Shown: positions 1-64,000 of the stretch, piece after piece
How the letters are laid out: every line of letters starts with the position of its first letter
How positions within the stretch are numbered: position 1 is the stretch's first letter
DNA from: Pelagibacterium halotolerans B2
GTDB taxonomy: Bacteria; Pseudomonadota; Alphaproteobacteria; Rhizobiales; Devosiaceae
NCBI RefSeq assembly: GCF_000230555.1
Contig: NC_016078.1
Location: forward strand, 1,178,001 to 1,242,000
DNA length: 64,000 nucleotides
Reading direction: 5' to 3'
Made by a program: the position numbers and the translations under genes
Notes under the pieces: model-generated
What the model was told of the DNA's origin: nothing
Seen by the model: the letters and a program-made list of their open reading frames with translations, nothing else
Database searches by the model: none

Positions 1-218
1 TCAAATCCATTCCCAATCCGGGTGTGAGGTCCACATCGCGCAAGCTCGAGACGATCGGCGGCACACCACCCGATCCCCTGGATTTGCCGAAAGGCTGCCG
101 GTTCGCGCCGCGCTGCCCGCTGGCCATTGATGCCTGTCGCGAGGTGCCGCCGCCCTTGTTTGACGTGGGCGCCGATCACGGCGCGCGATGTATCCGTTGG
201 CAGGAGGTCACTCAATGA
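1..218 (+). CDS. Oligopeptide/dipeptide ABC transporter ATP-binding protein, C-terminal fragment (DppD/OppD-like)
   Basis: Only the last 72 codons are present; the gene enters from the left edge in the frame whose codons start at position 3. The visible part is the oligopeptide-ABC C-terminal extension with the cysteine-bearing segment CRFAPRCPLAIDACRE, typical of DppD/OppD and DppF/OppF proteins. The Walker motifs lie outside the window. The TGA at 216-218 overlaps the ATG of the next ATPase (ATGA), so the two are translationally coupled as the usual DppD-DppF pair. Its permeases and binding protein would lie upstream, outside the window. Confidence 0.85.
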   Translation, partial: KSIPNPGVRSTSRKLETIGGTPPDPLDLPKGCRFAPRCPLAIDACREVPPPLFDVGADHGARCIRWQEVTQ

Positions 219-1195
219 ATGCGAATACGCCCCTGCTGGCCGTCAGCCATCTCTCCAAACGCTTTCCGGTCAAGGGCCGGCCTTTTTCGCGCGAGAAGCG
301 CCAGGTTCACGCCGTCGACGATGTGAGCTTTACCATAGCCCGCGGCGAAGTCGTCGGGCTCGTTGGGGAGTCGGGGTCGGGCAAGACAACGATCGGGCGC
401 ACCATAATGCGGCTGACCGACCCTACCGAGGGCGCGATCGTTTACGAAGGCACCGACATTGCCGGGCTTCCCGGGCGCGAAATGATGGCGTTCCGGCGCA
501 AGATCCAGATGGTGTTTCAGGACCCTTTCGCCAGTCTCAACCCACGTCGGAAGGTGGGTGAACTGATCGCGGAGGGCATGGAAATCCATGGCATCGGTAC
601 CCGCAGAGAGCGCATGGCCGAGGTGGCGCGGCTGCTCGACCTCGTCGGCCTTCCCACCGACGCCGCCCAGCGGTTTCCGCACGAATTTTCCGGTGGTCAG
701 CGCCAGCGCATCGGTATCGCCAGGGCGTTGGCTGTTGCGCCGGGCTTTATCGTGGCTGACGAACCGGTTTCGGCTCTTGACGTGTCGGTTCAAGCTCAGG
801 TGCTCAACCTCTTGCAGGACCTGAAGGATCAACTCGGTCTCACAATTCTTTTCATCGCTCACGATCTGGCCGTGGTTGAACATTTTTGCGACCGGGTGAT
901 CGTCATGTATCTGGGGCGCATCATGGAGATCGCCCCGCGCGACCGGCTCTACGCATCTCCCAAGCATCCCTATACCGAAGCGCTGCTGTCGGCGGCTCCG
1001 GCACCGGACCCGGACAGGCAGGGCAACCGGATCGTTTTGGAGGGAGACATCCCGAGCCCCATCAATCCGCCTTCGGGGTGCGTGATGAGAACACGCTGCC
1101 GTTACGCGCTTCCCGAATGCGCGCAAATCCGCCCGGAACTGCGTGAGGTTGCGCCCGGCCACCTCAAGGCCTGCATCCGCGACGATATCCTCTGA
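215..1195 (+). CDS. Oligopeptide/dipeptide ABC transporter ATP-binding protein (DppF/OppF-like)
   Basis: This is a 326-residue cytoplasmic ATPase that would power uptake through an inner-membrane peptide-type importer. Walker A GESGSGKT is at residues 51-58, the Q-loop QMVFQDP near 98-104, the signature FSGGQRQ at 158-164 and Walker B with ADEPVSALD near 181-189. The C-terminal oligopeptide-transporter domain carries [15 protein letters not shown] chose ATG 215 over the in-frame ATG at 188 because it overlaps the upstream stop (ATGA), has CAGGAGG at 201-207, and gives the normal N-terminus. Family members carry peptides, but also opines, nickel or oligosaccharides, so the substrate cannot be read from this gene. 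The following M20 hydrolase suggests a cleavable amide-type substrate. Confidence 0.93.
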
Positions 1196-1205
1196 AGGTC
1201 CAGCT

Positions 1206-2375
1206 ATGCCGATCATCAATTCCATCACCGAAATGCATGATGACATCGTCGCCTGGCGCCGCGATTTTCATGCTCATCCCGAATTGCTCTACGACGTGGA
1301 TCGCACGGCAGGCAAAATTGCGCAGCTTCTTGAAAGCTTCGGCGTCGACGAAGTCGTTACCGGCATTGGCCGGACAGGAGTGGTTGGCGTTATCCGCGGG
1401 CGCGCTCCCGGCCGATCCATCGGTCTAAGGGCCGATATGGATGCGCTGCCGATCAATGAGGCGACAGGCTTGTCTCATGCCAGCACGACACCGGGGCTGA
1501 TGCATGCCTGCGGCCATGATGGCCACAGCGCCATGCTCTTGGGGGCGGCCCGACATCTGGCCCTGACCCGGAATTTCGACGGTACGATCATGGTGATCTT
1601 CCAACCCGCCGAAGAGGGCGGAGCGGGCGGATTGGCCATGGCCGAAGACGGGCTGTTCGAGCGGTTCGGCATCGAAGCCGTCTATGGCATGCACAATCTG
1701 CCCGGCTTGCCCGAAGGCAGTTTTGCAACCTGCCCGGGCGCCATCATGGCTTCGGCCGACGAATTCGATATTGAGATCACCGCCAGGGGTGGGCACGCCG
1801 CCTGGCCCCATGAGGCCGTCGATCCCGTGCTCGTTGCCGGTCATATGATTACGGCGCTTCAGTCGATCGTCGCGCGCAATATCGATCCGCTCGCTTCGGC
1901 TGTAATTTCCACAACCCGTATGGAATCTGGAAGCGCCTATAACGTCATCCCCGGTACCGCGCGGCTGTCGGGAACGGTTCGCACGCTTGCCCCCGAGACG
2001 CGCGACACGGTCGAGGCCCGGATGAATGCCGTAATTACGCACATCGCCAGCGCCTTTGGCGCTTCGGCAAAGCTCGATTTTCGCCGCGGTTACCCGGTAA
2101 CGGTCAACGATGCCGACCAAACCCGGTTTGCCTGCAAAATTGCCCAGAACATCGTGGGCCCGGAAAACGTCAACCCCGATCTCGCGCCGATGATGGGCGG
2201 CGAAGATTTCGCGTTCATGCTCGAACGCCGCCCGGGCGCCTATGTCTTTATTGGCAACGGCCCAACTAGCGGCCTGCACACCGATACCTATGATTTCAAC
2301 GATGAAATCATCCCCGTCGGCGTCAGCTATCTGGTCCGTCTGGGCGAGGCTGCTGCCTCCGGGCGAACCGTGTAA
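1206..2375 (+). CDS. M20 family metallopeptidase/amidohydrolase
   Basis: A 389-residue protein of the M20D amidohydrolase group (hippurate hydrolase, IAA-amino acid hydrolase, N-acyl-amino acid amidohydrolase). The metal-binding motif HACGHDGHS is at residues 100-108 and the catalytic/metal PAEEG glutamates are near 136-137. ADMDALP near 76-82 and a late MGGEDFAFM segment complete the family pattern. There is no signal peptide, so it acts in the cytoplasm on imported N-acyl amino acids or similar amides. It starts at ATG 1206, ten bases after the DppF-like stop, and is probably the last gene of that operon. An in-frame ATG at 1143 lies inside the upstream gene and is not used in this model. 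The exact substrate is unknown. Confidence 0.92.
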   Translation: MPIINSITEMHDDIVAWRRDFHAHPELLYDVDRTAGKIAQLLESFGVDEVVTGIGRTGVVGVIRGRAPGRSIGLRADMDALPINEATGLSHASTTPGLMHACGHDGHSAMLLGAARHLALTRNFDGTIMVIFQPAEEGGAGGLAMAEDGLFERFGIEAVYGMHNLPGLPEGSFATCPGAIMASADEFDIEITARGGHAAWPHEAVDPVLVAGHMITALQSIVARNIDPLASAVISTTRMESGSAYNVIPGTARLSGTVRTLAPETRDTVEARMNAVITHIASAFGASAKLDFRRGYPVTVNDADQTRFACKIAQNIVGPENVNPDLAPMMGGEDFAFMLERRPGAYVFIGNGPTSGLHTDTYDFNDEIIPVGVSYLVRLGEAAASGRTV

Positions 2376-2435
2376 AAGGCCAGTCCTGGAGACCTTTTCG
2401 CTCGCGTTCGCCAGGTTCGTCCGCAAGTTTTGAAG

Positions 2436-3350
2436 TTATTGCGCGTCCGGTCCAACCGTTGATTTGAGGCCCCGGATCAGCGCGACGATGGGTGCGAATG
2501 TCGCGGCGGACCGATGATAGGTTATGCCCGTCGTAATGCTCCAGCGAAAATCAGGAAGGATGATTTCCCTCAGGGCATCGTCGAAGCTTTTGGCCAGCGG
2601 CACAGGCATGCAGGCAAGAAATTGGTGCTCCACAATCATTTTACGAGCGATCTGCAATGAGTGGGAGGCGAGGGCAAGGTGCGGCGGTGGCAAGCCGTGA
2701 CGATGGAAGTAATTGTCGATCTTGGCATTGGCCAATTGCCCACTGAACAGGCTCAGCCAGGGGAATTTTGGCAAATCATCGAGTTCATGCGTGTCTTTCT
2801 CAAAGAGAGGATGATCTGCCGAGGCAAAGACGGAGTTTTCCTGTTCGTATAATATTTCCGTTACAAAATCCCGACCGAGCGGTGCCGTCTCATCCGAAAT
2901 TCCTCCTGCATAGGCGCGCAGATCGCCGGATTTGAGCTGTGGGAGGAGGTCAGAGCCGACCCCGGTGGATACCGAAATGGTCAGTCGCGGAAATCGCCGC
3001 CGCAGGTCGGCGAGAATACTCGGGAAATACACAGCCGAATAGACGGGGCCGGCGCCGATGCGCAATTGGCCAAAGCCGCCATTGCCACTGGCCTCGAGTT
3101 CGACAAGCGAGGCGTTCCAACTCGCCTCGATGGAGCGCGCATGTACGTGAAGCACCTCGCCGGCGTCCGTCAGCCTCACACCCCTGGGCATACGCAGGAA
3201 CAGGGCCGTGCCGAATTCGGCTTCGAGTTGCAGGATCGACTTGGTTAGAGCCGGTTGGCTTATGTTCAGGCTTCTCGCAGCAGCGTGGTAGCTGCCATGC
3301 TCCGCGATCGCCAAAAAATGCTGCAGCCGCCAAATATGGTGCATGGTCAC
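2436..3350 (-). CDS. LysR-family transcriptional regulator
   Basis: A 304-residue LysR-type regulator. The N-terminal winged helix (about residues 5-65) has the pattern FLAIAEHGSYHAAARSLNIS followed by QPALTKSI and LEAEFGTALF; the rest is the periplasmic-binding-protein-like inducer domain. It is divergent from the sulfatase/sugar-ABC operon starting at 3437 and is the natural candidate to control it. The start is read as GTG at 3350 because GGAGG (minus strand, 3363-3359) sits eight bases upstream; the next ATG (3344) is six bases further in. A GCGAT-N11-ATCGC box overlaps this Shine-Dalgarno, suggesting autoregulation. It converges with the M20 gene, leaving a 60-bp gap with no clear terminator. 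Confidence 0.92.
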   Translation of the reverse strand: MTMHHIWRLQHFLAIAEHGSYHAAARSLNISQPALTKSILQLEAEFGTALFLRMPRGVRLTDAGEVLHVHARSIEASWNASLVELEASGNGGFGQLRIGAGPVYSAVYFPSILADLRRRFPRLTISVSTGVGSDLLPQLKSGDLRAYAGGISDETAPLGRDFVTEILYEQENSVFASADHPLFEKDTHELDDLPKFPWLSLFSGQLANAKIDNYFHRHGLPPPHLALASHSLQIARKMIVEHQFLACMPVPLAKSFDDALREIILPDFRWSITTGITYHRSAATFAPIVALIRGLKSTVGPDAQ

Positions 3351-3351
3351 A

Positions 3352-3372
3352 GCGATATCCTCCGGTTATCGC
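3352..3372. promoter_or_regulatory. LysR-type operator (GCGAT-N11-ATCGC), box 1
   Basis: GCGAT at 3352-3356 and ATCGC at 3368-3372 are separated by exactly 11 bases, giving the LysR T-N11-A consensus; the symmetry extends to GCGATA/TATCGC. It lies in the 86-bp divergent region between the LysR gene and the sulfatase gene and contains the LysR Shine-Dalgarno in its spacer. The same box occurs at 26235, 29851 and 43862. Confidence 0.65.
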
Positions 3373-3436
3373 ATCGCCGGCCAACGCTATTAGTCCATTG
3401 CGCCCCGCTTGTATAGCCTGTGTATGGGAGGATGGC

Positions 3437-4948
3437 ATGCGCTTGGTTTTCGTACTGTTCGACTCGCTCAACCGCGAGGCAATGGGCTGCTATGGCGGAA
3501 CGGCCGTTCCGACGCCCAATTTCGATCGCCTGGCCAATCGCGCGATCACGTTCGACAACCACTACGTTGGTAGTCTGCCCTGCATGCCTGCGCGTCGAGA
3601 CCTGCACACCGGCAGGCTCAACTTCATGCATCGCTCCTGGGGTCCTCTTGAGCCATTCGATGACTCGATGCCTGAAATTTTAAAAAAATCAGGTGTTTAT
3701 ACGCATCTGGTTACAGACCACTTCCATTACTTTGAAGATGGCGGAGCGACCTATCACAACAGATATTCCAGTTGGGATATGGTGCGTGGTCAGGAATACG
3801 ATCCATGGAAAGCCATGGTCGAGCCGCCTGTCGATAAATTTGCCCGTGAGTATTCCTCCAGGCATTACAACGGGCCCGAGCAGGCCAATCGCCGACAACA
3901 TCAGGTCAATCGGGAGTTTGTCCGATCGGAGGCCGACTTTCCCGGCCCGCAATGCTTTGATCGGGCCTTCGAGTTTCTCGATACCAATCGCGGTGCCGAC
4001 GATTGGATGTTGCAGATCGAGTGTTTTGACCCCCACGAGCCTTTCCATGCGCCGGAGAGATTCAAGCAACAATTCGGTTCGGGCTACGACGGACCGATTC
4101 TCGACTGGCCCAAATACGCTCCGGTTGCGGAAACCGACGCTGAAATCGCGGAAATCCGCGCAAATTACGCGGCGCTTGTGGCCATGTGCGATGAGTATTT
4201 CGGCAAGCTGCTCGACTATTTTGATGAGCATGCGCTTTGGGATGACACGGCGCTGATCGTGACGACCGACCACGGATTTCTTCTTTCGGAGCACGACTGG
4301 TGGGGCAAGAACGTGACGCCCTATTACGATGAGATTTCCCATGTGCCGTTGATCGTCCATGATCCCCGCATGCCGCAGAGGGCAGGAACGCGATGCAGCG
4401 CTCTGACCCAGACGCCCGATCTGATGCCCAGCATTCTCGATTATTTTGGCAAACCCGTTCCTGCCGATGTTCGGAGTCGATCGATCTTTGCTGCAATCGA
4501 GGATCCGCAACCCGGCCGCTGCGTTATGTTCGGCATGTTCGGCGGCCCAATAGGGATCACCGATGGGCGGCACACCTATTTCCACTATCCACCCGACCTT
4601 GATGACCCGCAGTTGCGCGAGCACACTTTGATGCCGACACACCTCAAGGGATTTTTCGATGCGGAGGAATTTAGGGGGGCAAAGCTTTTGTCGGCACTGC
4701 CGTTTTCCAAAGGCATGCCGGTCTTGTCTTTGCCGGCGCTGACCACGGCCCGCCGCCCGCCCGGAGCTTACCGCGCTCTGTTTTCCAGCTTTGCATCGGC
4801 GCTTTACGACAACGATGCCGATCCCGGACAGCTCGATCCGATCGATGACGATGCGGTCATGGAGCGGCTGCGCACCAACATGTGCGTGCAATTGGCCGAA
4901 TACGGTGCCACGGACGACTTCATGGCGTGGGCGGGTTTGGCTCAGTAG
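3437..4948 (+). CDS. Type I sulfatase (alkaline-phosphatase superfamily), CMPARR subfamily
   Basis: A 503-residue sulfatase. The formylglycine motif CMPAR is at residues 49-53 (C49 would be oxidised by FGE), followed by RDLHTGR; LIVTTDHGFLLSEH with DHG at 278-280 is a metal-site segment. The start is ATG 3437, preceded by GGGAGG at 3426-3431; a long upstream in-frame extension overlaps the LysR gene and is rejected. The protein begins directly with the first core strand (MRLVFVLFDS), with no signal peptide, so it should be cytoplasmic. It heads an operon with a sugar ABC importer. It is paralogous to the sulfatases at 33560 and 49640 (shared LHTGR.NF.HR.WGP.EPFDDS block) but lacks their C-terminal extension. 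The substrate is unknown; a sulfated sugar fits the neighbours. Confidence 0.93.
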   Translation: MRLVFVLFDSLNREAMGCYGGTAVPTPNFDRLANRAITFDNHYVGSLPCMPARRDLHTGRLNFMHRSWGPLEPFDDSMPEILKKSGVYTHLVTDHFHYFEDGGATYHNRYSSWDMVRGQEYDPWKAMVEPPVDKFAREYSSRHYNGPEQANRRQHQVNREFVRSEADFPGPQCFDRAFEFLDTNRGADDWMLQIECFDPHEPFHAPERFKQQFGSGYDGPILDWPKYAPVAETDAEIAEIRANYAALVAMCDEYFGKLLDYFDEHALWDDTALIVTTDHGFLLSEHDWWGKNVTPYYDEISHVPLIVHDPRMPQRAGTRCSALTQTPDLMPSILDYFGKPVPADVRSRSIFAAIEDPQPGRCVMFGMFGGPIGITDGRHTYFHYPPDLDDPQLREHTLMPTHLKGFFDAEEFRGAKLLSALPFSKGMPVLSLPALTTARRPPGAYRALFSSFASALYDNDADPGQLDPIDDDAVMERLRTNMCVQLAEYGATDDFMAWAGLAQ

Positions 4949-4955
4949 TCGAAAA

Positions 4956-4974
4956 GGTCGGCATCATGCCGGCC
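4956..4974 (+). other. Small stem-loop between sulfatase and binding-protein gene
   Basis: GGTCGGCA (4956-4963), loop TCA, then TGCCGGCC (4967-4974) can form eight pairs with one G-U. No T-run follows, so it is probably a processing or partial-attenuation structure in the operon mRNA rather than a terminator. Confidence 0.35.
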
Positions 4975-4997
4975 GCTTGAAGAGGAGGAGAGGTGAA

Positions 4998-6347
4998 ATG
5001 CGTTTGGATAATTTTGTGAGGCCCCTGGTTCGGGCGCGCTATCAAATCGCGTGCTCGGTATTGGCTCTGGGGATGGGCGTTTCCAGCCCGGCCCTGTCAC
5101 AACAGGCAGATACGCTGCGCATACTGATCAACCAGTCGCCCTGGTTGAATGCCTTCATCGCCATGGTCGACCGCTATGAGGATGAGACCGGTGTGCGCAT
5201 GGAACTCGATGTAACGCCGTTTGCCGGCATGCTCGAGAAAACGCGGAACTCGCTGCGCGCCGATAGCGGGCAATATGATATCGTCAATCTCAACTCGGCC
5301 GGCATGGCGGAAATCTATGCGGGTGGCTTTCTGACGCCGCTAACGGAAATCGATCCAGAGTTTGCGCTCCCCGAGGGTGTCCTTGGATTTGGTGGCTCCG
5401 CTTATTGGGGTGAAGATACCGACAGCTTCGATCCGGAAGGCGGCGATCTGCTCGGCGTGCCGACAAACGGCAACGTCCAGGTTCTCTATTATCGCAAGGA
5501 TCTTTACGAAGAGCTTGGTCTCGAGGTTCCCGACACCTGGGAAGAATTGATGGCCAACAGCCTGGCCCTTCACAACCCGCCGGAACGCTACGGTTTCGTT
5601 CCTCGCGCCGCGCGTGATTCCATTCTTTATAACTTCACGCCCTACCTTTTCAGCCATGGAGCGACATTTTTCGCCGATGCGGCGGGCGGCGATTACTCTA
5701 TCGCCTTCAACAGCGAGGAAGGTCTGGCCGCACTCGAAACCTACATCGCTCTGGGTGCGGAAGCCGGCCCGCCAAATCCGGGATCCATCGCGCAGGCCGA
5801 ACTGATCCAGATGATGGCCACCGGCCGCGGCGCACAGGCGATTGCAGTGGTGGCTGCCGTTGCCGATCTCAACAACCCCGACAGTTCGGCCGTGGCCGGA
5901 CAGATTGGCACCGCGTTAATACCCGCCGGACCGGATGGTTTGCGCTCTTCGGCAGCAGGACATTGGATGGCGGCCATTCCGCGCAACGTTCCGGAGGCCA
6001 ACCAGCAGGCGGCGCTCGATTTCCTTGCATGGTTCATCGAACGCGAAATGCAGATCTATTACGTTCAGTCGGGAGGCGTGCCGATCCGCGATGATCTGAC
6101 CGGCAGCGAACTCGATGAGGACCCTGCTTTCGAGTTCATCGAGGCATTCTCCGCAAACGCAAAAAACGCGCAGATGAACATGCCGCTCGTCGAAGGGACC
6201 TTGCTCAAGGACATTATTTCGCTCCATCTCAATCTTGCCGTCATCGGTGATGTCAGCCCACGCGAAGCGCTCAATGCTGCGGCTGCGGAGGCGCACCAGG
6301 CGCTTGTCGACGCGGGATACGATGTGACGCCCCCGGGCGAACTTTAA
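4998..6347 (+). CDS. Extracellular solute-binding protein of a sugar-type ABC importer
   Basis: A 449-residue family-1 (MalE/UgpB-like) periplasmic binding protein. The N-terminus has a basic region followed by a hydrophobic core and a signal-peptidase site near residues 34-35 (PALS|QQ), so it is exported to capture substrate. The mature part has the expected pattern (TLRILINQSPW, YYRKDLYEELGLEVPDTWEEL, GHWMAAIP). ATG 4998 follows a strong GAGGAGGAGAGG. A long in-frame extension overlapping the sulfatase is rejected. It lies 49 bases after the sulfatase and 57 bases before the permeases, with a stable stem-loop after it that may protect this segment of the mRNA. The ligand is probably a carbohydrate, possibly sulfated. 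Confidence 0.92.
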   Translation: MRLDNFVRPLVRARYQIACSVLALGMGVSSPALSQQADTLRILINQSPWLNAFIAMVDRYEDETGVRMELDVTPFAGMLEKTRNSLRADSGQYDIVNLNSAGMAEIYAGGFLTPLTEIDPEFALPEGVLGFGGSAYWGEDTDSFDPEGGDLLGVPTNGNVQVLYYRKDLYEELGLEVPDTWEELMANSLALHNPPERYGFVPRAARDSILYNFTPYLFSHGATFFADAAGGDYSIAFNSEEGLAALETYIALGAEAGPPNPGSIAQAELIQMMATGRGAQAIAVVAAVADLNNPDSSAVAGQIGTALIPAGPDGLRSSAAGHWMAAIPRNVPEANQQAALDFLAWFIEREMQIYYVQSGGVPIRDDLTGSELDEDPAFEFIEAFSANAKNAQMNMPLVEGTLLKDIISLHLNLAVIGDVSPREALNAAAAEAHQALVDAGYDVTPPGEL

Positions 6348-6356
6348 CCCGAGCAG

Positions 6357-6383
6357 TTGCCCGGAGCTTTTCGCTCCGGGCAA
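6357..6383 (+). other. Intercistronic stem-loop after the binding-protein gene
   Basis: TTGCCCGGAGC (6357-6367), loop TTTTC, GCTCCGGGCAA (6373-6383) form a perfect 11-bp stem. No T-run follows, so it is unlikely to be a full terminator. Such structures between binding-protein and permease genes commonly stabilise the upstream mRNA and reduce permease expression. Confidence 0.6.
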
Positions 6384-6404
6384 ACCCCAACGTGCGGAGC
6401 AGCA

Positions 6405-7343
6405 ATGACCACGCTTTCTTCAAACCGTCCGGTTTCGGTGGCGGCGCGACGGGCCACAAATGCAAACCGGCGATGGCTCTACGGCTCTTTGATCCCTGCA
6501 ACCCTTATTCTTGCAGCCCTGTCGATCTGGCCCGTATTCAACCTCGTCTGGCTCAGCCTTTCGAGCGTGACATGGTCCGATGGTCGTCCGGTGTCCGAGT
6601 TCATAGGCTTTGCCAATTTCAATGATTTGTTCCGTGGCGAACAGGTCTATTGGGCCGGGGTGCGAAACACAGTGGTCTTTGCCGTTTGCGCGGTGTCCGC
6701 CCAGATGATCTTGGGGTTCTCGATGGCACTGGCCGTCAGGCGCGCCTCCGGTGTCGGACGTGGCCTGCTCACGGCGATCTTCCTGCTGCCGATAGTCATT
6801 CCCCCAATCGTGATCGGGGCCATGTGGCGCCTGATGATGGGGCGTGATTTTGGCGTTATCAACGGCATGCTTGCGGTGATTGGACTTGGGCCCGTCGATT
6901 GGCTGGGCGATCCCCGTTTTGCATTGATGTCGGTGATCATCGTTGACGTGTGGCACTGGACGCCATTCGTGTTCCTGTTGCTGCTGGCCGGGCTTGAGGC
7001 ATTGGACGAAGAGGTGCTTGAAGCCGCGCGTCTGGATGTCGTCAACCGCTGGCAGGAGCTGCGCCACGTCATCATTCCTCTCATGCTCCCCACAATTCTG
7101 GTCACGCTCGCTTTCCGCATCATCCTCTCGTTCAAGGTCTTTGACGAAGTGTTTCTGCTCACCGCCGGGGGACCGGGGACCGCGACCGAAGTCATAAACT
7201 TCTCGATCTACAGAGTGTTTTTCGGTCAGGACCGCGTCGGCATGGGTTCGGCAATGTCGTTGCTCACCCTGTTCGTGGTGGCGTTTCTCATCATCGTTGC
7301 GCAAGTGGTGGTTCGACGCAAAAGGGCAGGAGCGGACCAATGA
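6405..7343 (+). CDS. Sugar ABC transporter permease (MalF-like)
   Basis: A 312-residue inner-membrane permease with about six hydrophobic segments, the first near residues 27-50. The cytoplasmic EAA loop reads EEVLEAARLDVVNRWQEL, followed by RHVIIPLMLP, the ATPase-docking motif of the MalFG family. ATG 6405 was chosen because it follows CGGAGCAGCA; an ATG 48 bases upstream lies in the stem-loop region and gives a non-family N-terminus. The stop overlaps the next permease (ATGA). It forms the channel with the product of 7340-8173 and works with the binding protein at 4998 and the ATPase at 8183. Confidence 0.93.
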   Translation: MTTLSSNRPVSVAARRATNANRRWLYGSLIPATLILAALSIWPVFNLVWLSLSSVTWSDGRPVSEFIGFANFNDLFRGEQVYWAGVRNTVVFAVCAVSAQMILGFSMALAVRRASGVGRGLLTAIFLLPIVIPPIVIGAMWRLMMGRDFGVINGMLAVIGLGPVDWLGDPRFALMSVIIVDVWHWTPFVFLLLLAGLEALDEEVLEAARLDVVNRWQELRHVIIPLMLPTILVTLAFRIILSFKVFDEVFLLTAGGPGTATEVINFSIYRVFFGQDRVGMGSAMSLLTLFVVAFLIIVAQVVVRRKRAGADQ

Positions 7344-8173
7344 AATCGAGAGCTTTCAGTGCCGGCAACATCGGCGGCAATCTCGTCGCGTGGGGCTACG
7401 CTCTCATCATTCTAGGCCCCATGGCCTGGATTTTGTCGAACTCGTTCAAGCGACAGATCGACATCTTGATGGGCACGACCGTCGCCCCCGTAACGACGTC
7501 GAACTATGTGAACATCATAGCCTCCCGGCAATCGGACTTTCTCTGGAACCTGTTCAACAGCGGCCTTGTCGCCGTGATCTCGACAGCGCTCGTGCTCGCC
7601 ATCGCGACCGTCAGCGCGTTTACGGTCGTCAGGCTTTCGGCGCCCCGCTGGTTTACATTTGGAATCCTCGGATGGGCGTTGATTTTCCATATGCTTCCCA
7701 CCCTGACCTTCGTGGGATCGTGGTACGTGATGTTTTCGCAGATGGGGCTGCATGGCAGCTATCTGGCGATCATTTTGACTCACACGGTCAATAATCTGCC
7801 ACTGGCCATTTTCCTCATGATGGGATTCCTGCTCAATATTCCGAAAGAGCTGGTGCAGGCGGCACGCCTGGACGGTTGCAATTACCGACAGGTCTTCATC
7901 CATCTGGTCATCCCGCTATCGATGGGCGGCATGGCGGCGGCGGGTGCACTCACCTTCATCAATTCATGGAGCGATTTCGCCATTGCGCTCAATCTTTCCA
8001 ACCGTGACACGATGACCGCCCCGGTCGCCATCGCCACTTTCGCTCAGGAGCATCAGATCCGCTATGGCGAAATGGCAGCGGCCTCTGTTCTGTCAATGAT
8101 CCCGGCGCTCGTTTTCATCCTCTTTGGCCAGCGCTTTGTCGTGCGCGGGCTGCTCGCCGGCGCTGTAAAGTAA
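7340..8173 (+). CDS. Sugar ABC transporter permease (MalG-like)
   Basis: A 277-residue inner-membrane permease, partner of the preceding MalF-like protein. The EAA loop is KELVQAARLDGCNYRQVF followed by IHLVIPLS. About six membrane segments are visible, the first near residues 15-38 and the last near 247-270. It overlaps the preceding gene by four bases, so the two subunits are translationally coupled in equal amounts. The N-terminus has the MalG-type short cytoplasmic leader. No unusual features. Confidence 0.93.
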   Translation: MKSRAFSAGNIGGNLVAWGYALIILGPMAWILSNSFKRQIDILMGTTVAPVTTSNYVNIIASRQSDFLWNLFNSGLVAVISTALVLAIATVSAFTVVRLSAPRWFTFGILGWALIFHMLPTLTFVGSWYVMFSQMGLHGSYLAIILTHTVNNLPLAIFLMMGFLLNIPKELVQAARLDGCNYRQVFIHLVIPLSMGGMAAAGALTFINSWSDFAIALNLSNRDTMTAPVAIATFAQEHQIRYGEMAAASVLSMIPALVFILFGQRFVVRGLLAGAVK

Positions 8174-8182
8174 GGTAACCTC

Positions 8183-9322
8183 ATGGCCAAACTCGAACTG
8201 CAAAATGTCAAAAAGAACTATGGCGCCACCGAGGTTATCCCGGGGATCGATCTCACCATCGAGCCGGGCGAGTTCCTCGTCCTGGTCGGGCCCTCCGGAA
8301 GTGGAAAGTCGACGCTATTGCGCATGATCGCGGGGCTCGAGGAGACAACCGGCGGGAACATCGTCGTCGACGGAGACGATATCACCAGAACCGACCCCTC
8401 GGCACGCGATCTGGCAATGGTTTTCCAGACTTATGCTCTCTATCCTCATATGACGGTGGAACAGAACATGTCCTTTGCGTTGCGCATGCGCAAAGAGGAT
8501 CCTGCCGCCATTGCCCAGCGCGTAGAGGAAGCCATCGTGCTGCTCGATCTGGCTGGTCTTGAGAAGCGCAAGCCCGGACAGCTCTCGGGCGGCCAGCGCC
8601 AGCGCGTGGCCATGGGGCGGTGTATCGTCCGCAATCCCAAACTTTTCCTGTTCGACGAACCGCTTTCAAACCTGGATGCCAAACTGCGCGCCCAGACGCG
8701 GCTCGAGATCCGCAAATTGCACGATCGGCTTGGCGCGACCTCGATATTCGTGACCCACGATCAGGTCGAAGCGATGACAATGGCCGACCGCATTGCGCTC
8801 TTGAAGGACGGAACGCTTCAACAATTGGGCACGCCCCAGGATCTCTACCTCAATCCGGCCAACACTTTCGTTGCCGGTTTCATGGGGACTCCCGAAATGG
8901 GGTTGTTTCCCGGTGTCCTCAGGGAGTCCGGCTCCGACCTCCTTCTGGAAGGCGAGCACAGTATGGCACTGCCGGCGGAGCCGGATCTGCGCACAAGGCT
9001 TGGCGAGGCGGTCAAAGCGAACGCCAACGTGACGGTCGGAGTGCGTCCTGAGCATTTTGCCATATGTCCGGCCCAGACCCCGGGCTCTATGAGCATCGAG
9101 GTGAGTGCGATCGAATGGCTGGGGCACGACATCTATGTCTTCGGCGAAGCAGGCGGCAAAACCATAGCGGCCAGGCTATCGGGCAATGATGAGACTGGAC
9201 GCCGGGCCGCGCCGCCACGAGTTGGCGAACCCATCGGGATCAAGCCCATTGAAGGCTCTTGGCATGTGTTTGATGCCGAAACCGGAAGGAACCTGCTGGC
9301 CTCCACTCGGGCTCCGGCATGA
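8183..9322 (+). CDS. Sugar ABC transporter ATP-binding protein (MalK/UgpC-like)
   Basis: A 379-residue ATPase. Walker A GPSGSGKS is at residues 36-43, signature LSGGQRQRVAMGR near 133-145, Walker B LFLFDEPLSNLDAKL near 151-165, and the switch histidine in FVTHDQVEAMT. The C-terminal third (about 235-379) matches the TOBE/regulatory domain of MalK-type proteins (VGVRPEHF). It energises the 6405/7340 permease pair. Its stop overlaps the start of the next gene by four bases. MalK-like ATPases can serve several importers, so it may not be exclusive. Confidence 0.93.
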   Translation: MAKLELQNVKKNYGATEVIPGIDLTIEPGEFLVLVGPSGSGKSTLLRMIAGLEETTGGNIVVDGDDITRTDPSARDLAMVFQTYALYPHMTVEQNMSFALRMRKEDPAAIAQRVEEAIVLLDLAGLEKRKPGQLSGGQRQRVAMGRCIVRNPKLFLFDEPLSNLDAKLRAQTRLEIRKLHDRLGATSIFVTHDQVEAMTMADRIALLKDGTLQQLGTPQDLYLNPANTFVAGFMGTPEMGLFPGVLRESGSDLLLEGEHSMALPAEPDLRTRLGEAVKANANVTVGVRPEHFAICPAQTPGSMSIEVSAIEWLGHDIYVFGEAGGKTIAARLSGNDETGRRAAPPRVGEPIGIKPIEGSWHVFDAETGRNLLASTRAPA

Positions 9323-10266
9323 TCGACCTGTTCGGGCGTCAGTTCAGTCGCGACGAAATAGATGCACTTTGTCCCGATATTACGCGGCTGGCGGGAATCC
9401 GTCAGTTTCGTGAGGACAATGGTCCTGGCAGCGGACAGAGGGTCATCCGTATCGAGAGCGGGGGCGGGCTAGGCATTGAGCTTCTGCCCGACCGCACGTG
9501 CGATATCGGCCAGGTATGGTGCAACGGCACACCCTTTGGCTGGATCGGACCGATCGGTACGCCGGACCCTTCACGCCTCCGCGGCAATCAACCGCTATCG
9601 GGACTTATGAGTACGTGCGGTTTCGACCACATTCGCCAGCCCGAAGAGGAGGGAGGAACACAGTTCCCCCAGCATGGCTCAATGATGCATCAAGCCTCGA
9701 CCATAGTCGCGGCGGGGCCGGTCTGGGAGGAGGAGAACTGCGTCTTTCGCGTCGTCGCCGAATGCACTCAATTCGCGCTCGATCGCGGCGGCATGCGGCT
9801 CTGCCGGACCATTGACGTCCCGCTTGGCGGACAGAGTCTGACACTGGTGGACGAGGTGACCGTGCTGATTAAGCCTCAACCTTTGATGGCGATGTATCAC
9901 ATCAATCTCGGCTATCCGCTTGCTGAGCCCGAGAGTCATTTGGTTCTCGATGGAGCCGATCTGACCGGAGAGTGTCTGGCGCAGGATGGCGTTTTAACCC
10001 GTGCTGCCGGGAACGGTCGCGTAACCACCTCGTTGAGCTCCCCACGGACCGGTGCACAGTTCTCGGTCACCTTCGATGCTGATCAGCTCCCCGTATTCCA
10101 GACCTTGCGCAACTCAACGCCCGGCATCAACCTCGTCTGTCTCGAGCCGGCAACCCATGAACGCCGGACGCGAGCCGAACTCAGACGCGACTCTGCCCTG
10201 CAACCGGCTTCCGTAGGAGCGAAAAAGCGGTTCGAGATCGGAATGCACTTTACGCCCGCATCGTAG
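9319..10266 (+). CDS. DUF4432 / aldose 1-epimerase-like protein
   Basis: A 315-residue protein resembling the DUF4432 branch of the galactose-mutarotase-like beta-sandwich fold. Supporting segments are IELLPDRTCDIGQVWCNG, GWIGPIG, STCGFDHIRQP and QHGSMMHQAS, where a GL/GF-histidine and QHG pattern is typical. It has no signal peptide and would act in the cytoplasm on an imported sugar, probably equilibrating or isomerising it. It is the last gene of the sulfatase/ABC importer operon, coupled by ATGA to the ATPase gene, which strengthens the idea that the transported ligand is a sugar. The precise reaction is not known. Confidence 0.75.
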   Translation: MIDLFGRQFSRDEIDALCPDITRLAGIRQFREDNGPGSGQRVIRIESGGGLGIELLPDRTCDIGQVWCNGTPFGWIGPIGTPDPSRLRGNQPLSGLMSTCGFDHIRQPEEEGGTQFPQHGSMMHQASTIVAAGPVWEEENCVFRVVAECTQFALDRGGMRLCRTIDVPLGGQSLTLVDEVTVLIKPQPLMAMYHINLGYPLAEPESHLVLDGADLTGECLAQDGVLTRAAGNGRVTTSLSSPRTGAQFSVTFDADQLPVFQTLRNSTPGINLVCLEPATHERRTRAELRRDSALQPASVGAKKRFEIGMHFTPAS

Positions 10267-10318
10267 CCATGCGCGACAAACCCCGCTGCATCGGCGTGCT
10301 GGTCGGGCGTCACGGATT

Positions 10319-10720
10319 TCAGGAGGAGCGTCGCGGCCGGCCAGGCACATAGGGCCCCGAGATCCAAACCTGCCCGTCCCGAACCGTGAGCTTGACAGAG
10401 GTCAATCGCTGACCCAGGCAGGGGCCGATTTCACACTCTCCGCTCGCAATGTCGAACAGGGCGCCGTGGGCAAAACACATGATGCGGTCACGGGCGCCGT
10501 TCAGGAATTCGTCCTTTTTCCAGTTCATGCGGGCCTGATCGTAATGCGGGCAGTGATTGCGATAGCCATAGAGCCGTTCTCCCTGTCGCACGACAAACAT
10601 GGTGTCGCGGCCCTCGCCGAGCGGGTCGAACCCGCGTGAGCGTCCATCGACAAGTTCGCTGAGGTGGCAGAGCGGCTCGGTCAGTTCGACCGCCTGTGTA
10701 AGGTCTTCTGTTGCCATCAT
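10319..10720 (-). CDS. Rieske [2Fe-2S] ferredoxin-like protein
   Basis: A single-domain Rieske protein of about 133 residues. The cluster ligands are visible as CPH (C57, H59) and CFAH (C82, H85), separated by 22 residues, the normal Rieske arrangement. It has no membrane anchor or catalytic domain, so it should be a soluble electron carrier for an oxygenase. I prefer the ATG at 10720 because it overlaps the upstream VOC stop as ATGA; an alternative ATG at 10750 would add ten residues and a larger overlap, and GGAGG lies between the two. It is co-transcribed with the VOC dioxygenase-like gene. No oxygenase alpha subunit is nearby, so its partner is uncertain. Confidence 0.85.
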   Translation of the reverse strand: MMATEDLTQAVELTEPLCHLSELVDGRSRGFDPLGEGRDTMFVVRQGERLYGYRNHCPHYDQARMNWKKDEFLNGARDRIMCFAHGALFDIASGECEIGPCLGQRLTSVKLTVRDGQVWISGPYVPGRPRRSS

Positions 10721-11655
10721 TTTTTCGGCGGCGGACCTCCAGGAACCCATTTCTCGACATTTTCGAACAGAAACATCTGGGCGGCGTCTTTTGTCATGGG
10801 TGTCTCGCGCTCGACCCAGTCGCCGTCGTGCAGATCCATGTCCGCGTCGTATTCGATGTGGGTGCCGAGCGGTGAGTTGAAATACCAGAACCAGTTCGAT
10901 CCGAACTTGTGGCGACCCGGACCCCAGAACGATTGGTAGCCCTTTTGGACCATGCGCGAGCCGGCCAGCATCAACTCGGTGGGGCCTTGCATGTGAAAGG
11001 CGACGTGTTCGAGACCCTGCATGTATTCGGGGGTCTGGATCATGAACAACACGTGGTGATCATTGTTGGCCTGCGGGCGCAGGAACGGCCCGGTATTGGT
11101 GAATTTGTCGGTGACGACGAAACCGAGCCGTTCGACATAAAAATTGGCCATCTTGTCCATGTCGGGAACGAAATAGACAACATGGCTCAGCGTCCTCGGC
11201 CTGGCTTCGACCTCATCATTGGCGCCGATGACATTGGGCGCCCGGCCGGGCTTGGCGCCTGGAGAATTGATAAGTTCGGCTGGCAGATCGAGCGCAACGC
11301 GCCGGGTGATGCGGAAGGCAATCTCGAAATTGGCGTCGTCGCGTGTGGTGAGCGTGCCATCGGCGAGTTTTTCCACCGCACGATCCTTGCTCAATTCGGC
11401 TTCGATCGCATCGAGCGTAGCCTGATCTTCAACGCCCCATATGGTCTGGCGAAGCATATTGGCCGTGGGAAGAGGGGCCGGCAGGCTCGCATCGTCGCGC
11501 TTGCGGATGGTAAAGGCCGATCCATCGAGCGCTTCGAACCGTCCCCCTTCGTCCGAGAACGCTTTTTCCATAAGGCCGTAGTCAACGAGAAACTCCCGGC
11601 AGGCCGCCACATCGTCAACGCCGAAGACCAATTCGTCGGGTCCGATTATTCGCAT
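10717..11655 (-). CDS. Two-domain VOC/glyoxalase-fold protein, extradiol dioxygenase-like
   Basis: A 312-residue vicinal-oxygen-chelate protein with N-terminal (about 1-115) and C-terminal (about 145-290) beta-alpha-beta modules. Candidate metal ligands in the C-terminal module are the histidine in NNDHHVLF, the histidine in GLEHVAFH and the glutamate in THIEYDAD, as in type I extradiol catechol dioxygenases. ATG 11655 is preceded by AAGGA eight bases upstream; a 44-residue upstream extension is rejected. It is divergent from the broken NodD-like LysR, with an operator between them. Likely role: ring cleavage of a catechol-type intermediate. Other VOC activities cannot be excluded. Confidence 0.83.
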   Translation of the reverse strand: MRIIGPDELVFGVDDVAACREFLVDYGLMEKAFSDEGGRFEALDGSAFTIRKRDDASLPAPLPTANMLRQTIWGVEDQATLDAIEAELSKDRAVEKLADGTLTTRDDANFEIAFRITRRVALDLPAELINSPGAKPGRAPNVIGANDEVEARPRTLSHVVYFVPDMDKMANFYVERLGFVVTDKFTNTGPFLRPQANNDHHVLFMIQTPEYMQGLEHVAFHMQGPTELMLAGSRMVQKGYQSFWGPGRHKFGSNWFWYFNSPLGTHIEYDADMDLHDGDWVERETPMTKDAAQMFLFENVEKWVPGGPPPKK

Positions 11656-11711
11656 ACTTTTGATCCTTGCTTCAGGGCGGGGGCCGAGTGCGGTCGGCAC
11701 GCGTTTTTCCA

Positions 11712-11727
11712 ATTGTGACGTCACAAT
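11712..11727. promoter_or_regulatory. Perfect 16-bp palindrome, candidate operator
   Basis: ATTGTGACGTCACAAT is a perfect palindrome 57 bp upstream of the VOC start. The TGTGA half-sites resemble CRP/FNR or GntR half-sites but are only 2 bp apart, which does not fit a CRP box. No regulator gene of that kind is adjacent. Confidence 0.5.
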
Positions 11728-11772
11728 ACGCGTGACCATCGCATCACAGAAATGGTAAGTCTTGATGCGATG

Positions 11773-11789
11773 TATTGATGCATTCAATA
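11773..11789. promoter_or_regulatory. Candidate NodD-like LysR operator A (TATTGA-N5-TCAATA)
   Basis: TATTGA (11773-11778), five bases, TCAATA (11784-11789); it contains TAT-N11-ATA, the LysR T-N11-A form. It lies between the divergent VOC and LysR genes. A second copy with identical arms is at 12722-12738. Confidence 0.6.
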
Positions 11790-11843
11790 TATCTGGCCTG
11801 CGCGCTGGCCCGCGCCAGGCGGGAGGAATGCTGAGGAGACCCG

Positions 11844-12721
11844 ATGAGGTTCAAAAAACTCGATCTCAACCTTTTGGTGGCGCTCGACCACATGCTCGCC
11901 GATCGCTCTGTTTCGATCGCTGCCGACAAGATGCATATGAGCCAGTCGGCGATGAGCAATGCGCTGACCCGGCTGCGCACTTATTTTGATGACCCACTGC
12001 TCGTCCAGGTCGGGCGACGGATGGAGTTGACACCTCGGGCCGAGGCCATGCGCGGGCCGGTGCGTGACATTCTTGTGCGGCTCGAGGCAACCATCGAGAC
12101 AGCACCCGATTTCCACCCCCGCGAGTCCAACCGCGAGTTCACGATTCTGTTGTCCGACTATACCCAATCGGTGTTCATTCCCGAGGTTCTGGCCCTAGCC
12201 CGGAACGAGGCGCCCGGGGTGCGGTTCAGGCTGCAGCCCCAGACCGCTCACCCTTATTCTCTCCTCGAGAGAGGTGAGGTCGATGTCCTCGTTGCGCCCG
12301 AGCAATTTTGCTCGCCCGAACATCCCGCCGAGCAGATATACAGCGATCGGTATGTATGCGTGGTCTGGGCCGGCGGTGCTTTGGCTGGCGGGCCGCGCAC
12401 GCGGTGATGGTTCCTCCCAATGAGGCCAACTCGGTCGAGAGCCTCATTCTGGCGGAGCGCGGCATAGAGCGGCGCGTGGAGGTTACCACCTTTTCGTTTT
12501 CCGCTCTGCCGCAACTGATCGTGGGGACCGACAGAATCGCCACGGTGCACAAACGCCTCGCCGATCAGGCTGTTGCCCATCTGCCGCTCGTGCAAAAGGA
12601 GTTGCCCATCACCCTCGAACCGCTGCATCAGAACATGCAGTGGCACAGTTATCGATCCCGCGATCCCGGATTGGGATGGCTGCTCGACCTTTTCCGACGG
12701 GCGGCAGCGCGACTGGATTGA
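11844..12721 (+). pseudogene. NodD-like LysR-family regulator, frameshifted
   Basis: The first frame gives 187 residues: a full LysR helix-turn-helix (LDLNLLVALDHMLADRSVS, MSQSAMSNALTRLRTYFDDP) and half of the effector domain, ending at YVCVVWAGGALAGG and then a stop at 12405-12407. The conserved NodD-family C-terminus (RRVEVTTFSFSALPQL, VGTDRIATVHKRLA, MQWHSYRSRDPGL) continues in another frame to 12721. The summed length is a little shorter than the usual 300 residues and the segment expected between the two parts looks missing, so a small deletion plus frameshift is likely. The DNA-binding domain is intact and a truncated product could still bind DNA. It would regulate the divergent VOC/Rieske operon and the catabolic genes downstream. 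Confidence 0.8.
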
Positions 12722-12738
12722 TATTGATTGCATCAATA
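12722..12738. promoter_or_regulatory. Candidate NodD-like LysR operator B (TATTGA-N5-TCAATA)
   Basis: TATTGA, five bases, TCAATA; the surrounding 19 bp (12721-12739) form ATATTGAT-TGC-ATCAATAT, a perfect inverted repeat. It begins at the LysR stop codon, 75 bp upstream of the flavin monooxygenase gene, whose promoter it probably controls. Confidence 0.62.
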
Positions 12739-12813
12739 TACTCGATCACATCTTTCCATTTCCCAAATGTCAGGCCTCTGACCTAGAGTCTGCGCGCACA
12801 AGGGAGGTGTCTG

Positions 12814-13932
12814 ATGAAATTGAACTCGATTCTGATTGCGGGCGGCGGCATTGGGGGGCTGACGGCGGCCATCGCGCTCAGACGCAAGGGGTATCCGGTC
12901 GAGATCATTGAAAAGGACCCGAGCTGGACGGTTTATGGCGTTGGCATAATCCAGCAGTTCAATGTGGTACGGGCCATGGCCTCCCTCGATCTGCTCGATG
13001 CGTACCTTGAAAGGGCCTTCGGGTTCGATACCACCACGATGTTCAATCCCGCCGGTCAGCAGATCGCGCATTTCGAAACGCCCCGGCTGGCTGGAGCTGA
13101 TTATCCTTCCAACGCCGGAATTCGTCGCACCGATCTGCAGGCGGTGCTGGCCGACCGTGCCCAGGAACTGGGTGTTGGCGTCCGGCTGGGTATAACGATT
13201 GACTCGCTGTCCGACGACGGAGCGGGCGTCGATGTCGCCTTCTCCGATGGCACCAGCGGGCGCTATGACATTGTGATTGGAGCCGATGGCGTCTTTTCCC
13301 ATACCCGCACCCAGATCATGAAAGATGCGCCCGCGCCGCGCTACACCGGGCAGTGGGTTTGGCGATACAACTTGCCCCAGCCCGATACCCTCAAGGGCAT
13401 AGAGCTGTTTTTCGGGCCGGCCAATGGTGGTCTTGTGCCCTTGGGCAAGGATGAGATGTATATGTTCATCCTCAGCCGCGAAGAGCCGGGTTTCAAGCTG
13501 GCACGCGACGGCTCCGCCGCCGCCATGCGTGAGCGAACAAGGGGGGCAGCGCCCCAGATCGTGGAACTGGCCGCCGGCATTACCGACGATGCCGGCGTCG
13601 TGGGACGTCCGCTGGAGGTGGTGTTCCTCGATGGTGATTGGCACAAGGGGCGCGTGGTTCTCCTGGGCGATGCTGTCCACGCTTCAACGCCCCATCTTGC
13701 CCAGGGAGCGGGGATGGCCATCGAGGACGGATTGGTTTTGGCCGAAGAGCTGTCCGTCGCTGGCGATCCTCAGGAAGCATTCCGGGCGTATCGCAATCGC
13801 CGTTTCGCACGCGTCAAATTCATATCTGAGAATTCCATCGCTATCGGCGAGGGGCAGATGGGTATGCGCCAAGGCGTTGATGCAGGAGCCATCAACGGCC
13901 AAAGCATAGCCTTGATGGCCCAGCCCATCTGA
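12814..13932 (+). CDS. FAD-dependent aromatic monooxygenase (salicylate/hydroxybenzoate hydroxylase-like)
   Basis: A 372-residue class A flavoprotein monooxygenase. The dinucleotide motif GGGIGG is near residues 10-15, the DG motif reads VIGADGVFSHTR, and the second FAD motif is VVLLGDAVHASTPHLAQGAGM with AIEDG. These enzymes use NAD(P)H and oxygen to hydroxylate an aromatic ring in the cytoplasm. ATG 12814 follows GGGAGG. It starts a run of catabolic genes going right to 19951, downstream of the TATTGA operator. The ring substrate is not identifiable from the sequence. Confidence 0.88.
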   Translation: MKLNSILIAGGGIGGLTAAIALRRKGYPVEIIEKDPSWTVYGVGIIQQFNVVRAMASLDLLDAYLERAFGFDTTTMFNPAGQQIAHFETPRLAGADYPSNAGIRRTDLQAVLADRAQELGVGVRLGITIDSLSDDGAGVDVAFSDGTSGRYDIVIGADGVFSHTRTQIMKDAPAPRYTGQWVWRYNLPQPDTLKGIELFFGPANGGLVPLGKDEMYMFILSREEPGFKLARDGSAAAMRERTRGAAPQIVELAAGITDDAGVVGRPLEVVFLDGDWHKGRVVLLGDAVHASTPHLAQGAGMAIEDGLVLAEELSVAGDPQEAFRAYRNRRFARVKFISENSIAIGEGQMGMRQGVDAGAINGQSIALMAQPI

Positions 13933-13985
13933 CACAGCCGTCGCGCCACGCATTCGCTAGATTTTCCGGAAAGGAGCGCCAACTC

Positions 13986-15146
13986 ATGGCCATGTTCGAC
14001 TATTTCCCCAACTATGTCTGGAACCTTTCGGTTTCCATTGCCATGGCGAGCGGGGCCGAGCTTGGGGAGATCATGGACATGTGCCAGCCGCTTCTGGCCA
14101 GGTCGGAAGCGGGCGAGGATGCAGGTACAGCCGATTTCATGCAGGAGTGGATGAAGGTTGCCGACAAGTTGGTCGACCTGGCCGCCGAAGACGAGGCCAA
14201 AGGGCGGCTGCTGTCCGCGGGCGCCAAGCTCCAGCGTGCTGCCCTCTATTATCTTACCGCCGAACGTATGCAAGGTCACGGTCATCCGGGACGGATGGTG
14301 ACTTATGACAAGGGGCTCGATGCATTCGCGCGTGGGGTCGAATTTGCAAGAGACAATGTCGAGCGCTTCGAAATTCCTTATGGCGACAAGATCATCCCGG
14401 TGCTGCTTACCCGCGCCGAGGGCGTGGAAGGGCCGGCGCCGGCGGTCGTCTATCTCAATGGTCTCGATAGCTGCAAGGAGCTTCTCTACTGGTCGCGGTT
14501 GCCCCAGGCGCTCGCCGCACGAGGCATTTCAACGCTCTGTGTCGATCAGCCCGGGACCGGCGAGACGCTGCGCAAACAGGGTTTGCCCGCGATCTCCAAT
14601 TCAGAGGAGTGGGGCACCCCGGTCTATGAATGGCTGGCGGCGCGTGAGGACATCAATGCCCAGCGCATAGGCATTACCGGCATTTCCCTGGGTGGCTATT
14701 ACGCGCCGCGCGTTTGCGCTTTCGAGCCGCGTTTTGCCGCCGGTGCCGTTTGGGGCGCCAACCACAACTGGATCGAGGTGCAGCACAAGCGACTGCGGCG
14801 CGAAGGTGAGAATCCGGTGCCTCACTATTGGAGCCATGTCCAATGGGTGTTTGGCGCGGAAGATCAGGATGATTTTTTCCAGAAGGCCCAGGGGATGCAT
14901 CTCAATGGCGTCATGGACAGGATCAAGGTGCCGTTTCTTGTCACCCACGGCGAAAAGGACCGCCAGATCAGCGTCGATTACGCGCGCCAAAGCTACGACC
15001 AGCTAACCAACTCACCGCGCCGCGAGCTCAAGATCTTCACCGATCGTGAGGGCGGAGTCGAACATGTGGGAGCCGACAACATGAGCTTCGGTCGTTCCTA
15101 CATCGCCGACTGGTTCGCCGAAACGCTCGGCGGCCGGCTCAGTTGA
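13986..15146 (+). CDS. Alpha/beta hydrolase, 2,6-dihydroxypseudooxynicotine hydrolase-like
   Basis: A 386-residue hydrolase with an N-terminal helical cap (about 1-125) and a C-terminal alpha/beta fold. The nucleophile elbow is GISLGG (S234); the acid is probably D325 in HGEKDRQ and the base H360 in GGVEHVG. Length, cap and motifs fit the family of 2,6-dihydroxypseudooxynicotine hydrolase (C-C bond hydrolase of nicotine degradation) and FrsA/DUF1100-type proteins. ATG 13986 follows AAGGAG; a second Met is two codons later. Its position after a ring hydroxylase suggests it cleaves a carbon-carbon bond in a ring-opened or acyl-aromatic intermediate. Confidence 0.82.
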   Translation: MAMFDYFPNYVWNLSVSIAMASGAELGEIMDMCQPLLARSEAGEDAGTADFMQEWMKVADKLVDLAAEDEAKGRLLSAGAKLQRAALYYLTAERMQGHGHPGRMVTYDKGLDAFARGVEFARDNVERFEIPYGDKIIPVLLTRAEGVEGPAPAVVYLNGLDSCKELLYWSRLPQALAARGISTLCVDQPGTGETLRKQGLPAISNSEEWGTPVYEWLAAREDINAQRIGITGISLGGYYAPRVCAFEPRFAAGAVWGANHNWIEVQHKRLRREGENPVPHYWSHVQWVFGAEDQDDFFQKAQGMHLNGVMDRIKVPFLVTHGEKDRQISVDYARQSYDQLTNSPRRELKIFTDREGGVEHVGADNMSFGRSYIADWFAETLGGRLS

Positions 15147-15156
15147 GGGGGATACG

Positions 15157-15831
15157 GTGACCGAACTCGTGCTTTACGCCGCCCCCGGCACCTGCGCCCG
15201 TGTCCCGTGCATCGCGCTGGAGGAAGCGGGAGCAGACTATGAAATCCGGCTCGTGCGCTTCATGAGCGGCGAGCACCGGTCCGACGGGTTCTTGAAGCTT
15301 AACCCCAAGGGCAAGGTGCCGACACTGCTCGTTGGGGGTGAGCCGCTGACAGAAAACATCGCCATCGCCCGCTTTCTCGCCCAGCGTTTCCCTGACGCCG
15401 AACTGCTGCCCGTTTATGGCGACCCGCTGTCCAATGCCAGGGTGCTCGCCGATTTGAGTTTTTGCGCATCGACGCTTCATCCGACGGTCACACGCATCCG
15501 TATGCCCGATTTCATGGTCGATGGCGCGGCCGCGGCGGCATCGGTCCGCGAGCGGGCTATCGCGGCGATGAAGCCATTCGCAGCAGTGGTTGAGGAGCGC
15601 GTCGCCTCCGGGCGCTGGTGGTATGGCGCCAACTGGTCGATCGTCGACGCCTATATCTATTGGGTCTGGTTCCGCATCACCGGGGCCGGTTTTCCCGGAG
15701 AAGAATTTCCCGAATGGGCCGGACATGCGTCCCGGATGGAGAAACGCCCCGCGGTCCGCCGCGCGCTCGCACATGAGGCCCGCCTGCAGGCGCAACTCGA
15801 AAAGGAGGGGCTGGCATTTCGTCCCAGCTAG
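15157..15831 (+). CDS. Glutathione S-transferase family protein
   Basis: A 224-residue cytosolic GST. The N-terminal thioredoxin-like domain (about 1-80) contains LNPKGKVPTLLVGG and the glutathione-binding LTENIAIARFL; the C-terminal helical domain has the N-cap-type SIVDAYIYW. It starts with GTG at 15157, ten bases after the hydrolase stop, with GAGGGGGA upstream. In ring-cleavage pathways GST-like enzymes serve as maleylpyruvate/maleylacetoacetate isomerases, and the nearby fumarylacetoacetase-family gene fits such a step. A beta-etherase or detoxifying role is also possible. Confidence 0.85.
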   Translation: MTELVLYAAPGTCARVPCIALEEAGADYEIRLVRFMSGEHRSDGFLKLNPKGKVPTLLVGGEPLTENIAIARFLAQRFPDAELLPVYGDPLSNARVLADLSFCASTLHPTVTRIRMPDFMVDGAAAAASVRERAIAAMKPFAAVVEERVASGRWWYGANWSIVDAYIYWVWFRITGAGFPGEEFPEWAGHASRMEKRPAVRRALAHEARLQAQLEKEGLAFRPS

Positions 15832-15836
15832 ATCGC

Positions 15837-16460
15837 ATGACCCTGTCTTTGCTTCCTGAAATTCGCCGCATCGTGACCGGTCACGACCAGACCGGGCGTG
15901 CAACAGTTCTCTCCGACGGAAAGCTGCCGCACGTGACCAGGCCGCCACAACAGCCTGGTTTGGCATTCCACGAGATATGGAATACCCGCGAGATGCCGGC
16001 TCCTGTAGCGTTCGATGAAACCGAGCCGACGGATAGTCATCGCGATACCGCTCCGCCCGCAAACGGCACAATCGTCAGGATCGTAGATATACCGCCCGAG
16101 GGGCAGAACGGGCCGGATTTCGACAGGTCGCAGGCCGAGGCCCTGTTTGGCGCCGTTGGTCTCGCGGAAAATGCCGACCACACGCTCCCCGGCCGCCATC
16201 CCCTGATGCACCGGACCGAGAGCATTGACTATGGGATCGTTCTTTCAGGCGAGATTGTACTGCTGCTCGACGATGAGGAGGTGGTGCTCGGACCCGGCGA
16301 CGTGGTGGTCCAGCGCGGAACCATTCACGCCTGGGCCAACCGCTCGAACACGGTGTGCCGCATGGCATTTATTTTGATTGACGGTCAGTTCGATCAAAAG
16401 CTGGCGACGGCGCAGGAAGCCCATGACGCGGCGCTCAGGGCACGCGTCTTGGCACCATGA
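15837..16460 (+). CDS. Cupin-domain protein
   Basis: A 207-residue protein with one clear cupin barrel in the C-terminal half: MHRTESIDYGIVLSGEI (first motif) and VVLGPGDVVVQRGTIHAWAN (second motif). The second-motif histidine and the H/E positions of the first would bind a metal. The N-terminal half is a less conserved beta-rich segment common in this cupin group. It lies five bases after the GST gene and overlaps the epimerase gene by four, so it belongs to the operon. It may be an isomerase, dioxygenase or regulator-like cupin; no specific reaction is supported. Confidence 0.8.
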   Translation: MTLSLLPEIRRIVTGHDQTGRATVLSDGKLPHVTRPPQQPGLAFHEIWNTREMPAPVAFDETEPTDSHRDTAPPANGTIVRIVDIPPEGQNGPDFDRSQAEALFGAVGLAENADHTLPGRHPLMHRTESIDYGIVLSGEIVLLLDDEEVVLGPGDVVVQRGTIHAWANRSNTVCRMAFILIDGQFDQKLATAQEAHDAALRARVLAP

Positions 16461-17386
16461 GGGTCGCCATTACCGGCGCGGGAGGCTTTGTCGGTCGCAG
16501 TCTTGTCGATCGCCTCCTTTCCGATCCGCGAATAGATCATGTGAATGCCTTCGATCGTCTGGAATGGTCCGCGCCCCGGCACGAAAGGGTCACGGCGGTG
16601 ATCGGCGAGTTGTCCGATCCGGATATGATCGAAGCGGTCGTTGCCGATGTCGACGTCGTTGTTCATCTCGCTTCGGTTCTGGGCGGCAGCGCCGAGGCCG
16701 CTCCCGAAGCCGCCCGTCGCATCAATGTCGATTGTTCTCTCGCGATGATGGAGCAATTGGCGCGAAAGGGGAGCGACAAGCGGTTCGTTTTCGCCTCATC
16801 GATCGCGGCGCTGGGCAATGCACTCCCCGACCCGGTGACTGACGGGGTGGAGCCGCGCCCGGTCATGACGTACGGAGCCCACAAGGCCATGATCGAAGTT
16901 GCGGTGCGGCACGCAGCCGGCACGGGTCGATTGGATGCCATAGCCTTGCGTCCTTCCGGTGTCGTCGCGCGCGACGGCCTTGATGCGGGGCTCAAGTCGG
17001 CGTTTCTCTCGCGCCTCTTCTGGTCTGTGCGCCGTGGGCAAGATATTGTGCTGCCCGTCGCGCGCGACAGCCGAACCTGGCTGGCCTCGATCCGCAATGT
17101 CGCCGGCAATTTCGCCCATGCGGCTCTGGTGCCCGATCTCGGGCCGGAGCGCGTGCTGACGCTTCCGGCGCTATCGCTCACATTTGGAGCCTTGGCCGAT
17201 GCGCTCGCGCGGTCCTTTCCAACGAGTCGCTCTCATGTCCATTTCTCGCCCGAGGCCCGGGCGGTTGAGATGTTCGGTTCCTTTCCCGGCCTCCGGACGC
17301 CGGCTGCGGACGCCGCCGGATTCACGCGTGACGTCGATGTCGATTCCCTTGTTCGGGATGCCATGACCAATGGAGACGCCTCATGA
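16457..17386 (+). CDS. NAD-dependent epimerase/dehydratase (extended SDR, D-erythronate dehydrogenase-like)
   Basis: A 309-residue extended SDR. The nucleotide motif TGAGGFVG is at residues 6-13, the catalytic YxxxK is Y139-GAH-K143, and a serine pair in FASSIAALG precedes it. Overall pattern resembles DenD-type D-erythronate dehydrogenases and related acid-sugar oxidoreductases. It is coupled by ATGA overlaps to both the cupin gene before it and the fumarylacetoacetase-family gene after it. The substrate is probably a hydroxy acid or sugar-acid intermediate of this pathway; that is inference from neighbours. Confidence 0.83.
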   Translation: MRVAITGAGGFVGRSLVDRLLSDPRIDHVNAFDRLEWSAPRHERVTAVIGELSDPDMIEAVVADVDVVVHLASVLGGSAEAAPEAARRINVDCSLAMMEQLARKGSDKRFVFASSIAALGNALPDPVTDGVEPRPVMTYGAHKAMIEVAVRHAAGTGRLDAIALRPSGVVARDGLDAGLKSAFLSRLFWSVRRGQDIVLPVARDSRTWLASIRNVAGNFAHAALVPDLGPERVLTLPALSLTFGALADALARSFPTSRSHVHFSPEARAVEMFGSFPGLRTPAADAAGFTRDVDVDSLVRDAMTNGDAS

Positions 17387-18348
17387 AACTTGCCACCCTG
17401 CCCAATGGAACACCGGATGGACAGCTCTATGTCGTCAGCAGGGATCATACCCGATGCGCAAGGGCCAATGACGCCGATACCATGCAGCTTCTCATGGAAG
17501 CCTGGGATGAGCTTGCGCCGCGCGTGGACCGGCAATATCAGGCTCTCAATGCGGGGGGCGGTGTCCCCTTCGATCCGGCACAGTGCCTTGCACCCTTGCC
17601 GCGCGCTTGGCAGTGGCTCGATGGCTCGGCCTACGAAAGCCACGGCAAGCTCATGGACAAGGTCTTTGGCATCTCGGCAGGTGGCGATAAGACACGCCCC
17701 CTTATGTATCAGGGACTGTCGGACCGGTTTCTGCCACCCCACGCGGATGTGCCGCTACCGTCCGAAGAGGACGGCATAGATTTCGAAGGCGAGTTCGGCA
17801 TCGTTTGCGACGCAGTGCCGATGGGAACCGACGCCCAGGCTGCATCGCGCCATATCCGCTTGCTCGTTCAAGTCAACGATTGGTCTCTGCGCAAAATTGC
17901 GCCGATCGAAATGAAAACGGGATTCGGCTGGGTGCAGGCCAAGCCGGCCTGTTCGATGGCGCCCGTGGCGGTCACGCCCGACGAACTGGGTGCCGCCTGG
18001 CGCGATCACCGCGTTGATCTGCCCCTCCACGTCACCTGGAACGGCAAACCCTTTGGCGCGGCTGGCGGATATGACATGGGCTTCGGGTTTCACGAACTTG
18101 TCGCCCATGCGGCTCGGACCCGCGACCTTGTGGCCGGCACCATAATCGGGTCGGGGACGGTTTCCAATGAGAACTACCGTGAAGTCGGCTCGTCCTGCAT
18201 CGCCGAACGCCGCGGCATCGAAATGCTTGATGACGGCGAGCCCCGCACCGGCTTTATGGCGTTCGGTGACAACGTGCGCATGCAGTGCGCCTTGCCCGAC
18301 GGCACCCCGATTTTTGGAGCCATCGATCAAAAGGTCATCAAGGCATGA
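17383..18348 (+). CDS. Fumarylacetoacetate hydrolase family protein
   Basis: A 321-residue FAH-family protein. The divalent-metal site is suggested by DFEGEFGIV (E-x-E) and VQVNDWSLR (Asp); GSGTVSNENYREVGSSCI is the conserved C-terminal core. Family members hydrolyse C-C bonds in beta-diketo acids (fumarylpyruvate, fumarylacetoacetate, acylpyruvates), or decarboxylate or hydrate related acids. It is coupled to the epimerase (17383 ATGA) and to the following SDR (18345 ATGA). With the GST-like gene it could complete an isomerase/hydrolase pair after ring cleavage. Confidence 0.88.
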   Translation: MKLATLPNGTPDGQLYVVSRDHTRCARANDADTMQLLMEAWDELAPRVDRQYQALNAGGGVPFDPAQCLAPLPRAWQWLDGSAYESHGKLMDKVFGISAGGDKTRPLMYQGLSDRFLPPHADVPLPSEEDGIDFEGEFGIVCDAVPMGTDAQAASRHIRLLVQVNDWSLRKIAPIEMKTGFGWVQAKPACSMAPVAVTPDELGAAWRDHRVDLPLHVTWNGKPFGAAGGYDMGFGFHELVAHAARTRDLVAGTIIGSGTVSNENYREVGSSCIAERRGIEMLDDGEPRTGFMAFGDNVRMQCALPDGTPIFGAIDQKVIKA

Positions 18349-19118
18349 AACTGAGCGATCTGTTTGGCCTTGTCGGACGCCGTGCGCTGGTCACCGGCGG
18401 AACTTCGGGCATAGGGATGGCGATAGCGCGGGCCTATCTTGCCGCAGGAGCCGATGTGGTCGTGTCGTCGGACCGTGAGGACGAGTGTGTGACGGCCCGC
18501 AACACCCTGCAGGCAAAGGGTAACCTTCATGCGCTCTGCCTTCGCCTTGGCACGCGCGAAGCCTCCGAGACCCTTGTAGAAGAGGCAAGCAGGGTCCTCG
18601 GCGGACCCATCGATATCTTGGTATCCAACGCCGGCATCGAAGGTCCGGTGGGCGCAACCGGTTCTGCCGCGCAAGACGAAATCGACGATCTGTTCAGGGT
18701 CAATGTCAACGCGGCCTACTGGTTGGCCGCCGCCGTCGCACCGGGCATGCGCGCCTCCGGCGGCGGGGCGATGATTTTCATGGCTTCGATCGCTGCCCTG
18801 CGCGGAAACCGCGTCATTGGCGCCTACGGAATGACCAAGGCGGCCCTGACCCAATTGGCCCGCAATCTGGCCGTCGAACATGGACCGGGCAACATCCGCG
18901 CCAACGCGATAGCGCCCGGACTTATCGAAACGCCCTTTGCGCGGGGTTTGATGTCCGATGCGGCATTCATGGAGCGGCGGCTGGCGGCCACTCCGCTGCG
19001 GCGTGTGGGGCGCCCCGACGAAGTTGCCGCGACGGCCTTATGGCTTGCCTCTCCCGGCGGCGCATTCACGAACGGGCAGGTGATTGTCGTCGATGGCGGC
19101 ACACTGATCGCAGATTGA
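18345..19118 (+). CDS. Short-chain dehydrogenase/reductase (classical SDR)
   Basis: A 257-residue classical SDR. The cofactor motif TGGTSGIG is at residues 17-24, NAG near 95-97, and the catalytic S148, Y161 and K165 (YGMTK) are all present; the C-terminus has INVDGG-like VIVDGGTL. ATG 18345 overlaps the preceding stop as ATGA; a longer in-frame extension into the FAH gene is rejected. It would oxidise or reduce an alcohol/ketone intermediate with NAD(P). The substrate is unknown. Confidence 0.92.
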   Translation: MKLSDLFGLVGRRALVTGGTSGIGMAIARAYLAAGADVVVSSDREDECVTARNTLQAKGNLHALCLRLGTREASETLVEEASRVLGGPIDILVSNAGIEGPVGATGSAAQDEIDDLFRVNVNAAYWLAAAVAPGMRASGGGAMIFMASIAALRGNRVIGAYGMTKAALTQLARNLAVEHGPGNIRANAIAPGLIETPFARGLMSDAAFMERRLAATPLRRVGRPDEVAATALWLASPGGAFTNGQVIVVDGGTLIAD

Positions 19119-19177
19119 AAAACCGTTGAAAGCACGCACCAGCGCTCGCCCTCGCGCCACAATAAGGAACATTCGGA

Positions 19178-19951
19178 ATGTCACGTAAAATCATAGATTT
19201 GTCGGTAGCGCTCACCGATAAGGTCAGATCTGACCCGCCCGGTCTTGGGCCCGGCATCGAGTATGTCGACCATGACGCCGGAGCGCGGGATTTCGAGGCG
19301 ATGTTCGGCATGCCGGTGGATAAACAAAGGGAAGGGAAGGGCGCGGCCGTCGAGCGCCTTCAGGTGACGACGCACAACGGCACGCATATGGACGCGCCCT
19401 GGCACTACCACCCGACAATGAACAATGGCGAGCCCGCGATGACCATTGACCAGGTGCCACTCGAATGGTGCATGGGCCCGGGAGTTAAGCTCGATTTCCG
19501 CCATTTGCCCGACGGCCACGTCGTATCGGTGGCTGAAGTCGAGGCGGAACTGGCGCGGATCGGTCACGACCTTGAGCCCGGCGACATCGTCCTGGTCAAC
19601 ACCCGGGCCGGGTCGCGCTATGGCCAGGATGATTACGTCTCCGCGGGTTGCGGCATGGGACGCGAGGCGACGCTGTTTCTCACCGAACGCGGCGTCAAGG
19701 TTTGCGGAACCGATGCCTGGAGTTGGGACGCACCTCTCATGAGCCAGATGAAGAAAATCCGCGAGACCGGGGCCTGGAATCTCTTCTGGGAGGGGCACAA
19801 GGCGGGGGCGGAGACGATCTATTGCCACATGGAAAAGCTCGGTAACCTGGACCAGTTACCGGGCAAGGGCTTTGAAGTGATGTGCTTTCCCGTAAAGGTC
19901 GAACGGGGGTCGGCCGGATGGTGCCGCCCCGTAGCAATCTTGGACATCTAG
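19178..19951 (+). CDS. Cyclase family protein (kynurenine-formamidase-like metal hydrolase)
   Basis: A 257-residue protein of the cyclase/KynB family. The metal-binding motif THNGTHMDAPWH (residues 65-76; H70, D72, H76) is diagnostic. These enzymes hydrolyse amides or lactones (formylkynurenine, isatin) in the cytoplasm using zinc or manganese. It lies 59 bases after the SDR gene and is probably the last gene of the catabolic run before the TRAP transporter. An isatin- or lactone-hydrolase role would fit ring degradation, but is inference. Confidence 0.88.
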   Translation: MSRKIIDLSVALTDKVRSDPPGLGPGIEYVDHDAGARDFEAMFGMPVDKQREGKGAAVERLQVTTHNGTHMDAPWHYHPTMNNGEPAMTIDQVPLEWCMGPGVKLDFRHLPDGHVVSVAEVEAELARIGHDLEPGDIVLVNTRAGSRYGQDDYVSAGCGMGREATLFLTERGVKVCGTDAWSWDAPLMSQMKKIRETGAWNLFWEGHKAGAETIYCHMEKLGNLDQLPGKGFEVMCFPVKVERGSAGWCRPVAILDI

Positions 19952-20033
19952 AGCCATTACGCCCACCGCCGTCCTTGGGGTTGCGGCGTTTGCTTTTGGA
20001 GCAGGAACAGGCTCATGGCATTGATGGAATCGA

Positions 20034-20062
20034 TACAAAAGATTGAAAGAAGAAATTTTGTA
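20034..20062. repeat. Inverted repeat TACAAAA-N15-TTTTGTA upstream of the TRAP genes
   Basis: TACAAAA (20034-20040) and TTTTGTA (20056-20062) are perfect inverted repeats in an AT-rich patch of the 251-bp gap before the TRAP operon. It may be an operator or part of the promoter; no linked regulator is identified. Confidence 0.35.
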
Positions 20063-20202
20063 AATTCATCACGGGGCAGTACCAATTGCCTGCTTCGGGA
20101 GGAACCAGAGCAGAAGAGATGCGCGGGGGGCTGACCCAAACCGGCATCAGGACCGACTTCTCCCGGCATTCCCGATCGGTCTCGGTCAAGGAGGAGGAAC
20201 CC

Positions 20203-21216
20203 ATGTCCACTATATGCAATCGAATGTTGCCCCTTGCTGTTGCGATGGCGAGTATTTCATGTGCCGCCGGCGCCATCGCGCAGGAAACAATGAATTTCGT
20301 GTCGCCGTCGCCTCCGCAAGCTCATCTCAATGTCGAAATCATGCCTCAGTTCGTTGAGGCGGTGAACCAGGCGGCCGGCGGAGAACTGGACGTTCAGTTG
20401 CGCACCGGCGGCCAGATGGCCAATGCCGGCAATGTCTACGACCGGCTGCAATCGGACGTCATCCAGATCGCATTCAGCCCGGTGCCTCAGTTGCCGAAGT
20501 CGTTCCCGCTCCTGTCCGCGGTTGAATTGCCCTTCATCATTCCCGACGCCGAGACCGGTTCTGAGGCGCTTTGGAATCTGGTGGAGAGCGGGGCGCTGGA
20601 CGCCGATTTCGAGGGCCTCAAGGTGCTCGGGATCACTGCGTTCCCATCGACCACAATTCATACCAATGCTGACGTTGGCGTGCTCGATGATGTCGCTGGC
20701 CTCCGGCTTGCCGGATCGGGACAGGCTTTGACTAGCCTTATCCAGGAACTTGGCGCCGCCCCGATATCGCTCAATGTTTCCGATCAATATCAGGCAATCG
20801 ATCGCGGGACCGTGGATGGCACGGTCATGATCTGGACGGCCTTCCAGCCATTCCGCCTTGCGGAAGTGACCAGCCATCACGTCGAAGGCCCCTTCGGCTC
20901 GGCCGTTGCCATGGTGTTCATGACCGAGGAAAAATTTGAGAGCTTGTCGCCGACCGCTCAGGCTGCGCTAGAACAAGCGGGTGGGCGAGAGTTCAGTCGG
21001 CAATTCGGAGCATTCTGGGATCGGGTCGCAAGTGAAGCGCGAGAGCAGACAGCCGCGCTTGAAGGGCACGAGATCGTGGATTTGTCCGATCAGGACATTG
21101 AGGTTCTTCGCGAAAAGTCTGCCGCCGTGATCGAAGCCTGGAAAAGCTCTACCGAGGGTGGGCCGGAATTCCTCGACGCACTTGAGGCCGAAATCGCGGC
21201 AATCCAGGCGCGATAA
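20203..21216 (+). CDS. TRAP transporter periplasmic solute-binding protein (DctP family)
   Basis: A 337-residue DctP-type binding protein. A signal peptide ends near residue 26 (GAIA|QE), so the mature protein is periplasmic. Conserved segments include NAGNVYDRLQSDVIQ, LRLAGSGQALTSLIQELGAAPISL and QAIDRGTVDGTVM, typical of carboxylate-binding TRAP receptors. ATG 20203 follows AAGGAGGAGG; an in-frame ATG at 20086 would add a non-signal leader and is rejected. It feeds the fused membrane subunit starting at 21241. An organic acid substrate of the neighbouring catabolic enzymes is likely. Confidence 0.92.
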   Translation: MSTICNRMLPLAVAMASISCAAGAIAQETMNFVSPSPPQAHLNVEIMPQFVEAVNQAAGGELDVQLRTGGQMANAGNVYDRLQSDVIQIAFSPVPQLPKSFPLLSAVELPFIIPDAETGSEALWNLVESGALDADFEGLKVLGITAFPSTTIHTNADVGVLDDVAGLRLAGSGQALTSLIQELGAAPISLNVSDQYQAIDRGTVDGTVMIWTAFQPFRLAEVTSHHVEGPFGSAVAMVFMTEEKFESLSPTAQAALEQAGGREFSRQFGAFWDRVASEAREQTAALEGHEIVDLSDQDIEVLREKSAAVIEAWKSSTEGGPEFLDALEAEIAAIQAR

Positions 21217-21240
21217 GTTCGCGCGAACAGGAGAGTGGCG

Positions 21241-23190
21241 ATGGCCGATCAGACCGCCCGTATTGAATATCCCGCGTCAGGTGCAATTGACCGCATCGAT
21301 GCCGCCAATCTGGTCGTCTCGCAACGCATTGCCTTCGCCGGCGTGCTTGGGGTTCTTGCCATCGCCGCTCTCATCGTTGCCGACGTCCTCTTACGCGTCC
21401 TGTTTCGGGCGCCGGTCGTCGGGCTCAACGAATATATCGAAATGTTCTTTGCGGTGGCCATTGCTGCGACATTTCCCTCGGCCGTCGCAAACCGGGGGCA
21501 TCTCAAGATAGATCTCCTGGGCGCGCTGGGTCCACGGACCAAGCTCTGGCTCTCCGCATTCGGGTCGTTCCTGCTCTCCATGCTGTTCGTCATCGTCGCC
21601 TGGCAGGTCGGGTTGCAGGCATCGGAAGCGGTGGCGCAGCAATACACGACGACCATCCACAACCTTCCCGTCGGAATATTTTATTGGATCATTGCCGCAT
21701 TGGTGGCGATTTCCGCCATAAATCAGATTGTGGTTTTCGTCGTCGATGTCTTCCGTGCCGACTGGTCGGCCGGAGAGCGTATGAGCGCGGCAACGCCACT
21801 CGCCCTGTGCGCTGCCATCATTTTTTCTCTTGCACTGTGGTTGGGGTTCGAAAGCGCCGCGGCCACCGTCACCAACTGGGCCTGGAGCAATCCCGGCTGG
21901 TTTTCGGCAATCGTCTTTGGCGCCCTCTGGGTCATGCTGCTGGCCTTCGTGCCGGTTGCCGCCGTTACAGGGTTGTTGGCGGTCGCCGCTTCATCGGTCC
22001 TCATTGGAAACGATCCCGCGCTTTCCGTGATCGGCTCGGAACTGACAGGATTTTTGACCACCAGCGAGGTTTCGGTCCTGCCGCTGTTTCTGATCATGGG
22101 GATCCTTGCGGCGGCGGCAGGCATCTCCGACGATGTTTTTCGCATTGCCCAGGCGCTTCTTGGACACATGCGCGGCGGGCTCGCCATGGCGGCCATTGGC
22201 GGTTGCGCCGGCTTCGGTGCGGTTACCGGTTCGTCGGTGGCGACGGTTGCGACGATCGGCAGTGCCTCGCTGCCGGAGATGCGCAAGCGGGGCTATTCGG
22301 AAAGGCTGTCGACCGGTTCGATTGCCGCCGGCGGTACGCTCGGGGCCCTGATCCCGCCGTCTGGGGCGCTTGTCTTTTATGCATTCCTGACCGAGCAGTC
22401 GATCGGCCAGCTCTTCATGGCAGCAATGATTCCCGCCGCCCTTGCCGTATTGCTGTATCTCGCGACCATCGCGATATGGGTCAAGATTTCACCCGCGAGC
22501 GCCCCGCGAAAGGGAGCGTTCTCACTGCGCGAGTTCCTTTCCTCGCTGCGCAGGGGTGTTTCGGTCATTGGCCTGTTCGTCGTTGTGATGGGTGGCATCT
22601 ATTCGGGTATATTTACGGTCAACGAGGCGGCGGCCGTGGGCGCTATCCTGGCCTTTATCATTGCCTGGTCGCGAGGTTCGCTCAGGGGAGCAGCCTTCTG
22701 GACAGTCATGGGGCGCGCGGCCAGCATGACGGCGATGATTTATGCGCTGGTGATCGGTGGGCTTACATTGTCGTTCTTTGTGAGCACGACCGGGCTGCCC
22801 AATATGCTCACCGACTTCGTTGCCAGTCTCAATCTTGCGCCGCTGATGACAATCGCTCTGCTCATGTTGGTTTACATCGCTCTGGGTGCGATCATGGAGT
22901 CGTTTGCAATAATGATCATAACTGTGCCCATCGTGGCCGGGCTCATCACCGGCCTGGGATACGATCTCATCTGGTGGGGCGTCGTGATGCTCGTCGTGCT
23001 CGAGATCGGACAGATCAGTCCGCCATTCGGCATGAACGTGTTCGTGTTGCAGTCGATATCGGGCAAGCACACACGGCTGGGTACCATTTACAAGGGTGTG
23101 ATGCCCTTTCTGGCAGCCGACTTCGTCAAGCTGGCGATTCTGATCCTCTTCCCGGTGTTATCGCTGTGGCTTCCATCGACCATGTTTTAG
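21241..23190 (+). CDS. TRAP transporter fused membrane subunit (DctQ-DctM)
   Basis: A 649-residue inner-membrane protein fusing the small 4-TM (DctQ, about residues 1-175) and large 12-TM (DctM, about 180-649) subunits. Hydrophobic helices run throughout; DctM landmarks include SVATVATIGSASLPEM, GTLGALIPPS and GQISPPFGMNVF. It imports the ligand delivered by the DctP protein using a sodium or proton gradient. ATG 21241 lies seven bases after AGGAG; the GTG at 21235 is too close to that site. Such fusions are common in this transporter class. Confidence 0.93.
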   Translation: MADQTARIEYPASGAIDRIDAANLVVSQRIAFAGVLGVLAIAALIVADVLLRVLFRAPVVGLNEYIEMFFAVAIAATFPSAVANRGHLKIDLLGALGPRTKLWLSAFGSFLLSMLFVIVAWQVGLQASEAVAQQYTTTIHNLPVGIFYWIIAALVAISAINQIVVFVVDVFRADWSAGERMSAATPLALCAAIIFSLALWLGFESAAATVTNWAWSNPGWFSAIVFGALWVMLLAFVPVAAVTGLLAVAASSVLIGNDPALSVIGSELTGFLTTSEVSVLPLFLIMGILAAAAGISDDVFRIAQALLGHMRGGLAMAAIGGCAGFGAVTGSSVATVATIGSASLPEMRKRGYSERLSTGSIAAGGTLGALIPPSGALVFYAFLTEQSIGQLFMAAMIPAALAVLLYLATIAIWVKISPASAPRKGAFSLREFLSSLRRGVSVIGLFVVVMGGIYSGIFTVNEAAAVGAILAFIIAWSRGSLRGAAFWTVMGRAASMTAMIYALVIGGLTLSFFVSTTGLPNMLTDFVASLNLAPLMTIALLMLVYIALGAIMESFAIMIITVPIVAGLITGLGYDLIWWGVVMLVVLEIGQISPPFGMNVFVLQSISGKHTRLGTIYKGVMPFLAADFVKLAILILFPVLSLWLPSTMF

Positions 23191-23234
23191 CGTCGATACC
23201 AATTCTCGCCATTTCAGGTTTCAAGGAGTTCCCA

Positions 23235-24137
23235 ATGCGGCCAAGACCGTCGTCATTTGTCACCCTCGGTACGGCCGGTGGGCCCGTGCAGAATCCGGAG
23301 CGCTCTCAACCGGCGCACTTGATTATGAACGGCGACAAGCCCATGCTTATCGACTGTGGAGAAGGCGCCATCGGTCAGATAACACGGATGGGCCTTTCCT
23401 TTCGCGAGATTGAACAGGTGTTTATCACACACCATCATTTCGATCACATCGGCAGCCTTTTCGCTCTGCTCGGCCTGAGCATGATGACGCAACGGAACTA
23501 TCCGCTGGAAATTTACGGCCCGCCGGGCACCAGGGATATCGTCGATGGCCTCGTCGCTGCGGCGGCGGTACCCAATGCCATTGGCTTTGGCGTGCCGGGC
23601 CAGAAATTGCCGACAATCGAGAGCTTTGTGGTGGTTAGAGAAATCCGCCCGGGCGATATCGTCGAGCTCGACGGTATGCGCGTTACCAATTGCGAGAATA
23701 CCCATTACGGCAGCGCCAAAGGGCAGGGCGAGCAGTCGCCTTATCTGTCGCTTTCCTATCGCTTTGATCTGCCCGACCGCAGCGTGATGTTCACTGGCGA
23801 TACTGGAGAATGTGCCGAGGTCGAGGCTCTGGCCAAAGGAGTGGACCTTCTGGTGGGAGAGATGATGGACCTCGATGTCACCATGGGGAACGTCCGCCGG
23901 GCCAATCCCAATATGCCCGAAGAGCGCATCGCAATGGTCCAGACCCATCTGTCGAAACATCATTTGACCCCCGAGCAGCTCGGCGAACTCGCGGCGCGGG
24001 CAGGGGCCAATCATGTCGTCGCCGTTCACTTTGCCCCCGGCTCGGTCACTGCCAGCTCACGCGACCGCTATGCGGCCCGCATAGGTTCCACATTTTCTGG
24101 AAAAGTATCGATTGGCGAAGATCTGGCCGTTTTCTGA
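23235..24137 (+). CDS. MBL-fold metallohydrolase (RNase Z/arylsulfatase-like branch)
   Basis: A 300-residue metallo-beta-lactamase-fold protein. The metal motif HHHFDH is at residues 66-71; further ligands are likely the histidine in ENTHYGS, the aspartate in MFTGDTGEC and the histidine in VVAVHFAP. It lacks a signal peptide. ATG 23235 follows AAGGAG; the long in-frame extension overlapping the TRAP gene is rejected. It lies 44 bases after the TRAP gene and may hydrolyse a lactone, ester or phosphodiester bond of the imported compound. The specific activity is unknown. Confidence 0.85.
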   Translation: MRPRPSSFVTLGTAGGPVQNPERSQPAHLIMNGDKPMLIDCGEGAIGQITRMGLSFREIEQVFITHHHFDHIGSLFALLGLSMMTQRNYPLEIYGPPGTRDIVDGLVAAAAVPNAIGFGVPGQKLPTIESFVVVREIRPGDIVELDGMRVTNCENTHYGSAKGQGEQSPYLSLSYRFDLPDRSVMFTGDTGECAEVEALAKGVDLLVGEMMDLDVTMGNVRRANPNMPEERIAMVQTHLSKHHLTPEQLGELAARAGANHVVAVHFAPGSVTASSRDRYAARIGSTFSGKVSIGEDLAVF

Positions 24138-24153
24138 GCCAGACCACAGAGCA

Positions 24154-24184
24154 GCGTGCCCGCCCCGGGTTGGTACGGGCACGC
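24154..24184. terminator. Stem-loop after the MBL gene
   Basis: GCGTGCCCG (24154-24162) and CGGGCACGC (24176-24184) form a 9-bp stem with a 13-base loop between two convergent genes. No T-run follows, so it is a possible bidirectional end-of-transcript structure rather than a classical terminator. Confidence 0.5.
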
Positions 24185-24271
24185 GTTCAGGCGCCAAGCG
24201 ACTGACCCGCTGCCGCCGCGCTCAATATGACGGCAATCGCCAATTTGGCCGGCATCGCTGTTGACGGAATC

Positions 24272-24285
24272 GTGCCCCGGGGCAC
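24272..24285. repeat. 14-bp palindrome in the convergent gap
   Basis: GTGCCCCGGGGCAC is a perfect palindrome between the MBL gene and the convergent sulfatase. With no loop it is a weak hairpin; it may assist termination on either strand. Confidence 0.35.
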
Positions 24286-24317
24286 AACTTGCGTCGTTTA
24301 CCCCGGGTGACCGGATC

Positions 24318-26117
24318 TCATCGGGACTGCAAGGACACGTCGAGCCTTTCGACCCTGAAGATCGTGTTGCGGGGATGGTACTGTCCCGAAAGGCGTTCGG
24401 CGAGGTAGTCGGCGGTTTGCCGCAGATAGGTGTCCTCGTTCTCGTGAAGACCCTCTATGCTGTTCAAGGTGATGTCTGGGTAAAGCGGTAGCCAGGTCAG
24501 AGCGTCGATGGCTTGAAGGATCACACGGGGTTCATCATGCGTCTCGACGACCTCCGTGAGCACCCGAACCCATTTTTCAGGGTCCGCATGCCCTAGCGCT
24601 TCGGCGATGGGAATACGAACCTGGATATCGGCTTCTTTTTCAAATGCGGTCTCTAGGCCGTCGGGCACGGCGTGGCCGTCGATAACCAGCATCAGGATGC
24701 CCTTGGCCGCCCAGTGGCGCATAATCGGGGATGAATGGCCGAGAAAACCCATGAGTTTTCCGACGTTTTCGGGCTTTCGCTCGATGGCCATGCCCGCCAC
24801 CGCCATGATATCGGCGAGCGGATAAAGCACGTCGTCCTGGCTCGCCTCCCACGTCTCGAGCGGGTGATGCTCTGGAATAAAGCCGGTGTCGCGAATAGCG
24901 ATCATGTGCGCGTCGAGCGCAGTTCTGTGTGCATCGAGAACGCCGGCATGGTCCGGATCGTCGACCAGGTTGACCGTGGCGTCGGGGTCGACCTCCATAT
25001 CGTAGAGTTCTTCGGCCGGCTTTGTCTGCCAAAAGCGGTCTTGCAGCGGATCGAGCTTGCCCTCGTTTCTGGCGATCTCATAGTCCTGATAGTGGACGCC
25101 CAGCCATTCATAGGCGACGTATTGGCCAAGTATCCTGTGGGGATTGTAGTTGCGAATATAACGGTAGCGCTTCGACCGGGCCGTGCGGGAAAGATCGTAG
25201 CGCTCACCCATGCGATCGCGTCCGCCGAAGATATACTCGCGCTCCACGCGGTCGGGGCCAAGGAAGGGCTCGCCACCGACGCCATCCGGCCGCGACATTC
25301 CCGCTGCAGCGCAGAATGTGACGAAGAGATCGACCAGCGATACCGGTGTATCGACATGTGTGCCGGGTGCGATGGGTAACAGATGCCGCCACTTCTCCGG
25401 TACGCGAACGATGAGCGGTACACGCATGCCTTCGTCATAGAGATATCGCTTGGACCGAGGCAGCGTCGAGCCATGATCCGAGAAATAAAACACAATGGTA
25501 TCGTCGGTGAGGCCGTCCTCGTCGAGTTCATCGAGCCGCGCGCCAAGCTCTCCATCCATAAGCGCGATGGCATTATAGTGCCGTGCGAGGCTTTGGCGCA
25601 TGCCTGGCGTATCGGGCAGATAGCTCGGCAGGGTCACGTCTTCAGGGGCGATACCGCCCGGCTGTTCCTTAAAGGCACTCGATTCATGAGTTGTCATGCT
25701 GTTGAAGACAGCGAGAAAAGGCCCGTCCGCGGGCCTGTTGCGCCAATGAGCGGTATTGCTCGTTTCATCCCAGATTTCCTTGGGTTTGACGTCGCAATTG
25801 TAGTGGGTCTTGAAGTTGTTGGTGCAGTAATAGCCCGCGGCACGCATGACTTGGGGGTAGGTCGTAAAACTCTTTGGCAGTTTTGCGACGGTTTGCATAT
25901 GTTGCGCCCGTGGTGCGCTCTCGGCGTGACGGCCAGTGAGAATGGCAAACCGGGAGGGGGCGCAGACCGGCGAGGTACAGTTGGCGACGTCAAAGACGAC
26001 CCCCGATCGACCCAGCACATCGAGATTGGGCGTCCTGGCAATCGGATCTCCATACGCGCCCAGACGGGGCGGGCAATCCTCGCTCACGATGCACAAGATA
26101 TTGGGGCGGTCGCGCAT
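24318..26117 (-). CDS. Type I sulfatase with C-terminal HEAT-like extension
   Basis: A 599-residue sulfatase. The N-terminus has the metal-site pattern NILCIVSEDCPPRLG, and the formylglycine motif is CAPSR at residues 52-56 (C52), followed by ILTGRH; a DHG motif occurs in FYFSDHGSTLPRSK. After the catalytic domain, about the last 140 residues are helical with repeat-like segments (IMRHWAAKGILML, VRIPIAEALGH, RVILQAIDALTWLPL) resembling HEAT repeats, seen in some heparan N-sulfatase-like proteins. No signal peptide is visible. It is divergent from the peptide-type binding protein at 26375 with a LysR box between them. The substrate is unknown. Confidence 0.93.
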   Translation of the reverse strand: MRDRPNILCIVSEDCPPRLGAYGDPIARTPNLDVLGRSGVVFDVANCTSPVCAPSRFAILTGRHAESAPRAQHMQTVAKLPKSFTTYPQVMRAAGYYCTNNFKTHYNCDVKPKEIWDETSNTAHWRNRPADGPFLAVFNSMTTHESSAFKEQPGGIAPEDVTLPSYLPDTPGMRQSLARHYNAIALMDGELGARLDELDEDGLTDDTIVFYFSDHGSTLPRSKRYLYDEGMRVPLIVRVPEKWRHLLPIAPGTHVDTPVSLVDLFVTFCAAAGMSRPDGVGGEPFLGPDRVEREYIFGGRDRMGERYDLSRTARSKRYRYIRNYNPHRILGQYVAYEWLGVHYQDYEIARNEGKLDPLQDRFWQTKPAEELYDMEVDPDATVNLVDDPDHAGVLDAHRTALDAHMIAIRDTGFIPEHHPLETWEASQDDVLYPLADIMAVAGMAIERKPENVGKLMGFLGHSSPIMRHWAAKGILMLVIDGHAVPDGLETAFEKEADIQVRIPIAEALGHADPEKWVRVLTEVVETHDEPRVILQAIDALTWLPLYPDITLNSIEGLHENEDTYLRQTADYLAERLSGQYHPRNTIFRVERLDVSLQSR

Positions 26118-26234
26118 GGTGTCCTCCTCGATGGCGTATCCTCACCTTCCCGCGTCAATATCACCGATGCGCCCACAACAGGATTGCCAAAAGCTGCACG
26201 AGATATAACGGCGGCGCATCGCTCCCTAGATTCG

Positions 26235-26257
26235 ACCGATGCGTTCTGCTGATCGGT
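26235..26257. promoter_or_regulatory. LysR-type operator (ACCGAT-N11-ATCGGT), box 2
   Basis: ACCGAT (26235-26240) and ATCGGT (26252-26257) flank exactly 11 bases, giving T-N11-A. It lies between the divergent sulfatase and binding-protein genes. Ten bases after the core ATCGG comes the AATTGCATTTCT element, exactly as at 43862-43904. Confidence 0.6.
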
Positions 26258-26266
26258 AGGCGTAAT

Positions 26267-26288
26267 AATTGCATTTCTCGTTGATCGC
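26267..26288 (+). promoter_or_regulatory. Conserved element AATTGCATTTCT-NN-TTGAT, copy 1
   Basis: This 22-base element matches 43893-43914 at 19 positions and has the same 10-base distance from a LysR box. It probably marks the activation site/promoter region of the binding-protein gene at 26375. Confidence 0.6.
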
Positions 26289-26374
26289 GGCCGGTGATAG
26301 GGGATCGGTATGCGGAAGTGGAGGAGCTTCCGAAAGCAGTCTCGGGCTCCGGCCCGGCATTTGGGAGGATTTCT

Positions 26375-27877
26375 ATGCGCAAGACCTTGATCGCACTGGC
26401 GGCCGTATTGGCGGCGTCGGTCGCAATGCCTGCGGCAGCACAAATTGCCAATGATGACGATACGCTGGCGTTGGCCGGGCTTCTGGACAACAACAGCTTC
26501 GACCGCGCGCAGCTTATGATCGCCAACCAGATTCAATATTGGCAGCCGGTGTTTGATACGCTGCTGGTCCAGGCTCCCGACGGCAGCATCGAGCCGAACC
26601 TTGCTACTGAATATTCCTATAACGAGAGCAACAGCGTTCTCTCCCTGACGCTGCGTGAAGGCATTTCCTTTACCGATGGAACGCCTTTCGACGCTGAAGC
26701 GGTAAAGGCCAACCTCGAATATCTGGCCATCGGCGGCGGGCAGAACAGTTTCATGGCGCAGTCGATCAGCCAGATCGAAATTGTATCGCCAACCGAGGTG
26801 ACGCTGCATCTGGGAGAGCCCGATCCGAGCCTTCTGCAAAATCTGTCGTCCGTGGGCGGCGCTATGGCGAGCCCCGCCAATCTCGGCGTGGAAGGGTCTG
26901 CCAACAATCCGATCGGGTCGGGCCCCTATATCTACGACGAGGCCGCTTCGGTCGGTGGTCGTCAATACGTCTATAACCGCAATCCTGACTACTGGAATGC
27001 CGATCAATATCCCTTCGAACGTGTCACGATCACGCCGATCAACGATCTGGTGGCGCGGCTCAATGCCATCAAATCGGGGCAGGTCGATGCGGGGGCGGGT
27101 GAGGCCAGCACAGTCGCCGACGCTCAGGCGAACAACCTCGACACGCACGCCAACCCCGTAAACTGGATGGGGCTGACCATCGCCGACCGCGGGGGCGAGA
27201 TCGTGCCGGCCCTGGCCGACGTTCGCGTCCGCCAAGCCATCAACATGGCATTCGACTCCGCCGCGATTCTGGAATTCCTGCAGCTTGGCTATGGCCGTCT
27301 GACCGACCAGATATTCCCCGATACCGCTGCATCCTACCGCCAGGAACTGGACGCGGTCTATGACTATGATCCGGAAGGTGCGCGGGCACTTATCGCCGAG
27401 GCCGGGTATCCCGACGGGTTCACCGTCAACATGCCCGAGCTCTCCGGTTTCGCAAATCTCAATCCTGTCGTGGCCCAGCAACTGGCCGAAATCGGTATCA
27501 CCGTCGAGTGGACCACCATCGCGCCCAACGCAACGATCCCCGAGCTCCGCTCGGGCCGCTATCCGATCTTCCTGCTGCCGTTCGGATACCAGGGGGACTG
27601 GGCGGAACTCACCAAGTTCGCCCTTCCGGGTTCACCCTGGAACCCGGTGGGCTACGAGGATCCTGAGCTTCTGGCAATGATCGAAGAGGCCCAATACGCC
27701 GTTGGCGATGCCCAGGACGCGAAATATCAGGAGATCAACACCTATCTGGTCGACAACGCCTGGTTTGCGCCCTGGTACCGCCCGGACCAGATTTATCACA
27801 CCAATGGAGCCGTGGACGTTGCGGTTCAGGCGGGCAACGCCGTGCCCTTCATTCGCAACTACACTCGGCAGCAATAA
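26375..27877 (+). CDS. Family 5 solute-binding protein (oligopeptide/dipeptide ABC importer)
   Basis: A 500-residue DppA/OppA-type periplasmic binding protein. A signal peptide ends near residue 22 (PAAA|QI). Family landmarks are LSLTLREGISFTDGTPFDAE, NPIGSGPYIY, YNRNPDYW and RQAINMAFD. ATG 26375 follows TTGGGAGGA; a longer in-frame start is rejected because it lacks the signal peptide. No permease lies beside it; the Dpp-type membrane and ATPase genes at 30032-33557 lack their own binding protein and are the likely partner. Dpp-type receptors also bind oligosaccharides and glycoconjugates, which would suit the sulfatases here. Confidence 0.92.
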   Translation: MRKTLIALAAVLAASVAMPAAAQIANDDDTLALAGLLDNNSFDRAQLMIANQIQYWQPVFDTLLVQAPDGSIEPNLATEYSYNESNSVLSLTLREGISFTDGTPFDAEAVKANLEYLAIGGGQNSFMAQSISQIEIVSPTEVTLHLGEPDPSLLQNLSSVGGAMASPANLGVEGSANNPIGSGPYIYDEAASVGGRQYVYNRNPDYWNADQYPFERVTITPINDLVARLNAIKSGQVDAGAGEASTVADAQANNLDTHANPVNWMGLTIADRGGEIVPALADVRVRQAINMAFDSAAILEFLQLGYGRLTDQIFPDTAASYRQELDAVYDYDPEGARALIAEAGYPDGFTVNMPELSGFANLNPVVAQQLAEIGITVEWTTIAPNATIPELRSGRYPIFLLPFGYQGDWAELTKFALPGSPWNPVGYEDPELLAMIEEAQYAVGDAQDAKYQEINTYLVDNAWFAPWYRPDQIYHTNGAVDVAVQAGNAVPFIRNYTRQQ

Positions 27878-27913
27878 GCACTCCCGCGTCCACCTCCCGG
27901 CGCGGATATGGGC

Positions 27914-27937
27914 GGGCGGTCGGGTTCCCGGCCGCCC
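27914..27937 (+). terminator. Stem-loop after the binding-protein gene
   Basis: GGGCGGTCGGG (27914-27924) pairs with CCCGGCCGCCC (27927-27937), with one G-U and some opening at the tip. It is GC-rich without a following T-run; probably mRNA-stabilising or a partial terminator before the esterase gene. Confidence 0.5.
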
Positions 27938-27961
27938 ACTTCCTTTGGACCGGACTTGGCA

Positions 27962-28900
27962 ATGACGATCAATGAACGGCGTCAGGCAGTGATGAACAAG
28001 GAGCTCGAGATTTGTCTCGAGCGGGTTGTATCGAGGTCGGACGGCAGCCGGCTCTGGCCCGAGCTCTATTTCGCCCAGCCAATGGGGTTTCGAGCGCTCA
28101 CGCTCAATCTTGCGGTGCCTAACCGTCCCGGCCCAGCCCCGGTTCTTGTCTATATTCATGGCGGCGGTTGGATGTTCGGGCACCCCAATGTCCAGCACCC
28201 CAACCTTGCGGCCATGAACATTTTCGACGCGCTGCACGCCGAGGGCTACGCTGTAGCACGCATTTCCTATCGCTTGAGTGGCGAGGGCCGCTTTCCCATG
28301 CAATTGCACGATTGCAAGGCGGCCATTCGCTACCTTCGCAAGAACGCAGCCCTGTTCGGCATCGATGAGCGGCGCATCGCCGTGCTCGGGGAAAGCGCCG
28401 GCGGACACCTTGCCATGTTGCTCGGGCTTGAGACACCTCCCGAATTTGAAGGCACTGTGGGGGTCGAGGGGTATTCGAGCCGGGTCCATGCAGTGATCGA
28501 CTGGTACGGGATAACCAACTTCCGGTCTCTAGACGCCCAGCGGCTCGCCAATAGCCCGTTCGTGCACGATGCGGCGGACTCGGCGTCGACGCACCTGTTG
28601 GGTGGGGCGATTTCCGCGCGGCCCGAAGCGGCGCGAGACGCATCTCCGCTGACCTGGGTTTCAAAAAACGCAGCGCCATGCCTTATCCAGCACGGAACCG
28701 GCGACATCGTTGTGCCGCCGGGGCAGGGCGACGAATACTTTGCCGCGCTCGGGGCGGCCGGCGTTCCTGCCGAGATCATGCGGATTGAGGGGGCCGACCA
28801 TTGTTTCGTGGGAGCCGATACGCGCCCCATCGCCGACAAGGTCATCTCTTTTCTGAACGGCCATCTCCAGGCGGCGGGCGGAATGGCTGGCGGCGCTTAG
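27962..28900 (+). CDS. Alpha/beta hydrolase, esterase of the HGGGW/BD-FAE type
   Basis: A 312-residue esterase. The oxyanion motif HGGGW is at residues 66-70, the nucleophile elbow GESAG has S145, and the acid/base are probably in HGTGDIVVPP and GADHCF. No signal peptide is seen. Similar proteins deacylate or deacetylate sugars or act on carboxylesters and formamides. The start at ATG 27962 is uncertain, as the Shine-Dalgarno is weak and another ATG is at 27992. It follows the binding protein and may remove acyl groups from the imported substrate. It converges with the LysR gene, with a four-base overlap at the 3' ends. Confidence 0.87.
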   Translation: MTINERRQAVMNKELEICLERVVSRSDGSRLWPELYFAQPMGFRALTLNLAVPNRPGPAPVLVYIHGGGWMFGHPNVQHPNLAAMNIFDALHAEGYAVARISYRLSGEGRFPMQLHDCKAAIRYLRKNAALFGIDERRIAVLGESAGGHLAMLLGLETPPEFEGTVGVEGYSSRVHAVIDWYGITNFRSLDAQRLANSPFVHDAADSASTHLLGGAISARPEAARDASPLTWVSKNAAPCLIQHGTGDIVVPPGQGDEYFAALGAAGVPAEIMRIEGADHCFVGADTRPIADKVISFLNGHLQAAGGMAGGA

Positions 28901-29847
28901 GCCGCTCCAGCGGTCTCCAGGCCTTTGGCGGTAAAGACATTATGGCTAAGCTCGACAAGGGTCTGGATCGGTTCCCATTGCGACAATTCCTCGCGATGGA
29001 CGATCCCCACATCGGCGCGGCGGGGATGGACCGTCACCGGCAAGGGTACAATACGCGGTGCTTGCGCGGAGATTACCGCGAACTCGGGCAACAGGCAGAG
29101 ATTGTCGCTCTGTTGCAGCATCGTCAGCGTGGTCAGAAGGTTCTGGCACAACATCCGGACGTCGGCATCCTTGCCCAGCCGCTCATAAATCATGTGCTGC
29201 GTTATTTCTCCATAGATGGGCCACTCGGAATAGACGATCCACGGGTAGTCGAGAAGGGCGGCAGGCCGGATGGTTCCATATCGGTCGACGTTGCCAAAGA
29301 TCGGATGACCTTCGCGAACCATCACCTCATTTGTGATTTCGGTCAGCTTGTGTCGTACGAGCCTGTCGTCGGAAATTTCGCCGGCGACCCCACCCATTAC
29401 CCCGCTGAAAGCGACATCGAGCCGTCCCTCGCGCAGATCGGTGATTGTTCCTCCATAGGTCAGGGGCACCAGCTCGAAGATCAGCCAGGGAAAGCGTCTC
29501 TGCATTTCGACAAAGACCGGGGAAAGTATGCCCGATCGCCAAAGCGGTCCCGCGCCGATCCGCATGCGCATCTTGTTTTCCGTGGTGCCCGCCGTGAGTT
29601 CATGCTCGGCAATGTCCCAATATCGTTCGATCCTGGTCGAGACCGCCAAGACCCGTTCCCCGAACGCGGTCGCAACAACCCCGCGTGCGTGTCGCTCGAC
29701 GAGTTGCTGTCCGAAGTGAGCTTCGAGCTGCGCCAATGACCGCGAAAGGGCCGGCTGGGTCAGGTTGAGCTTTTCGGACGCCCGCCTGAGACTGCCTTCT
29801 TCGAGGATGGTTCTGAGGCGAAACAGATGGGTGATCTGGTCGAGCAT
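28897..29847 (-). CDS. LysR-family transcriptional regulator
   Basis: A 316-residue LysR-type regulator. The helix-turn-helix region (about residues 4-64) reads LRTILEEGSLRRASEKLNLT then QPALSRSLAQLEAHFG; the remainder is the effector-binding domain. ATG 29847 follows GGAGGAG (29864-29858, minus strand). A GCGAT-N11-ATCGG box overlaps that ribosome site, as for the LysR at 2436, suggesting autorepression. It is divergent from the Dpp-type operon at 29971-33557 and the sulfatase/glycosidase genes that follow, which it probably controls. Confidence 0.93.
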   Translation of the reverse strand: MLDQITHLFRLRTILEEGSLRRASEKLNLTQPALSRSLAQLEAHFGQQLVERHARGVVATAFGERVLAVSTRIERYWDIAEHELTAGTTENKMRMRIGAGPLWRSGILSPVFVEMQRRFPWLIFELVPLTYGGTITDLREGRLDVAFSGVMGGVAGEISDDRLVRHKLTEITNEVMVREGHPIFGNVDRYGTIRPAALLDYPWIVYSEWPIYGEITQHMIYERLGKDADVRMLCQNLLTTLTMLQQSDNLCLLPEFAVISAQAPRIVPLPVTVHPRRADVGIVHREELSQWEPIQTLVELSHNVFTAKGLETAGAA

Positions 29848-29850
29848 TTA

Positions 29851-29871
29851 GCGATAACTCCTCCTTATCGG
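29851..29871. promoter_or_regulatory. LysR-type operator (GCGAT-N11-ATCGG), box 3
   Basis: GCGAT (29851-29855), 11 bases, ATCGG (29867-29871), immediately upstream of the LysR start and containing its Shine-Dalgarno. It matches box 1 in architecture, and an ATT triplet occurs 16 bases downstream as in the other boxes. Confidence 0.62.
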
Positions 29872-29917
29872 GCATGCCTATTTTTTCATTATTCATGCAT
29901 CGACGCAATTGCTATCT

Positions 29918-29937
29918 AATTTCCACGTGCCCAAAAA
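29918..29937 (+). repeat. Conserved leader element AATTTC-NN-CGTGCCCAAAAA, copy 1
   Basis: A 20-base sequence matching 44128-44147 at 18 positions. Here it is 34 bases upstream of the short ORF that leads the Dpp-type operon; there it is just upstream of the third binding-protein gene. It may be shared leader or regulatory sequence, or a remnant of duplication. Confidence 0.5.
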
Positions 29938-29970
29938 ACCCAATTCAAGGGGGCATAGAGGAGGAGCAAT

Positions 29971-30039
29971 ATGTCGAGCGTCCGGCGAATGGCCGCTATC
30001 GGGCTGGCCCGCACCAATCCGGCGGCCTTCCATGCTTAG
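29971..30039 (+). CDS. Short leader ORF (22 residues) overlapping the permease start
   Basis: ATG 29971 is preceded by a very strong GAGGAGGAG. The 22-residue reading frame (MSSVRRMAAIGLARTNPAAFHA begins and ends it in two halves: MSSVRRMAAIG, LARTNPAAFHA) stops at TAG 30037-30039, overlapping the permease ATG at 30032. The permease has no good ribosome site of its own, so it is probably translated by coupling. It could be a leader peptide or the remnant of a deleted first gene, such as a binding protein, although it lacks a signal-peptide pattern. Confidence 0.5.
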   Translation: MSSVRRMAAIGLARTNPAAFHA

Positions 30040-30973
30040 CTATCTGATCAGGCGAATCGGGTCCGGTGTCGTTCTTCTCGCCATCGTGGCCACGATCACG
30101 TTCGTGATGTTGTTTGGCGCCACCGAAAACGTCGCGCAGAACATTCTCGGTGAGAACGCCACCGACGAGCAGATTGTTGCGCTCGAGCAAAGGCTCGGCC
30201 TCGATCGTCCGTTGCTGGCCCAATACGGAACCTGGCTCTCCGGGGCGGTCACCGGTGACCTCGGCACGTCATGGCTCCAGAGCGAACGCGTTTCGACGAT
30301 CCTTTCTCACCGGGTTCCGGTCACGCTCTCCATGGTCTCGATCGCCATCGTAGTCATAGCCGTCGTTTCGGCCGTGCTGGGAATTGTGGCGGCGGTGCGC
30401 GGAGGCTGGGCCGACAAAACGATTCAGGTCCTCAGTATCGTTGGCTTTTCGATGCCCAATTTCTGGCTCGGACTGATCCTGGTTGTCTTCTTTGCGTTAA
30501 CGCTTCGCTGGTTCCCGGCGACAGGCTACGTTTCCTTTTTTTCGTCCCCGGTCGGGTGGATATCGTCTCTGACGCTGCCCGTCGCCGCGATCGTTCTTTC
30601 CGGCATTGCGTCTGCGTCGCAACAGATTCGCGGGGCCGTGATTGACGTGCTCAAGCAAGATTATGTCCGCACCTTGCGTGCCCGGGGGATCAGCCCCAAA
30701 TCCGTGCTCATTCGCCACGCGCTGCGCAATGCCTTGCCGGCAGCATTGACCGTTCTGTCGGTACAGTTCATCGCGCTGCTCGGTGGCGCGGCGATTATCG
30801 AGCGCGTGTTTGCAATTCCCGGGCTCGGCTCGCTTACCGTACAGGCCTCGCTGTCGGGCGACATACCCGTGGTCATGGGTGTGGTCGTCACAGCTATTGT
30901 CATCGTGGTCGTCGTCAACGTTGTGATCGACATCATCCACGCCTGGGTCAACCCGAAGGTGAGGCTGTCATGA
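30032..30973 (+). CDS. Dpp-type ABC transporter permease (DppB-like)
   Basis: A 313-residue inner-membrane permease with the family start MLSYLIRRIGSGVVLL and about six membrane segments. Landmarks are LGLDRPLLAQYGTWL, GDLGTSW and the EAA-type loop KQDYVRTLRARGISPKSVL. ATG 30032 fits the family N-terminus; an in-frame ATG at 29909 would add 41 non-family residues. It overlaps the fused permease/ATPase gene by four bases. It lacks an adjacent binding-protein gene; that at 26375 is the probable receptor. Confidence 0.93.
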   Translation: MLSYLIRRIGSGVVLLAIVATITFVMLFGATENVAQNILGENATDEQIVALEQRLGLDRPLLAQYGTWLSGAVTGDLGTSWLQSERVSTILSHRVPVTLSMVSIAIVVIAVVSAVLGIVAAVRGGWADKTIQVLSIVGFSMPNFWLGLILVVFFALTLRWFPATGYVSFFSSPVGWISSLTLPVAAIVLSGIASASQQIRGAVIDVLKQDYVRTLRARGISPKSVLIRHALRNALPAALTVLSVQFIALLGGAAIIERVFAIPGLGSLTVQASLSGDIPVVMGVVVTAIVIVVVVNVVIDIIHAWVNPKVRLS

Positions 30974-32745
30974 CCGATCAACTCAACGACATGGCAACGC
31001 CCGACACCGGTCAGATGCGGCAAGGATTCGTCCGCTCCGTACTTGCCAACCCGCTCGGCCTGGTCGCAAGCATTATGCTCGCAATCGTGTTCGCGGTCGT
31101 CATTTTTGCGCCGCTCATAGCGCCTTACGGGCCCGACCATATCGAAATCTTCAAGATGAATGCCAAGCCGGGCAACGGCTACCTGCTGGGCGGTGACGGT
31201 GCCGGGCGCGACGTGCTGAGCCGGTTGATCTATGGCAGCCGCAATACGCTGGCCGGCGCTGCCATCGCCGTAGGCGTGGCTGGTCTCCTCGGCGTCTGCA
31301 CAGGACTGATTGCAGGGTATTACGGTGGAAAGCGCGATGTGGTGCTTAGCTGGATAGCTGACGGGCTTATGGCGCTTCCAGCGCTGATTGTGCTGCTGGC
31401 CTTCTATCAGGCATTGGGCACCTCGATCTACCTTTCGATGGTTGTCTTTGGCATCATGCTCTCACCAGGGTTCTTCCGGTTGACGCGCAATCTCGTCAAC
31501 GGCGTAAAGCACGAACTCTATATCGATGCCGCCCGTGTTTCCGGGCTCTCCGATCTGCGTATCATCGTGCGGCACGTGCTGCGGGTTATCCGGGCGCCGC
31601 TGGTCATCCAGACCTCGATTGTGGCCGGTATCGCCATTGTCATCCAGGCCGGGCTCGAGTTTCTCGGCCTTGGAAATCCGGGCACGCCGACCTGGGGTGG
31701 GATGCTTCAGAACGCTTTTGCCAACATGTACACGGTACCGATCGCCATTCTATGGCCCGGACTTGCCATCTCGCTCACCGTCGCATCCTTCGTCCTGCTG
31801 GCCAACGCCATCCGTGACAGGCTGCAGCAGGGAGACCGGGTAAAATCCGCCCCGTTCGTCCCCGAACGGCCCGATACGCCGGAAACCGCACACGTCGGGA
31901 AAGAACTGCCTGCCGAAATGTTGCTCGAGGTACGCGACCTCGTTGTTGGCTATCCTTCGAGATCGGGCTGGAGCAGGGTGGTGCGCGGCGTCTCCCTGTC
32001 GCTCAAGCGCGGCGAAGTGCTCGGGCTGGTGGGAGAGAGTGGTTCTGGAAAAACCCAGACGGCCTTTGCGATCCTTGGCCTTCTTTCTGAGGGCGGACGC
32101 ATACTTTCCGGTTCCATCTGGTTCGACGGGCAGGACCTGACCAGGTTGACCGAAAAACAGATGCGGCCGCTGCGGGGCAAACGCATTGCCTATGTGCCCC
32201 AGGAGCCGATGTCCAATCTCGATCCTGCGTTCCGCATCGGCTATCAGTTGGTCGAACCCATGGTCACTGTCCTGGGTATCTCCAAGGCCGAAGCCAGGGC
32301 GCGGGCGCTGGACCTGTTGGCCCGGGTCGGGCTGCCCGATCCGCAGCGCACCTTCAATTCCTATCCCCATCAGATTTCGGGCGGCATGGCACAGCGCGTT
32401 CTGATTGCCGGAGCCATCTCCTGCAAACCCGATCTTTTGATCGCCGATGAGCCGACCACGGCATTGGACGTGACGGTCCAGGCCGAGGTCCTCGACCTCT
32501 TGCGCGACCTCCAGGCCGAATTCGGCATGTCGCTGATCCTGGTGACGCACAATTTCGGGGTGGTCGCCGATACCTGCGAAAAAGTCTCGGTGATGAAGAA
32601 TGGCGAAGTCGTGGAAACCCAGGGCGTCACCGAACTCTTTGCGGCCCCGCACCATGATTATACGCGCATGCTGCTGGACTCCGTCCTCGATGACTCCTCG
32701 ACCCGCACCTACGTGGCTCCCGTTAGCGTAGAGGTAAAGGCATGA
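30970..32745 (+). CDS. Fused Dpp-type permease and ATP-binding protein (DppC-DppD fusion)
   Basis: A 591-residue fusion. Residues about 1-285 are a DppC-like permease (GGDGAGRDVLSRLIYGSRNTL would be its periplasmic/TM landmark, read here as GGDGAGRDVLSRLIYG; EAA loop YIDAARVSGLSDL). Residues about 318-591 are an ABC ATPase: Walker A GESGSGKT at 355-362, signature SGGMAQR at 470-476, Walker B LLIADEPTTALD at 489-500. The linker between is about 30 residues and rich in Pro and charged residues. The long oligopeptide C-terminal cysteine region is absent. Coupled by ATGA overlaps on both sides. Permease/ATPase fusions are known in this family, so the reading frame is probably genuine. Confidence 0.92.
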   Translation: MTDQLNDMATPDTGQMRQGFVRSVLANPLGLVASIMLAIVFAVVIFAPLIAPYGPDHIEIFKMNAKPGNGYLLGGDGAGRDVLSRLIYGSRNTLAGAAIAVGVAGLLGVCTGLIAGYYGGKRDVVLSWIADGLMALPALIVLLAFYQALGTSIYLSMVVFGIMLSPGFFRLTRNLVNGVKHELYIDAARVSGLSDLRIIVRHVLRVIRAPLVIQTSIVAGIAIVIQAGLEFLGLGNPGTPTWGGMLQNAFANMYTVPIAILWPGLAISLTVASFVLLANAIRDRLQQGDRVKSAPFVPERPDTPETAHVGKELPAEMLLEVRDLVVGYPSRSGWSRVVRGVSLSLKRGEVLGLVGESGSGKTQTAFAILGLLSEGGRILSGSIWFDGQDLTRLTEKQMRPLRGKRIAYVPQEPMSNLDPAFRIGYQLVEPMVTVLGISKAEARARALDLLARVGLPDPQRTFNSYPHQISGGMAQRVLIAGAISCKPDLLIADEPTTALDVTVQAEVLDLLRDLQAEFGMSLILVTHNFGVVADTCEKVSVMKNGEVVETQGVTELFAAPHHDYTRMLLDSVLDDSSTRTYVAPVSVEVKA

Positions 32746-33557
32746 GCGTTCCATTTCTCGTTGAATGCAAGAACGTAAACACCTTTTTCGGACTCCATCA
32801 CGTTCTCAAGGACGTATCTCTGACGATCCGTCCCGGCGAAACCGTCGGCCTCGTCGGCGAGAGCGGTTCGGGCAAGACCACCATCGGTCGGGCCATTCTG
32901 GGCATCGGGCCGGTCAACTCCGGTCAGATCCTGTTTGAAGGAAAAGACATTGCCGGGCGGGCCCCGCGTGAGCGGAAGGGCAGCGCAGCATCCATTCAGG
33001 CTGTATTCCAGGATCCCTACAGCTCGCTCAATCCCTCGATGACCATCGAGGATATCCTGATCGAGCCGGTGGTGGCGCGGGGCCTTGCCACAAGGGCCGA
33101 TGCGATCGCTAAGGTGCGCAAACTGCTCGATCAGGTGGCATTGCCCGCCGATGCGGCGCAGCGCTATCCCCGGGAATTTTCCGGTGGCCAGCGCCAGCGC
33201 GTGGCCATTGCCCGCGCATTGGCGCTTTCGCCGCGTCTGATCGTTTGCGATGAGCCGGTCTCGGCGCTTGATCTTTCCACGCAATCGCGTGTGCTCGACC
33301 TGTTCATCGATATTCAGGAACGCACGGGCGTAGCTTATCTTTTCGTTTCCCACGATCTGTCCGTGGTCCGCCACATTTCACACAGGGTCGCGGTTATGCG
33401 CAGTGGCGAGATCGTCGAGTTCGGCGAATGCGATAAGGTCACGTCCGATCCTTCACATGATTACACCCGCCGGCTGTTGCTTGCTGCTCCGGTCGCCGAC
33501 CCTATCAGGCAGGCCGAACGCCGCGTTGCGTTCCAGGCCCTTGGCAAGGAAACCTGA
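32742..33557 (+). CDS. Dpp-type ABC transporter ATP-binding protein (DppF-like)
   Basis: A 271-residue ATPase. Walker A GESGSGKT is at residues 39-46, Q-loop AVFQDPYSSLNPS, signature [15 protein letters not shown], Walker [14 protein letters not shown]-loop FVSHDLSVV. The C-terminus is short and lacks the cysteine extension seen at 215-1195. It overlaps the fusion gene by four bases and is only two bases before the sulfatase at 33560, so importer and sulfatase are made from the same mRNA. Confidence 0.93.
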   Translation: MSVPFLVECKNVNTFFGLHHVLKDVSLTIRPGETVGLVGESGSGKTTIGRAILGIGPVNSGQILFEGKDIAGRAPRERKGSAASIQAVFQDPYSSLNPSMTIEDILIEPVVARGLATRADAIAKVRKLLDQVALPADAAQRYPREFSGGQRQRVAIARALALSPRLIVCDEPVSALDLSTQSRVLDLFIDIQERTGVAYLFVSHDLSVVRHISHRVAVMRSGEIVEFGECDKVTSDPSHDYTRRLLLAAPVADPIRQAERRVAFQALGKET

Positions 33558-33559
33558 CT

Positions 33560-35326
33560 ATGCGCGCCATCATCGTAATGTTCGACAGTCTCAACCGGCG
33601 CATGCTACCTCCTTATGGCAGCGAGGGTGTCCATGCGCCCAATTTCGCCCGGTTGGCCGAACGCACGGCGACGTTCGAAAACTGCTACGCCGGCTCCATG
33701 CCCTGCATGCCGGCCCGGCGCGAACTGCACACCGGCCGCTACAATTTCCTGCATCGTTCCTGGGGGCCGATCGAACCGTTCGATGACTCCATGCCCGAGA
33801 TTTTGAAGCGAAACGGCGTCTATACCCACATCGTCACCGACCATCAGCACTATTGGGAAGATGGCGGTGCGACTTATCACAACCGCTACTCGAGCTATGA
33901 ATTCTTCCGCGGCCAGGAAGGCGATTTGTGGAAGGGCGACCTCAGTAACCTCGATCGCGATCGGCTGGGCGACATCTTCTATCGCATGGTCACCCAGGAT
34001 CAGGTCAACCGCAAGGCGATGGCTGAGGAGCCCGATCATTGCCAGACCCATACTTTTGATGCCGGGCTCGAGTTCATGCGCACTAACGCCGGGCAGGACG
34101 ATTGGATGCTGCAGATCGAAACCTTCGATCCGCACGAACCCTTTTTCAGCTACGAGCAGTATCAGGAGCTTTACCCCGATACGGGGGAGGATTTCGACTG
34201 GCCGCCCTATGGACGGGTGACGGAAGCCGAAGACAGAGTCCTGCAGGGGCGCAATCGGTATCTGGCGCTTCTGGCAATGTGCGACCGCAATCTGGGTCGT
34301 GTGCTCGATGAAATGGACGCCCGCAATATGTGGGACGATACGATGCTCATCGTGTGCACCGATCACGGCTATATGCTCGGAGAGCGCGGCTGGTGGGGAA
34401 AGTCGGTCATGCCATGGCTCGATGAAACCATCCACACCCCGTTTTTTGTCTGGGATCCGCGCAGCAAGATAGCCGGCGAGCGCCGCAAATCGCTTGTACA
34501 GACGATCGATATTGCGCCGACGCTGCTCGATTTCTTCGGGCTTGAGCCGACCGTTGATATGGAGGGGCGCCCCCTTGCCAAAACGGTCGCTGACGATACC
34601 CCGATACGCGAGGCGGGACTGTTTGGAAATTTTGGCGGCCACGTGAGCGTTACCGATGGGCGCTATGTCTATATGCGCTCCTGCGTGGACCTGAAAAACG
34701 CCCCCTTGCTCGAGCATACCCTTATGCCCACCCATATGCGCTCGCGTTTCGAACCGGGCGAGTTTTCCGGTGTGGAACTGGTCGAGGGATTCAAATTCAC
34801 AAAGGGCGTGCCGCTGATGCGCATGCAGGGATGGACCATTCGTGGCCCATGGGAATTCGGGACATTGCTCTATGATCTTCAGACCGATCCCGGGCAGACC
34901 AACCCTCTGGACAATCCCGAACTCGAAACGAGAATGGCAAACCTGCTCGTTGATTTGATGCGCGCCAACGATGCGCCGGACAGCCAGTTCAGGCGGCTCG
35001 GACTGCCCCTGGAGGGGCCGATCCTGCCCGAGCATCTATTGGTCAGGTCTCAGTGGGACCTTGTGGAAGCCGGGCAGCGTCAGGCGCTTCGTGTCACCGA
35101 TTTCGCGCCCGGCGCATTGATTGGCACGATGACGCTCGAGGACCTTATGCAGCGTCCCGAGACGCGCTCTGCAATCATTGCCGTTCTGCCTCGCCTCGAA
35201 AAGGCGAACCTGCCGCGTCTGCTGCGTGAGCGGTCGCTGATCGAACTCGCCAGCATCTGGCCGGATCTGCCGCGCGAGCGGCTCGAGCGCATAGAAGTCG
35301 CCTTGCAGGAACTGGTGCCGGCCTGA
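33560..35326 (+). CDS. Type I sulfatase, CMPARR subfamily with C-terminal helical domain
   Basis: A 588-residue sulfatase. The formylglycine motif CMPAR is at residues 49-53, followed by RELHTGRYNFLHR; IVCTDHGYMLGE supplies a metal-site DHG. It begins directly with MRAIIVMFDS and has no signal peptide. It is a close paralogue of 49640 and a shorter match to 3437. About 100 C-terminal residues (from about 490) are extra, with a helical segment (MTLEDLMQRPETRSAII, then LERIEVALQEL at the end) resembling small C-terminal domains found on some glycosidases. It starts two bases after the ABC ATPase gene, strongly tying desulfation to the Dpp-type importer. Confidence 0.94.
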   Translation: MRAIIVMFDSLNRRMLPPYGSEGVHAPNFARLAERTATFENCYAGSMPCMPARRELHTGRYNFLHRSWGPIEPFDDSMPEILKRNGVYTHIVTDHQHYWEDGGATYHNRYSSYEFFRGQEGDLWKGDLSNLDRDRLGDIFYRMVTQDQVNRKAMAEEPDHCQTHTFDAGLEFMRTNAGQDDWMLQIETFDPHEPFFSYEQYQELYPDTGEDFDWPPYGRVTEAEDRVLQGRNRYLALLAMCDRNLGRVLDEMDARNMWDDTMLIVCTDHGYMLGERGWWGKSVMPWLDETIHTPFFVWDPRSKIAGERRKSLVQTIDIAPTLLDFFGLEPTVDMEGRPLAKTVADDTPIREAGLFGNFGGHVSVTDGRYVYMRSCVDLKNAPLLEHTLMPTHMRSRFEPGEFSGVELVEGFKFTKGVPLMRMQGWTIRGPWEFGTLLYDLQTDPGQTNPLDNPELETRMANLLVDLMRANDAPDSQFRRLGLPLEGPILPEHLLVRSQWDLVEAGQRQALRVTDFAPGALIGTMTLEDLMQRPETRSAIIAVLPRLEKANLPRLLRERSLIELASIWPDLPRERLERIEVALQELVPA

Positions 35327-35369
35327 ACGGGCCGATCATCCGGATTTATCGAACAGAGATAAGACCATC

Positions 35370-36929
35370 ATGGAAAAGACCTCCCGCCCCAACATCATCT
35401 TCATCATGAGCGACGATCACGCCGCGCGCGCGATTTCCGCCTATGGCGGAGGGCTCAACTCCACGCCAAACCTCGATCGGCTGGCCAATGAAGGCATGCG
35501 GCACGACAGGACCTATGTCACCAATTCGATCTGCACCCCCAGCCGGGCAGCGATCCTGACCGGGACGTATAATCATGTGAATTGCGTCACGACCCTGGCC
35601 ACCGGGATAAACAACAACCTGCCCAACGTGGCCAAGCATTTGCGGTTCGGTGGATATCGCACCGGCATGTTCGGCAAATGGCATCTGGGTGAGGGCAAGG
35701 CGCACGAGCCCACGGGATTTGACGAATGGTGCGTGCTTCCGGGGCAGGGCGATTATTTCGATCCCGCGATGATCGGCCCCGAAGGACGCAAGCGCCACCC
35801 GGGTTATGCCACCGACATCATTACCGACATGAGCATCGATTTCATCGAGCGGGCAGGCGATAAGCCGTTTTTCCTGATGTGCCACCACAAGGCGCCCCAT
35901 CGCAATTTCCAACCCCATCCCAAGGACAGGCATCTCTGGGAGGACGAGGATATTCCGCTGCCCGAGACCTTCAACGACGATTATTCAAACCGTGCGGCGG
36001 CCGCTGCTGCCGCAAAAATGCGCATTCGTTCCGACATGGTTTATGGCGATCTCGGCCTGGTCCAGCCCGAAGGCGGCGCGGAAACGGCCGGTGAATTGAT
36101 GTGGGATGCATTCAATATTCCCGACCGAAAGGTGCCCGAATTGCAGCCGGGCGAGGAAATCACCGTCGTCTGCGCCGATACCGGCAAGAACCACACGTTC
36201 ACAGATCCCCAGGCATTCGCCGAATTCAAATACCAGCGCTACATGAAGCGCTATCTGCGCACCGTGCAGTCGATCGACGACAATGTGGGACGCATGCTCG
36301 ACTACCTCGACGAGAGGGGCCTGAGCGAGAACACCATCGTTATCTATACCTCCGACCAGGGTTTCTTCCTGGGGGAACACGGCTGGTTCGACAAGCGCTT
36401 CATGTATGAAGAATCGCTGCAGATGCCGTTCCTTGTCCGTTACCCGGCAGCCATCGCGGCTGGATCCACCAGCGAAACGATCGCCTGTAATGTCGATTTC
36501 GCGCCGACATTTCTGGACTATGCAGGTCTCCCCATCCCCACCTACATGCAGGGGCGCTCGATGCGTCCGGTGCTTGAGGGCAGCACGCCGGAGGACTGGG
36601 ACAATCTGGCCTACCATCGCTATTGGATGCACAATGACGGGATCCACGAGGCCTGGGCGCATTACGGCGTGCGCAACGAGCGCTACAAGCTGATATACTG
36701 GTACAACAAGGACTTGGGGCAACTCGGTGCCCGTCCCAATAACGCACCGCCTGAATGGGAACTGTTTGATTGCGAGGACGATCCGTTCGAACTGGTCAAC
36801 CAGGCCGCCAATCCGCAATATCGGGAGATTTTCAAGACAATGCTCGCGCGGCTTGATGCAAAGATGCAGGAAATCGGCGATATCCCCGAGCACGACAGCG
36901 CCCGATTGCTAGCCACGCTTGCCGCCTAG
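35370..36929 (+). CDS. Type I sulfatase (mammalian-like/N-sulfoglucosamine sulfohydrolase-type)
   Basis: A 519-residue sulfatase. The metal pair is in FIMSDDHAARAISAYGG, the formylglycine motif CTPSR is at residues 55-59 followed by AAILTGTYNHVN, GKWHLGEGK provides the conserved lysine/histidine, and YTSDQGFFLGEHGWFDKR the second metal segment (DQG in place of DHG). It has no signal peptide. Its C-terminal quarter carries RYKLIYWYN and WELFDCEDDPFELVN, typical of the family. It lies 43 bases after the preceding sulfatase. It represents a different subfamily from the CMPARR enzymes, so it probably removes sulfate from another position. Confidence 0.94.
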   Translation: MEKTSRPNIIFIMSDDHAARAISAYGGGLNSTPNLDRLANEGMRHDRTYVTNSICTPSRAAILTGTYNHVNCVTTLATGINNNLPNVAKHLRFGGYRTGMFGKWHLGEGKAHEPTGFDEWCVLPGQGDYFDPAMIGPEGRKRHPGYATDIITDMSIDFIERAGDKPFFLMCHHKAPHRNFQPHPKDRHLWEDEDIPLPETFNDDYSNRAAAAAAAKMRIRSDMVYGDLGLVQPEGGAETAGELMWDAFNIPDRKVPELQPGEEITVVCADTGKNHTFTDPQAFAEFKYQRYMKRYLRTVQSIDDNVGRMLDYLDERGLSENTIVIYTSDQGFFLGEHGWFDKRFMYEESLQMPFLVRYPAAIAAGSTSETIACNVDFAPTFLDYAGLPIPTYMQGRSMRPVLEGSTPEDWDNLAYHRYWMHNDGIHEAWAHYGVRNERYKLIYWYNKDLGQLGARPNNAPPEWELFDCEDDPFELVNQAANPQYREIFKTMLARLDAKMQEIGDIPEHDSARLLATLAA

Positions 36930-36955
36930 CCAATCCCTGGAAACCGGTTGAGATC

Positions 36956-39430
36956 ATGACCCTTCATACCCCCCAGCAAACAACGGTCGACGCCCTTCTC
37001 GACCAGATGACGCTCCAGGAGCAGGTGTCGCTGCTCTCGGGCGCCGACTTCTGGTCTCTGCCCGCCGTCGAAAGGCTGGGGATCGGTGCGCTGCGGGTGA
37101 CAGACGGTCCCAATGGTGCACGGGGCGGCGGGTCGCTGATCGGCGGCGTCAAATCGGCAAGCTTTCCCGTCGGGATTGCGCTTGGGGCGACATGGAACGT
37201 CGCACTCCTCGCGGAAATCGGCCGTGCGTTGGCTGAGGAAACACAATCCAAGGGCGCTCATATGCTGCTTGCGCCCACAGTCAATATCCAGCGCTCGGTT
37301 ACCAATGGCCGCAATTTCGAATGCTATTCGGAAGATCCGATACTCACCGGAGAACTTGCCGCCGCCTATATCGCCGGTCTTCAGGAGCAGGGGATTGCGG
37401 CGACGGTCAAGCATTTCGCAGGCAATGAGTCCGAGATCGAACGCACGACGATGTCGTCGAAAATCGACGAACGCGCCCTGCGGGAAGTTTATCTGATCCC
37501 CTTCGAATACGCGGTCAAAAAGGGCCGGACCTTGGGGGTGATGACGGCCTACAATCGCGTAAACGGTACGTATGCCTCAGAGCATGAGTGGCTCATTTCC
37601 GATGTCCTGCGCAAGCAGTGGGGATTTGACGGCCTTGTCATGTCCGATTGGTTCGGTTCGCATTCGACGGCACAGACAGTCAATGCAGGTCTCGATCTGG
37701 AAATGCCCGGCCCGACGCGCGATCGCGGTGAAAAGCTCATTGCCGCGGTTGAAGCTGGCGAGGTTGCCCGTGACACGATCCGTGCACGCACCAAGGCAAT
37801 CCTGACCGTGATGGAGCGCACGGGTACGCTCAACGATCAGCGCGAACGCATCGAGCGTGCCGATGACAGGCCCGCACACCGCGCGCTGATCCGCAGGGCC
37901 GGCGCCGAAGCCATGGTGCTGTTGAAAAACGATGGGGTCCTGCCGCTTTCCGGCAATGATACGATTGCCGTTATCGGCCCAAACGCCAGGACCGCCCAGA
38001 TCATGGGTGGCGGCAGCGCGCAACTCAACCCGCACTACCGCGTCAGTCCTTGGGAGGGGTTGGTGGCCGCCCTGGGCGAGGAGCGGCTCTCCTATGCACA
38101 AGGGTGCACCAATTTCCGCTTCGAACCATTGCTTGAGACCGAACTCACTGTCGACTACTTCGACAACACGGCCCTTTCCGGAGCACCGGAGCATTCGGAA
38201 ACATTCGGCGAGGCCCAGGCTTTCTGGGTGGGCCATGTCGCTGCGGGCAAGGTGACGCCCGATGCCTTCTCCGCGCGATTGAGCGGTAAATTCGTTCCCC
38301 GGACCGACGGCCTTCACAGGGTCGGTATAGCTTCGGCGGGTCTTTCAAGGGTCTATGTCGACGGCAAGCTTGTTTCTGATGCATGGACCGATTGGCGAAA
38401 GGGACACACCTTCTTTGAGGAAGGGTGCGACGAGGTGATCGGCGAGATTGAATTGACCGCCGGCGTGCCCGTCGAGATTGTCATCGAATTTGCCACGAAG
38501 GCCTATTCCAGCCTCGGCATCTCGGCGTTCCGTATGGGAATTTCTGCACCGCTTGGGAAAGAAGCGATTGCCCATGCGGCAAGCCTTGCTGCCAAATCCG
38601 ACATTGCCCTCGTCTTTGTGGGACGCAACGGTGAATGGGATACCGAAGGCAGCGACCTTGAAAGCATTTCTCTGCCGGGACGTCAGGACGAGCTCGTGGC
38701 GGCCGTCGCCGGAGCCAATCCCAGGACCATTGTCGTGCTCCAGACCGGCGGCCCCGTCGAGATGCCCTGGCTCGATGATGTCGCAGGCGTCGTTCAGGCC
38801 TGGTATCCGGGGCAGGAGGCGGGCAACGCCATCGCTGATGTGCTGCTGGGCAGGGCGGAGCCGGGCGGCCGGCTTTCGCAGAGCTTTCCTGTCAAATGGT
38901 CGGACAATCCCGCCCACAGCCAGGACCGGAAGGTCTATCCCGGACTGGATGGAGAGGTCGAATATCGCGAGGGCGTGTTTGTTGGCTATCGCCATTATGA
39001 CAAGCACGGCATTTCGCCGCTCTTTCCCTTCGGCTTTGGCCTGAGCTATACCGAATTCGCACTGAGCGGCCACACGATCGCTGATGCCACGTTCGAAAAT
39101 GACGGCAAGGTGGCGGTCGATATCTCGGTTGCCAATGTCGGTCAGCGGTCCGGTTCGACGGTAGTCCAGCTCTATGTCGCGCCTCGGGATGCGCCCGTCG
39201 ATCGCCCCGAAAAGGAACTCAAGGCTTTCGCAAAGGTGCATCTGGAGGCCGGCCAGAGCCGGACCGTACGCCTCGAACTCGATGCCCGCGCCTTTGCTCA
39301 TTTCGATACCGGGCGCGGTCTCTGGATTGTCAGTCCCGGTCGGTACGACATTGCAATAGGAACCGATGCCAAACAGATGCGCCCCACTGGCTCAGTCGAG
39401 CGCATCGGTGAACTGGCGTTGGCACCATGA
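36956..39430 (+). CDS. GH3 beta-glucosidase-like glycosidase with PA14 domain
   Basis: An 824-residue GH3 enzyme. KHFAGNESE (about 152-160) and the nucleophile D231 in LVMSDWFGS are in the N-terminal barrel; GRNGEWDTEG in the second domain probably holds the acid/base. A PA14 insert lies at about 395-530 (RTDGLHRVGIASAG, VYVDGKLVSD), and a fibronectin-III-like domain is C-terminal. There is no signal peptide, so it acts on imported sugars. It starts 26 bases after the sulfatase and overlaps the FGE gene by four. It likely cleaves the beta-glycosidic bond exposed after desulfation. Confidence 0.94.
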   Translation: MTLHTPQQTTVDALLDQMTLQEQVSLLSGADFWSLPAVERLGIGALRVTDGPNGARGGGSLIGGVKSASFPVGIALGATWNVALLAEIGRALAEETQSKGAHMLLAPTVNIQRSVTNGRNFECYSEDPILTGELAAAYIAGLQEQGIAATVKHFAGNESEIERTTMSSKIDERALREVYLIPFEYAVKKGRTLGVMTAYNRVNGTYASEHEWLISDVLRKQWGFDGLVMSDWFGSHSTAQTVNAGLDLEMPGPTRDRGEKLIAAVEAGEVARDTIRARTKAILTVMERTGTLNDQRERIERADDRPAHRALIRRAGAEAMVLLKNDGVLPLSGNDTIAVIGPNARTAQIMGGGSAQLNPHYRVSPWEGLVAALGEERLSYAQGCTNFRFEPLLETELTVDYFDNTALSGAPEHSETFGEAQAFWVGHVAAGKVTPDAFSARLSGKFVPRTDGLHRVGIASAGLSRVYVDGKLVSDAWTDWRKGHTFFEEGCDEVIGEIELTAGVPVEIVIEFATKAYSSLGISAFRMGISAPLGKEAIAHAASLAAKSDIALVFVGRNGEWDTEGSDLESISLPGRQDELVAAVAGANPRTIVVLQTGGPVEMPWLDDVAGVVQAWYPGQEAGNAIADVLLGRAEPGGRLSQSFPVKWSDNPAHSQDRKVYPGLDGEVEYREGVFVGYRHYDKHGISPLFPFGFGLSYTEFALSGHTIADATFENDGKVAVDISVANVGQRSGSTVVQLYVAPRDAPVDRPEKELKAFAKVHLEAGQSRTVRLELDARAFAHFDTGRGLWIVSPGRYDIAIGTDAKQMRPTGSVERIGELALAP

Positions 39431-40371
39431 AGTCATGTTGCGGCCCATCCCGGATGGCAGATACTCCGGCCCCTTCGGCTGAAAAGCTGCGTCAAGCCGC
39501 CCCGATATCGAGCGGAACTGCGCTCGATCCCATCCGCGTGCCGGGCGGGAGGAGTTTTGTCGGAACCAATTCGCCGGAAATTCCAGTCGATGGCGAGGGG
39601 CCCGAGCGGCCGGTAACGCTCCGTGACTTTGCATTGGAAGCAACGACGGTGACCAATGCGCGCTTTGCCGATTTCGTTGCCGCAACAGGCTACGTGACCG
39701 AGGCCGAACGGTATGGCTGGTCGGCGGTGTTTCATAGCGACCGTGAAAGTCTCGACGCTGCGACTCGTGCCGGATCGCAATTGCCCTGGTGGCACAAGGT
39801 CGATGGCGTCAGTTGGCGGCACCCCGAAGGTCCGGATTCATCACTTGAGGGACGCGAGGACCATCCTGTCGTTCAGGTTTCCTGGAGAGACGCCAACGCC
39901 TTTGCCCAATGGGTCGGTGGACGCCTCCCGACTGAAGCGGAATGGGAGCATGCGGCCCGCGGAGGCACCGAGCGCAGGCGCTTTCCCTGGGGCGACGAGG
40001 AGCCCAATGACCACGATGCGATATTCTGCAACATCTGGCAGGGCCGGTTTCCCGATCTCAATACAGCCAGGGATGGTTTTGTCCGCACGGCTCCCGCTAG
40101 GAGTTTCGAGTCCAATCCGTTGGGTTTTTATTCGATGAGCGGCAATGTGTGGGAGTGGACACACGACGCCTTCCGCGTGCGCTCGGTCTCCCGGGCCGCC
40201 AAGCAGCGTAACGCATATGCCCTCCAGCATTCCGAAAAGGTGCTCAAGGGCGGTTCGTTCCTGTGCCACGTTTCCTATTGCTACCGCTACCGCATCGCGG
40301 CCCGCATGGCCATGACCCCCGACAGCGCCGGATCGAACACGGGCTTTCGGGTAGCCTACGACGTTCAATAG
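39427..40371 (+). CDS. Formylglycine-generating enzyme (FGE/SUMF1)
   Basis: A 314-residue FGE that oxidises the cysteine of CxPxR in sulfatases to formylglycine. Both catalytic cysteines are present in KGGSFLCHVSYCYRYR (C280, C285), followed by TPDSAGSNTGFR; the family block LPTEAEWEHAARGG is at 167-180 and SGNVWEWT at 238-245. This pattern separates true FGE from other FGE-fold proteins. It lacks a signal peptide, matching the cytoplasmic sulfatases. The N-terminus MKSCCGPSRM contains a sulfatase-like CxPxR sequence (residues 5-9), a possible self-substrate or metal-binding tail. It is coupled by ATGA to the GH3 gene. Confidence 0.95.
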   Translation: MKSCCGPSRMADTPAPSAEKLRQAAPISSGTALDPIRVPGGRSFVGTNSPEIPVDGEGPERPVTLRDFALEATTVTNARFADFVAATGYVTEAERYGWSAVFHSDRESLDAATRAGSQLPWWHKVDGVSWRHPEGPDSSLEGREDHPVVQVSWRDANAFAQWVGGRLPTEAEWEHAARGGTERRRFPWGDEEPNDHDAIFCNIWQGRFPDLNTARDGFVRTAPARSFESNPLGFYSMSGNVWEWTHDAFRVRSVSRAAKQRNAYALQHSEKVLKGGSFLCHVSYCYRYRIAARMAMTPDSAGSNTGFRVAYDVQ

Positions 40372-40381
40372 AAAGACTGTG

Positions 40382-42049
40382 ATGACAACGACCGACTATG
40401 GCTGGCTCGAAAAGGCTCCCTTTCACTTGGACGCCGAAGCCCGCTCTTGGGTTCACGCCACCCGCGACGCGATGAGTATCGAGGACAAGGTTGCGCAATT
40501 GTTCGTTCTCATCTCGCGCGGAGATGACGACGAGGAACAAGCGCGCATCAGGCGCCTGCGTCCTGGCGGCATCACCCGCTTTTTCGGTCCCGATGCCGAG
40601 GGAGAACGCGGCCGCCTCGCCGCGTTACAATCCGATGCCGCGGTGCCGCTGCTTGTCAGCGCCGACCTTGAAGGCTCCCGGATGAGCTTGCCATTCGCAA
40701 CCCAGGTGCCAAACCCGCTGGCGCTCGCGGCGCTCGACGACGTTGCGGTCACCCGCGACATTTCGCGGATCATGGCCGAAGAGGCACGCGCCATTGGCGT
40801 CAACTGGTCCTTCACGCCCGTCGTCGATATCAATGCGGCTTTCCGCAGCGCCATCGTTGCCACGCGAGGCTTCGGGTCAGACGTCGAAACGATCGAACGC
40901 CATGCGCTGGCCCAGATTGAAGAATTCCAGAAGCGCGGCGTCGCGGCGACCGTCAAGCATTGGCCGGGCGAAGGTTTCGACGATCGCGACCAGCATCTGG
41001 TGACGACGATCAACCCGCTGTCCATGCCCGATTGGGAAGAACATTTCGGACGATTGTACCGCGCGGCAATCGCCAAGGGCGTCCTCAGCGTGATGTCTGC
41101 CCACATCGCATTGCCTGCTTACGTCCGGAGCCTGAACCCCGATGCCGGCATAGAAGCATTCAGGCCCGCCTCGGTCAGCCGGCTCCTCAATATCGATCTT
41201 TTGCGCCATCGATTGGGATTTAATGGCCTCATCGTCTCAGACGCCAGCGAAATGGCCGGGCTCGGTGCGTGGATGCCGTTGCGTGGGGCCAAGCCCCAGA
41301 TTATTGCCAATGGCTGCGATGTCATCCTGTTTTCGCGATCGCCCGAAGAAGACATGGACGCCGTGCGGGCAGCCGTTGAAAATGGGGAGATCTCCCGGGT
41401 CCGTCTCGATGATGCCATCACACGTATCCTGGCGCTCAAGGCCAGACTCGGACTTCACGACAATACCGGTCCCGATCGGCGTTGCGAGCTTGGTGCGCCA
41501 GAGGCCGTACAGGCCGCAAGCGCGGCCATAAAAGGTGCGCCGACACTCGTCAAAGACGTGCAGAACCTCGTCCCGATCGCCCCGGCCACCCATAAGCGGG
41601 TGCTGATTTTTTCGGGCGGCATCGTCAGCCCGCTGCATGGGGAACCGGCTCCGATGGTTTTGCCGCAGCTTCTTGCGGACAACGGCTTCGAGGTCACACT
41701 CCACACACCGGGGACCGTGGTGACCCGCGAAAATTTCGATCTGGTTCTCTACATTTTCGGCGAGGAAACGCTCCTCACACGTGGCCGCATTTTCCTCGAC
41801 TGGGCGAAAATCGGGGGCGATTTCGGCGCGTCCATGCAGCGCCATTGGCATGATATTCCTACAGCGATCATCTCGTTCGGGTATCCCTATTACCTGTATG
41901 ACGCGCCACGGGTGCCGACCTACATCAACGCCTACAGTACGCTCGATGCCATGCAGGCGGCGGTCGTCGACCTTTTGCTTGGCGATGGCGAGTTCAATTC
42001 CAACAGTCCGATCGATCCGTTCGCCGGCCTTGAGGATGCGAGGTATTGA
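40382..42049 (+). CDS. GH3 family glycosidase, NagZ/beta-N-acetylhexosaminidase-like
   Basis: A 555-residue GH3 protein. The NagZ-type loop reads KHWPGEGFDDRDQH (192-205), with D203 and H205 in the positions of the unusual Asp-His acid/base pair; the nucleophile is D287 in LIVSDASEM. A second domain of about 190 residues follows, longer than the one-domain NagZ. No signal peptide. ATG 40382 is chosen; a GTG one codon earlier is also possible. The family removes terminal beta-N-acetylhexosamine, sometimes by phosphorolysis. Together with the GH3 at 36956, it suggests the sulfated substrate carries both glucose-like and amino-sugar-like residues. Confidence 0.9.
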   Translation: MTTTDYGWLEKAPFHLDAEARSWVHATRDAMSIEDKVAQLFVLISRGDDDEEQARIRRLRPGGITRFFGPDAEGERGRLAALQSDAAVPLLVSADLEGSRMSLPFATQVPNPLALAALDDVAVTRDISRIMAEEARAIGVNWSFTPVVDINAAFRSAIVATRGFGSDVETIERHALAQIEEFQKRGVAATVKHWPGEGFDDRDQHLVTTINPLSMPDWEEHFGRLYRAAIAKGVLSVMSAHIALPAYVRSLNPDAGIEAFRPASVSRLLNIDLLRHRLGFNGLIVSDASEMAGLGAWMPLRGAKPQIIANGCDVILFSRSPEEDMDAVRAAVENGEISRVRLDDAITRILALKARLGLHDNTGPDRRCELGAPEAVQAASAAIKGAPTLVKDVQNLVPIAPATHKRVLIFSGGIVSPLHGEPAPMVLPQLLADNGFEVTLHTPGTVVTRENFDLVLYIFGEETLLTRGRIFLDWAKIGGDFGASMQRHWHDIPTAIISFGYPYYLYDAPRVPTYINAYSTLDAMQAAVVDLLLGDGEFNSNSPIDPFAGLEDARY

Positions 42050-42103
42050 TGGCGGACGATCTTCCATTGGCAAACCGAATGCGAAGTCGCCTCCTTATGT
42101 GAG

Positions 42104-42125
42104 CGCGGTCCAGACCGGGACCGCG
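42104..42125 (+). terminator. Candidate terminator hairpin
   Basis: CGCGGTCC (42104-42111), loop of six, GGACCGCG (42118-42125), followed ten bases later by a short T-run (TTTTT around 42135). It lies between the GH3 gene and the TSUP gene and may end the sulfatase/glycosidase transcript, in full or part. Confidence 0.5.
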
Positions 42126-42161
42126 TGATGCCGATTTTTCCATCACCTTCCCAGACCGCGA

Positions 42162-43097
42162 ATGCCCATTTACCTTCCCATAGCCGAACTTTCGGTGGAC
42201 CTGTTCTTCCTCATCGGGATCGGTGCGGCCATCGGGTTTATTTCGGGCCTGTTCGGGGTCGGGGGCGGGTTCCTGTTGACACCTTTGTTGCTGTTTTCCG
42301 GAGTGCCGGCCCCGGTCGCCGTCGCTTCGGTCACCGGACAGGTTGTGGCATCCTCGACATCCGGCGCGATTTCCTATTTGCGACGGGGTGCCATTGATCT
42401 CAAGCTGGGAGCCTTTCTGGTGCTGGGGGGCATCGTCGGCTCGTTCGTAGGGGTATGGATTTTCGGGGTCCTGCGCGCGCTCGGCCAGCTCGATCTCTTT
42501 ATCTCACTGGGCTATCTGGTCTTTCTGGGCTCGATCGGCACGCTGATGATGGTCGAGTCCATCCGCTCTCTCCTGAGAGCGCGCAAAGCCGGTCCACCGC
42601 CGCCGCGCCGCCTTCCAGGCCAGCATTCCTGGGTGCAGATTCTGCCCCTGCGGATGCGGTTCAAAAAGTCCAAGCTCTATATTTCGGTCATTCCCGTCAT
42701 GTTGATCGGCTTTTCGATCGGCATCGTTGGCGCGCTGCTGGGGATCGGTGGTGGCTTCATTCTGGTGCCGGCCCTGGTCTATATCCTGCGTGTGCCGGGG
42801 TCCGTTGTGATCGGAACGTCCTTGCTGCATCTGCTGGCGGTCATGGCGATGACCTGCATGCTGCATGCCATCCAGACTCAGTCCGTTGATATTCTCCTGG
42901 CCTTCTGTCTCATGGTTGGCTCCGTCGCCGGTGCGCAATTCGGCGCCTCCGCCGGCCAACATCTCAAGGGCGACCAATTGCGTGCGCTTCTTGCGTTGAT
43001 CGTTCTCGGCGTCGCATTCCGCTTTGCGTTGACGCTTTTCCTCGCGCCCGCCGATCCGTTCTCGATGAGTTCTCTCGGTTTTGGAGAGAATCTATGA
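42162..43097 (+). CDS. TSUP family anion permease (TauE/SafE, sulfite/sulfonate exporter)
   Basis: A 311-residue inner-membrane protein with about eight hydrophobic helices and the internal repeat of the TSUP fold (IGFISGLFGVGGGFLLTPLL in the first half, IGIVGALLGIGGGFILVPAL in the second). Characterised family members export sulfite, sulfoacetate or related organosulfur anions, or take up sulfur anions. Its position directly after FGE, sulfatases and glycosidases suggests export of sulfate/sulfite released in the cytoplasm. It overlaps the following TIGR02186 gene by four bases, a recurrent pairing. Direction of transport is not proven by the sequence. Confidence 0.9.
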   Translation: MPIYLPIAELSVDLFFLIGIGAAIGFISGLFGVGGGFLLTPLLLFSGVPAPVAVASVTGQVVASSTSGAISYLRRGAIDLKLGAFLVLGGIVGSFVGVWIFGVLRALGQLDLFISLGYLVFLGSIGTLMMVESIRSLLRARKAGPPPPRRLPGQHSWVQILPLRMRFKKSKLYISVIPVMLIGFSIGIVGALLGIGGGFILVPALVYILRVPGSVVIGTSLLHLLAVMAMTCMLHAIQTQSVDILLAFCLMVGSVAGAQFGASAGQHLKGDQLRALLALIVLGVAFRFALTLFLAPADPFSMSSLGFGENL

Positions 43098-43855
43098 TGC
43101 GCCTCATTTTCGCGGCGATTGCCGTAGCCTTCAGTGCTTTTTCAACGGCCGGCGCAGCGCATGCGCAAGGCGTCGTATTCGCCAATTCCGATCCGCTGGT
43201 TACCATTCATTCGACCTTTACCGGCCAGACGATCACGCTGTTCGGCAACATCGAGCCGGGCAGTGGCAGCGTACCCGAGGCTGGTCCATATGACGTCATG
43301 GTCCTCGTTCGCGGGCCAGCCAGCGACCGCGTTATCCGCATCAAGGAGCGTCAGTTCGGCCTTGTCCTCAATGCCGACCAGGCAATCTATCGCGACTTGC
43401 CCGGCTATTATGCGATCCTTGCAAGTCGCCCCTTCGACCAGATACTCAGCGCGGGCATGCGCGCCGATCCGCGCACGGCACTGTCCTCACTCGTCGCCCG
43501 CGCGCGCAGTGTCGGAGACGGCGAAAGGTTCGACGCCGAATTGATCCGCATGATGGAAGAAGCCGGCCTGTTCATTGAGGCGGAACGCGGCGTGGCGTTC
43601 CTCTCGTCCACCACCTTCACCACCCGCATTCTGTTGCCCTCGTCGGTGCCCAATGGCAGCTATCTCGCCCAGGTGCTTGTCGTGGCAGATGGCGAGCTCG
43701 TGGGATCGGGTTCCACCACCTTTTCTGTCCGGACACAGGGGTTCGAACGCTTCCTCTCTCGCGCGGCGACGACCTCTCCGTTTCTGTACGGTCTCGCCGC
43801 CGTTCTGACGGCCATCGGCACGGGTTGGCTGGGAGGAGTGCTGTTCAAGCGCTGA
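43094..43855 (+). CDS. TIGR02186 / Alph_Pro_TM family protein
   Basis: A 253-residue protein with a signal peptide (about 1-24, AHA|QG), a beta-rich periplasmic domain (VTIHSTFTGQTITLFGNIE, YDVMVLVRGP, FTTRILLPSSVPNGSY) and a single C-terminal membrane anchor (about 228-250). This architecture matches the alphaproteobacterial TIGR02186 family of unknown function, which is repeatedly found beside TSUP transporters. It probably assists the TSUP protein on the periplasmic face. The start codon overlaps the TSUP stop (ATGA). Confidence 0.85.
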   Translation: MMRLIFAAIAVAFSAFSTAGAAHAQGVVFANSDPLVTIHSTFTGQTITLFGNIEPGSGSVPEAGPYDVMVLVRGPASDRVIRIKERQFGLVLNADQAIYRDLPGYYAILASRPFDQILSAGMRADPRTALSSLVARARSVGDGERFDAELIRMMEEAGLFIEAERGVAFLSSTTFTTRILLPSSVPNGSYLAQVLVVADGELVGSGSTTFSVRTQGFERFLSRAATTSPFLYGLAAVLTAIGTGWLGGVLFKR

Positions 43856-43861
43856 ACGTGA

Positions 43862-43882
43862 GCGATAAACCTCGGTAATCGC
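43862..43882. promoter_or_regulatory. LysR-type operator (GCGAT-N11-ATCGC), box 4
   Basis: GCGAT (43862-43866), 11 bases, ATCGC (43878-43882); the arms are identical to box 1 at 3352. It lies 280 bp upstream of the binding-protein gene at 44162. Confidence 0.63.
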
Positions 43883-43892
43883 TTCCTGAAGA

Positions 43893-43914
43893 AATTGCAT
43901 TTCTTCTTGATAGC
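43893..43914 (+). promoter_or_regulatory. Conserved element AATTGCATTTCT-NN-TTGAT, copy 2
   Basis: Matches 26267-26288 at 19 of 22 positions and keeps the same 10-base distance from the LysR box. Probably the activator-contact/promoter segment of the third Dpp-type operon. Confidence 0.6.
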
Positions 43915-43940
43915 ATGGGGTGGTATCAAAACACTGCCAG

Positions 43941-43988
43941 TCGGGTATCCGGCTCGGCATCATCCGGAATAGGAGGCCGGATACCCGA
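43941..43988 (+). repeat. 13-bp perfect inverted repeat in the operon leader
   Basis: TCGGGTATCCGGC (43941-43953) and GCCGGATACCCGA (43976-43988) are perfectly complementary across a 22-base spacer. A long stem could form in the mRNA leader. No T-run follows. It could be an attenuator, a terminator of the upstream genes or a regulator site. Confidence 0.55.
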
Positions 43989-44009
43989 GGAGAACAGCCC
44001 AATTGCAAC

Positions 44010-44025
44010 GGCCACCCCGGTGGCC
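44010..44025 (+). repeat. Palindrome GGCCACC-CC-GGTGGCC
   Basis: Perfect 7-bp arms with two central bases, in the same leader as the 13-bp repeat. It adds to the structured character of this 5' region; function unknown. Confidence 0.4.
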
Positions 44026-44127
44026 CGAACCTGTAGCCGGCAGCGAATAAGCGCACCGCCGGAATTTCGCATCGCATTCAGCGCCGTCTGTCACGGCCGA
44101 TGCGCGACGCACCGCGTCCGCGCGCAG

Positions 44128-44147
44128 AATTTCTGCGTGCCCAAAAA
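44128..44147 (+). repeat. Conserved leader element AATTTC-NN-CGTGCCCAAAAA, copy 2
   Basis: Matches 29918-29937 at 18 of 20 positions. It lies directly before the ribosome site of the binding-protein gene. Confidence 0.5.
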
Positions 44148-44161
44148 TGGGAGAGAGAAAT

Positions 44162-45676
44162 ATGAAGCATACAATCGCGCGCCACCTGCGCAATACGGTT
44201 CTCGTCGGAGCGACGGCGCTTTCCGGCGTTCTGGGCGCCACGATAATGGCCTACGCCCAGGAAACCATCACGGTGGTCAACGCCTCGGATGCGCAGCCAA
44301 GCAATGTGATGCCCGGTCGTGCCGGCAATTTTCCGTGGATCCGGAATGTGTTCGAAACCGTTTTCGATCTCGATCCGGTAACCTATGAGCCGGTGCCGGT
44401 TCTGGCCAGTGATTGGACGGTATCGGATGATGGTCTGACGATGACGTTGACCCTTCATGACGACGTCACGTTTCACACTGGCCGTGCGCTGACGACCGAC
44501 GATATCCGCTACACAATCGAAGTCGCCCGCAATCCCGAAACGGCGCATCAACTCGGTTTCATCGCCGAGCAGATCGAAGAGATCGAGATCCTCAGCGACA
44601 CCGAAATGGTGCTCCATTTTTCACGCCCGCTTTCCAACATATACGAGTTTTTCGCGCGGACTGTCGTCGTCGATCAGGAAACATACGATCAGCGCAGCGA
44701 TGGCTCGCAAGTCATCGGAACGGGGCCATACACCTTCGCCGAATGGAGCCCGGGCGCGCGGATTAGGCTCGAGCGTTACGAAGATTACCGCGATCCCGAA
44801 GCGGCAGCCATCGAATCGGTCGACATTGCAATCATCAACGACCCGACGGCAACGATTTCGGCCCTGCGAAGCAATCGGGCGCAGGTCGCGATGCAGGTAA
44901 GCCCCAACGACGGCTTGGAATTTTCCAACTCGCCCATGTTCAATGTGGTCCCGACGGGCGGTGCCCAGATACCGCTGGGCCTCAACGTCGAGATGCCACC
45001 CTTCGACAACAAGCTCGTGCGCCAGGCCATCGGTTACGCGATCGATCGTGAGCGCATCAACCAGCAGGTCCATGACGGCCTCGGTACGCCCACGGCGCTT
45101 TTCTGGGCTCCCGGATCGCCGGGCTACAATGAAACGCTGGCAAATCACTACAGCTACAATCCCGACAGGGCCAGGGAACTGCTGGCCGAGGCTGGTGTCG
45201 AAAATCCAGCCATAACCATCGCGCTGCATGCGCTGCCCGGCCAGCGGGCGGTATTCGAAATCGTCCAGAACAACCTTCGCGATGTCGGGTTCGACGTTCA
45301 GGCCGATATCGTGGACACGCCGACCTTCGGTCAACGTCAGATCGCCGGAGAGCTCGGCCCGGCCTTCATCCAGCTTCAGGGGATGGTGGGGCTGAGCGTT
45401 CCCACATTGATCAGCTCCGTTCCCGGAATACGGCAGGACAATCCATCGCATTTCTGGACCGAGGAATACGCAGCGCTGCGTGAGGACGTCGAAAATGCCG
45501 TCGGCACCGACGAGTTGGCTGCGGCGGTTGAAGCGCTCTCCGAATACATGATCGATGAGGCCTTCAACCTCGTTCTGGTGCAATCGCCATCCCTGTACGT
45601 CACCAGCACCGACGTTGAAGGTGTGACCTTTGCCAGTACCGGCGCTCTGGTCTTGATCGATGCGGAGTTCAACTGA
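44162..45676 (+). CDS. Family 5 solute-binding protein (Dpp/Opp-type ABC importer)
   Basis: A 504-residue periplasmic binding protein. A signal peptide ends near residue 32 (MAYA|QE). Landmarks are TMTLTLHDDVTFHTGRALTTDD, VIGTGPYTFAEWSPG and RQAIGYAIDRERIN. ATG 44162 has GGGAGAGAG just upstream; an ATG five codons earlier falls on that ribosome site. It is the first gene of a complete importer operon (44162-49574) followed by four sulfatase genes. The ligand may be an oligosaccharide or glycoconjugate rather than a peptide. Confidence 0.92.
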   Translation: MKHTIARHLRNTVLVGATALSGVLGATIMAYAQETITVVNASDAQPSNVMPGRAGNFPWIRNVFETVFDLDPVTYEPVPVLASDWTVSDDGLTMTLTLHDDVTFHTGRALTTDDIRYTIEVARNPETAHQLGFIAEQIEEIEILSDTEMVLHFSRPLSNIYEFFARTVVVDQETYDQRSDGSQVIGTGPYTFAEWSPGARIRLERYEDYRDPEAAAIESVDIAIINDPTATISALRSNRAQVAMQVSPNDGLEFSNSPMFNVVPTGGAQIPLGLNVEMPPFDNKLVRQAIGYAIDRERINQQVHDGLGTPTALFWAPGSPGYNETLANHYSYNPDRARELLAEAGVENPAITIALHALPGQRAVFEIVQNNLRDVGFDVQADIVDTPTFGQRQIAGELGPAFIQLQGMVGLSVPTLISSVPGIRQDNPSHFWTEEYAALREDVENAVGTDELAAAVEALSEYMIDEAFNLVLVQSPSLYVTSTDVEGVTFASTGALVLIDAEFN

Positions 45677-45678
45677 CG

Positions 45679-46626
45679 GTGTTCAAGTTTCTCTTAAGGA
45701 AGCTGCCGTCGGTATTGGCGGTTGCCCTGGCAAGCTCGATCATTGCCTTCTTTCTCCCCCGGCTCGCGCCGGGGGACCCCGCCATCGCGATTGCCGGACC
45801 CGAAGCCACCCTTGAGCAGCTCACTGCCGTGCGCGAGCAGATGGGGCTCAATGATCCGGTCATCGTTCAGTATTTCAATTGGCTGACAGGCGTTCTGCAA
45901 GGCGATTTCGGCCAGAGCTTTACCATGCGGCGCCCGGTGGCCGAGGTGATTTTGTCCCGCATCGAGAGCACGCTGGAACTGGCGCTGCTGTCCATGGTTC
46001 TGCTTGTCGCGTTCGGCATTGGTCTGGGCATCCTGGCCGGCACCGAGCGAAGCAAGTGGGCGCGCGTCGCCATCGATGGCACCATCACGTTCCTCCTGGC
46101 GATGCCTCCCTTCGTTATCGGCCTGATCTTCATTCTGTTTCTGGGGATCATGTTTCCGCTGTTTCCGATATCGGGCGAAGTGCTGTTCAGCGAAAATCTT
46201 ATTGTCGGGCTCCATTATCTTGTCCTCCCGGCCCTGGCCATTTCCCTCGCTCAGGCATCGATCGTGGCCAGGCAATTGCAGGCCACAATGCTTTCGACCC
46301 GGGATGAGGACTTTATCGACCTTGCCAGGGCCAAAGGCGTCCCGGATGGCAAGATCACCCGCCAGCATGTGCTCCGCAACAGTCTTGGCCCCGCCGTCGT
46401 CGCCATCGGCCTGCGGTTTGGCGACATGCTGGCTGGTGCTGTCATCATCGAGGCGATATTTGCCCGCAACGGCGTTGGTGCCCTTGCCATCTATGCGGTG
46501 CAAAGCCGGGACTACAACGTCCTTCAGGCCATTATTCTCGGCGCCGTGCTCATTGCCGTTTTCACGCAGTTGATTTCGGAAATCGTGCTCGCGGCACTCG
46601 ACCCACGCATTCGCCTGGAGGGGTAA
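45679..46626 (+). CDS. Dpp-type ABC transporter permease (DppB-like)
   Basis: A 315-residue inner-membrane permease. It begins with GTG at 45679, two bases after the binding-protein stop, and has the family start MFKFLLRKLPSVLAV. Landmarks are MGLNDPVIVQYFNWL, GDFGQSF and the EAA-type loop EDFIDLARAKGVPDGKI. It pairs with the following DppC-like protein. No unusual features. Confidence 0.93.
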   Translation: MFKFLLRKLPSVLAVALASSIIAFFLPRLAPGDPAIAIAGPEATLEQLTAVREQMGLNDPVIVQYFNWLTGVLQGDFGQSFTMRRPVAEVILSRIESTLELALLSMVLLVAFGIGLGILAGTERSKWARVAIDGTITFLLAMPPFVIGLIFILFLGIMFPLFPISGEVLFSENLIVGLHYLVLPALAISLAQASIVARQLQATMLSTRDEDFIDLARAKGVPDGKITRQHVLRNSLGPAVVAIGLRFGDMLAGAVIIEAIFARNGVGALAIYAVQSRDYNVLQAIILGAVLIAVFTQLISEIVLAALDPRIRLEG

Positions 46627-47496
46627 ATGAGCCAGCAAATCTCCAACAAAATCGCTAAATTCGGTCAGCTCAATCCGACCGCGGAACGCTATCTCGGCGC
46701 GCTCTTTACGACAAAAGGCATGTTCTCGGTCACCCTCATCGTCGTGCTGGGCGGACTGGCGCTCGCTGCGCCGCTGCTGTTTCCCGAGGGCTATGACGTT
46801 CAGACCCGGGATTCTCTGCTCCCGCCCAGTTTTGCGCATCCGTTCGGTACCGATGAATTGGGGCGCGACATATTCGTGCGCGCCGTGTTCGGATTGCGGG
46901 TCGATCTGTCTCTGATCTTTACCGCCGTGGTGGCCTGTATGGCGATCGGTACGGTTCTGGGTCTGTTGGGCGCGGTCTCGCAGTTTCTGGGGACGTTCAT
47001 CCAGCGCGTTCTCGATATCATCGCCGGATTTCCCGGCCTGATTTTGGGAATATGCATCGTCATCGTTGTGGGACCCGGCTGGACGGCCCTGGCCATCGCA
47101 ATCACCATAGCCGGCCTGCCGGGCTTCGGGCGTCTATCGCGCGCCGTGCTTCTGGCCCAGTTGCAGCGCGAATACGTCATAGCCGCGCAGACGCTGGGGG
47201 TGAGCCGCTGGACGATCATGATGCGGCACATCCTGCCCAATGCCGTCGAGCCCGTTCTGGTTCAGGCATCGATTTTCGTTGTGGCCGCCATCTTCATTGA
47301 AGCCGGACTGAGCATTGTCGGGCTCGGTCTCCAGCCGCCCGAACCTTCTATCGGCATTCTGCTCAACCAGGGCATGCGGTACATCACGCGCGCCCCATTC
47401 TACCTCGTTGGCCCGATGGTCGTCCTGATGCTGCTGGCGCTCTCATTCGCCATGCTTGCCGATGCGCTCAACCAGGTCGGGAGACGCAACCGATGA
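46627..47496 (+). CDS. Dpp-type ABC transporter permease (DppC-like)
   Basis: A 289-residue inner-membrane permease. It starts directly after the DppB-like stop. Landmarks are HPFGTDELGRDIFVRAVFG (periplasmic/TM1 region), the EAA loop REYVIAAQTLGVSRWTIM followed by MRHILPNAVEP, and the family ending GDALNQ-like LADALNQVGRR. It overlaps the fused ATPase gene by four bases (ATGA). Confidence 0.93.
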   Translation: MSQQISNKIAKFGQLNPTAERYLGALFTTKGMFSVTLIVVLGGLALAAPLLFPEGYDVQTRDSLLPPSFAHPFGTDELGRDIFVRAVFGLRVDLSLIFTAVVACMAIGTVLGLLGAVSQFLGTFIQRVLDIIAGFPGLILGICIVIVVGPGWTALAIAITIAGLPGFGRLSRAVLLAQLQREYVIAAQTLGVSRWTIMMRHILPNAVEPVLVQASIFVVAAIFIEAGLSIVGLGLQPPEPSIGILLNQGMRYITRAPFYLVGPMVVLMLLALSFAMLADALNQVGRRNR

Positions 47497-49574
47497 ATGC
47501 GGAAATGAATCAACAGCGCAAAGAGAATGTCCTCACCGTAGAGAATCTGACCACCACCTTCACCGTGGCCAAACGCAATGTCGACGTTGTCAGAGATGTC
47601 AGCTTTACGGTTGGACAGGGGCGGGTCATGGGGCTGGTCGGCGAAAGCGGGTCGGGCAAATCGGTAACCGCTCGCTCCATACTTCGCCTGCTGCGCAAGC
47701 CCGGTCGGGTAACCGCGGGACGCGTGTTGCTCAACGGGATCAACCTGCTCGATCTGCCGGAAGGGGATATGCGGGCCGTACGGGGTCGGGACATCGCAAT
47801 GGTGTTTCAGGATCCCCAATCGGCTCTGAACCCGGTCATGCGGGTCGGCGACCAGATTACCGAAGCTCTGCTTGTCCACGGCGTCGACCAGAGCAAGGCG
47901 CGTGAACGCGCTAAGGAATTGCTGGCACAGGTCCGCATTCCCGATGTCGAGCGGGCTATTGACCAGTACCCGCATGAATTTTCGGGCGGCATGCGCCAGC
48001 GTGTGGTCATCGCCATAGCGCTTGCCAACAAGCCAAGGCTCCTGATCGCCGATGAGCCCACCACGGCGCTCGACGTGACGATTCAGGCGCAAATCCTTCG
48101 CCTCCTGGTCGATCTGCGCGAGGAGCTTGGGGTCGCTATCATCCTGATTACCCACGATATGGGTGTGGTCGCCGAACTGTGCGACGACCTGGCGGTGATG
48201 TATGGCGGCCGCATCGTGGAAAAAGGCTCGGTCGCTCGGGTGCTCAAGCACCCGACCCATCCCTATACGGCCGCACTGCTGCGCGCGGTGCCCCGGCTCG
48301 ACAGCGAGGAGCACGAGGCGCTGCCGGCAATTCCCGGCCAGCCTCCCATTCCCGTGCAACTGCCGCCGGGCTGCTCGTTTCAACCGCGGTGCTCGAAATG
48401 CATCGATATCTGCGACAAGCAGGTTCCGGCGCTCGAAGAGATCGAGCCGGGGCAACATTCGGCCTGCTGGGTCGCCCAGCGGGGTGAACGCGACCTCGCG
48501 CCTCCCAGGCCCACCTCGCGTTCGCGTATCAAGGCATCGCGGGCCAGTGCCGTGCCCGTTCTCAAAATTACCGATCTGCGCACCGACGTGGCCGATCGCA
48601 AATCGCGGCTCTTCAGCCGGCACAAGCCCGTTTACGCCGTCGATGGCATCTCCCTCGAAATCTATCCGGGGCAGACCTATGGCTTGGTCGGAGAATCGGG
48701 CTGCGGCAAGTCCAGCCTCTCCCGCACCATTGTGGGCATTCACGCCGCCAGCAGCGGTTCGATAGAGGTAGCCGGGCGCGATGTCACGGCAATGACCGCG
48801 GAAGACCGGCGCCATGTGACATCGAGCGTGCAGTATGTTTTCCAGGATCCCTCCGCCGCTCTCAATCCTCGGCGAACGATCGGCCAGTCGATAGAGGAAG
48901 CGCTCGTCGTTGCCGGACATACCGGACAAGAGGCCGACAAGAGGGCAAGCGGGCTGATGGAGCGGGTAGGGCTGTCGCCGCAATTGCTCCGGCGATACCC
49001 CTATGAAATTTCGGGCGGACAACGCCAGCGCGTGGGCATCGCACGCGCCCTGGCCGTCGATCCGAAAGTGCTCGTTCTCGACGAGCCGGTATCGGCGCTT
49101 GATGTTTCCATTCAGGCCCAGATCATCAATCTGCTGGACGAGCTACGCAACGATCTGGGGTTGGCCTATCTTTTCATTGCCCACGATCTTTCCGTGGTCA
49201 AACACATCAGCGACCGTGTCGCCGTGATGTATCTGGGCAGGATTGTTGAAGCCGGAACAACCGATGAGGTTTATGGCAATCCGCGCCATCCCTATACGCA
49301 GGCCCTGCTTTCGGCCACTCCCGAACCCGACGTGGATCGCGACCGAAGCCACCGCATCTATCTTTCGGGAGACATGCCCAGCCCGGCCAGTCCGCCCAGC
49401 GGGTGCCGCTTCCGCACGCGCTGCCCGGTAGGGCCGCGCTTTATCCCCGAGCGAACGATCTGCATTTCCCAATCGCCCAAACTCGAACCGGCGCTCTCGG
49501 GCCAGAAATGTGCCTGCCACTTCCGGAACGATCCCGCTCGAATCAACGTCCGGGCCGATCCAGCGCTGGCCTGA
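47493..49574 (+). CDS. Double ABC ATP-binding protein (DppD-DppF fusion)
   Basis: A 693-residue fusion of two ATPases. First half: Walker A GESGSGKS at 50-57, signature FSGGMRQR at 163-170, Walker B LLIADEPTTALD at 183-194, and a cysteine-rich extension CSFQPRCSKCIDIC near 294-307. Second half: Walker A GESGCGKS at 400-407, signature ISGGQRQRVGIARAL, Walker [13 protein letters not shown], and a second cysteine-bearing tail. It replaces the separate DppD and DppF subunits. Fused forms are common for this transporter class. It is the last importer gene before the sulfatase block. Confidence 0.94.
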   Translation: MNAEMNQQRKENVLTVENLTTTFTVAKRNVDVVRDVSFTVGQGRVMGLVGESGSGKSVTARSILRLLRKPGRVTAGRVLLNGINLLDLPEGDMRAVRGRDIAMVFQDPQSALNPVMRVGDQITEALLVHGVDQSKARERAKELLAQVRIPDVERAIDQYPHEFSGGMRQRVVIAIALANKPRLLIADEPTTALDVTIQAQILRLLVDLREELGVAIILITHDMGVVAELCDDLAVMYGGRIVEKGSVARVLKHPTHPYTAALLRAVPRLDSEEHEALPAIPGQPPIPVQLPPGCSFQPRCSKCIDICDKQVPALEEIEPGQHSACWVAQRGERDLAPPRPTSRSRIKASRASAVPVLKITDLRTDVADRKSRLFSRHKPVYAVDGISLEIYPGQTYGLVGESGCGKSSLSRTIVGIHAASSGSIEVAGRDVTAMTAEDRRHVTSSVQYVFQDPSAALNPRRTIGQSIEEALVVAGHTGQEADKRASGLMERVGLSPQLLRRYPYEISGGQRQRVGIARALAVDPKVLVLDEPVSALDVSIQAQIINLLDELRNDLGLAYLFIAHDLSVVKHISDRVAVMYLGRIVEAGTTDEVYGNPRHPYTQALLSATPEPDVDRDRSHRIYLSGDMPSPASPPSGCRFRTRCPVGPRFIPERTICISQSPKLEPALSGQKCACHFRNDPARINVRADPALA

Positions 49575-49582
49575 TCCAAAAA

Positions 49583-49606
49583 TGCGGGCCGTTTTCGCGG
49601 CCCGCA
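49583..49606 (+). terminator. Stem-loop between importer and sulfatase block
   Basis: TGCGGGCCG (49583-49591), loop TTTTCG, CGGCCCGCA (49598-49606) form a perfect 9-bp stem. The TTTTC loop is like the hairpin at 6357. No T-run follows; it may be a processing site or a partial terminator lowering sulfatase expression. Confidence 0.5.
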
Positions 49607-49639
49607 ACAAGACTGCGACAACCTATCCTGGAGCCGGCT

Positions 49640-51496
49640 ATGCGGGCCATCGTGCTGATGTTTGACAGCCTCAATCGCCACTTTCTCCCGGCCTATGGCG
49701 CCAGGGGACTCGACCTTCCCAATTTTGAGCGCCTGGCCGCACGGGCAACCACGATGTCCCGTTGCTACGCGGGTTCGATGCCCTGCATGCCGGCGCGCCG
49801 GGAGCTCCATACAGGGCGCTATAATTTTCTGCATCGCGGCTGGGGGCCGCTCGAACCGTTCGACGATTCCGTTCCGGAAATTCTGAAAAAATCCGGCGTC
49901 TATACTCATCTGGTCACCGATCATCAGCACTATTGGGAGGACGGCGGCGCCACCTATCACTCCCGCTATTCTTCCTTTGAGTTTTTTCGCGGCCAGGAAG
50001 GCGATCCCTGGAAAGGGCAGGTGGCAGACCCCGAAATCCCCGAGACCTTGAGTTGGCGCACGGGCGAGGTATGGCGGCAGGACTGGATCAATCGCCGGCA
50101 TTTCGAAAAGACCGGACTGTCGTCCCAAACCCAGACCGTCGATGCCGGACTTGAGTTCATCGACACCAATCGCGCCGACGACAACTGGCTTCTCCAGATC
50201 GAATGCTTTGATCCTCACGAGCCCTTTGTCTCATCGCCCGAGCATCGCAAGCGGGTCGGCGATAACTATGGCGGTTCTCATTTCGACTGGCCCGACTATC
50301 GCCCCGTTCTCGAAGACGAGAACACGCTCGATCATATCCGGAAAGGTTACAGCGCGCTGCTGACCATGTGCGACGACAGCCTGGGCCGAATCCTCGATCG
50401 CATGGACGCGTACCGCATGTGGGAGGATACGGTCCTGATCGTCTGCACCGATCACGGCTTTCTGCTCGGCGAGCACGAATGGTACGGCAAGAACGTCCAG
50501 CCCTGGTACGAGGAAAATATCCATACCCCGCTCTTTATTTGCGATCCGCTCGCAAAGAGGGCAGGGCAGGCCCATTCGGGTCTGGTCCAGACCATCGATC
50601 TCGCCGCCACCTTCCTCGATATTTTCGGGCTCGAACCGACCGGTGACATGCAGGGTCGGTCCATTTTGCCCCTGATACGCGAAGAAACGCAGGCCATCCG
50701 CAAGACGGCCCTGTTCGGCATTTTTGGCGGGCATGTGAGCATTACAGACGGACGGTACGTCTATATGCGGGCCGCGGCTGACCCGTCCAACAGGCCGCTC
50801 GAGGAATACACCCTCATGCCCACGCGCATGAAAAATCGCTATTCGGTCGCCGATCTTGCCGAGACCGAACTTGTTCCCGCCTTCTCCTTCACCAAGGGTC
50901 TGCGCACGCTGCGGACAAGGGGCCTCGCTTTCGGAAATCCTTTTCACTTCGGCTCGCTGCTTTACGATCTCGAAAGCGATCCGGGACAGAAATCGCCAAT
51001 CGACGACCCTGATCTCGAATTGCGAATGGCCGGCCTTCTGGTCGCGATGATGCGCGAAAACGATGCTCCGGAAAGCCAGTATGTCCGCCTGGGGCTGCCC
51101 ATGACGGGCGCGGTCGGACCGGAGCACCTTCTGGTCGAAAAGCAATGGCCCCAGGTCATGGCTTCGCTGGATCGCGATTGGAGGGCCGCGCCCCGACAGA
51201 CCTTCGGCCCGGCAGCCGAACTGACGCTTACCGACATTTTTGCGAATGCGGAAATGCGCGCCCGTGTCGGAGAGGCATTCGGAGCGCAGTTGCTCAACGG
51301 CCTCGTCGGACGCTTCGGTCACCTGAGCCTTTGGCACATCTCGGTAATGTCACCGGCCATGACGCCGGACACGCTGCGTGTCCTTGATGCAGAGCTGGCG
51401 CGGTCAGTTAGCACACCCGCCCGGCAGCACTGGAGCGCGTCCAGCAAAAGTGGAAACGGTTTTGCGGTTCGGACGCGCGACGAAACAACAACTTAG
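49640..51496 (+). CDS. Type I sulfatase, CMPARR subfamily with C-terminal helical domain
   Basis: A 618-residue sulfatase, close paralogue of 33560. CMPAR is at residues 49-53 (C49), followed by RELHTGRYNFLHRGWGP; IVCTDHGFLLGEHEW supplies the DHG segment. No signal peptide (MRAIVLMFDS). The C-terminal extension (about 490-618) includes LTLTDIFANAEMRARV and a basic, low-complexity tail. ATG 49640 follows TGGAG; an in-frame extension into the ATPase gene is rejected. It heads four sulfatase genes in a row after the third Dpp-type importer. Confidence 0.94.
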   Translation: MRAIVLMFDSLNRHFLPAYGARGLDLPNFERLAARATTMSRCYAGSMPCMPARRELHTGRYNFLHRGWGPLEPFDDSVPEILKKSGVYTHLVTDHQHYWEDGGATYHSRYSSFEFFRGQEGDPWKGQVADPEIPETLSWRTGEVWRQDWINRRHFEKTGLSSQTQTVDAGLEFIDTNRADDNWLLQIECFDPHEPFVSSPEHRKRVGDNYGGSHFDWPDYRPVLEDENTLDHIRKGYSALLTMCDDSLGRILDRMDAYRMWEDTVLIVCTDHGFLLGEHEWYGKNVQPWYEENIHTPLFICDPLAKRAGQAHSGLVQTIDLAATFLDIFGLEPTGDMQGRSILPLIREETQAIRKTALFGIFGGHVSITDGRYVYMRAAADPSNRPLEEYTLMPTRMKNRYSVADLAETELVPAFSFTKGLRTLRTRGLAFGNPFHFGSLLYDLESDPGQKSPIDDPDLELRMAGLLVAMMRENDAPESQYVRLGLPMTGAVGPEHLLVEKQWPQVMASLDRDWRAAPRQTFGPAAELTLTDIFANAEMRARVGEAFGAQLLNGLVGRFGHLSLWHISVMSPAMTPDTLRVLDAELARSVSTPARQHWSASSKSGNGFAVRTRDETTT

Positions 51497-51549
51497 AGGA
51501 TTTTCGCGATTCGAAGAAAAGCGGAAATGCTCTAGGACGAGGCAAGAAA

Positions 51550-52983
51550 ATGCAGCCCAATATTCTTTTCATCTTTCCCGATCAATTGCGCTGGGACTGG
51601 ATCGAGCCTCTGACCGATTTGGCCGTTCGGACCCCAAACGTCAGATCCCTGGCGGATCGGGGGACGGTGTTTTCCAATGCATGGACACCGTCTCCCATCT
51701 GTGCGCCCGCTCGCGCCTGCATGGCCATGGGCACAAATTACGATCGCTCGCCCGTCCGTCATAACAACCATAACATGCCGGCCGGATCCGATACGGTTTA
51801 CCGCAGGCTTGCCGAGGCCGGCTATGCGGTATCGACGGTGGGAAAGCTCGATTTGCTGAAGGGCTTCATGGATTGGGGCCCCGATGGCCAGCACCGGGTG
51901 AATGGGGATTGCCGCCTGCACGATCTCGGTTTCACGCGCGGGCTCGACAATGCCGGCAAGCATGATGCGCTCTGGGCGCGCTTCAAGGGCGTGCGCGAAC
52001 CCTATATGGACCATCTGGCATCCCGCGGGCTCGATCAGATCCACATCGAGGATTTCAAGCGCCGCAACGATGCCAATCTCAAGGTCCCGGTCGGAGAGAC
52101 CATGAAGGGTGGCCTTGAAATTCCCTCGGCCTACGGCAACACGGACCTTTCCCCGCTGCCCGAGGATGCCTATTGCGACAACTGGATCGGCCGCAACGGG
52201 GTCGATGAACTCAACGCTTTGCTGGCGGAGGGGCGGCCCTGGTTCCTTACGGTCAACTTCGCCGGGCCGCACGAACCGCTCGATGTCACCGCATCCATGC
52301 GCGAAAGCGTTAAGGATCGGCAGTTCCCCATGCCCGGGCGCCACGACGGTTTGCACACCGACCTCCATCAGACCGTGCGCCAGAACTACGCCGCCATGGT
52401 CGAGTTGATCGACGGCTGGGTCGGACGCTATGTGGAAATCCTTGAACGGGCAGGGGCGCTTGAAAACACGATCATCGTCTTTGCCTCCGATCACGGCGAG
52501 ATGCTGGGCGATCACAACCTGTGGGCCAAATCGGTTCCTTTCGAGGCCTCGGTTCGCGTGCCGCTGGTCATGGCCGGTCCGGGGTTCGAACCTTCCGCCG
52601 CCCCGGTCGCCGCGCCTGTCTCCCTGCTCGACGTGATGACCACGTTCCTCAATTATGGAGCGTGCTCAACCGAGGGTATGGACGGCTATTCGCTCCGCCC
52701 CACCCTTGAGAGGGGGGAGGCGCCCGAGCGCGGGCTGGTCTTTTCCGGGCTTGGAAACTGGCGTGCCGTTGGCGATGGGCGTTTCAAGCTGGTGGCCGGG
52801 TTCGATGGCAGCCTGCACACCCAGCAGATCCAGTTCGCCATTCTGGACCCCGCCATGCTCGACGCCGCCAAACTTTACGACCTCGACAACGACCCGTTGG
52901 AAGAGACCGACATTTCCGAAGCCGAGCCGGCCGTCCGCCAGCGCCTTCTCACCGCGCTTGCCGCCGATCTCGAAGCGGTCTGA
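51550..52983 (+). CDS. Type I sulfatase (CAPAR type)
   Basis: A 477-residue sulfatase. The N-terminus MQPNILFIFPDQLRWDW supplies the first metal segment; the formylglycine motif is CAPAR at residues 51-55 (C51). The second metal segment is FASDHGEMLGDHNLW. A long insert follows the first domain and the C-terminus carries KLYDLDNDPLEETD, a common family ending. No signal peptide. It is paralogous to 54443 (shared FPDQ, TPSPxCAPAR, DHGEMLGD and EASVRVP segments) and may act on a related sulfate ester. Confidence 0.93.
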   Translation: MQPNILFIFPDQLRWDWIEPLTDLAVRTPNVRSLADRGTVFSNAWTPSPICAPARACMAMGTNYDRSPVRHNNHNMPAGSDTVYRRLAEAGYAVSTVGKLDLLKGFMDWGPDGQHRVNGDCRLHDLGFTRGLDNAGKHDALWARFKGVREPYMDHLASRGLDQIHIEDFKRRNDANLKVPVGETMKGGLEIPSAYGNTDLSPLPEDAYCDNWIGRNGVDELNALLAEGRPWFLTVNFAGPHEPLDVTASMRESVKDRQFPMPGRHDGLHTDLHQTVRQNYAAMVELIDGWVGRYVEILERAGALENTIIVFASDHGEMLGDHNLWAKSVPFEASVRVPLVMAGPGFEPSAAPVAAPVSLLDVMTTFLNYGACSTEGMDGYSLRPTLERGEAPERGLVFSGLGNWRAVGDGRFKLVAGFDGSLHTQQIQFAILDPAMLDAAKLYDLDNDPLEETDISEAEPAVRQRLLTALAADLEAV

Positions 52984-53002
52984 CCCATACCAGGAGGGGC
53001 CC

Positions 53003-54419
53003 ATGGCACCCAATATCGTCCTCATAACCACAGACCAGCAGCGGGGGGATTGCCTCGGTGTGGAGGGGCACCCTGTGCTCGATACACCCTATCTCGACCA
53101 GATCGCATCCCAGGGGGCTCGCTTTTCGCGTGCCTACAGTGCGTGCCCGGTCTGCATCCCGGCGCGCCGCACCCTGATGAGCGGGGCCAGGCCCGCGCGC
53201 CACGGCGTGACTATGAACTACGATACGCCTCTCACCCTGCCGACGCTGCCGGGCGAGTTGGCCAGGGCAGGCTATCAGACGCACCTGGCCGGCAAGCTTC
53301 ATCTCCATCCGGCGCGGAAGCTCTATGGCTTCAACTCCGCCGATTGGGCCGACAGCCCGGCCCAATACCGCCTCAACCGCGTTAGCAACGACTATCAGAG
53401 GTTCCTGATTGAACATGGCCAACACGGCCCCGATCTCTCCTATGCCAATGGCGCGAACGGAAATGGTTGGGTGTCACGGCCCTGGCACATGGATGAACGC
53501 TTCCACTACACAACCTGGGCGGCAGAATGCGCATTGCGGTTTCTCGAACGCCGCGACCCGACTGTCCCGTTTTTCCTCAATCTCTCGATCTTTGCGCCTC
53601 ACGCGCCCTTCACCCCGCCGGCCTATTATTTCGAAAAATACATGGACATGGATTTGCCCGAGCCCGTGGTGGGTGCCTGGGCCCGCATCTATGACGGTGC
53701 GCAACGCGGCCACGACGTCACTGCGTGGCGCGTCTCGCTCAAGCGTCAGGCGCAGCGCGAAATGATGGCCGGGTATTTCGGCTCAATCGAACATGCCGAT
53801 CACCAGATCGGCCGTGTGCTCAAACATCTGCCACGAGATACGGCCATTCTGTTCGCCTCCGATCATGGCGAAATGCTGGGCGATCATCAATGGACCCGCA
53901 AGCGCTCGGCCTATGAGGGCTCGGCCCGCGTGCCGTTTCTCGTCAAGCTTCCCAAATCGTTCGGCATCGAGCCCGGCCAGGTGCGCACCGAGCTTGTCGA
54001 GTTGATGGACGTCATGCCGACCCTGCTCGATATGGCAGGGGCGCCCGTTGTTGCGCGGTGAAACCGACGGCTGGCGTCGGCATTTGCACGGGGAATGCGC
54101 CCGGGTCGAAACAATGAACTCGGGCATGCAGTTCGTGACCGATAAAAGCCTGAAATATATCCGCTATCCCGGCACCGGACTCGAGCACGCCTTCGATCTG
54201 GCAAACGACCCCGACGAGATGACCAATCTCATAGGCGACAGCGAATATGAGCCGCGTATCGAGGCCCTGCGCCAGATCATGATCCGCGAACTCGAGGGAC
54301 GCCCCGAAGGTTTCGTGGTCGATGGCCGGCTTGCCGTCACCGGTGGCTTTGCGCCGGTTCATCTGCCCGGATTCGAGTGCCGCGATGAACCGGGCGATCT
54401 CAAGAACGCCAACCGCTAA
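53003..54419 (+). pseudogene. Type I sulfatase, frameshifted in the C-terminal third
   Basis: The first frame has a normal start (ATG 53003 after AGGAGGGG), MAPNIVLITTDQQRGD, the formylglycine motif CIPAR at residues 51-55 and FASDHGEMLGDHQW, but stops at 54059-54061 just after LLDMAGAPV. The expected continuation (LLRGETDGWRRHLHGECA, KSLKYIRYPGTGLEHAFDLANDP) is in another frame up to 54419. In related sulfatases about a dozen residues, including a DGRSL-type segment, separate these parts; they are missing here, so a short deletion with frameshift is likely. The shortened product keeps the metal and formylglycine residues but loses the C-terminal subdomain, so activity is doubtful. Confidence 0.85.
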
Positions 54420-54442
54420 CCACCTTTTTCAAAGGAGCCGTC

Positions 54443-55873
54443 ATGCGCCCCAACATCCTGATGCTGTTTCCCGACCAGTGGCGCGCGGATTGGATCGGCG
54501 CTTTGGGCGGTCTGCCTCTGCGCACGCCCAATATCGATGCTCTGCTCGCCCGCGGCACAGGCTTTGCCAGGGCATGGACGCCGAGCCCGCTCTGTGCTCC
54601 GGCGCGCTCGTGCTTTGCCACCGGCCGCGCCTATGGACGCGCGCCGGTGCGCAGCAATTTCGATGACAATCCCCTCGACACGCCCACCTTTTACCGCGCG
54701 CTGCGCGAGGCGGGTTATCAGGTGGCCAATACGGGCAAATCGGATCTGCTCAAGCATGGCCATTCCTGGGGACCCGACGGCCGCCATGTCGTTGACGGTG
54801 AAGATCGTCTGGCCGCCTTGGGATTCAGCCACGGCTTCGACAGTGCCGGCAAGAAAGCGGCCGAAGTTGCGCTCAAGAGGGGGTTCGCCGACCCCTATAC
54901 CGAAATGCTCAAGGCCCGGGGGCTGGAGGGACGGTTTCTCGACGATTATGCCGGTCGCGGTGTCGTGCGGGGCACGCTCTTGCAACAATGGCTCGACGGC
55001 AGCCTTGGAACGCCTCCCGATGCCTATGCCAATGTCGATCCCCAGGACTTGCCCGACGACGCCTACAACGACAATTTTGTCGGCCAGCGCACGCTCGATG
55101 AACTCAAGGGGTTCGATCCCAACAGCCCATGGTTCATGATCGTGAATTTCCCCGGCCCCCATGAGCCGATGGACGTTACGCCCTCAATGGCCGAAGCGTG
55201 GGAAGGCGTCGAGTTCCCGCTTCCCCGCATGCGCAACACCGAAGACGCCGAGCTCCAGCAGGATATCCGCCGCCGCTATGCGGCCATGATCGAAAACATC
55301 GATCGCTGGATTGGCCGCTACATCGCCCACCTCGAAGAAACCGGGCAATTGGACAATACCGTGATCGTCTTTGCCTCCGATCACGGCGAAATGCTGGGCG
55401 ACCGCAATCTCTGGAAAAAGCAGGTGCCGTTCGAGGCGTCGGTCCGGGTGCCGATGATCCTTGCCGGCCCGGGCATAAAGCGGCGCGCCATGGTCGATGA
55501 GGGGCCGGCCAATCTGCTCGATCTTCCGCCCACCTTTCTGGCACTCGCTCAAACCGACCCCCTGGACGGCATGGAGGGATACAGCCTTCTAGACTATCTG
55601 GATGGTTCGGCACCCTATCCCCGCGCGTCGAGCGAATCCGGACTGGGCGCCTGGCGTGCGGCCACCGATGGGCGGTTCAAAATCATCGTCGGCCTCAACG
55701 AGCGGATCAATCAGGAAATGCTTCAGACCGAGACCTACGATCCGGCCTGCCTGCGTTCGGGTGTTCTTTATGACCTCGCCGACGATCCCGACGAAACCCG
55801 GTCCCTCTGGGACGACCGCCCCGATGTCCGCGACAGCCTTATTGCCCACATTGCCCGGGTCTGGCCCTCATAG
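54443..55873 (+). CDS. Type I sulfatase (CAPAR type)
   Basis: A 476-residue sulfatase. MRPNILMLFPDQWRADW forms the first metal segment, CAPAR at residues 51-55 (C51) the formylglycine motif, and FASDHGEMLGDRNLW the second metal segment. The ending LYDLADDPDETRSL is typical. No signal peptide. It is the last gene of the sulfatase run; its stop codon lies within the left arm of a 14-bp inverted repeat that probably ends the transcript. Closest relative in the window is 51550. Confidence 0.93.
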   Translation: MRPNILMLFPDQWRADWIGALGGLPLRTPNIDALLARGTGFARAWTPSPLCAPARSCFATGRAYGRAPVRSNFDDNPLDTPTFYRALREAGYQVANTGKSDLLKHGHSWGPDGRHVVDGEDRLAALGFSHGFDSAGKKAAEVALKRGFADPYTEMLKARGLEGRFLDDYAGRGVVRGTLLQQWLDGSLGTPPDAYANVDPQDLPDDAYNDNFVGQRTLDELKGFDPNSPWFMIVNFPGPHEPMDVTPSMAEAWEGVEFPLPRMRNTEDAELQQDIRRRYAAMIENIDRWIGRYIAHLEETGQLDNTVIVFASDHGEMLGDRNLWKKQVPFEASVRVPMILAGPGIKRRAMVDEGPANLLDLPPTFLALAQTDPLDGMEGYSLLDYLDGSAPYPRASSESGLGAWRAATDGRFKIIVGLNERINQEMLQTETYDPACLRSGVLYDLADDPDETRSLWDDRPDVRDSLIAHIARVWPS

Positions 55874-55906
55874 GCTCTTCGCGGACATGCACGAGCCTAT
55901 GAGGGC
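55864..55906. terminator. 14-bp inverted repeat overlapping the sulfatase stop codon
   Basis: GCCCTCATAGGCTC (55864-55877) and GAGCCTATGAGGGC (55893-55906) are perfectly complementary with a 15-base loop. The sulfatase TAG (55871-55873) is inside the left arm. It sits between convergent genes and could act on both transcripts; no T-run is present. Confidence 0.6.
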
Positions 55907-55975
55907 GTCACGGATCATCGTGGGCAATCGCTCCCGCCGAAAACGATGAGCAATCGGGCCTCGGTGCCGCCCTGA

Positions 55976-57598
55976 TCAGGATCTTGCGTCCTCGATGATG
56001 AGTTCGGCAGCCCGTGCCGCCACTGCCATTGCCGGTCCGTTTGTGTTGCCGGAGACAGGCGTGGGCATGATTGAACAATCGACCACGCGCAGGCCCGGTA
56101 CGCCATGCACGCGGCAACGGCTGTCGACAACCGAAATTTCCGGGTCGGTGCCCATCGAGCAGGTACCGGTGCCGTGGAGCCCGGGGCTCATCATCCATTT
56201 GAGCTCTTCGATCAATTCCTCGTCGCTCTGAAACTGAACCCCGGGAACGCGCTCTTTGCCAACCCAACCCTCAAGTGGTTTGGCGGCCGCCATCCTGCGC
56301 AACATTCTGAGCAGATCGAGCGCCCGGTCGCGGTCGCCAGGATCGCTCCACCAACCGGCCTCGACGACGGGATTGTCCCTGGGATCGCTTGAAGCGATCG
56401 ACACCGACCCCCGGCTCTTGGGGCGCAAATGGAAGCCCGAAAACATAATGCCTGGCTTGGCCTCGATCGGGCCACGACCGGGTTCTGATTTCATCTGTTT
56501 CGACGACTTCATCGCAAATGGTCCGGCGCCCAACTGCAGGTCGGGCCAGCTTTTGTCGCCATCGGTGGAATAGAGCATGGTCAGGGGCATGCCGACACGG
56601 GCCAGCGGGCCCTTGCGCAGCAGGAAATATTTGAGCGCGTTGGCGTAAACGCGCCAGCCCAGAAACTGCCGATTGAGCCCCGGATCCTTGTGCAGGTCGT
56701 AAGCGATAGTGAGCATCTGGTGGTCGCACAAGTTAAGGCCCACTGCAGGCAGGGCCCTTTGCACGTCAATCCCGTGTGTTGCGAGAAGCTCGGCAGGGCC
56801 GATGCCGGAAATCTGCAGGATCTTGGGAGACATGTAGACCCCGGCCGACAGGATCGTGTCGCGCCGCGCACGATGAACAACCTCTTGGCCATCCTTGCGG
56901 CATACAACACCCGCGGCCCGGCCATCTTCCAGAAGAACGCGCTCGACGAAGGTGTCGGTGACCACCGTGAGGTTGCTGCGCGCCCGGACCGGCGCCACGA
57001 ACGCCTCGTAGCTCGACGCGCGGCGAGAGCGGCGGTCCACAGTGTATTGCGAACGGCCGATACCATCCGTGTTAGGTGTGTTGACGTCGTCGAGCCAGGG
57101 GACGCCGAAGCTCTTGCAGGCCTCGATGATACGATCCATGACCGGTGATTTATAATCCGATGGTGTAATCTGAAGGGCGCCGTCCCGGCCGCGGGTCTTG
57201 TCCGCGCCCGATGAGCGGTAGCTTTCCATCCACTGAAAGCATTTCAGGATCGAATCCCAGCCCCATTCGGCAAGACCCATGTCGCGCCAGCCATCATAGT
57301 CCCTTGGCATGCCCCGCAAATACCACGTGCCGTTCACTGCGCTCGATCCGCCCAGCCCGCGGCCATAATTGTGCTTTTCCTCACCACGTCCCAATTGCGG
57401 CTTGACCCGGAAGAACCAGAAGAATTCCGGTCGACCGAAAAGTTTGGTGAACCCGCCGGGCATCTTGATAAAGGTTTGCTGATTGTCGCCACCGGCCTCG
57501 ATCAGCAACACGGTCTTGGTGCCGTCCTCGCTCAGGCGGTTGGCAAGGACGCAGCCGGCGGAACCGGCGCCGACAATTATGTAGTCATACTCATTCAT
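55976..57598 (-). CDS. GMC family FAD-dependent oxidoreductase (choline dehydrogenase-like)
   Basis: A 540-residue GMC flavoprotein. The FAD motif GAGSAG is at residues 10-15 followed by CVLANRLSEDG; the signature GRGLGGSSAVNG and the C-terminal GLHGTGTCSMG (catalytic His) and SGNTNGPAMAV are present. No signal peptide. ATG 57598 follows GAGGA on the minus strand. It would oxidise an alcohol, possibly a sugar hydroxyl. It is 22 bases downstream of the C-glycoside deglycosidase-like alpha subunit, so a 3-oxidation of a glycoside before beta-elimination is an attractive role, though choline-type substrates are also possible. Confidence 0.92.
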   Translation of the reverse strand: MNEYDYIIVGAGSAGCVLANRLSEDGTKTVLLIEAGGDNQQTFIKMPGGFTKLFGRPEFFWFFRVKPQLGRGEEKHNYGRGLGGSSAVNGTWYLRGMPRDYDGWRDMGLAEWGWDSILKCFQWMESYRSSGADKTRGRDGALQITPSDYKSPVMDRIIEACKSFGVPWLDDVNTPNTDGIGRSQYTVDRRSRRASSYEAFVAPVRARSNLTVVTDTFVERVLLEDGRAAGVVCRKDGQEVVHRARRDTILSAGVYMSPKILQISGIGPAELLATHGIDVQRALPAVGLNLCDHQMLTIAYDLHKDPGLNRQFLGWRVYANALKYFLLRKGPLARVGMPLTMLYSTDGDKSWPDLQLGAGPFAMKSSKQMKSEPGRGPIEAKPGIMFSGFHLRPKSRGSVSIASSDPRDNPVVEAGWWSDPGDRDRALDLLRMLRRMAAAKPLEGWVGKERVPGVQFQSDEELIEELKWMMSPGLHGTGTCSMGTDPEISVVDSRCRVHGVPGLRVVDCSIMPTPVSGNTNGPAMAVAARAAELIIEDARS

Positions 57599-57620
57599 GA
57601 ATTGGTCCTCGGCGGAGGGG

Positions 57621-58631
57621 TCAGGCCCCAAGGGCGGACAGGATCGATCTGATCATGGCGTGATGGCGCTCGACATGGTCGAAGCCATCGGCGTCGCTGA
57701 CCATATGCCCTTCCCACTCGCTGGAGATGTAACCCTGAAAGCCACCCTCCACGAACACCTTGAGATTGGCCGCGTAGTCGATCGCGGCGTCCTCTCCAGT
57801 GGCCCTGTCGACGTCGTAAAATTTGCCGTGGATATGAAAGACACGCGGCATGATCTCGGCCCAGCTTTCCACCGCCCCACGATTGAAGATGCCGTAAATG
57901 ATCATCATCTCGACGGCCAGAACCTCGTCGACACCATTGGCCTGGCACCATTGCTGGAAAGCGCCGAATTTTTGGAACGGCTCGATATCGGCGTGCCAGA
58001 TTTCGAGCGCCTTCTCGATAACGGACTCGCTGGCGCCCATTTCGCGGAACGCGGCAAGATGACCGGGCGGCACGGCGCGCGCGGTTGCGCCAAAGTCGGG
58101 TATGAAGCCGAGAAAGTCCGAATTCACCCTCTCATACATTTCGCGGTATTCGATGATTTCGGGATGATCGACGGTGTGGGGGGCATGGACTTCCAGGCCG
58201 AGTTTGACGCCAAGATCCTCGGCGAGCGGCACAAGGTCGGCAATCACATCGGGCGTTGCGGCAAACTGGTACCGAACCAGCGGGAAGCCGAGCTTGGCGG
58301 CCGACCGGAGTTGGCGGGCGTGATACTGCCCCATCTCGGCATCGGTCATTGGTTTGTTACGGTCGATGTGGCGGTCGGCATTGATGCCCAGGCATGTGGG
58401 AACGAGCCCGGTTTCCGCGATGATGGCGTGGAACTGATCGACTTCTACCGCGCTCACGTCCGGGAAGGAACGAAAGCTTTGAAACCCGACGACTTCGAGA
58501 CCGGGACCGAGGTTGCGCCTCGCCACTTCGCGGATAAGATCGTCGCGTCCGAACTTGCGGGCGTGAAACTCGTTTGTCATCGAGTAGATGGTCGTGCCGA
58601 GCCGAATGTCGGCGGTTTTTCGGGAAGTCAT
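57621..58631 (-). CDS. TIM-barrel protein, C-glycoside deglycosidase alpha-subunit-like
   Basis: A 336-residue protein of the xylose-isomerase-like/AP-endonuclease-2 TIM-barrel superfamily. LGTTIYSMTNEFHARKF, GPGLEVVGFQS, CLGINADRHIDR, GLEVHAPHTVDHP and GFIPDFGATAR match what I know of the large subunit of bacterial C-glycoside deglycosidases. Metal ligands are probably the glutamate/histidine of LEVHAPH, a His in FHIHGKFYDV and a late Glu in SSEWEGH. It overlaps the small-subunit-like gene by one base (TGATG), as expected for a two-subunit enzyme. A plain sugar isomerase is the alternative. Confidence 0.83.
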   Translation of the reverse strand: MTSRKTADIRLGTTIYSMTNEFHARKFGRDDLIREVARRNLGPGLEVVGFQSFRSFPDVSAVEVDQFHAIIAETGLVPTCLGINADRHIDRNKPMTDAEMGQYHARQLRSAAKLGFPLVRYQFAATPDVIADLVPLAEDLGVKLGLEVHAPHTVDHPEIIEYREMYERVNSDFLGFIPDFGATARAVPPGHLAAFREMGASESVIEKALEIWHADIEPFQKFGAFQQWCQANGVDEVLAVEMMIIYGIFNRGAVESWAEIMPRVFHIHGKFYDVDRATGEDAAIDYAANLKVFVEGGFQGYISSEWEGHMVSDADGFDHVERHHAMIRSILSALGA

Positions 58632-59011
58632 CAGCGTTCGGCCTTCATACGTTCAGTGCGACGCACCTTGCGCCGGAAATTCGGGAGGTAGGGCGGATAG
58701 ATACTGAGTACGGCTTCGACATCGTGCTCGGTATCGGCGTCGATCGGCATGTCCTGGACCACCAGCGTGGCGGTATCGGCCACGAACCAGTTCTTGTCCG
58801 TCAGATGTCCCAGATCCGTCACCGGATATGGCGTGCCGTCCACTTCGATCGCGATGCTTTCGGCAGGCACCGATTTGCCGTTGAGGCGAAGCGCGTCCAG
58901 TTCAACGACGGAAAGCGGTAGCGACCTGTACCAGGGAAGGCGGATACCCATTGCGAACCCTGTTTCGGTTCGACGCAGGGAGCCGGTCTCGATGATCCGG
59001 TTGACGGTCAT
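58631..59011 (-). CDS. C-glycoside deglycosidase beta-subunit-like protein (DUF6379 type)
   Basis: A 126-residue beta-rich protein. ETGFAMGIRLPWYRSLPLSV, LNGKSVP, VTDLGHLTDKNWFVADTATL and LSIYPPYLP resemble the small subunit (DUF6379) of C-glycoside deglycosidases, which contributes to the active site. The start is ATG 59011, with GGAG six bases upstream; longer starts (59023 and 59224) lack a ribosome site. It is the first gene of the operon and is divergent from the sugar importer at 59321, across an operator-promoter region. Confidence 0.78.
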   Translation of the reverse strand: MTVNRIIETGSLRRTETGFAMGIRLPWYRSLPLSVVELDALRLNGKSVPAESIAIEVDGTPYPVTDLGHLTDKNWFVADTATLVVQDMPIDADTEHDVEAVLSIYPPYLPNFRRKVRRTERMKAER

Positions 59012-59099
59012 AGCAATCTCCATGAAGCGGTTGGCCGGACCACCCTGTGCCCGACTGGTGTTACGAGTGTCACCACGATGGACGGGGCTCCTCCAAACT

Positions 59100-59117
59100 A
59101 AATGATCATGCTCATTT
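59100..59117. promoter_or_regulatory. Operator copy 1 (AAATGA-N6-TCATTT)
   Basis: AAATGA and TCATTT flank six bases. It matches 59273-59290 at 14 of 18 positions (core TGCTCAT in both). It overlaps the -10 of the minus-strand promoter, a repressor position. The TetR gene at 63580 is the best candidate regulator. Confidence 0.62.
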
Positions 59118-59142
59118 ATTTTGCCGGCGCCCCGAATGTCAA
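59115..59142 (-). promoter_or_regulatory. Promoter candidate for the C-glycosidase-like operon
   Basis: On the minus strand TTGACA (59142-59137), 16 bases, AATAAA (59120-59115). A consensus -35 and an AT-rich -10 directly overlapped by operator copy 1. Confidence 0.5.
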
Positions 59143-59233
59143 GGCGATGCCAGCGGGTTAGGTGATTGAAATACGTGATACCATGCATTGAAAAATACCA
59201 TATGTCTCGGCGTTCTGGTGTCACCGGATACGC

Positions 59234-59262
59234 TTGACACGATTGCCGACCGTAGCTAGCAA
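59234..59262 (+). promoter_or_regulatory. Promoter candidate for the sugar importer operon
   Basis: TTGACA (59234-59239), 17 bases, TAGCAA (59257-59262). The -35 is consensus, the -10 weak. Operator copy 2 begins about ten bases further on, near the expected transcription start. Confidence 0.45.
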
Positions 59263-59272
59263 TTGAGATGAG

Positions 59273-59290
59273 AAATGAGCCTGCTCATAA
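59273..59290. promoter_or_regulatory. Operator copy 2 (ATGAGC-CT-GCTCAT core)
   Basis: The core ATGAGC-CT-GCTCAT is a perfect inverted repeat; the 18-bp site aligns with copy 1 at 14 positions. It lies just downstream of the plus-strand promoter candidate. Confidence 0.62.
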
Positions 59291-59320
59291 ATCTCGCAAT
59301 TTCGATGAGGGAGGAGCCTA

Positions 59321-60571
59321 ATGTCGATATTCACCAATTCAGTTACACGCGCCACCACCTGCGCGGGCCTGTCGTTCCTGGCCGCAGCGGCAATGGGATC
59401 GACTGCGTTTTCGCAAGAACTGCGTTTGCTGGTTCCCGCCGGCGGCACCGGTGACGGACTGATCGAGCTGGCCGAGCAGTACAATGATGCCCAGCCTGAC
59501 GTGAGGATAACCGCGCAGCGCTTTCCATCGGGCGACCCGTATTCGCAGGCCGTAGTTACCCAGTTGCAATCGGGCAGCGGACCGGACCTGATTTTCACGA
59601 ATGGCGGCTGGGGAGCGTTGGAGTCCATTCTTGATCTGGGCTCGGCCGGGCGCCTGCTCGATCTTTCTGACACCGCTATTGCCGACGTCGTTCCCGAGGC
59701 AGCGCAAGACACCTACTGGCTCGACGGGGAACTCTACGGCCTGCCGCTTTCCCTCCTCCATGTGGGCATGGTCTATAATGCCAACCTGCTGGAGGAACAC
59801 GACATCGAATTGCCCGCAGATGAGGCGGGCTTTCTCGAATTTTGTGCCGAAACGCTGGATCTGGGGTTCAGCGCCGCATCGGTGTCGGGCCCGGGCCCGT
59901 TGTACATGATTGCGGCAATCGCCAACACGCGCGTCTATACGGACAATCCCGAGTGGAACGCTCAGCGCGAGGCCGGCGAGGTCACCTTTGGTGAAAGCCA
60001 GGGTTGGCGGGAAACCTTTGAATACTATCAGGACATGGCCGAGGCCGGCTGTTTTCAGCCAGGCTTCGAGGCGGCTGGTATTCCCCAGCTCTTTGCCGCG
60101 ATGGCCGGGGCGCAGGTGCTTACCGGCGTGGGTCCGGCGACCCTGATGGGCGCCGTGATGGGCATGAACCCAGAGATCGACCTGCGCATGACCACTTGGG
60201 TCGGGGGTGGAGAAAACGGCCGTGTGGCCATTGCCGACTACAATGACTCGCTTTCGATAAATGCCGCTACCGAGCATGAAGATGCCGCTGTGGCGTTCGT
60301 TGAGTGGGTGGCCGAGCCGGCCCAGCAGGCGGTATTTGCCGAAGTGGCCGGTGGCACGCCGCTTTCGGTCGCCGATACGCTCGAATTCGGTGACCGTTAC
60401 GCTGATCTGGTCCCTTATCACGAAGCGGGCAGGGTGACCGGGCTGCCTCACACCGCATGGCGCAATGTCGAGGTTCGCGATGCCATTAATGCCGGAGCCA
60501 ACGGTCTCGTCACCGGCCAATTCACCGTGGACGAAGTGCTCGCCATGCTCGACGAAGCGTGGGACGACTGA
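59321..60571 (+). CDS. Extracellular solute-binding protein of a sugar-type ABC importer
   Basis: A 416-residue family-1 binding protein. A signal peptide ends near residue 31 (TAFS|QE). The mature part begins LRLLVPAGGTGDGLIELAEQYN and contains DLIFTNGGWGALESILDLG and LYGLPLSLLHVGMVYN, typical of MalE/UgpB-like receptors. ATG 59321 follows GAGGGAGGAG. It is the first gene of a complete importer (59321-63544), divergent from the C-glycoside deglycosidase-like operon, so a glycoside or sugar is the likely ligand. Confidence 0.92.
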   Translation: MSIFTNSVTRATTCAGLSFLAAAAMGSTAFSQELRLLVPAGGTGDGLIELAEQYNDAQPDVRITAQRFPSGDPYSQAVVTQLQSGSGPDLIFTNGGWGALESILDLGSAGRLLDLSDTAIADVVPEAAQDTYWLDGELYGLPLSLLHVGMVYNANLLEEHDIELPADEAGFLEFCAETLDLGFSAASVSGPGPLYMIAAIANTRVYTDNPEWNAQREAGEVTFGESQGWRETFEYYQDMAEAGCFQPGFEAAGIPQLFAAMAGAQVLTGVGPATLMGAVMGMNPEIDLRMTTWVGGGENGRVAIADYNDSLSINAATEHEDAAVAFVEWVAEPAQQAVFAEVAGGTPLSVADTLEFGDRYADLVPYHEAGRVTGLPHTAWRNVEVRDAINAGANGLVTGQFTVDEVLAMLDEAWDD

Positions 60572-60600
60572 GCTCGACCAAACAAGCTGGGGTAGCAATC

Positions 60601-61506
60601 GTGTTTGCACGCCAAATCAATGATGGGACACGCCAAAGGCGCGTGTCCCGCGCTCCGTTGACCTGGGCCGTGCCGGCTCTTCTCGTGGTTTTCGTGTTCC
60701 ACTACGGAGCGGTTATCGCCGGCGGCTGGTATGCTTTCACCGACTGGGACGGTTTCACTGAACCCGATTTCGTGGGACTGGAAAATTTCGCTCGCATCTT
60801 TTCGAGTAGCCAGGCCCTGGGGGCGTTGGCCAACACCCTCAAACTGACGGTGGCGTTCGTGATCGGTGCCAACGCGATCGGCCTTGTGCTTGCCATGGCG
60901 CTCAACAAGGGCCTGAAATCGCGTTTCGTACTGAGGAGCGTCTTTTTCGCGCCCGTCGTCATGAGCCCTCTTGCCGTTGCCTACATCTGGCAATTCGTCT
61001 TTGAGGTTCAGGGGCCGGTCAATGCGCTTCTGGGCACGGTGGGCCTGGAAAGCTGGCAGCGGGTCTGGCTTGGCGACGCGACCTTTGCCATCTGGGCCGT
61101 CTGGGCCGTAATGGTGTGGCAATTCAGCGGGCTTTGCATGGCCTTCTACCTTGCCGGTCTGCAGTCTATTCCCGAGGATCTGACCGAGGCTGCCGAGATC
61201 GACGGAGCTTCGTCATGGCGCACCTTCCGCCGCATCGTGTTCCCCATGCTCGCCCCTGCGGCGACCGTCAGCATCAGCCTGACGACCATTTTCGGGCTGC
61301 GGGTCTTCGACCAGATCATGGCTTTGACCCGTGGCGGGCCCGGCTACGCCACCGAGACGCTTGCCACTCAGGTCTATAAGCAGACTTTCGCCTTTGGAAA
61401 TTTCGGCTATGGCGCAGCGTTTGCGCTGGTTCTGACGGCGCTGGTGCTTGTTGTTTCAGCACTGCAATTGACCATTCTCAGGCGCAGGGAGCGCGTTCTC
61501 CAATGA
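60601..61506 (+). CDS. Sugar ABC transporter permease (MalF-like)
   Basis: A 301-residue inner-membrane permease. About six hydrophobic segments are visible, the first near residues 18-42 (LTWAVPALLVVFVFHYG). The EAA loop reads EDLTEAAEIDGASSWRTF, followed by RRIVFPMLAP. The start is taken as GTG 60601, since the only upstream in-frame start (GTG 60559) lies in the binding-protein gene; the ribosome site is weak. The stop overlaps the next permease by four bases. Confidence 0.9.
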   Translation: MFARQINDGTRQRRVSRAPLTWAVPALLVVFVFHYGAVIAGGWYAFTDWDGFTEPDFVGLENFARIFSSSQALGALANTLKLTVAFVIGANAIGLVLAMALNKGLKSRFVLRSVFFAPVVMSPLAVAYIWQFVFEVQGPVNALLGTVGLESWQRVWLGDATFAIWAVWAVMVWQFSGLCMAFYLAGLQSIPEDLTEAAEIDGASSWRTFRRIVFPMLAPAATVSISLTTIFGLRVFDQIMALTRGGPGYATETLATQVYKQTFAFGNFGYGAAFALVLTALVLVVSALQLTILRRRERVLQ

Positions 61507-62339
61507 GCAACCGATATACGCCTGCCAGATTGGGTATCGAGATTGTTGCAATGCTGGTGGCTCTGGCCTGGTGCATTCCATTCTACTACCTGCTCATCGT
61601 CGCGGTGAAGCCCAACACCGAGGTTTTCACCGATCCAATGGGCTGGCCCTCCGAAATCGTACTTGGCAATTTCGCCGAGGCATGGGCCGGCACGATGGGG
61701 GTCTCGATCGGCCAGGCATTGCTCAACAGTGCGATCATCACGCTGGGCAGCGTCTTCGTGCTGATCGCTGTGGGTGCAGTGACCGCCTATGTCGTGGCCC
61801 GGTCTCGTGCCCTGGTCAGTCTCGCCATGTTTTCCTTTTTCGTCGTGGGGTTGATCCTGCCCCACCAACTGGCCGTGGTTCCACTGTTCGCCGCGATGCG
61901 CAGCCTCGGACTTGTGGGCAACCATCTGGGCATGATCGTGCTCTATTCGGGCCTCATGATGCCAATGGCAATCTTCCTGTATGCGGGATTTGTGCGCACC
62001 ATCCCCAAAGACTACGAGGAGGCCGCCGAAGTCGATGGGGCAGGGCGCGGCAGGATCTTTTGGAAGGTGGTCTTTCCCTTACTCCGTCCGGTCACGGCGA
62101 CGGTAGCGATCATGACGGGGATGATCATCTGGAACGATTTCTTCAATCAGGTGATCTTTCTCAGCGGGAGCGATGTGCAGACTCTGCCCGTGGCGATCTA
62201 TGGGTTCGTCGGAGAATTCACCGCCCGCTGGAACATGGTTTTTGCCGTGGTGCTTGTGGCGATCGCTCCGGTGCTCGGCTTTTACCTGTTCGCTCAAAAG
62301 CAGCTCATTGAGGGCTTCACCGGCGGCATCAAAGGTTAG
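61503..62339 (+). CDS. Sugar ABC transporter permease (MalG-like)
   Basis: A 278-residue inner-membrane permease, partner of the preceding gene. The EAA loop is KDYEEAAEVDGAGRGRIF, followed by WKVVFPLLRP; about six membrane helices are visible and the C-terminus FAQKQLIEGFTGGIKG is typical of the family. Coupled by ATGA to the MalF-like gene; the ATPase follows after eight bases. Confidence 0.93.
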   Translation: MSNRYTPARLGIEIVAMLVALAWCIPFYYLLIVAVKPNTEVFTDPMGWPSEIVLGNFAEAWAGTMGVSIGQALLNSAIITLGSVFVLIAVGAVTAYVVARSRALVSLAMFSFFVVGLILPHQLAVVPLFAAMRSLGLVGNHLGMIVLYSGLMMPMAIFLYAGFVRTIPKDYEEAAEVDGAGRGRIFWKVVFPLLRPVTATVAIMTGMIIWNDFFNQVIFLSGSDVQTLPVAIYGFVGEFTARWNMVFAVVLVAIAPVLGFYLFAQKQLIEGFTGGIKG

Positions 62340-62347
62340 GAAAAAAG

Positions 62348-63544
62348 ATGGCATCAATAACATTCCAGGGTGTCACGAAGCGCTATGCCGGCGGCATTCG
62401 TGCGGTGGACAGCCTCGATCTTGAAATCCGCGAAGGCGAATTCATGGTCATCGTGGGGCCCTCGGGATGCGGCAAGACCACGGCGTTGCGCATGGCGGCA
62501 GGTCTCGAGGAAATTTCCGAGGGACGATTGCTCATCGGCGATCGCGTGGTCAACGATGTGTCGGCCCGCGATAGAGACATCGCCATGGTGTTTCAGAGCT
62601 ATGCGCTCTATCCCCACATGACGATTGCGCAGAATATTGCCTTTCCCCTCGAAAGCCAGAAGCTGGCCAAGGCGGAAATCGAGGAGCGTGTCAGAAGCGC
62701 GGCGCGTACACTGGGCCTTGAAGACTATCTCGATCGCTTGCCCAGGCAGTTGTCGGGCGGCCAGCGTCAGCGTGTGGCCATGGGGCGGGCTATTGTGCGT
62801 CGGCCGCAGGCTTTCCTAATGGACGAGCCGCTGTCAAATCTCGATGCTAAACTGCGCACTCAGATGCGCACCGAAATCATAGAGTTGCAGCGGCGGCTCG
62901 GGGTTTCGACCCTCTACGTCACCCACGATCAGGTTGAAGCCATGACCATGGGGCATCGGATTGCCATAATGCGTAAGGGTGTCCTGCAGCAGGCCGGCAC
63001 GCCGCTAGAACTCTACGACGCGCCCGCCAATCTGTTTGTGGCAGCCTTTATCGGTTCTCCAGCCATGAACCTCGTGGGTGCCCGGCTCGTTGAGGACGGC
63101 CGCACGCCGGCGCTCGATATCGGCGACCAGCGTCTCTCGCTCGGGGCGCACGCCGAACGGTTCGCCGGTGTGGCGGACCGCTACGGACAAGAGGTGGTCG
63201 TGGGCATTCGACCCGAACACCTGCAGGTACCCGGTGATGGCAATCAGGCCTGGCCGCAATTGCGCGCAAGGATGCGCATGGTGGAAGAATTGCCGCCCGA
63301 GAAGATGGTCCATGTGACGATCGCAGGCCAGCCGGTCACAAGCGATACGGTGGTGGAGGCGATCGCCGATTCCGACAAGGGTATCGTACAGGATCTCCAG
63401 CGTCAGGCCGATGCGGCGGAAGTCTCGGTCATCGCCCGCATGGATATCGAGAAACCGTTGCCATCCGATGGTGAATTTGCTCTCTCGCTCAATACTGCGA
63501 GGCTTCATCTGTTCGATCCCCGAACGGGTGCCACGCTGGTATAG
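62348..63544 (+). CDS. Sugar ABC transporter ATP-binding protein (MalK/UgpC-like)
   Basis: A 398-residue ATPase. Walker A GPSGCGKT is at residues 37-44, signature LSGGQRQRVAMGRAI, Walker B AFLMDEPLSNLDAKL and H-loop YVTHDQVEAMTMGH. The C-terminal part (from about 240) is the TOBE-type regulatory domain (VVGIRPEHLQV). It energises the 60601/61503 permeases. The TetR gene follows 35 bases later and could be co-transcribed. Confidence 0.93.
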   Translation: MASITFQGVTKRYAGGIRAVDSLDLEIREGEFMVIVGPSGCGKTTALRMAAGLEEISEGRLLIGDRVVNDVSARDRDIAMVFQSYALYPHMTIAQNIAFPLESQKLAKAEIEERVRSAARTLGLEDYLDRLPRQLSGGQRQRVAMGRAIVRRPQAFLMDEPLSNLDAKLRTQMRTEIIELQRRLGVSTLYVTHDQVEAMTMGHRIAIMRKGVLQQAGTPLELYDAPANLFVAAFIGSPAMNLVGARLVEDGRTPALDIGDQRLSLGAHAERFAGVADRYGQEVVVGIRPEHLQVPGDGNQAWPQLRARMRMVEELPPEKMVHVTIAGQPVTSDTVVEAIADSDKGIVQDLQRQADAAEVSVIARMDIEKPLPSDGEFALSLNTARLHLFDPRTGATLV

Positions 63545-63579
63545 GCCAGGGGAATGACGGGGCGACAAAGAGAATAGCG

Positions 63580-64000
63580 ATGATTGAAAACTCCGCTGCC
63601 GAGGACAAGCTGGCCCGCCGCCACGCACAGGCGCCCGCAGAAGACGAAAAAGTGTCGAAATCGGCGCGCGCCAAGGCCGATAAACTGCGCCGTATCAAAG
63701 ATGCGGCGCTGGGCATGTTTTTGACCAAGGGCTTTGACAAGGCCACTACCCGCGATATCGCACGCATCGCCGATGTCGCCAATGGCACGATCTTTCTTTA
63801 TGCGGCCAACAAGCGCGAATTGTTGTTCCTGCTCTACAATGACGAGATCGAGACCGCCGTGAACAATTCGATTGCGCGGATCGACCGGAATGCGGACCTC
63901 AAGGCTAATCTCATGGCAGTTTGCCATGCGCATTTGGGCCATTTCGCCACCAAGGTTGACCTGGCTCGGTTCGCTCTCAAGCATCTCGATATGTACACGG
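63580..64000 (+). CDS. TetR-family transcriptional regulator (N-terminal part, runs off the window)
   Basis: An open frame of 140 codons from ATG 63580 continues past the right edge. After a charged leader (about 1-35) comes a TetR helix-turn-helix: RRIKDAALGMFLTKGF, TTRDIARIADVANGTIFLY and ANKRELLFLLYND. The leader is longer than usual, and a start further in cannot be excluded. It follows the sugar importer by 35 bases and probably represses that operon and the divergent one through the paired operators at 59100 and 59273. Confidence 0.85.
   Translation, partial: MIENSAAEDKLARRHAQAPAEDEKVSKSARAKADKLRRIKDAALGMFLTKGFDKATTRDIARIADVANGTIFLYAANKRELLFLLYNDEIETAVNNSIARIDRNADLKANLMAVCHAHLGHFATKVDLARFALKHLDMYT

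Follow-up and report, generated by a model that had tools for sequence, protein, structure and literature searches.

We propose that the genes at positions 24318-43855 of the window act together in breaking down small sulfated sugars, and we put the probability of this reading as a whole at roughly 0.7. The window is a stretch of 64,000 nucleotides from Pelagibacterium halotolerans B2 (NC_016078.1, positions 1,178,001 to 1,242,000), within which we studied the interval 24318-55873 (Table 1). P. halotolerans is a marine bacterium. Import followed by desulfation in the cytosol, as the first-pass annotation had suggested, is the best-supported reading and is very probably correct, judging from the sequences, from how the operon is laid out and conserved, and from the ABC and PTS importers that adjoin such sulfatases elsewhere. 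Both the sea and soil are rich in sulfated sugars, and the degraders described so far perform desulfation mostly outside the cytosol. Desulfation inside it leaves one sulfate to dispose of for each group removed and, to our knowledge, bacterial sulfate export is poorly known.

From the gene content, the lack of export signals, the operon layout and their conservation, all read from sequence, we infer a substrate, an order of steps and a direction of transport. The substrate would be captured by a periplasmic binding protein and enter intact through a Dpp-type ABC importer. The formylglycine-generating enzyme (FGE) of the operon would activate the sulfatases, which would stay in the cytosol throughout. 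Sulfatases A, B and C would then strip off sulfate, with an esterase perhaps taking off acyl groups, and two GH3 enzymes would cleave the glycosidic bond, one of them perhaps by phosphorolysis. The accumulating sulfate would be exported by a TSUP transporter with a periplasmic, membrane-anchored PF09608 partner. At 44162-55873, a second importer and four more sulfatases would widen the substrate range while depending on the same FGE.

Table 1. Features of the sulfatase locus, in window coordinates; E-values follow the match to which they belong.
Feature	Position	Strand	Matches and remarks
Eighth sulfatase	3437-4948	+	PF00884; T-D-H-x-H type like B and D; adjoins sugar-type ABC importer
Sulfatase A, S1_8-like with HEAT repeats	24318-26117	-	PF00884, HEAT_2; best PDB 9bba "S1_8C sulfatase" 1.7e-66; divergent from operon
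Dpp/Opp-type solute-binding protein 1 (SBP_bac_5), exported	26375-27877	+	PF00496
BD-FAE-type carbohydrate esterase / alpha-beta hydrolase	27908-28900	+	PF20434 1.2e-56
LysR-type regulator within cluster	28897-29847	-	PF03466, PF00126
ABC importer 1	29909-33557	+	permease 29909-30973, permease-ATPase fusion 30970-32745, ATPase 32742-33557; 4-bp overlaps
Sulfatase B, MFDSLNR / CMPAR type	33560-35326	+	PF00884
Sulfatase C, GlcNAc-6-sulfatase relative	35370-36929	+	best PDB 5g2v 1.6e-127
GH3 beta-glucosidase-type with PA14, no signal peptide	36956-39430	+	PF00933, PF01915, PF07691; best PDB 3abz 1.3e-175
FGE	39427-40371	+	PF03781; best solved relative 2q17 1.5e-83
Short GH3	40379-42049	+	PF00933; best PDB 5vqd 2.5e-88
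TSUP (TauE/SafE) membrane transporter	42162-43097	+	PF01925 1.8e-45
PF09608 (Alph_Pro_TM) protein	43094-43855	+	PF09608 3.6e-68
ABC importer 2, Dpp/Opp type	44162-49574	+	binding protein, two permeases, double ATPase
Sulfatase D, paralogue of B	49640-51496	+	PF00884; 56% to B
Sulfatase E	51550-52983	+	PF00884
Sulfatase F, frameshift-truncated	53003-54061	+	PF00884; best PDB 9koq 7.5e-72
Sulfatase G	54443-55873	+	PF00884; sulfatase motifs; by-eye likeness to E

Ten co-directional genes run from 29909 to 43855 (Dpp-type importer, two sulfatases, GH3, FGE, GH3, TSUP and PF09608 protein), with neighbours overlapping by 4 bp or lying 2-112 bp apart. Importer, maturase and signal-less sulfatases are clustered together, as expected of an import-then-desulfate system, and signal peptides of the kind that mark a Bacteroidota-style locus of exported polysaccharide sulfatases are found on 0/8 of the window sulfatases. 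For binding protein 1, PF00496 was scanned from 26294 and the N-terminal hydropathy (2.71) was taken from the start at 26375; the fusion subunit of importer 1 matches PF00528 and PF00005, and the other two subunits were assigned by reading translations. The same holds for importer 2 beyond its binding protein, which matches PF00496 and is exported by hydropathy. Three ABC importers had been claimed; the interval holds two complete ones and no third, while outside it lie two of the sugar type (about 4998-9322 and 59321-63544) as well as a TRAP system. The order Dpp genes-sulfatase-sulfatase-GH3-FGE-TSUP-PF09608 recurs in 6/36 FGE loci of the family, with variants in four more, which places the cluster beyond chance. 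On a megaplasmid of Neorhizobium petrolearium the arrangement is found again, with the same gene set but without TSUP and PF09608. In other bacteria the neighbours of B-type sulfatases are PTS genes (E. coli, Enterobacter, Serratia) or sugar-ABC genes (Rhizobium, Roseateles).

The claimed absence of signal peptides is borne out by fold start, upstream frames and hydropathy, which leave no room for one in the eight sulfatases, the FGE or either GH3 enzyme. PF00884 begins at residue 3-7 in the eight sulfatases, seven of these starts coming from the profile scan (the sulfatase at 49640 being scanned from 49643, one codon late) and that of the 24318 sulfatase being read off its first stretch (about residue 5). 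Upstream in-frame extensions of the sulfatases, of up to 81 residues, contain nothing signal-peptide-like by eye. Hydropathy over 12 residues peaks at 1.3 among 12 proteins (the same eleven plus the esterase), compared with 1.88-2.71 for six exported controls; this simple measure, used in place of SignalP, is crude, and five twin-arginine-like leaders from other bacteria score just 1.55-1.75 on it. The genome's three sulfatases outside the window likewise show no signal peptide. FGE loci of the family contributed 59 sulfatase rows, and of the 56 that allowed a judgement not one scores 2.0 or more (maximum 1.78), whereas 15/49 judged rows from FGE loci of other bacteria score at least 2.0.

The FGE is, as claimed, a true one: C280 and C285, which we take to be the catalytic pair, are invariant in 7/7 aligned FGEs, and the best solved relative is presumably the Streptomyces enzyme. 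It is the only full-length PF03781 protein in the genome, a second match being partial and inside a 666-aa frame.

Export through the last two genes of the string is plausible but less firmly supported than import and cytosolic desulfation. The TSUP protein shares 80% identity with the housekeeping copy in this genome and, since the genome encodes nine TSUP genes, a single one near an FGE would be unremarkable on its own. Of the TSUP/TIGR02186 pair reported earlier, the TSUP and a PF09608 protein (230.2 bits, cut-off 24.5) are confirmed; assignment to TIGR02186 was rejected, at 159.8 bits against an NCBI curated cut-off of 255.25. The PF09608 protein has a signal peptide (hydropathy 2.57), an Ig-like beta-sandwich and C-terminal helices, and its AlphaFold model (55-row alignment) has a pLDDT of 90.4. 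The family's names occur in no paper of the literature library that we searched. A second PF09608 copy is present in 15/36 FGE-positive and, by our own count, 0/100 FGE-negative genomes (p = 1.6e-10, or 2.2e-9 with the debatable G009 counted), although these p-values overstate the association, as related genomes are not independent.

The proposed anion export by TSUP gains from its repeated recruitment into FGE loci, but TSUP is lacking in 22/36 FGE loci of the family and in Neorhizobium, and on this comparative evidence the odds that it would export sulfate appear to us even. More tentatively, TSUP and PF09608 may constitute a two-part sulfate efflux system, a channel with a membrane-anchored periplasmic Ig-like subunit, which arose as a duplicate of the housekeeping pair and was repeatedly recruited into cytosolic sulfatase operons, relieving the sulfate load that comes with growth on sulfated sugars. 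It is also possible, if somewhat unlikely, that the pair is a passenger that came with the operon by horizontal transfer and stands outside the pathway, or that it handles another anion. Most of the FGE-linked copies fall into one clade, so the linkage may be largely a single event; the pathway also exists without the pair; and a TSUP neighbour at 10/10 PF09608 loci examined away from FGE indicates a role unrelated to FGE. However, the tree suggests that the linkage probably arose three times, with the G029 and G070 pairs falling outside the main clade. (The G070 pair sits 10-11 kb from its FGE, and the branch leading to G029 is long.) The passenger explanation also has to accommodate the tight packing here, TSUP starting 112 bp behind the GH3 gene and overlapping the PF09608 gene by 4 bp, and the lack of any accepted second copy in FGE-negative genomes. 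Beyond the family, TSUP lies near FGE in 1/80 loci, and in 12 annotated plasmid regions it does so only as a short Serratia ORF. If the two-part efflux system is real, PF09608 would for the first time have a function, and a sulfate exporter would have been identified. That FGE loci are repeatedly paired with an extra TSUP/PF09608 offers a tangible starting point for genetics and, for the family, a first role that can be put to the test.

Both GH3 enzymes claimed earlier were found by profile match. The D-R-D-Q-H residues of the short one, which has a 61% relative in N. petrolearium, align with 5vqd and supply the His/Asp acid-base dyad that characterises GH3 glycoside phosphorylases; the enzyme resembles a phosphorylase and would perhaps cleave by phosphorolysis, for which cytosolic phosphate would be required. 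No glycosidases other than these two were recognised in the interval, so the "sulfo-glycan" of the first-pass annotation is better read as small glycosides or oligosaccharides than as polymers. Probable substrates are a small sulfated beta-glycoside, with a beta-glucoside as the best guess, or a GlcNAc-6-sulfate saccharide, the latter type being a rather doubtful candidate. Dpp-type binding proteins are often peptide carriers.

Organic sulfate esters might instead be imported mainly as a sulfate nutrient, with the sulfate assimilated and TSUP otherwise employed. The combination of importer and cytosolic sulfatase matches the layout of sulfur-scavenging systems in general, and the Pseudomonas ats system uses imported sulfate esters in this way. 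We consider scavenging unlikely here. The two GH3 genes of the string, and the esterase gene elsewhere in the cluster, suggest that the carbon is used; eleven sulfatase genes in the genome (eight in the window and three in a second cluster adjoining importers) are many for scavenging; and TSUP presence tracks both GH3 (8/14 TSUP-linked vs 0/22 unlinked FGE loci of the family) and same-strand Dpp genes (10/14 vs 0/22). In favour of scavenging, what the TauE protein of acesulfame degraders is proposed to export is sulfamate rather than sulfate. As a point against sulfate export by TSUP, the sections consulted of the acesulfame papers name sulfite, sulfoacetate, 3-sulfolactate and the proposed sulfamate as TSUP substrates, sulfate not being among them (PMC10413263, PMC11500405).

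All eight claimed CxPxR sulfatases are real, each with PF00884 and C-x-P-x-R, except that sulfatase F is interrupted by a frameshift near 54040-54060, its lost C-terminus being readable to 54419 in another frame. Sulfatase A has a 68% identical relative in the N. petrolearium cluster, the closest solved relative of C presumably carries the S1_11 label, and E resembles solved structures only modestly, with choline-sulfatase leading (2.2e-33). It is improbable that some of these enzymes cleave other esters, such as phosphonates, phosphodiesters or sulfamates, although T-D-H-x-H replaces G-K-x-H/D in B, D and 3437 (3/8; four of the other five have G-K-x-H/D), and the solved relatives of B are distant, with choline-sulfatases leading (2.5e-24) and phosphonate monoester hydrolases among the next. 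All three keep CxPxR and D-H-G, and B stands in a conserved order with sulfatase C and FGE. Export by an unrecognised route and periplasmic action is a formal and extremely improbable alternative to cytosolic desulfation, as the sulfatase fold begins at the first residues in 8/8 and, at the first beta strand, in 119 of the best 120 homologues of B, a signal-peptide-less family whose PTS neighbours deliver substrate into the cytosol.

Several described systems share parts of this arrangement. The sulfatase clusters of Bifidobacterium breve UCC2003 encode sulfatases described as intracellular, as we propose for P. halotolerans, and make growth on GlcNAc-6-sulfate possible; that host is Gram-positive, and the portion of the review consulted does not mention TSUP or PF09608 (PMC7326374). 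An accessory island of Streptococcus pneumoniae likewise brings together importer, sulfatase, sulfatase-modifying factor and, adjoining the latter, a TauE-family protein; its importer is a PTS rather than an ABC system, and GH3 and PF09608 go unmentioned in the part consulted (PMC3283741). For acesulfame clusters (Bosea, Chelatococcus, Shinella), the scheme proposed in Bosea comprises ABC import, a cytoplasmic sulfatase and TauE-like anion export. In these clusters the substrate is a xenobiotic, the proposed export product is sulfamate and the sections consulted mention no glycosidase; the Bosea enzyme is of the metallo-beta-lactamase type, while the Shinella sulfatase is formylglycine-dependent, with its best match from Devosia oryzisoli (PMC10413263, PMC11500405). 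N. petrolearium OS53 (NZ_CP123001.1) encodes proteins closely related to sulfatases A, B and C, the short GH3, the binding protein and the FGE, together with a LysR regulator and Dpp importer; it differs in an extra anaerobic sulfatase maturase and in that no TSUP/PF09608 was found in 35 kb. The GH3 beta-glycoside phosphorylase BglX/BglP (5vqd), the top solved relative of the short GH3, shares the aligned dyad, and the part consulted of a review gives it no tie to sulfatases (PMC8950772). Intracellular sulfatases and importer/sulfatase/TauE neighbourhoods are thus already in print, and the novelty is below what the first-pass annotation implied; the freshest part is the candidate role for the PF09608 family.

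Our analysis gives good support to the first-pass annotation's reading that the substrate is imported and then desulfated in the cytosol, and that the TSUP protein exports the released anion is a good hypothesis. By profile and motif, the eight claimed sulfatases are all present, seven in the interval and one at its own site, as are the FGE, the two GH3 enzymes, the TSUP protein and the PF09608 protein. The window covers 1178001-1242000 of a 3.94-Mb contig. Since two of the 12 PF00884 profile matches in the genome fall within a single gene, there are 11 sulfatase genes: the eight of the window and three near 3.065-3.070 Mb, likewise beside importers. The region of these three (L001; G000:C1:3055001-3075000) carries signal-less sulfatases and, by eye, sugar-ABC and Dpp-type importer genes and DapA-like proteins, without an FGE. 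Sulfatase F ends prematurely through a frameshift near 54040-54060, with the remaining C-terminus readable in another frame; the frameshift may be genuine or a sequencing error.

Coordinates of the features in the window
Feature	Position	Remark
Sulfatase, eighth	3437	start
Aromatic-degradation-like genes	10717-23190	outside interval
Interval	24318-55873	
Sulfatase A	24318-26117	minus strand
Ten-gene run	29909-43855	one direction
Sulfatase B	33560	start
Sulfatase C	35370	start
GH3	36956-39430	PA14
FGE	39427-40371	
Short GH3	40379-42049	
TSUP	42162-43097	
PF09608 protein	43094-43855	
Second set	44162-55873	
Sulfatase D	49640	start
Sulfatase E	51550	start
Sulfatase F	53003-54419	frameshifted
Sulfatase G	54443	start

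The proposed absence of signal peptides from the sulfatases, FGE and both GH3 enzymes is supported. The sulfatase domain begins at residue 3-7 in all eight window sulfatases, none of whose upstream in-frame extensions resembles a signal peptide by eye, and maximum hydropathy is 1.3 across 12 proteins (these eight, FGE, the esterase and both GH3 enzymes) versus 1.88-2.71 in six exported controls. For sulfatase B, the first beta strand coincides with the start in 119 of the best 120 homologues (of 7998 matches). At FGE loci of the family, none of 56 judged sulfatase rows reaches a hydropathy of 2.0 (highest 1.78; 59 rows seen, three unjudgeable, 20 with fewer than 12 residues ahead of the domain), and at FGE loci of other bacteria 15 of 49 do, the cut-off being imperfect in that five twin-arginine-like leaders of the latter set score 1.55-1.75. 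Bacterial FGE works before export, so its cytosolic location is not distinctive in itself.

Genes of the ten-gene run overlap by 4 bp or are spaced by 2-112 bp. Upstream lie binding-protein and esterase genes, set apart by about 1 kb in which a LysR gene sits on the opposite strand, and the sulfatase A gene is divergent from the run. The second set comprises four sulfatases and a Dpp-type importer of its own. Two of the three ABC importers claimed for the interval do lie inside it and the third lies outside, permeases and most ATPases being assigned from reading of translations. Elsewhere, the window carries genes resembling those for aromatic-ring degradation (FAD monooxygenase, glyoxalase-fold protein, FAA hydrolase, cyclase) and, by eye, a TRAP importer.

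Within the family, FGE (E <= 1e-40) was found in 36 of 136 genomes, and 36 loci were compared from 34 of the 35 other FGE genomes (G071, with its FGE on a 3-kb contig, was left out). The full order Dpp genes-sulfatase-sulfatase-GH3-FGE-TSUP-PF09608 recurs in six (L034, L036, L038, L039, L041, L044; L038 and L039 are near-identical), and in four variants GH3 is absent or placed elsewhere (L032, L037, L045, L063). TSUP is close to FGE in 14 loci; in one of these, L056, the pair is 10-11 kb off. GH3 occurs in 8/14 TSUP-linked versus 0/22 unlinked loci (p = 1e-4), and at least two Dpp genes stand on the FGE strand in 10/14 versus 0/22 (p = 4e-6), p-values that serve only as guides because the genomes share ancestry. 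Some unlinked loci have Dpp genes on the strand opposite FGE (L052, L061, L066, L067). Distant relatives may have been missed, since the search seeds were the window's own proteins.

PF09608 is present in 126 of 136 family genomes, and TSUP adjoins all ten of the first-examined copies away from FGE, which makes this a housekeeping pair. Close relatives of the window's PF09608 protein occur in Pelagibacterium, a genus of Devosiaceae like Devosia. A second copy was found in 15/36 FGE-positive versus 0/100 FGE-negative genomes (Fisher p = 1.6e-10; rows in G009, G033, G041 and G062 excluded as fragments). Only G009, of the two excluded FGE-negative rows, is above cut-off; counting it gives 1/100 and p = 2.2e-9. 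One genome, G122, carries the linked-type pair in three near-identical copies, each near a contig end (L035, L161, L162), by either duplication or assembly artefact; without this genome p = 6e-10. In a tree of 42 concatenated TSUP/PF09608 pairs (15 linked, 27 pre-labelled unlinked, including two from G122), linked copies form a single clade (support 100) except those of G029, on a long branch, and G070, which was duplicated very recently; both look like separate recruitments into FGE loci. The two G122 copies group inside the linked clade. Identity between the window pair and its housekeeping counterpart is 80% for TSUP and 48% for PF09608. In the PF09608 model (pLDDT 90.4), a helix at the N-terminus, compatible with a signal peptide, is followed by a beta-sandwich and C-terminal helices, an arrangement that fits, without proving, a periplasmic membrane-anchored partner of TSUP.

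For other bacteria, eight B-type sulfatase records were chosen by hand among 20 listed of 46 matching plasmid records, with Neorhizobium petrolearium as a ninth, and three FGE records from 30. In N. petrolearium, one stretch encodes FGE and a binding protein together with a short GH3 and sulfatases of types A, B and C, all closely related to those of the window; TSUP was not found in it, and an annotated anaerobic sulfatase maturase shares the cluster (L168:9304-10515). B-type sulfatases lie directly 3' of PTS IIC-IIB in E. coli and Enterobacter (L172, L176), after a PTS gene in Serratia, within sugar-ABC operons in Rhizobium and Roseateles, and near FGE and MFS genes on two Streptomyces plasmids; the Paenibacillus one has no evident adjoining importer. 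The three FGE records place FGE and sulfatases beside tripartite tricarboxylate-type, TRAP, sugar-ABC or taurine-type transporters. In these regions ten sulfatases of the B, D or 3437 type were read, none with a signal peptide. The PTS and sugar-ABC neighbours favour a small sugar substrate and cytosolic entry. Across all 12 regions the TSUP profile matched solely a short TauE/SafE-family ORF on a Serratia entomophila plasmid (L175:10322-10642), a few kb from PTS-sulfatase-maturase genes. The E. coli/Enterobacter IIC scores above cut-off for an unnamed-sugar PTS model and below it for ascorbate-PTS models; that the substrate might be a sulfated ascorbate-like compound is a guess. Of 5426 complete genomes, 552 carry the E. 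coli gene.

The best solved relatives are a GlcNAc-6-sulfatase for sulfatase C and an S1_8 sulfatase for sulfatase A; those of sulfatase B are distant. The short GH3 best matches a GH3 phosphorylase, with the His/Asp dyad aligned; one review states that this dyad enables phosphorylase action by GH3 enzymes (PMC8950772). Phosphorolysis, whose product is a sugar phosphate, would suit a cytosolic enzyme. Within the interval no enzyme for polymer degradation was recognised, and the earlier wording 'glycan' overreaches.

No title or abstract describing the window's gene combination, and no mention of TIGR02186, PF09608 or Alph_Pro_TM, was found in the searched literature, which is weak evidence because most subscription journals lie outside it. 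The nearest known systems are a pneumococcal island in which a PTS and a sulfatase occur with a modifying factor and a TauE neighbour, the acesulfame clusters, for which ABC import and TauE export have been proposed, and the intracellular sulfatase of B. breve.
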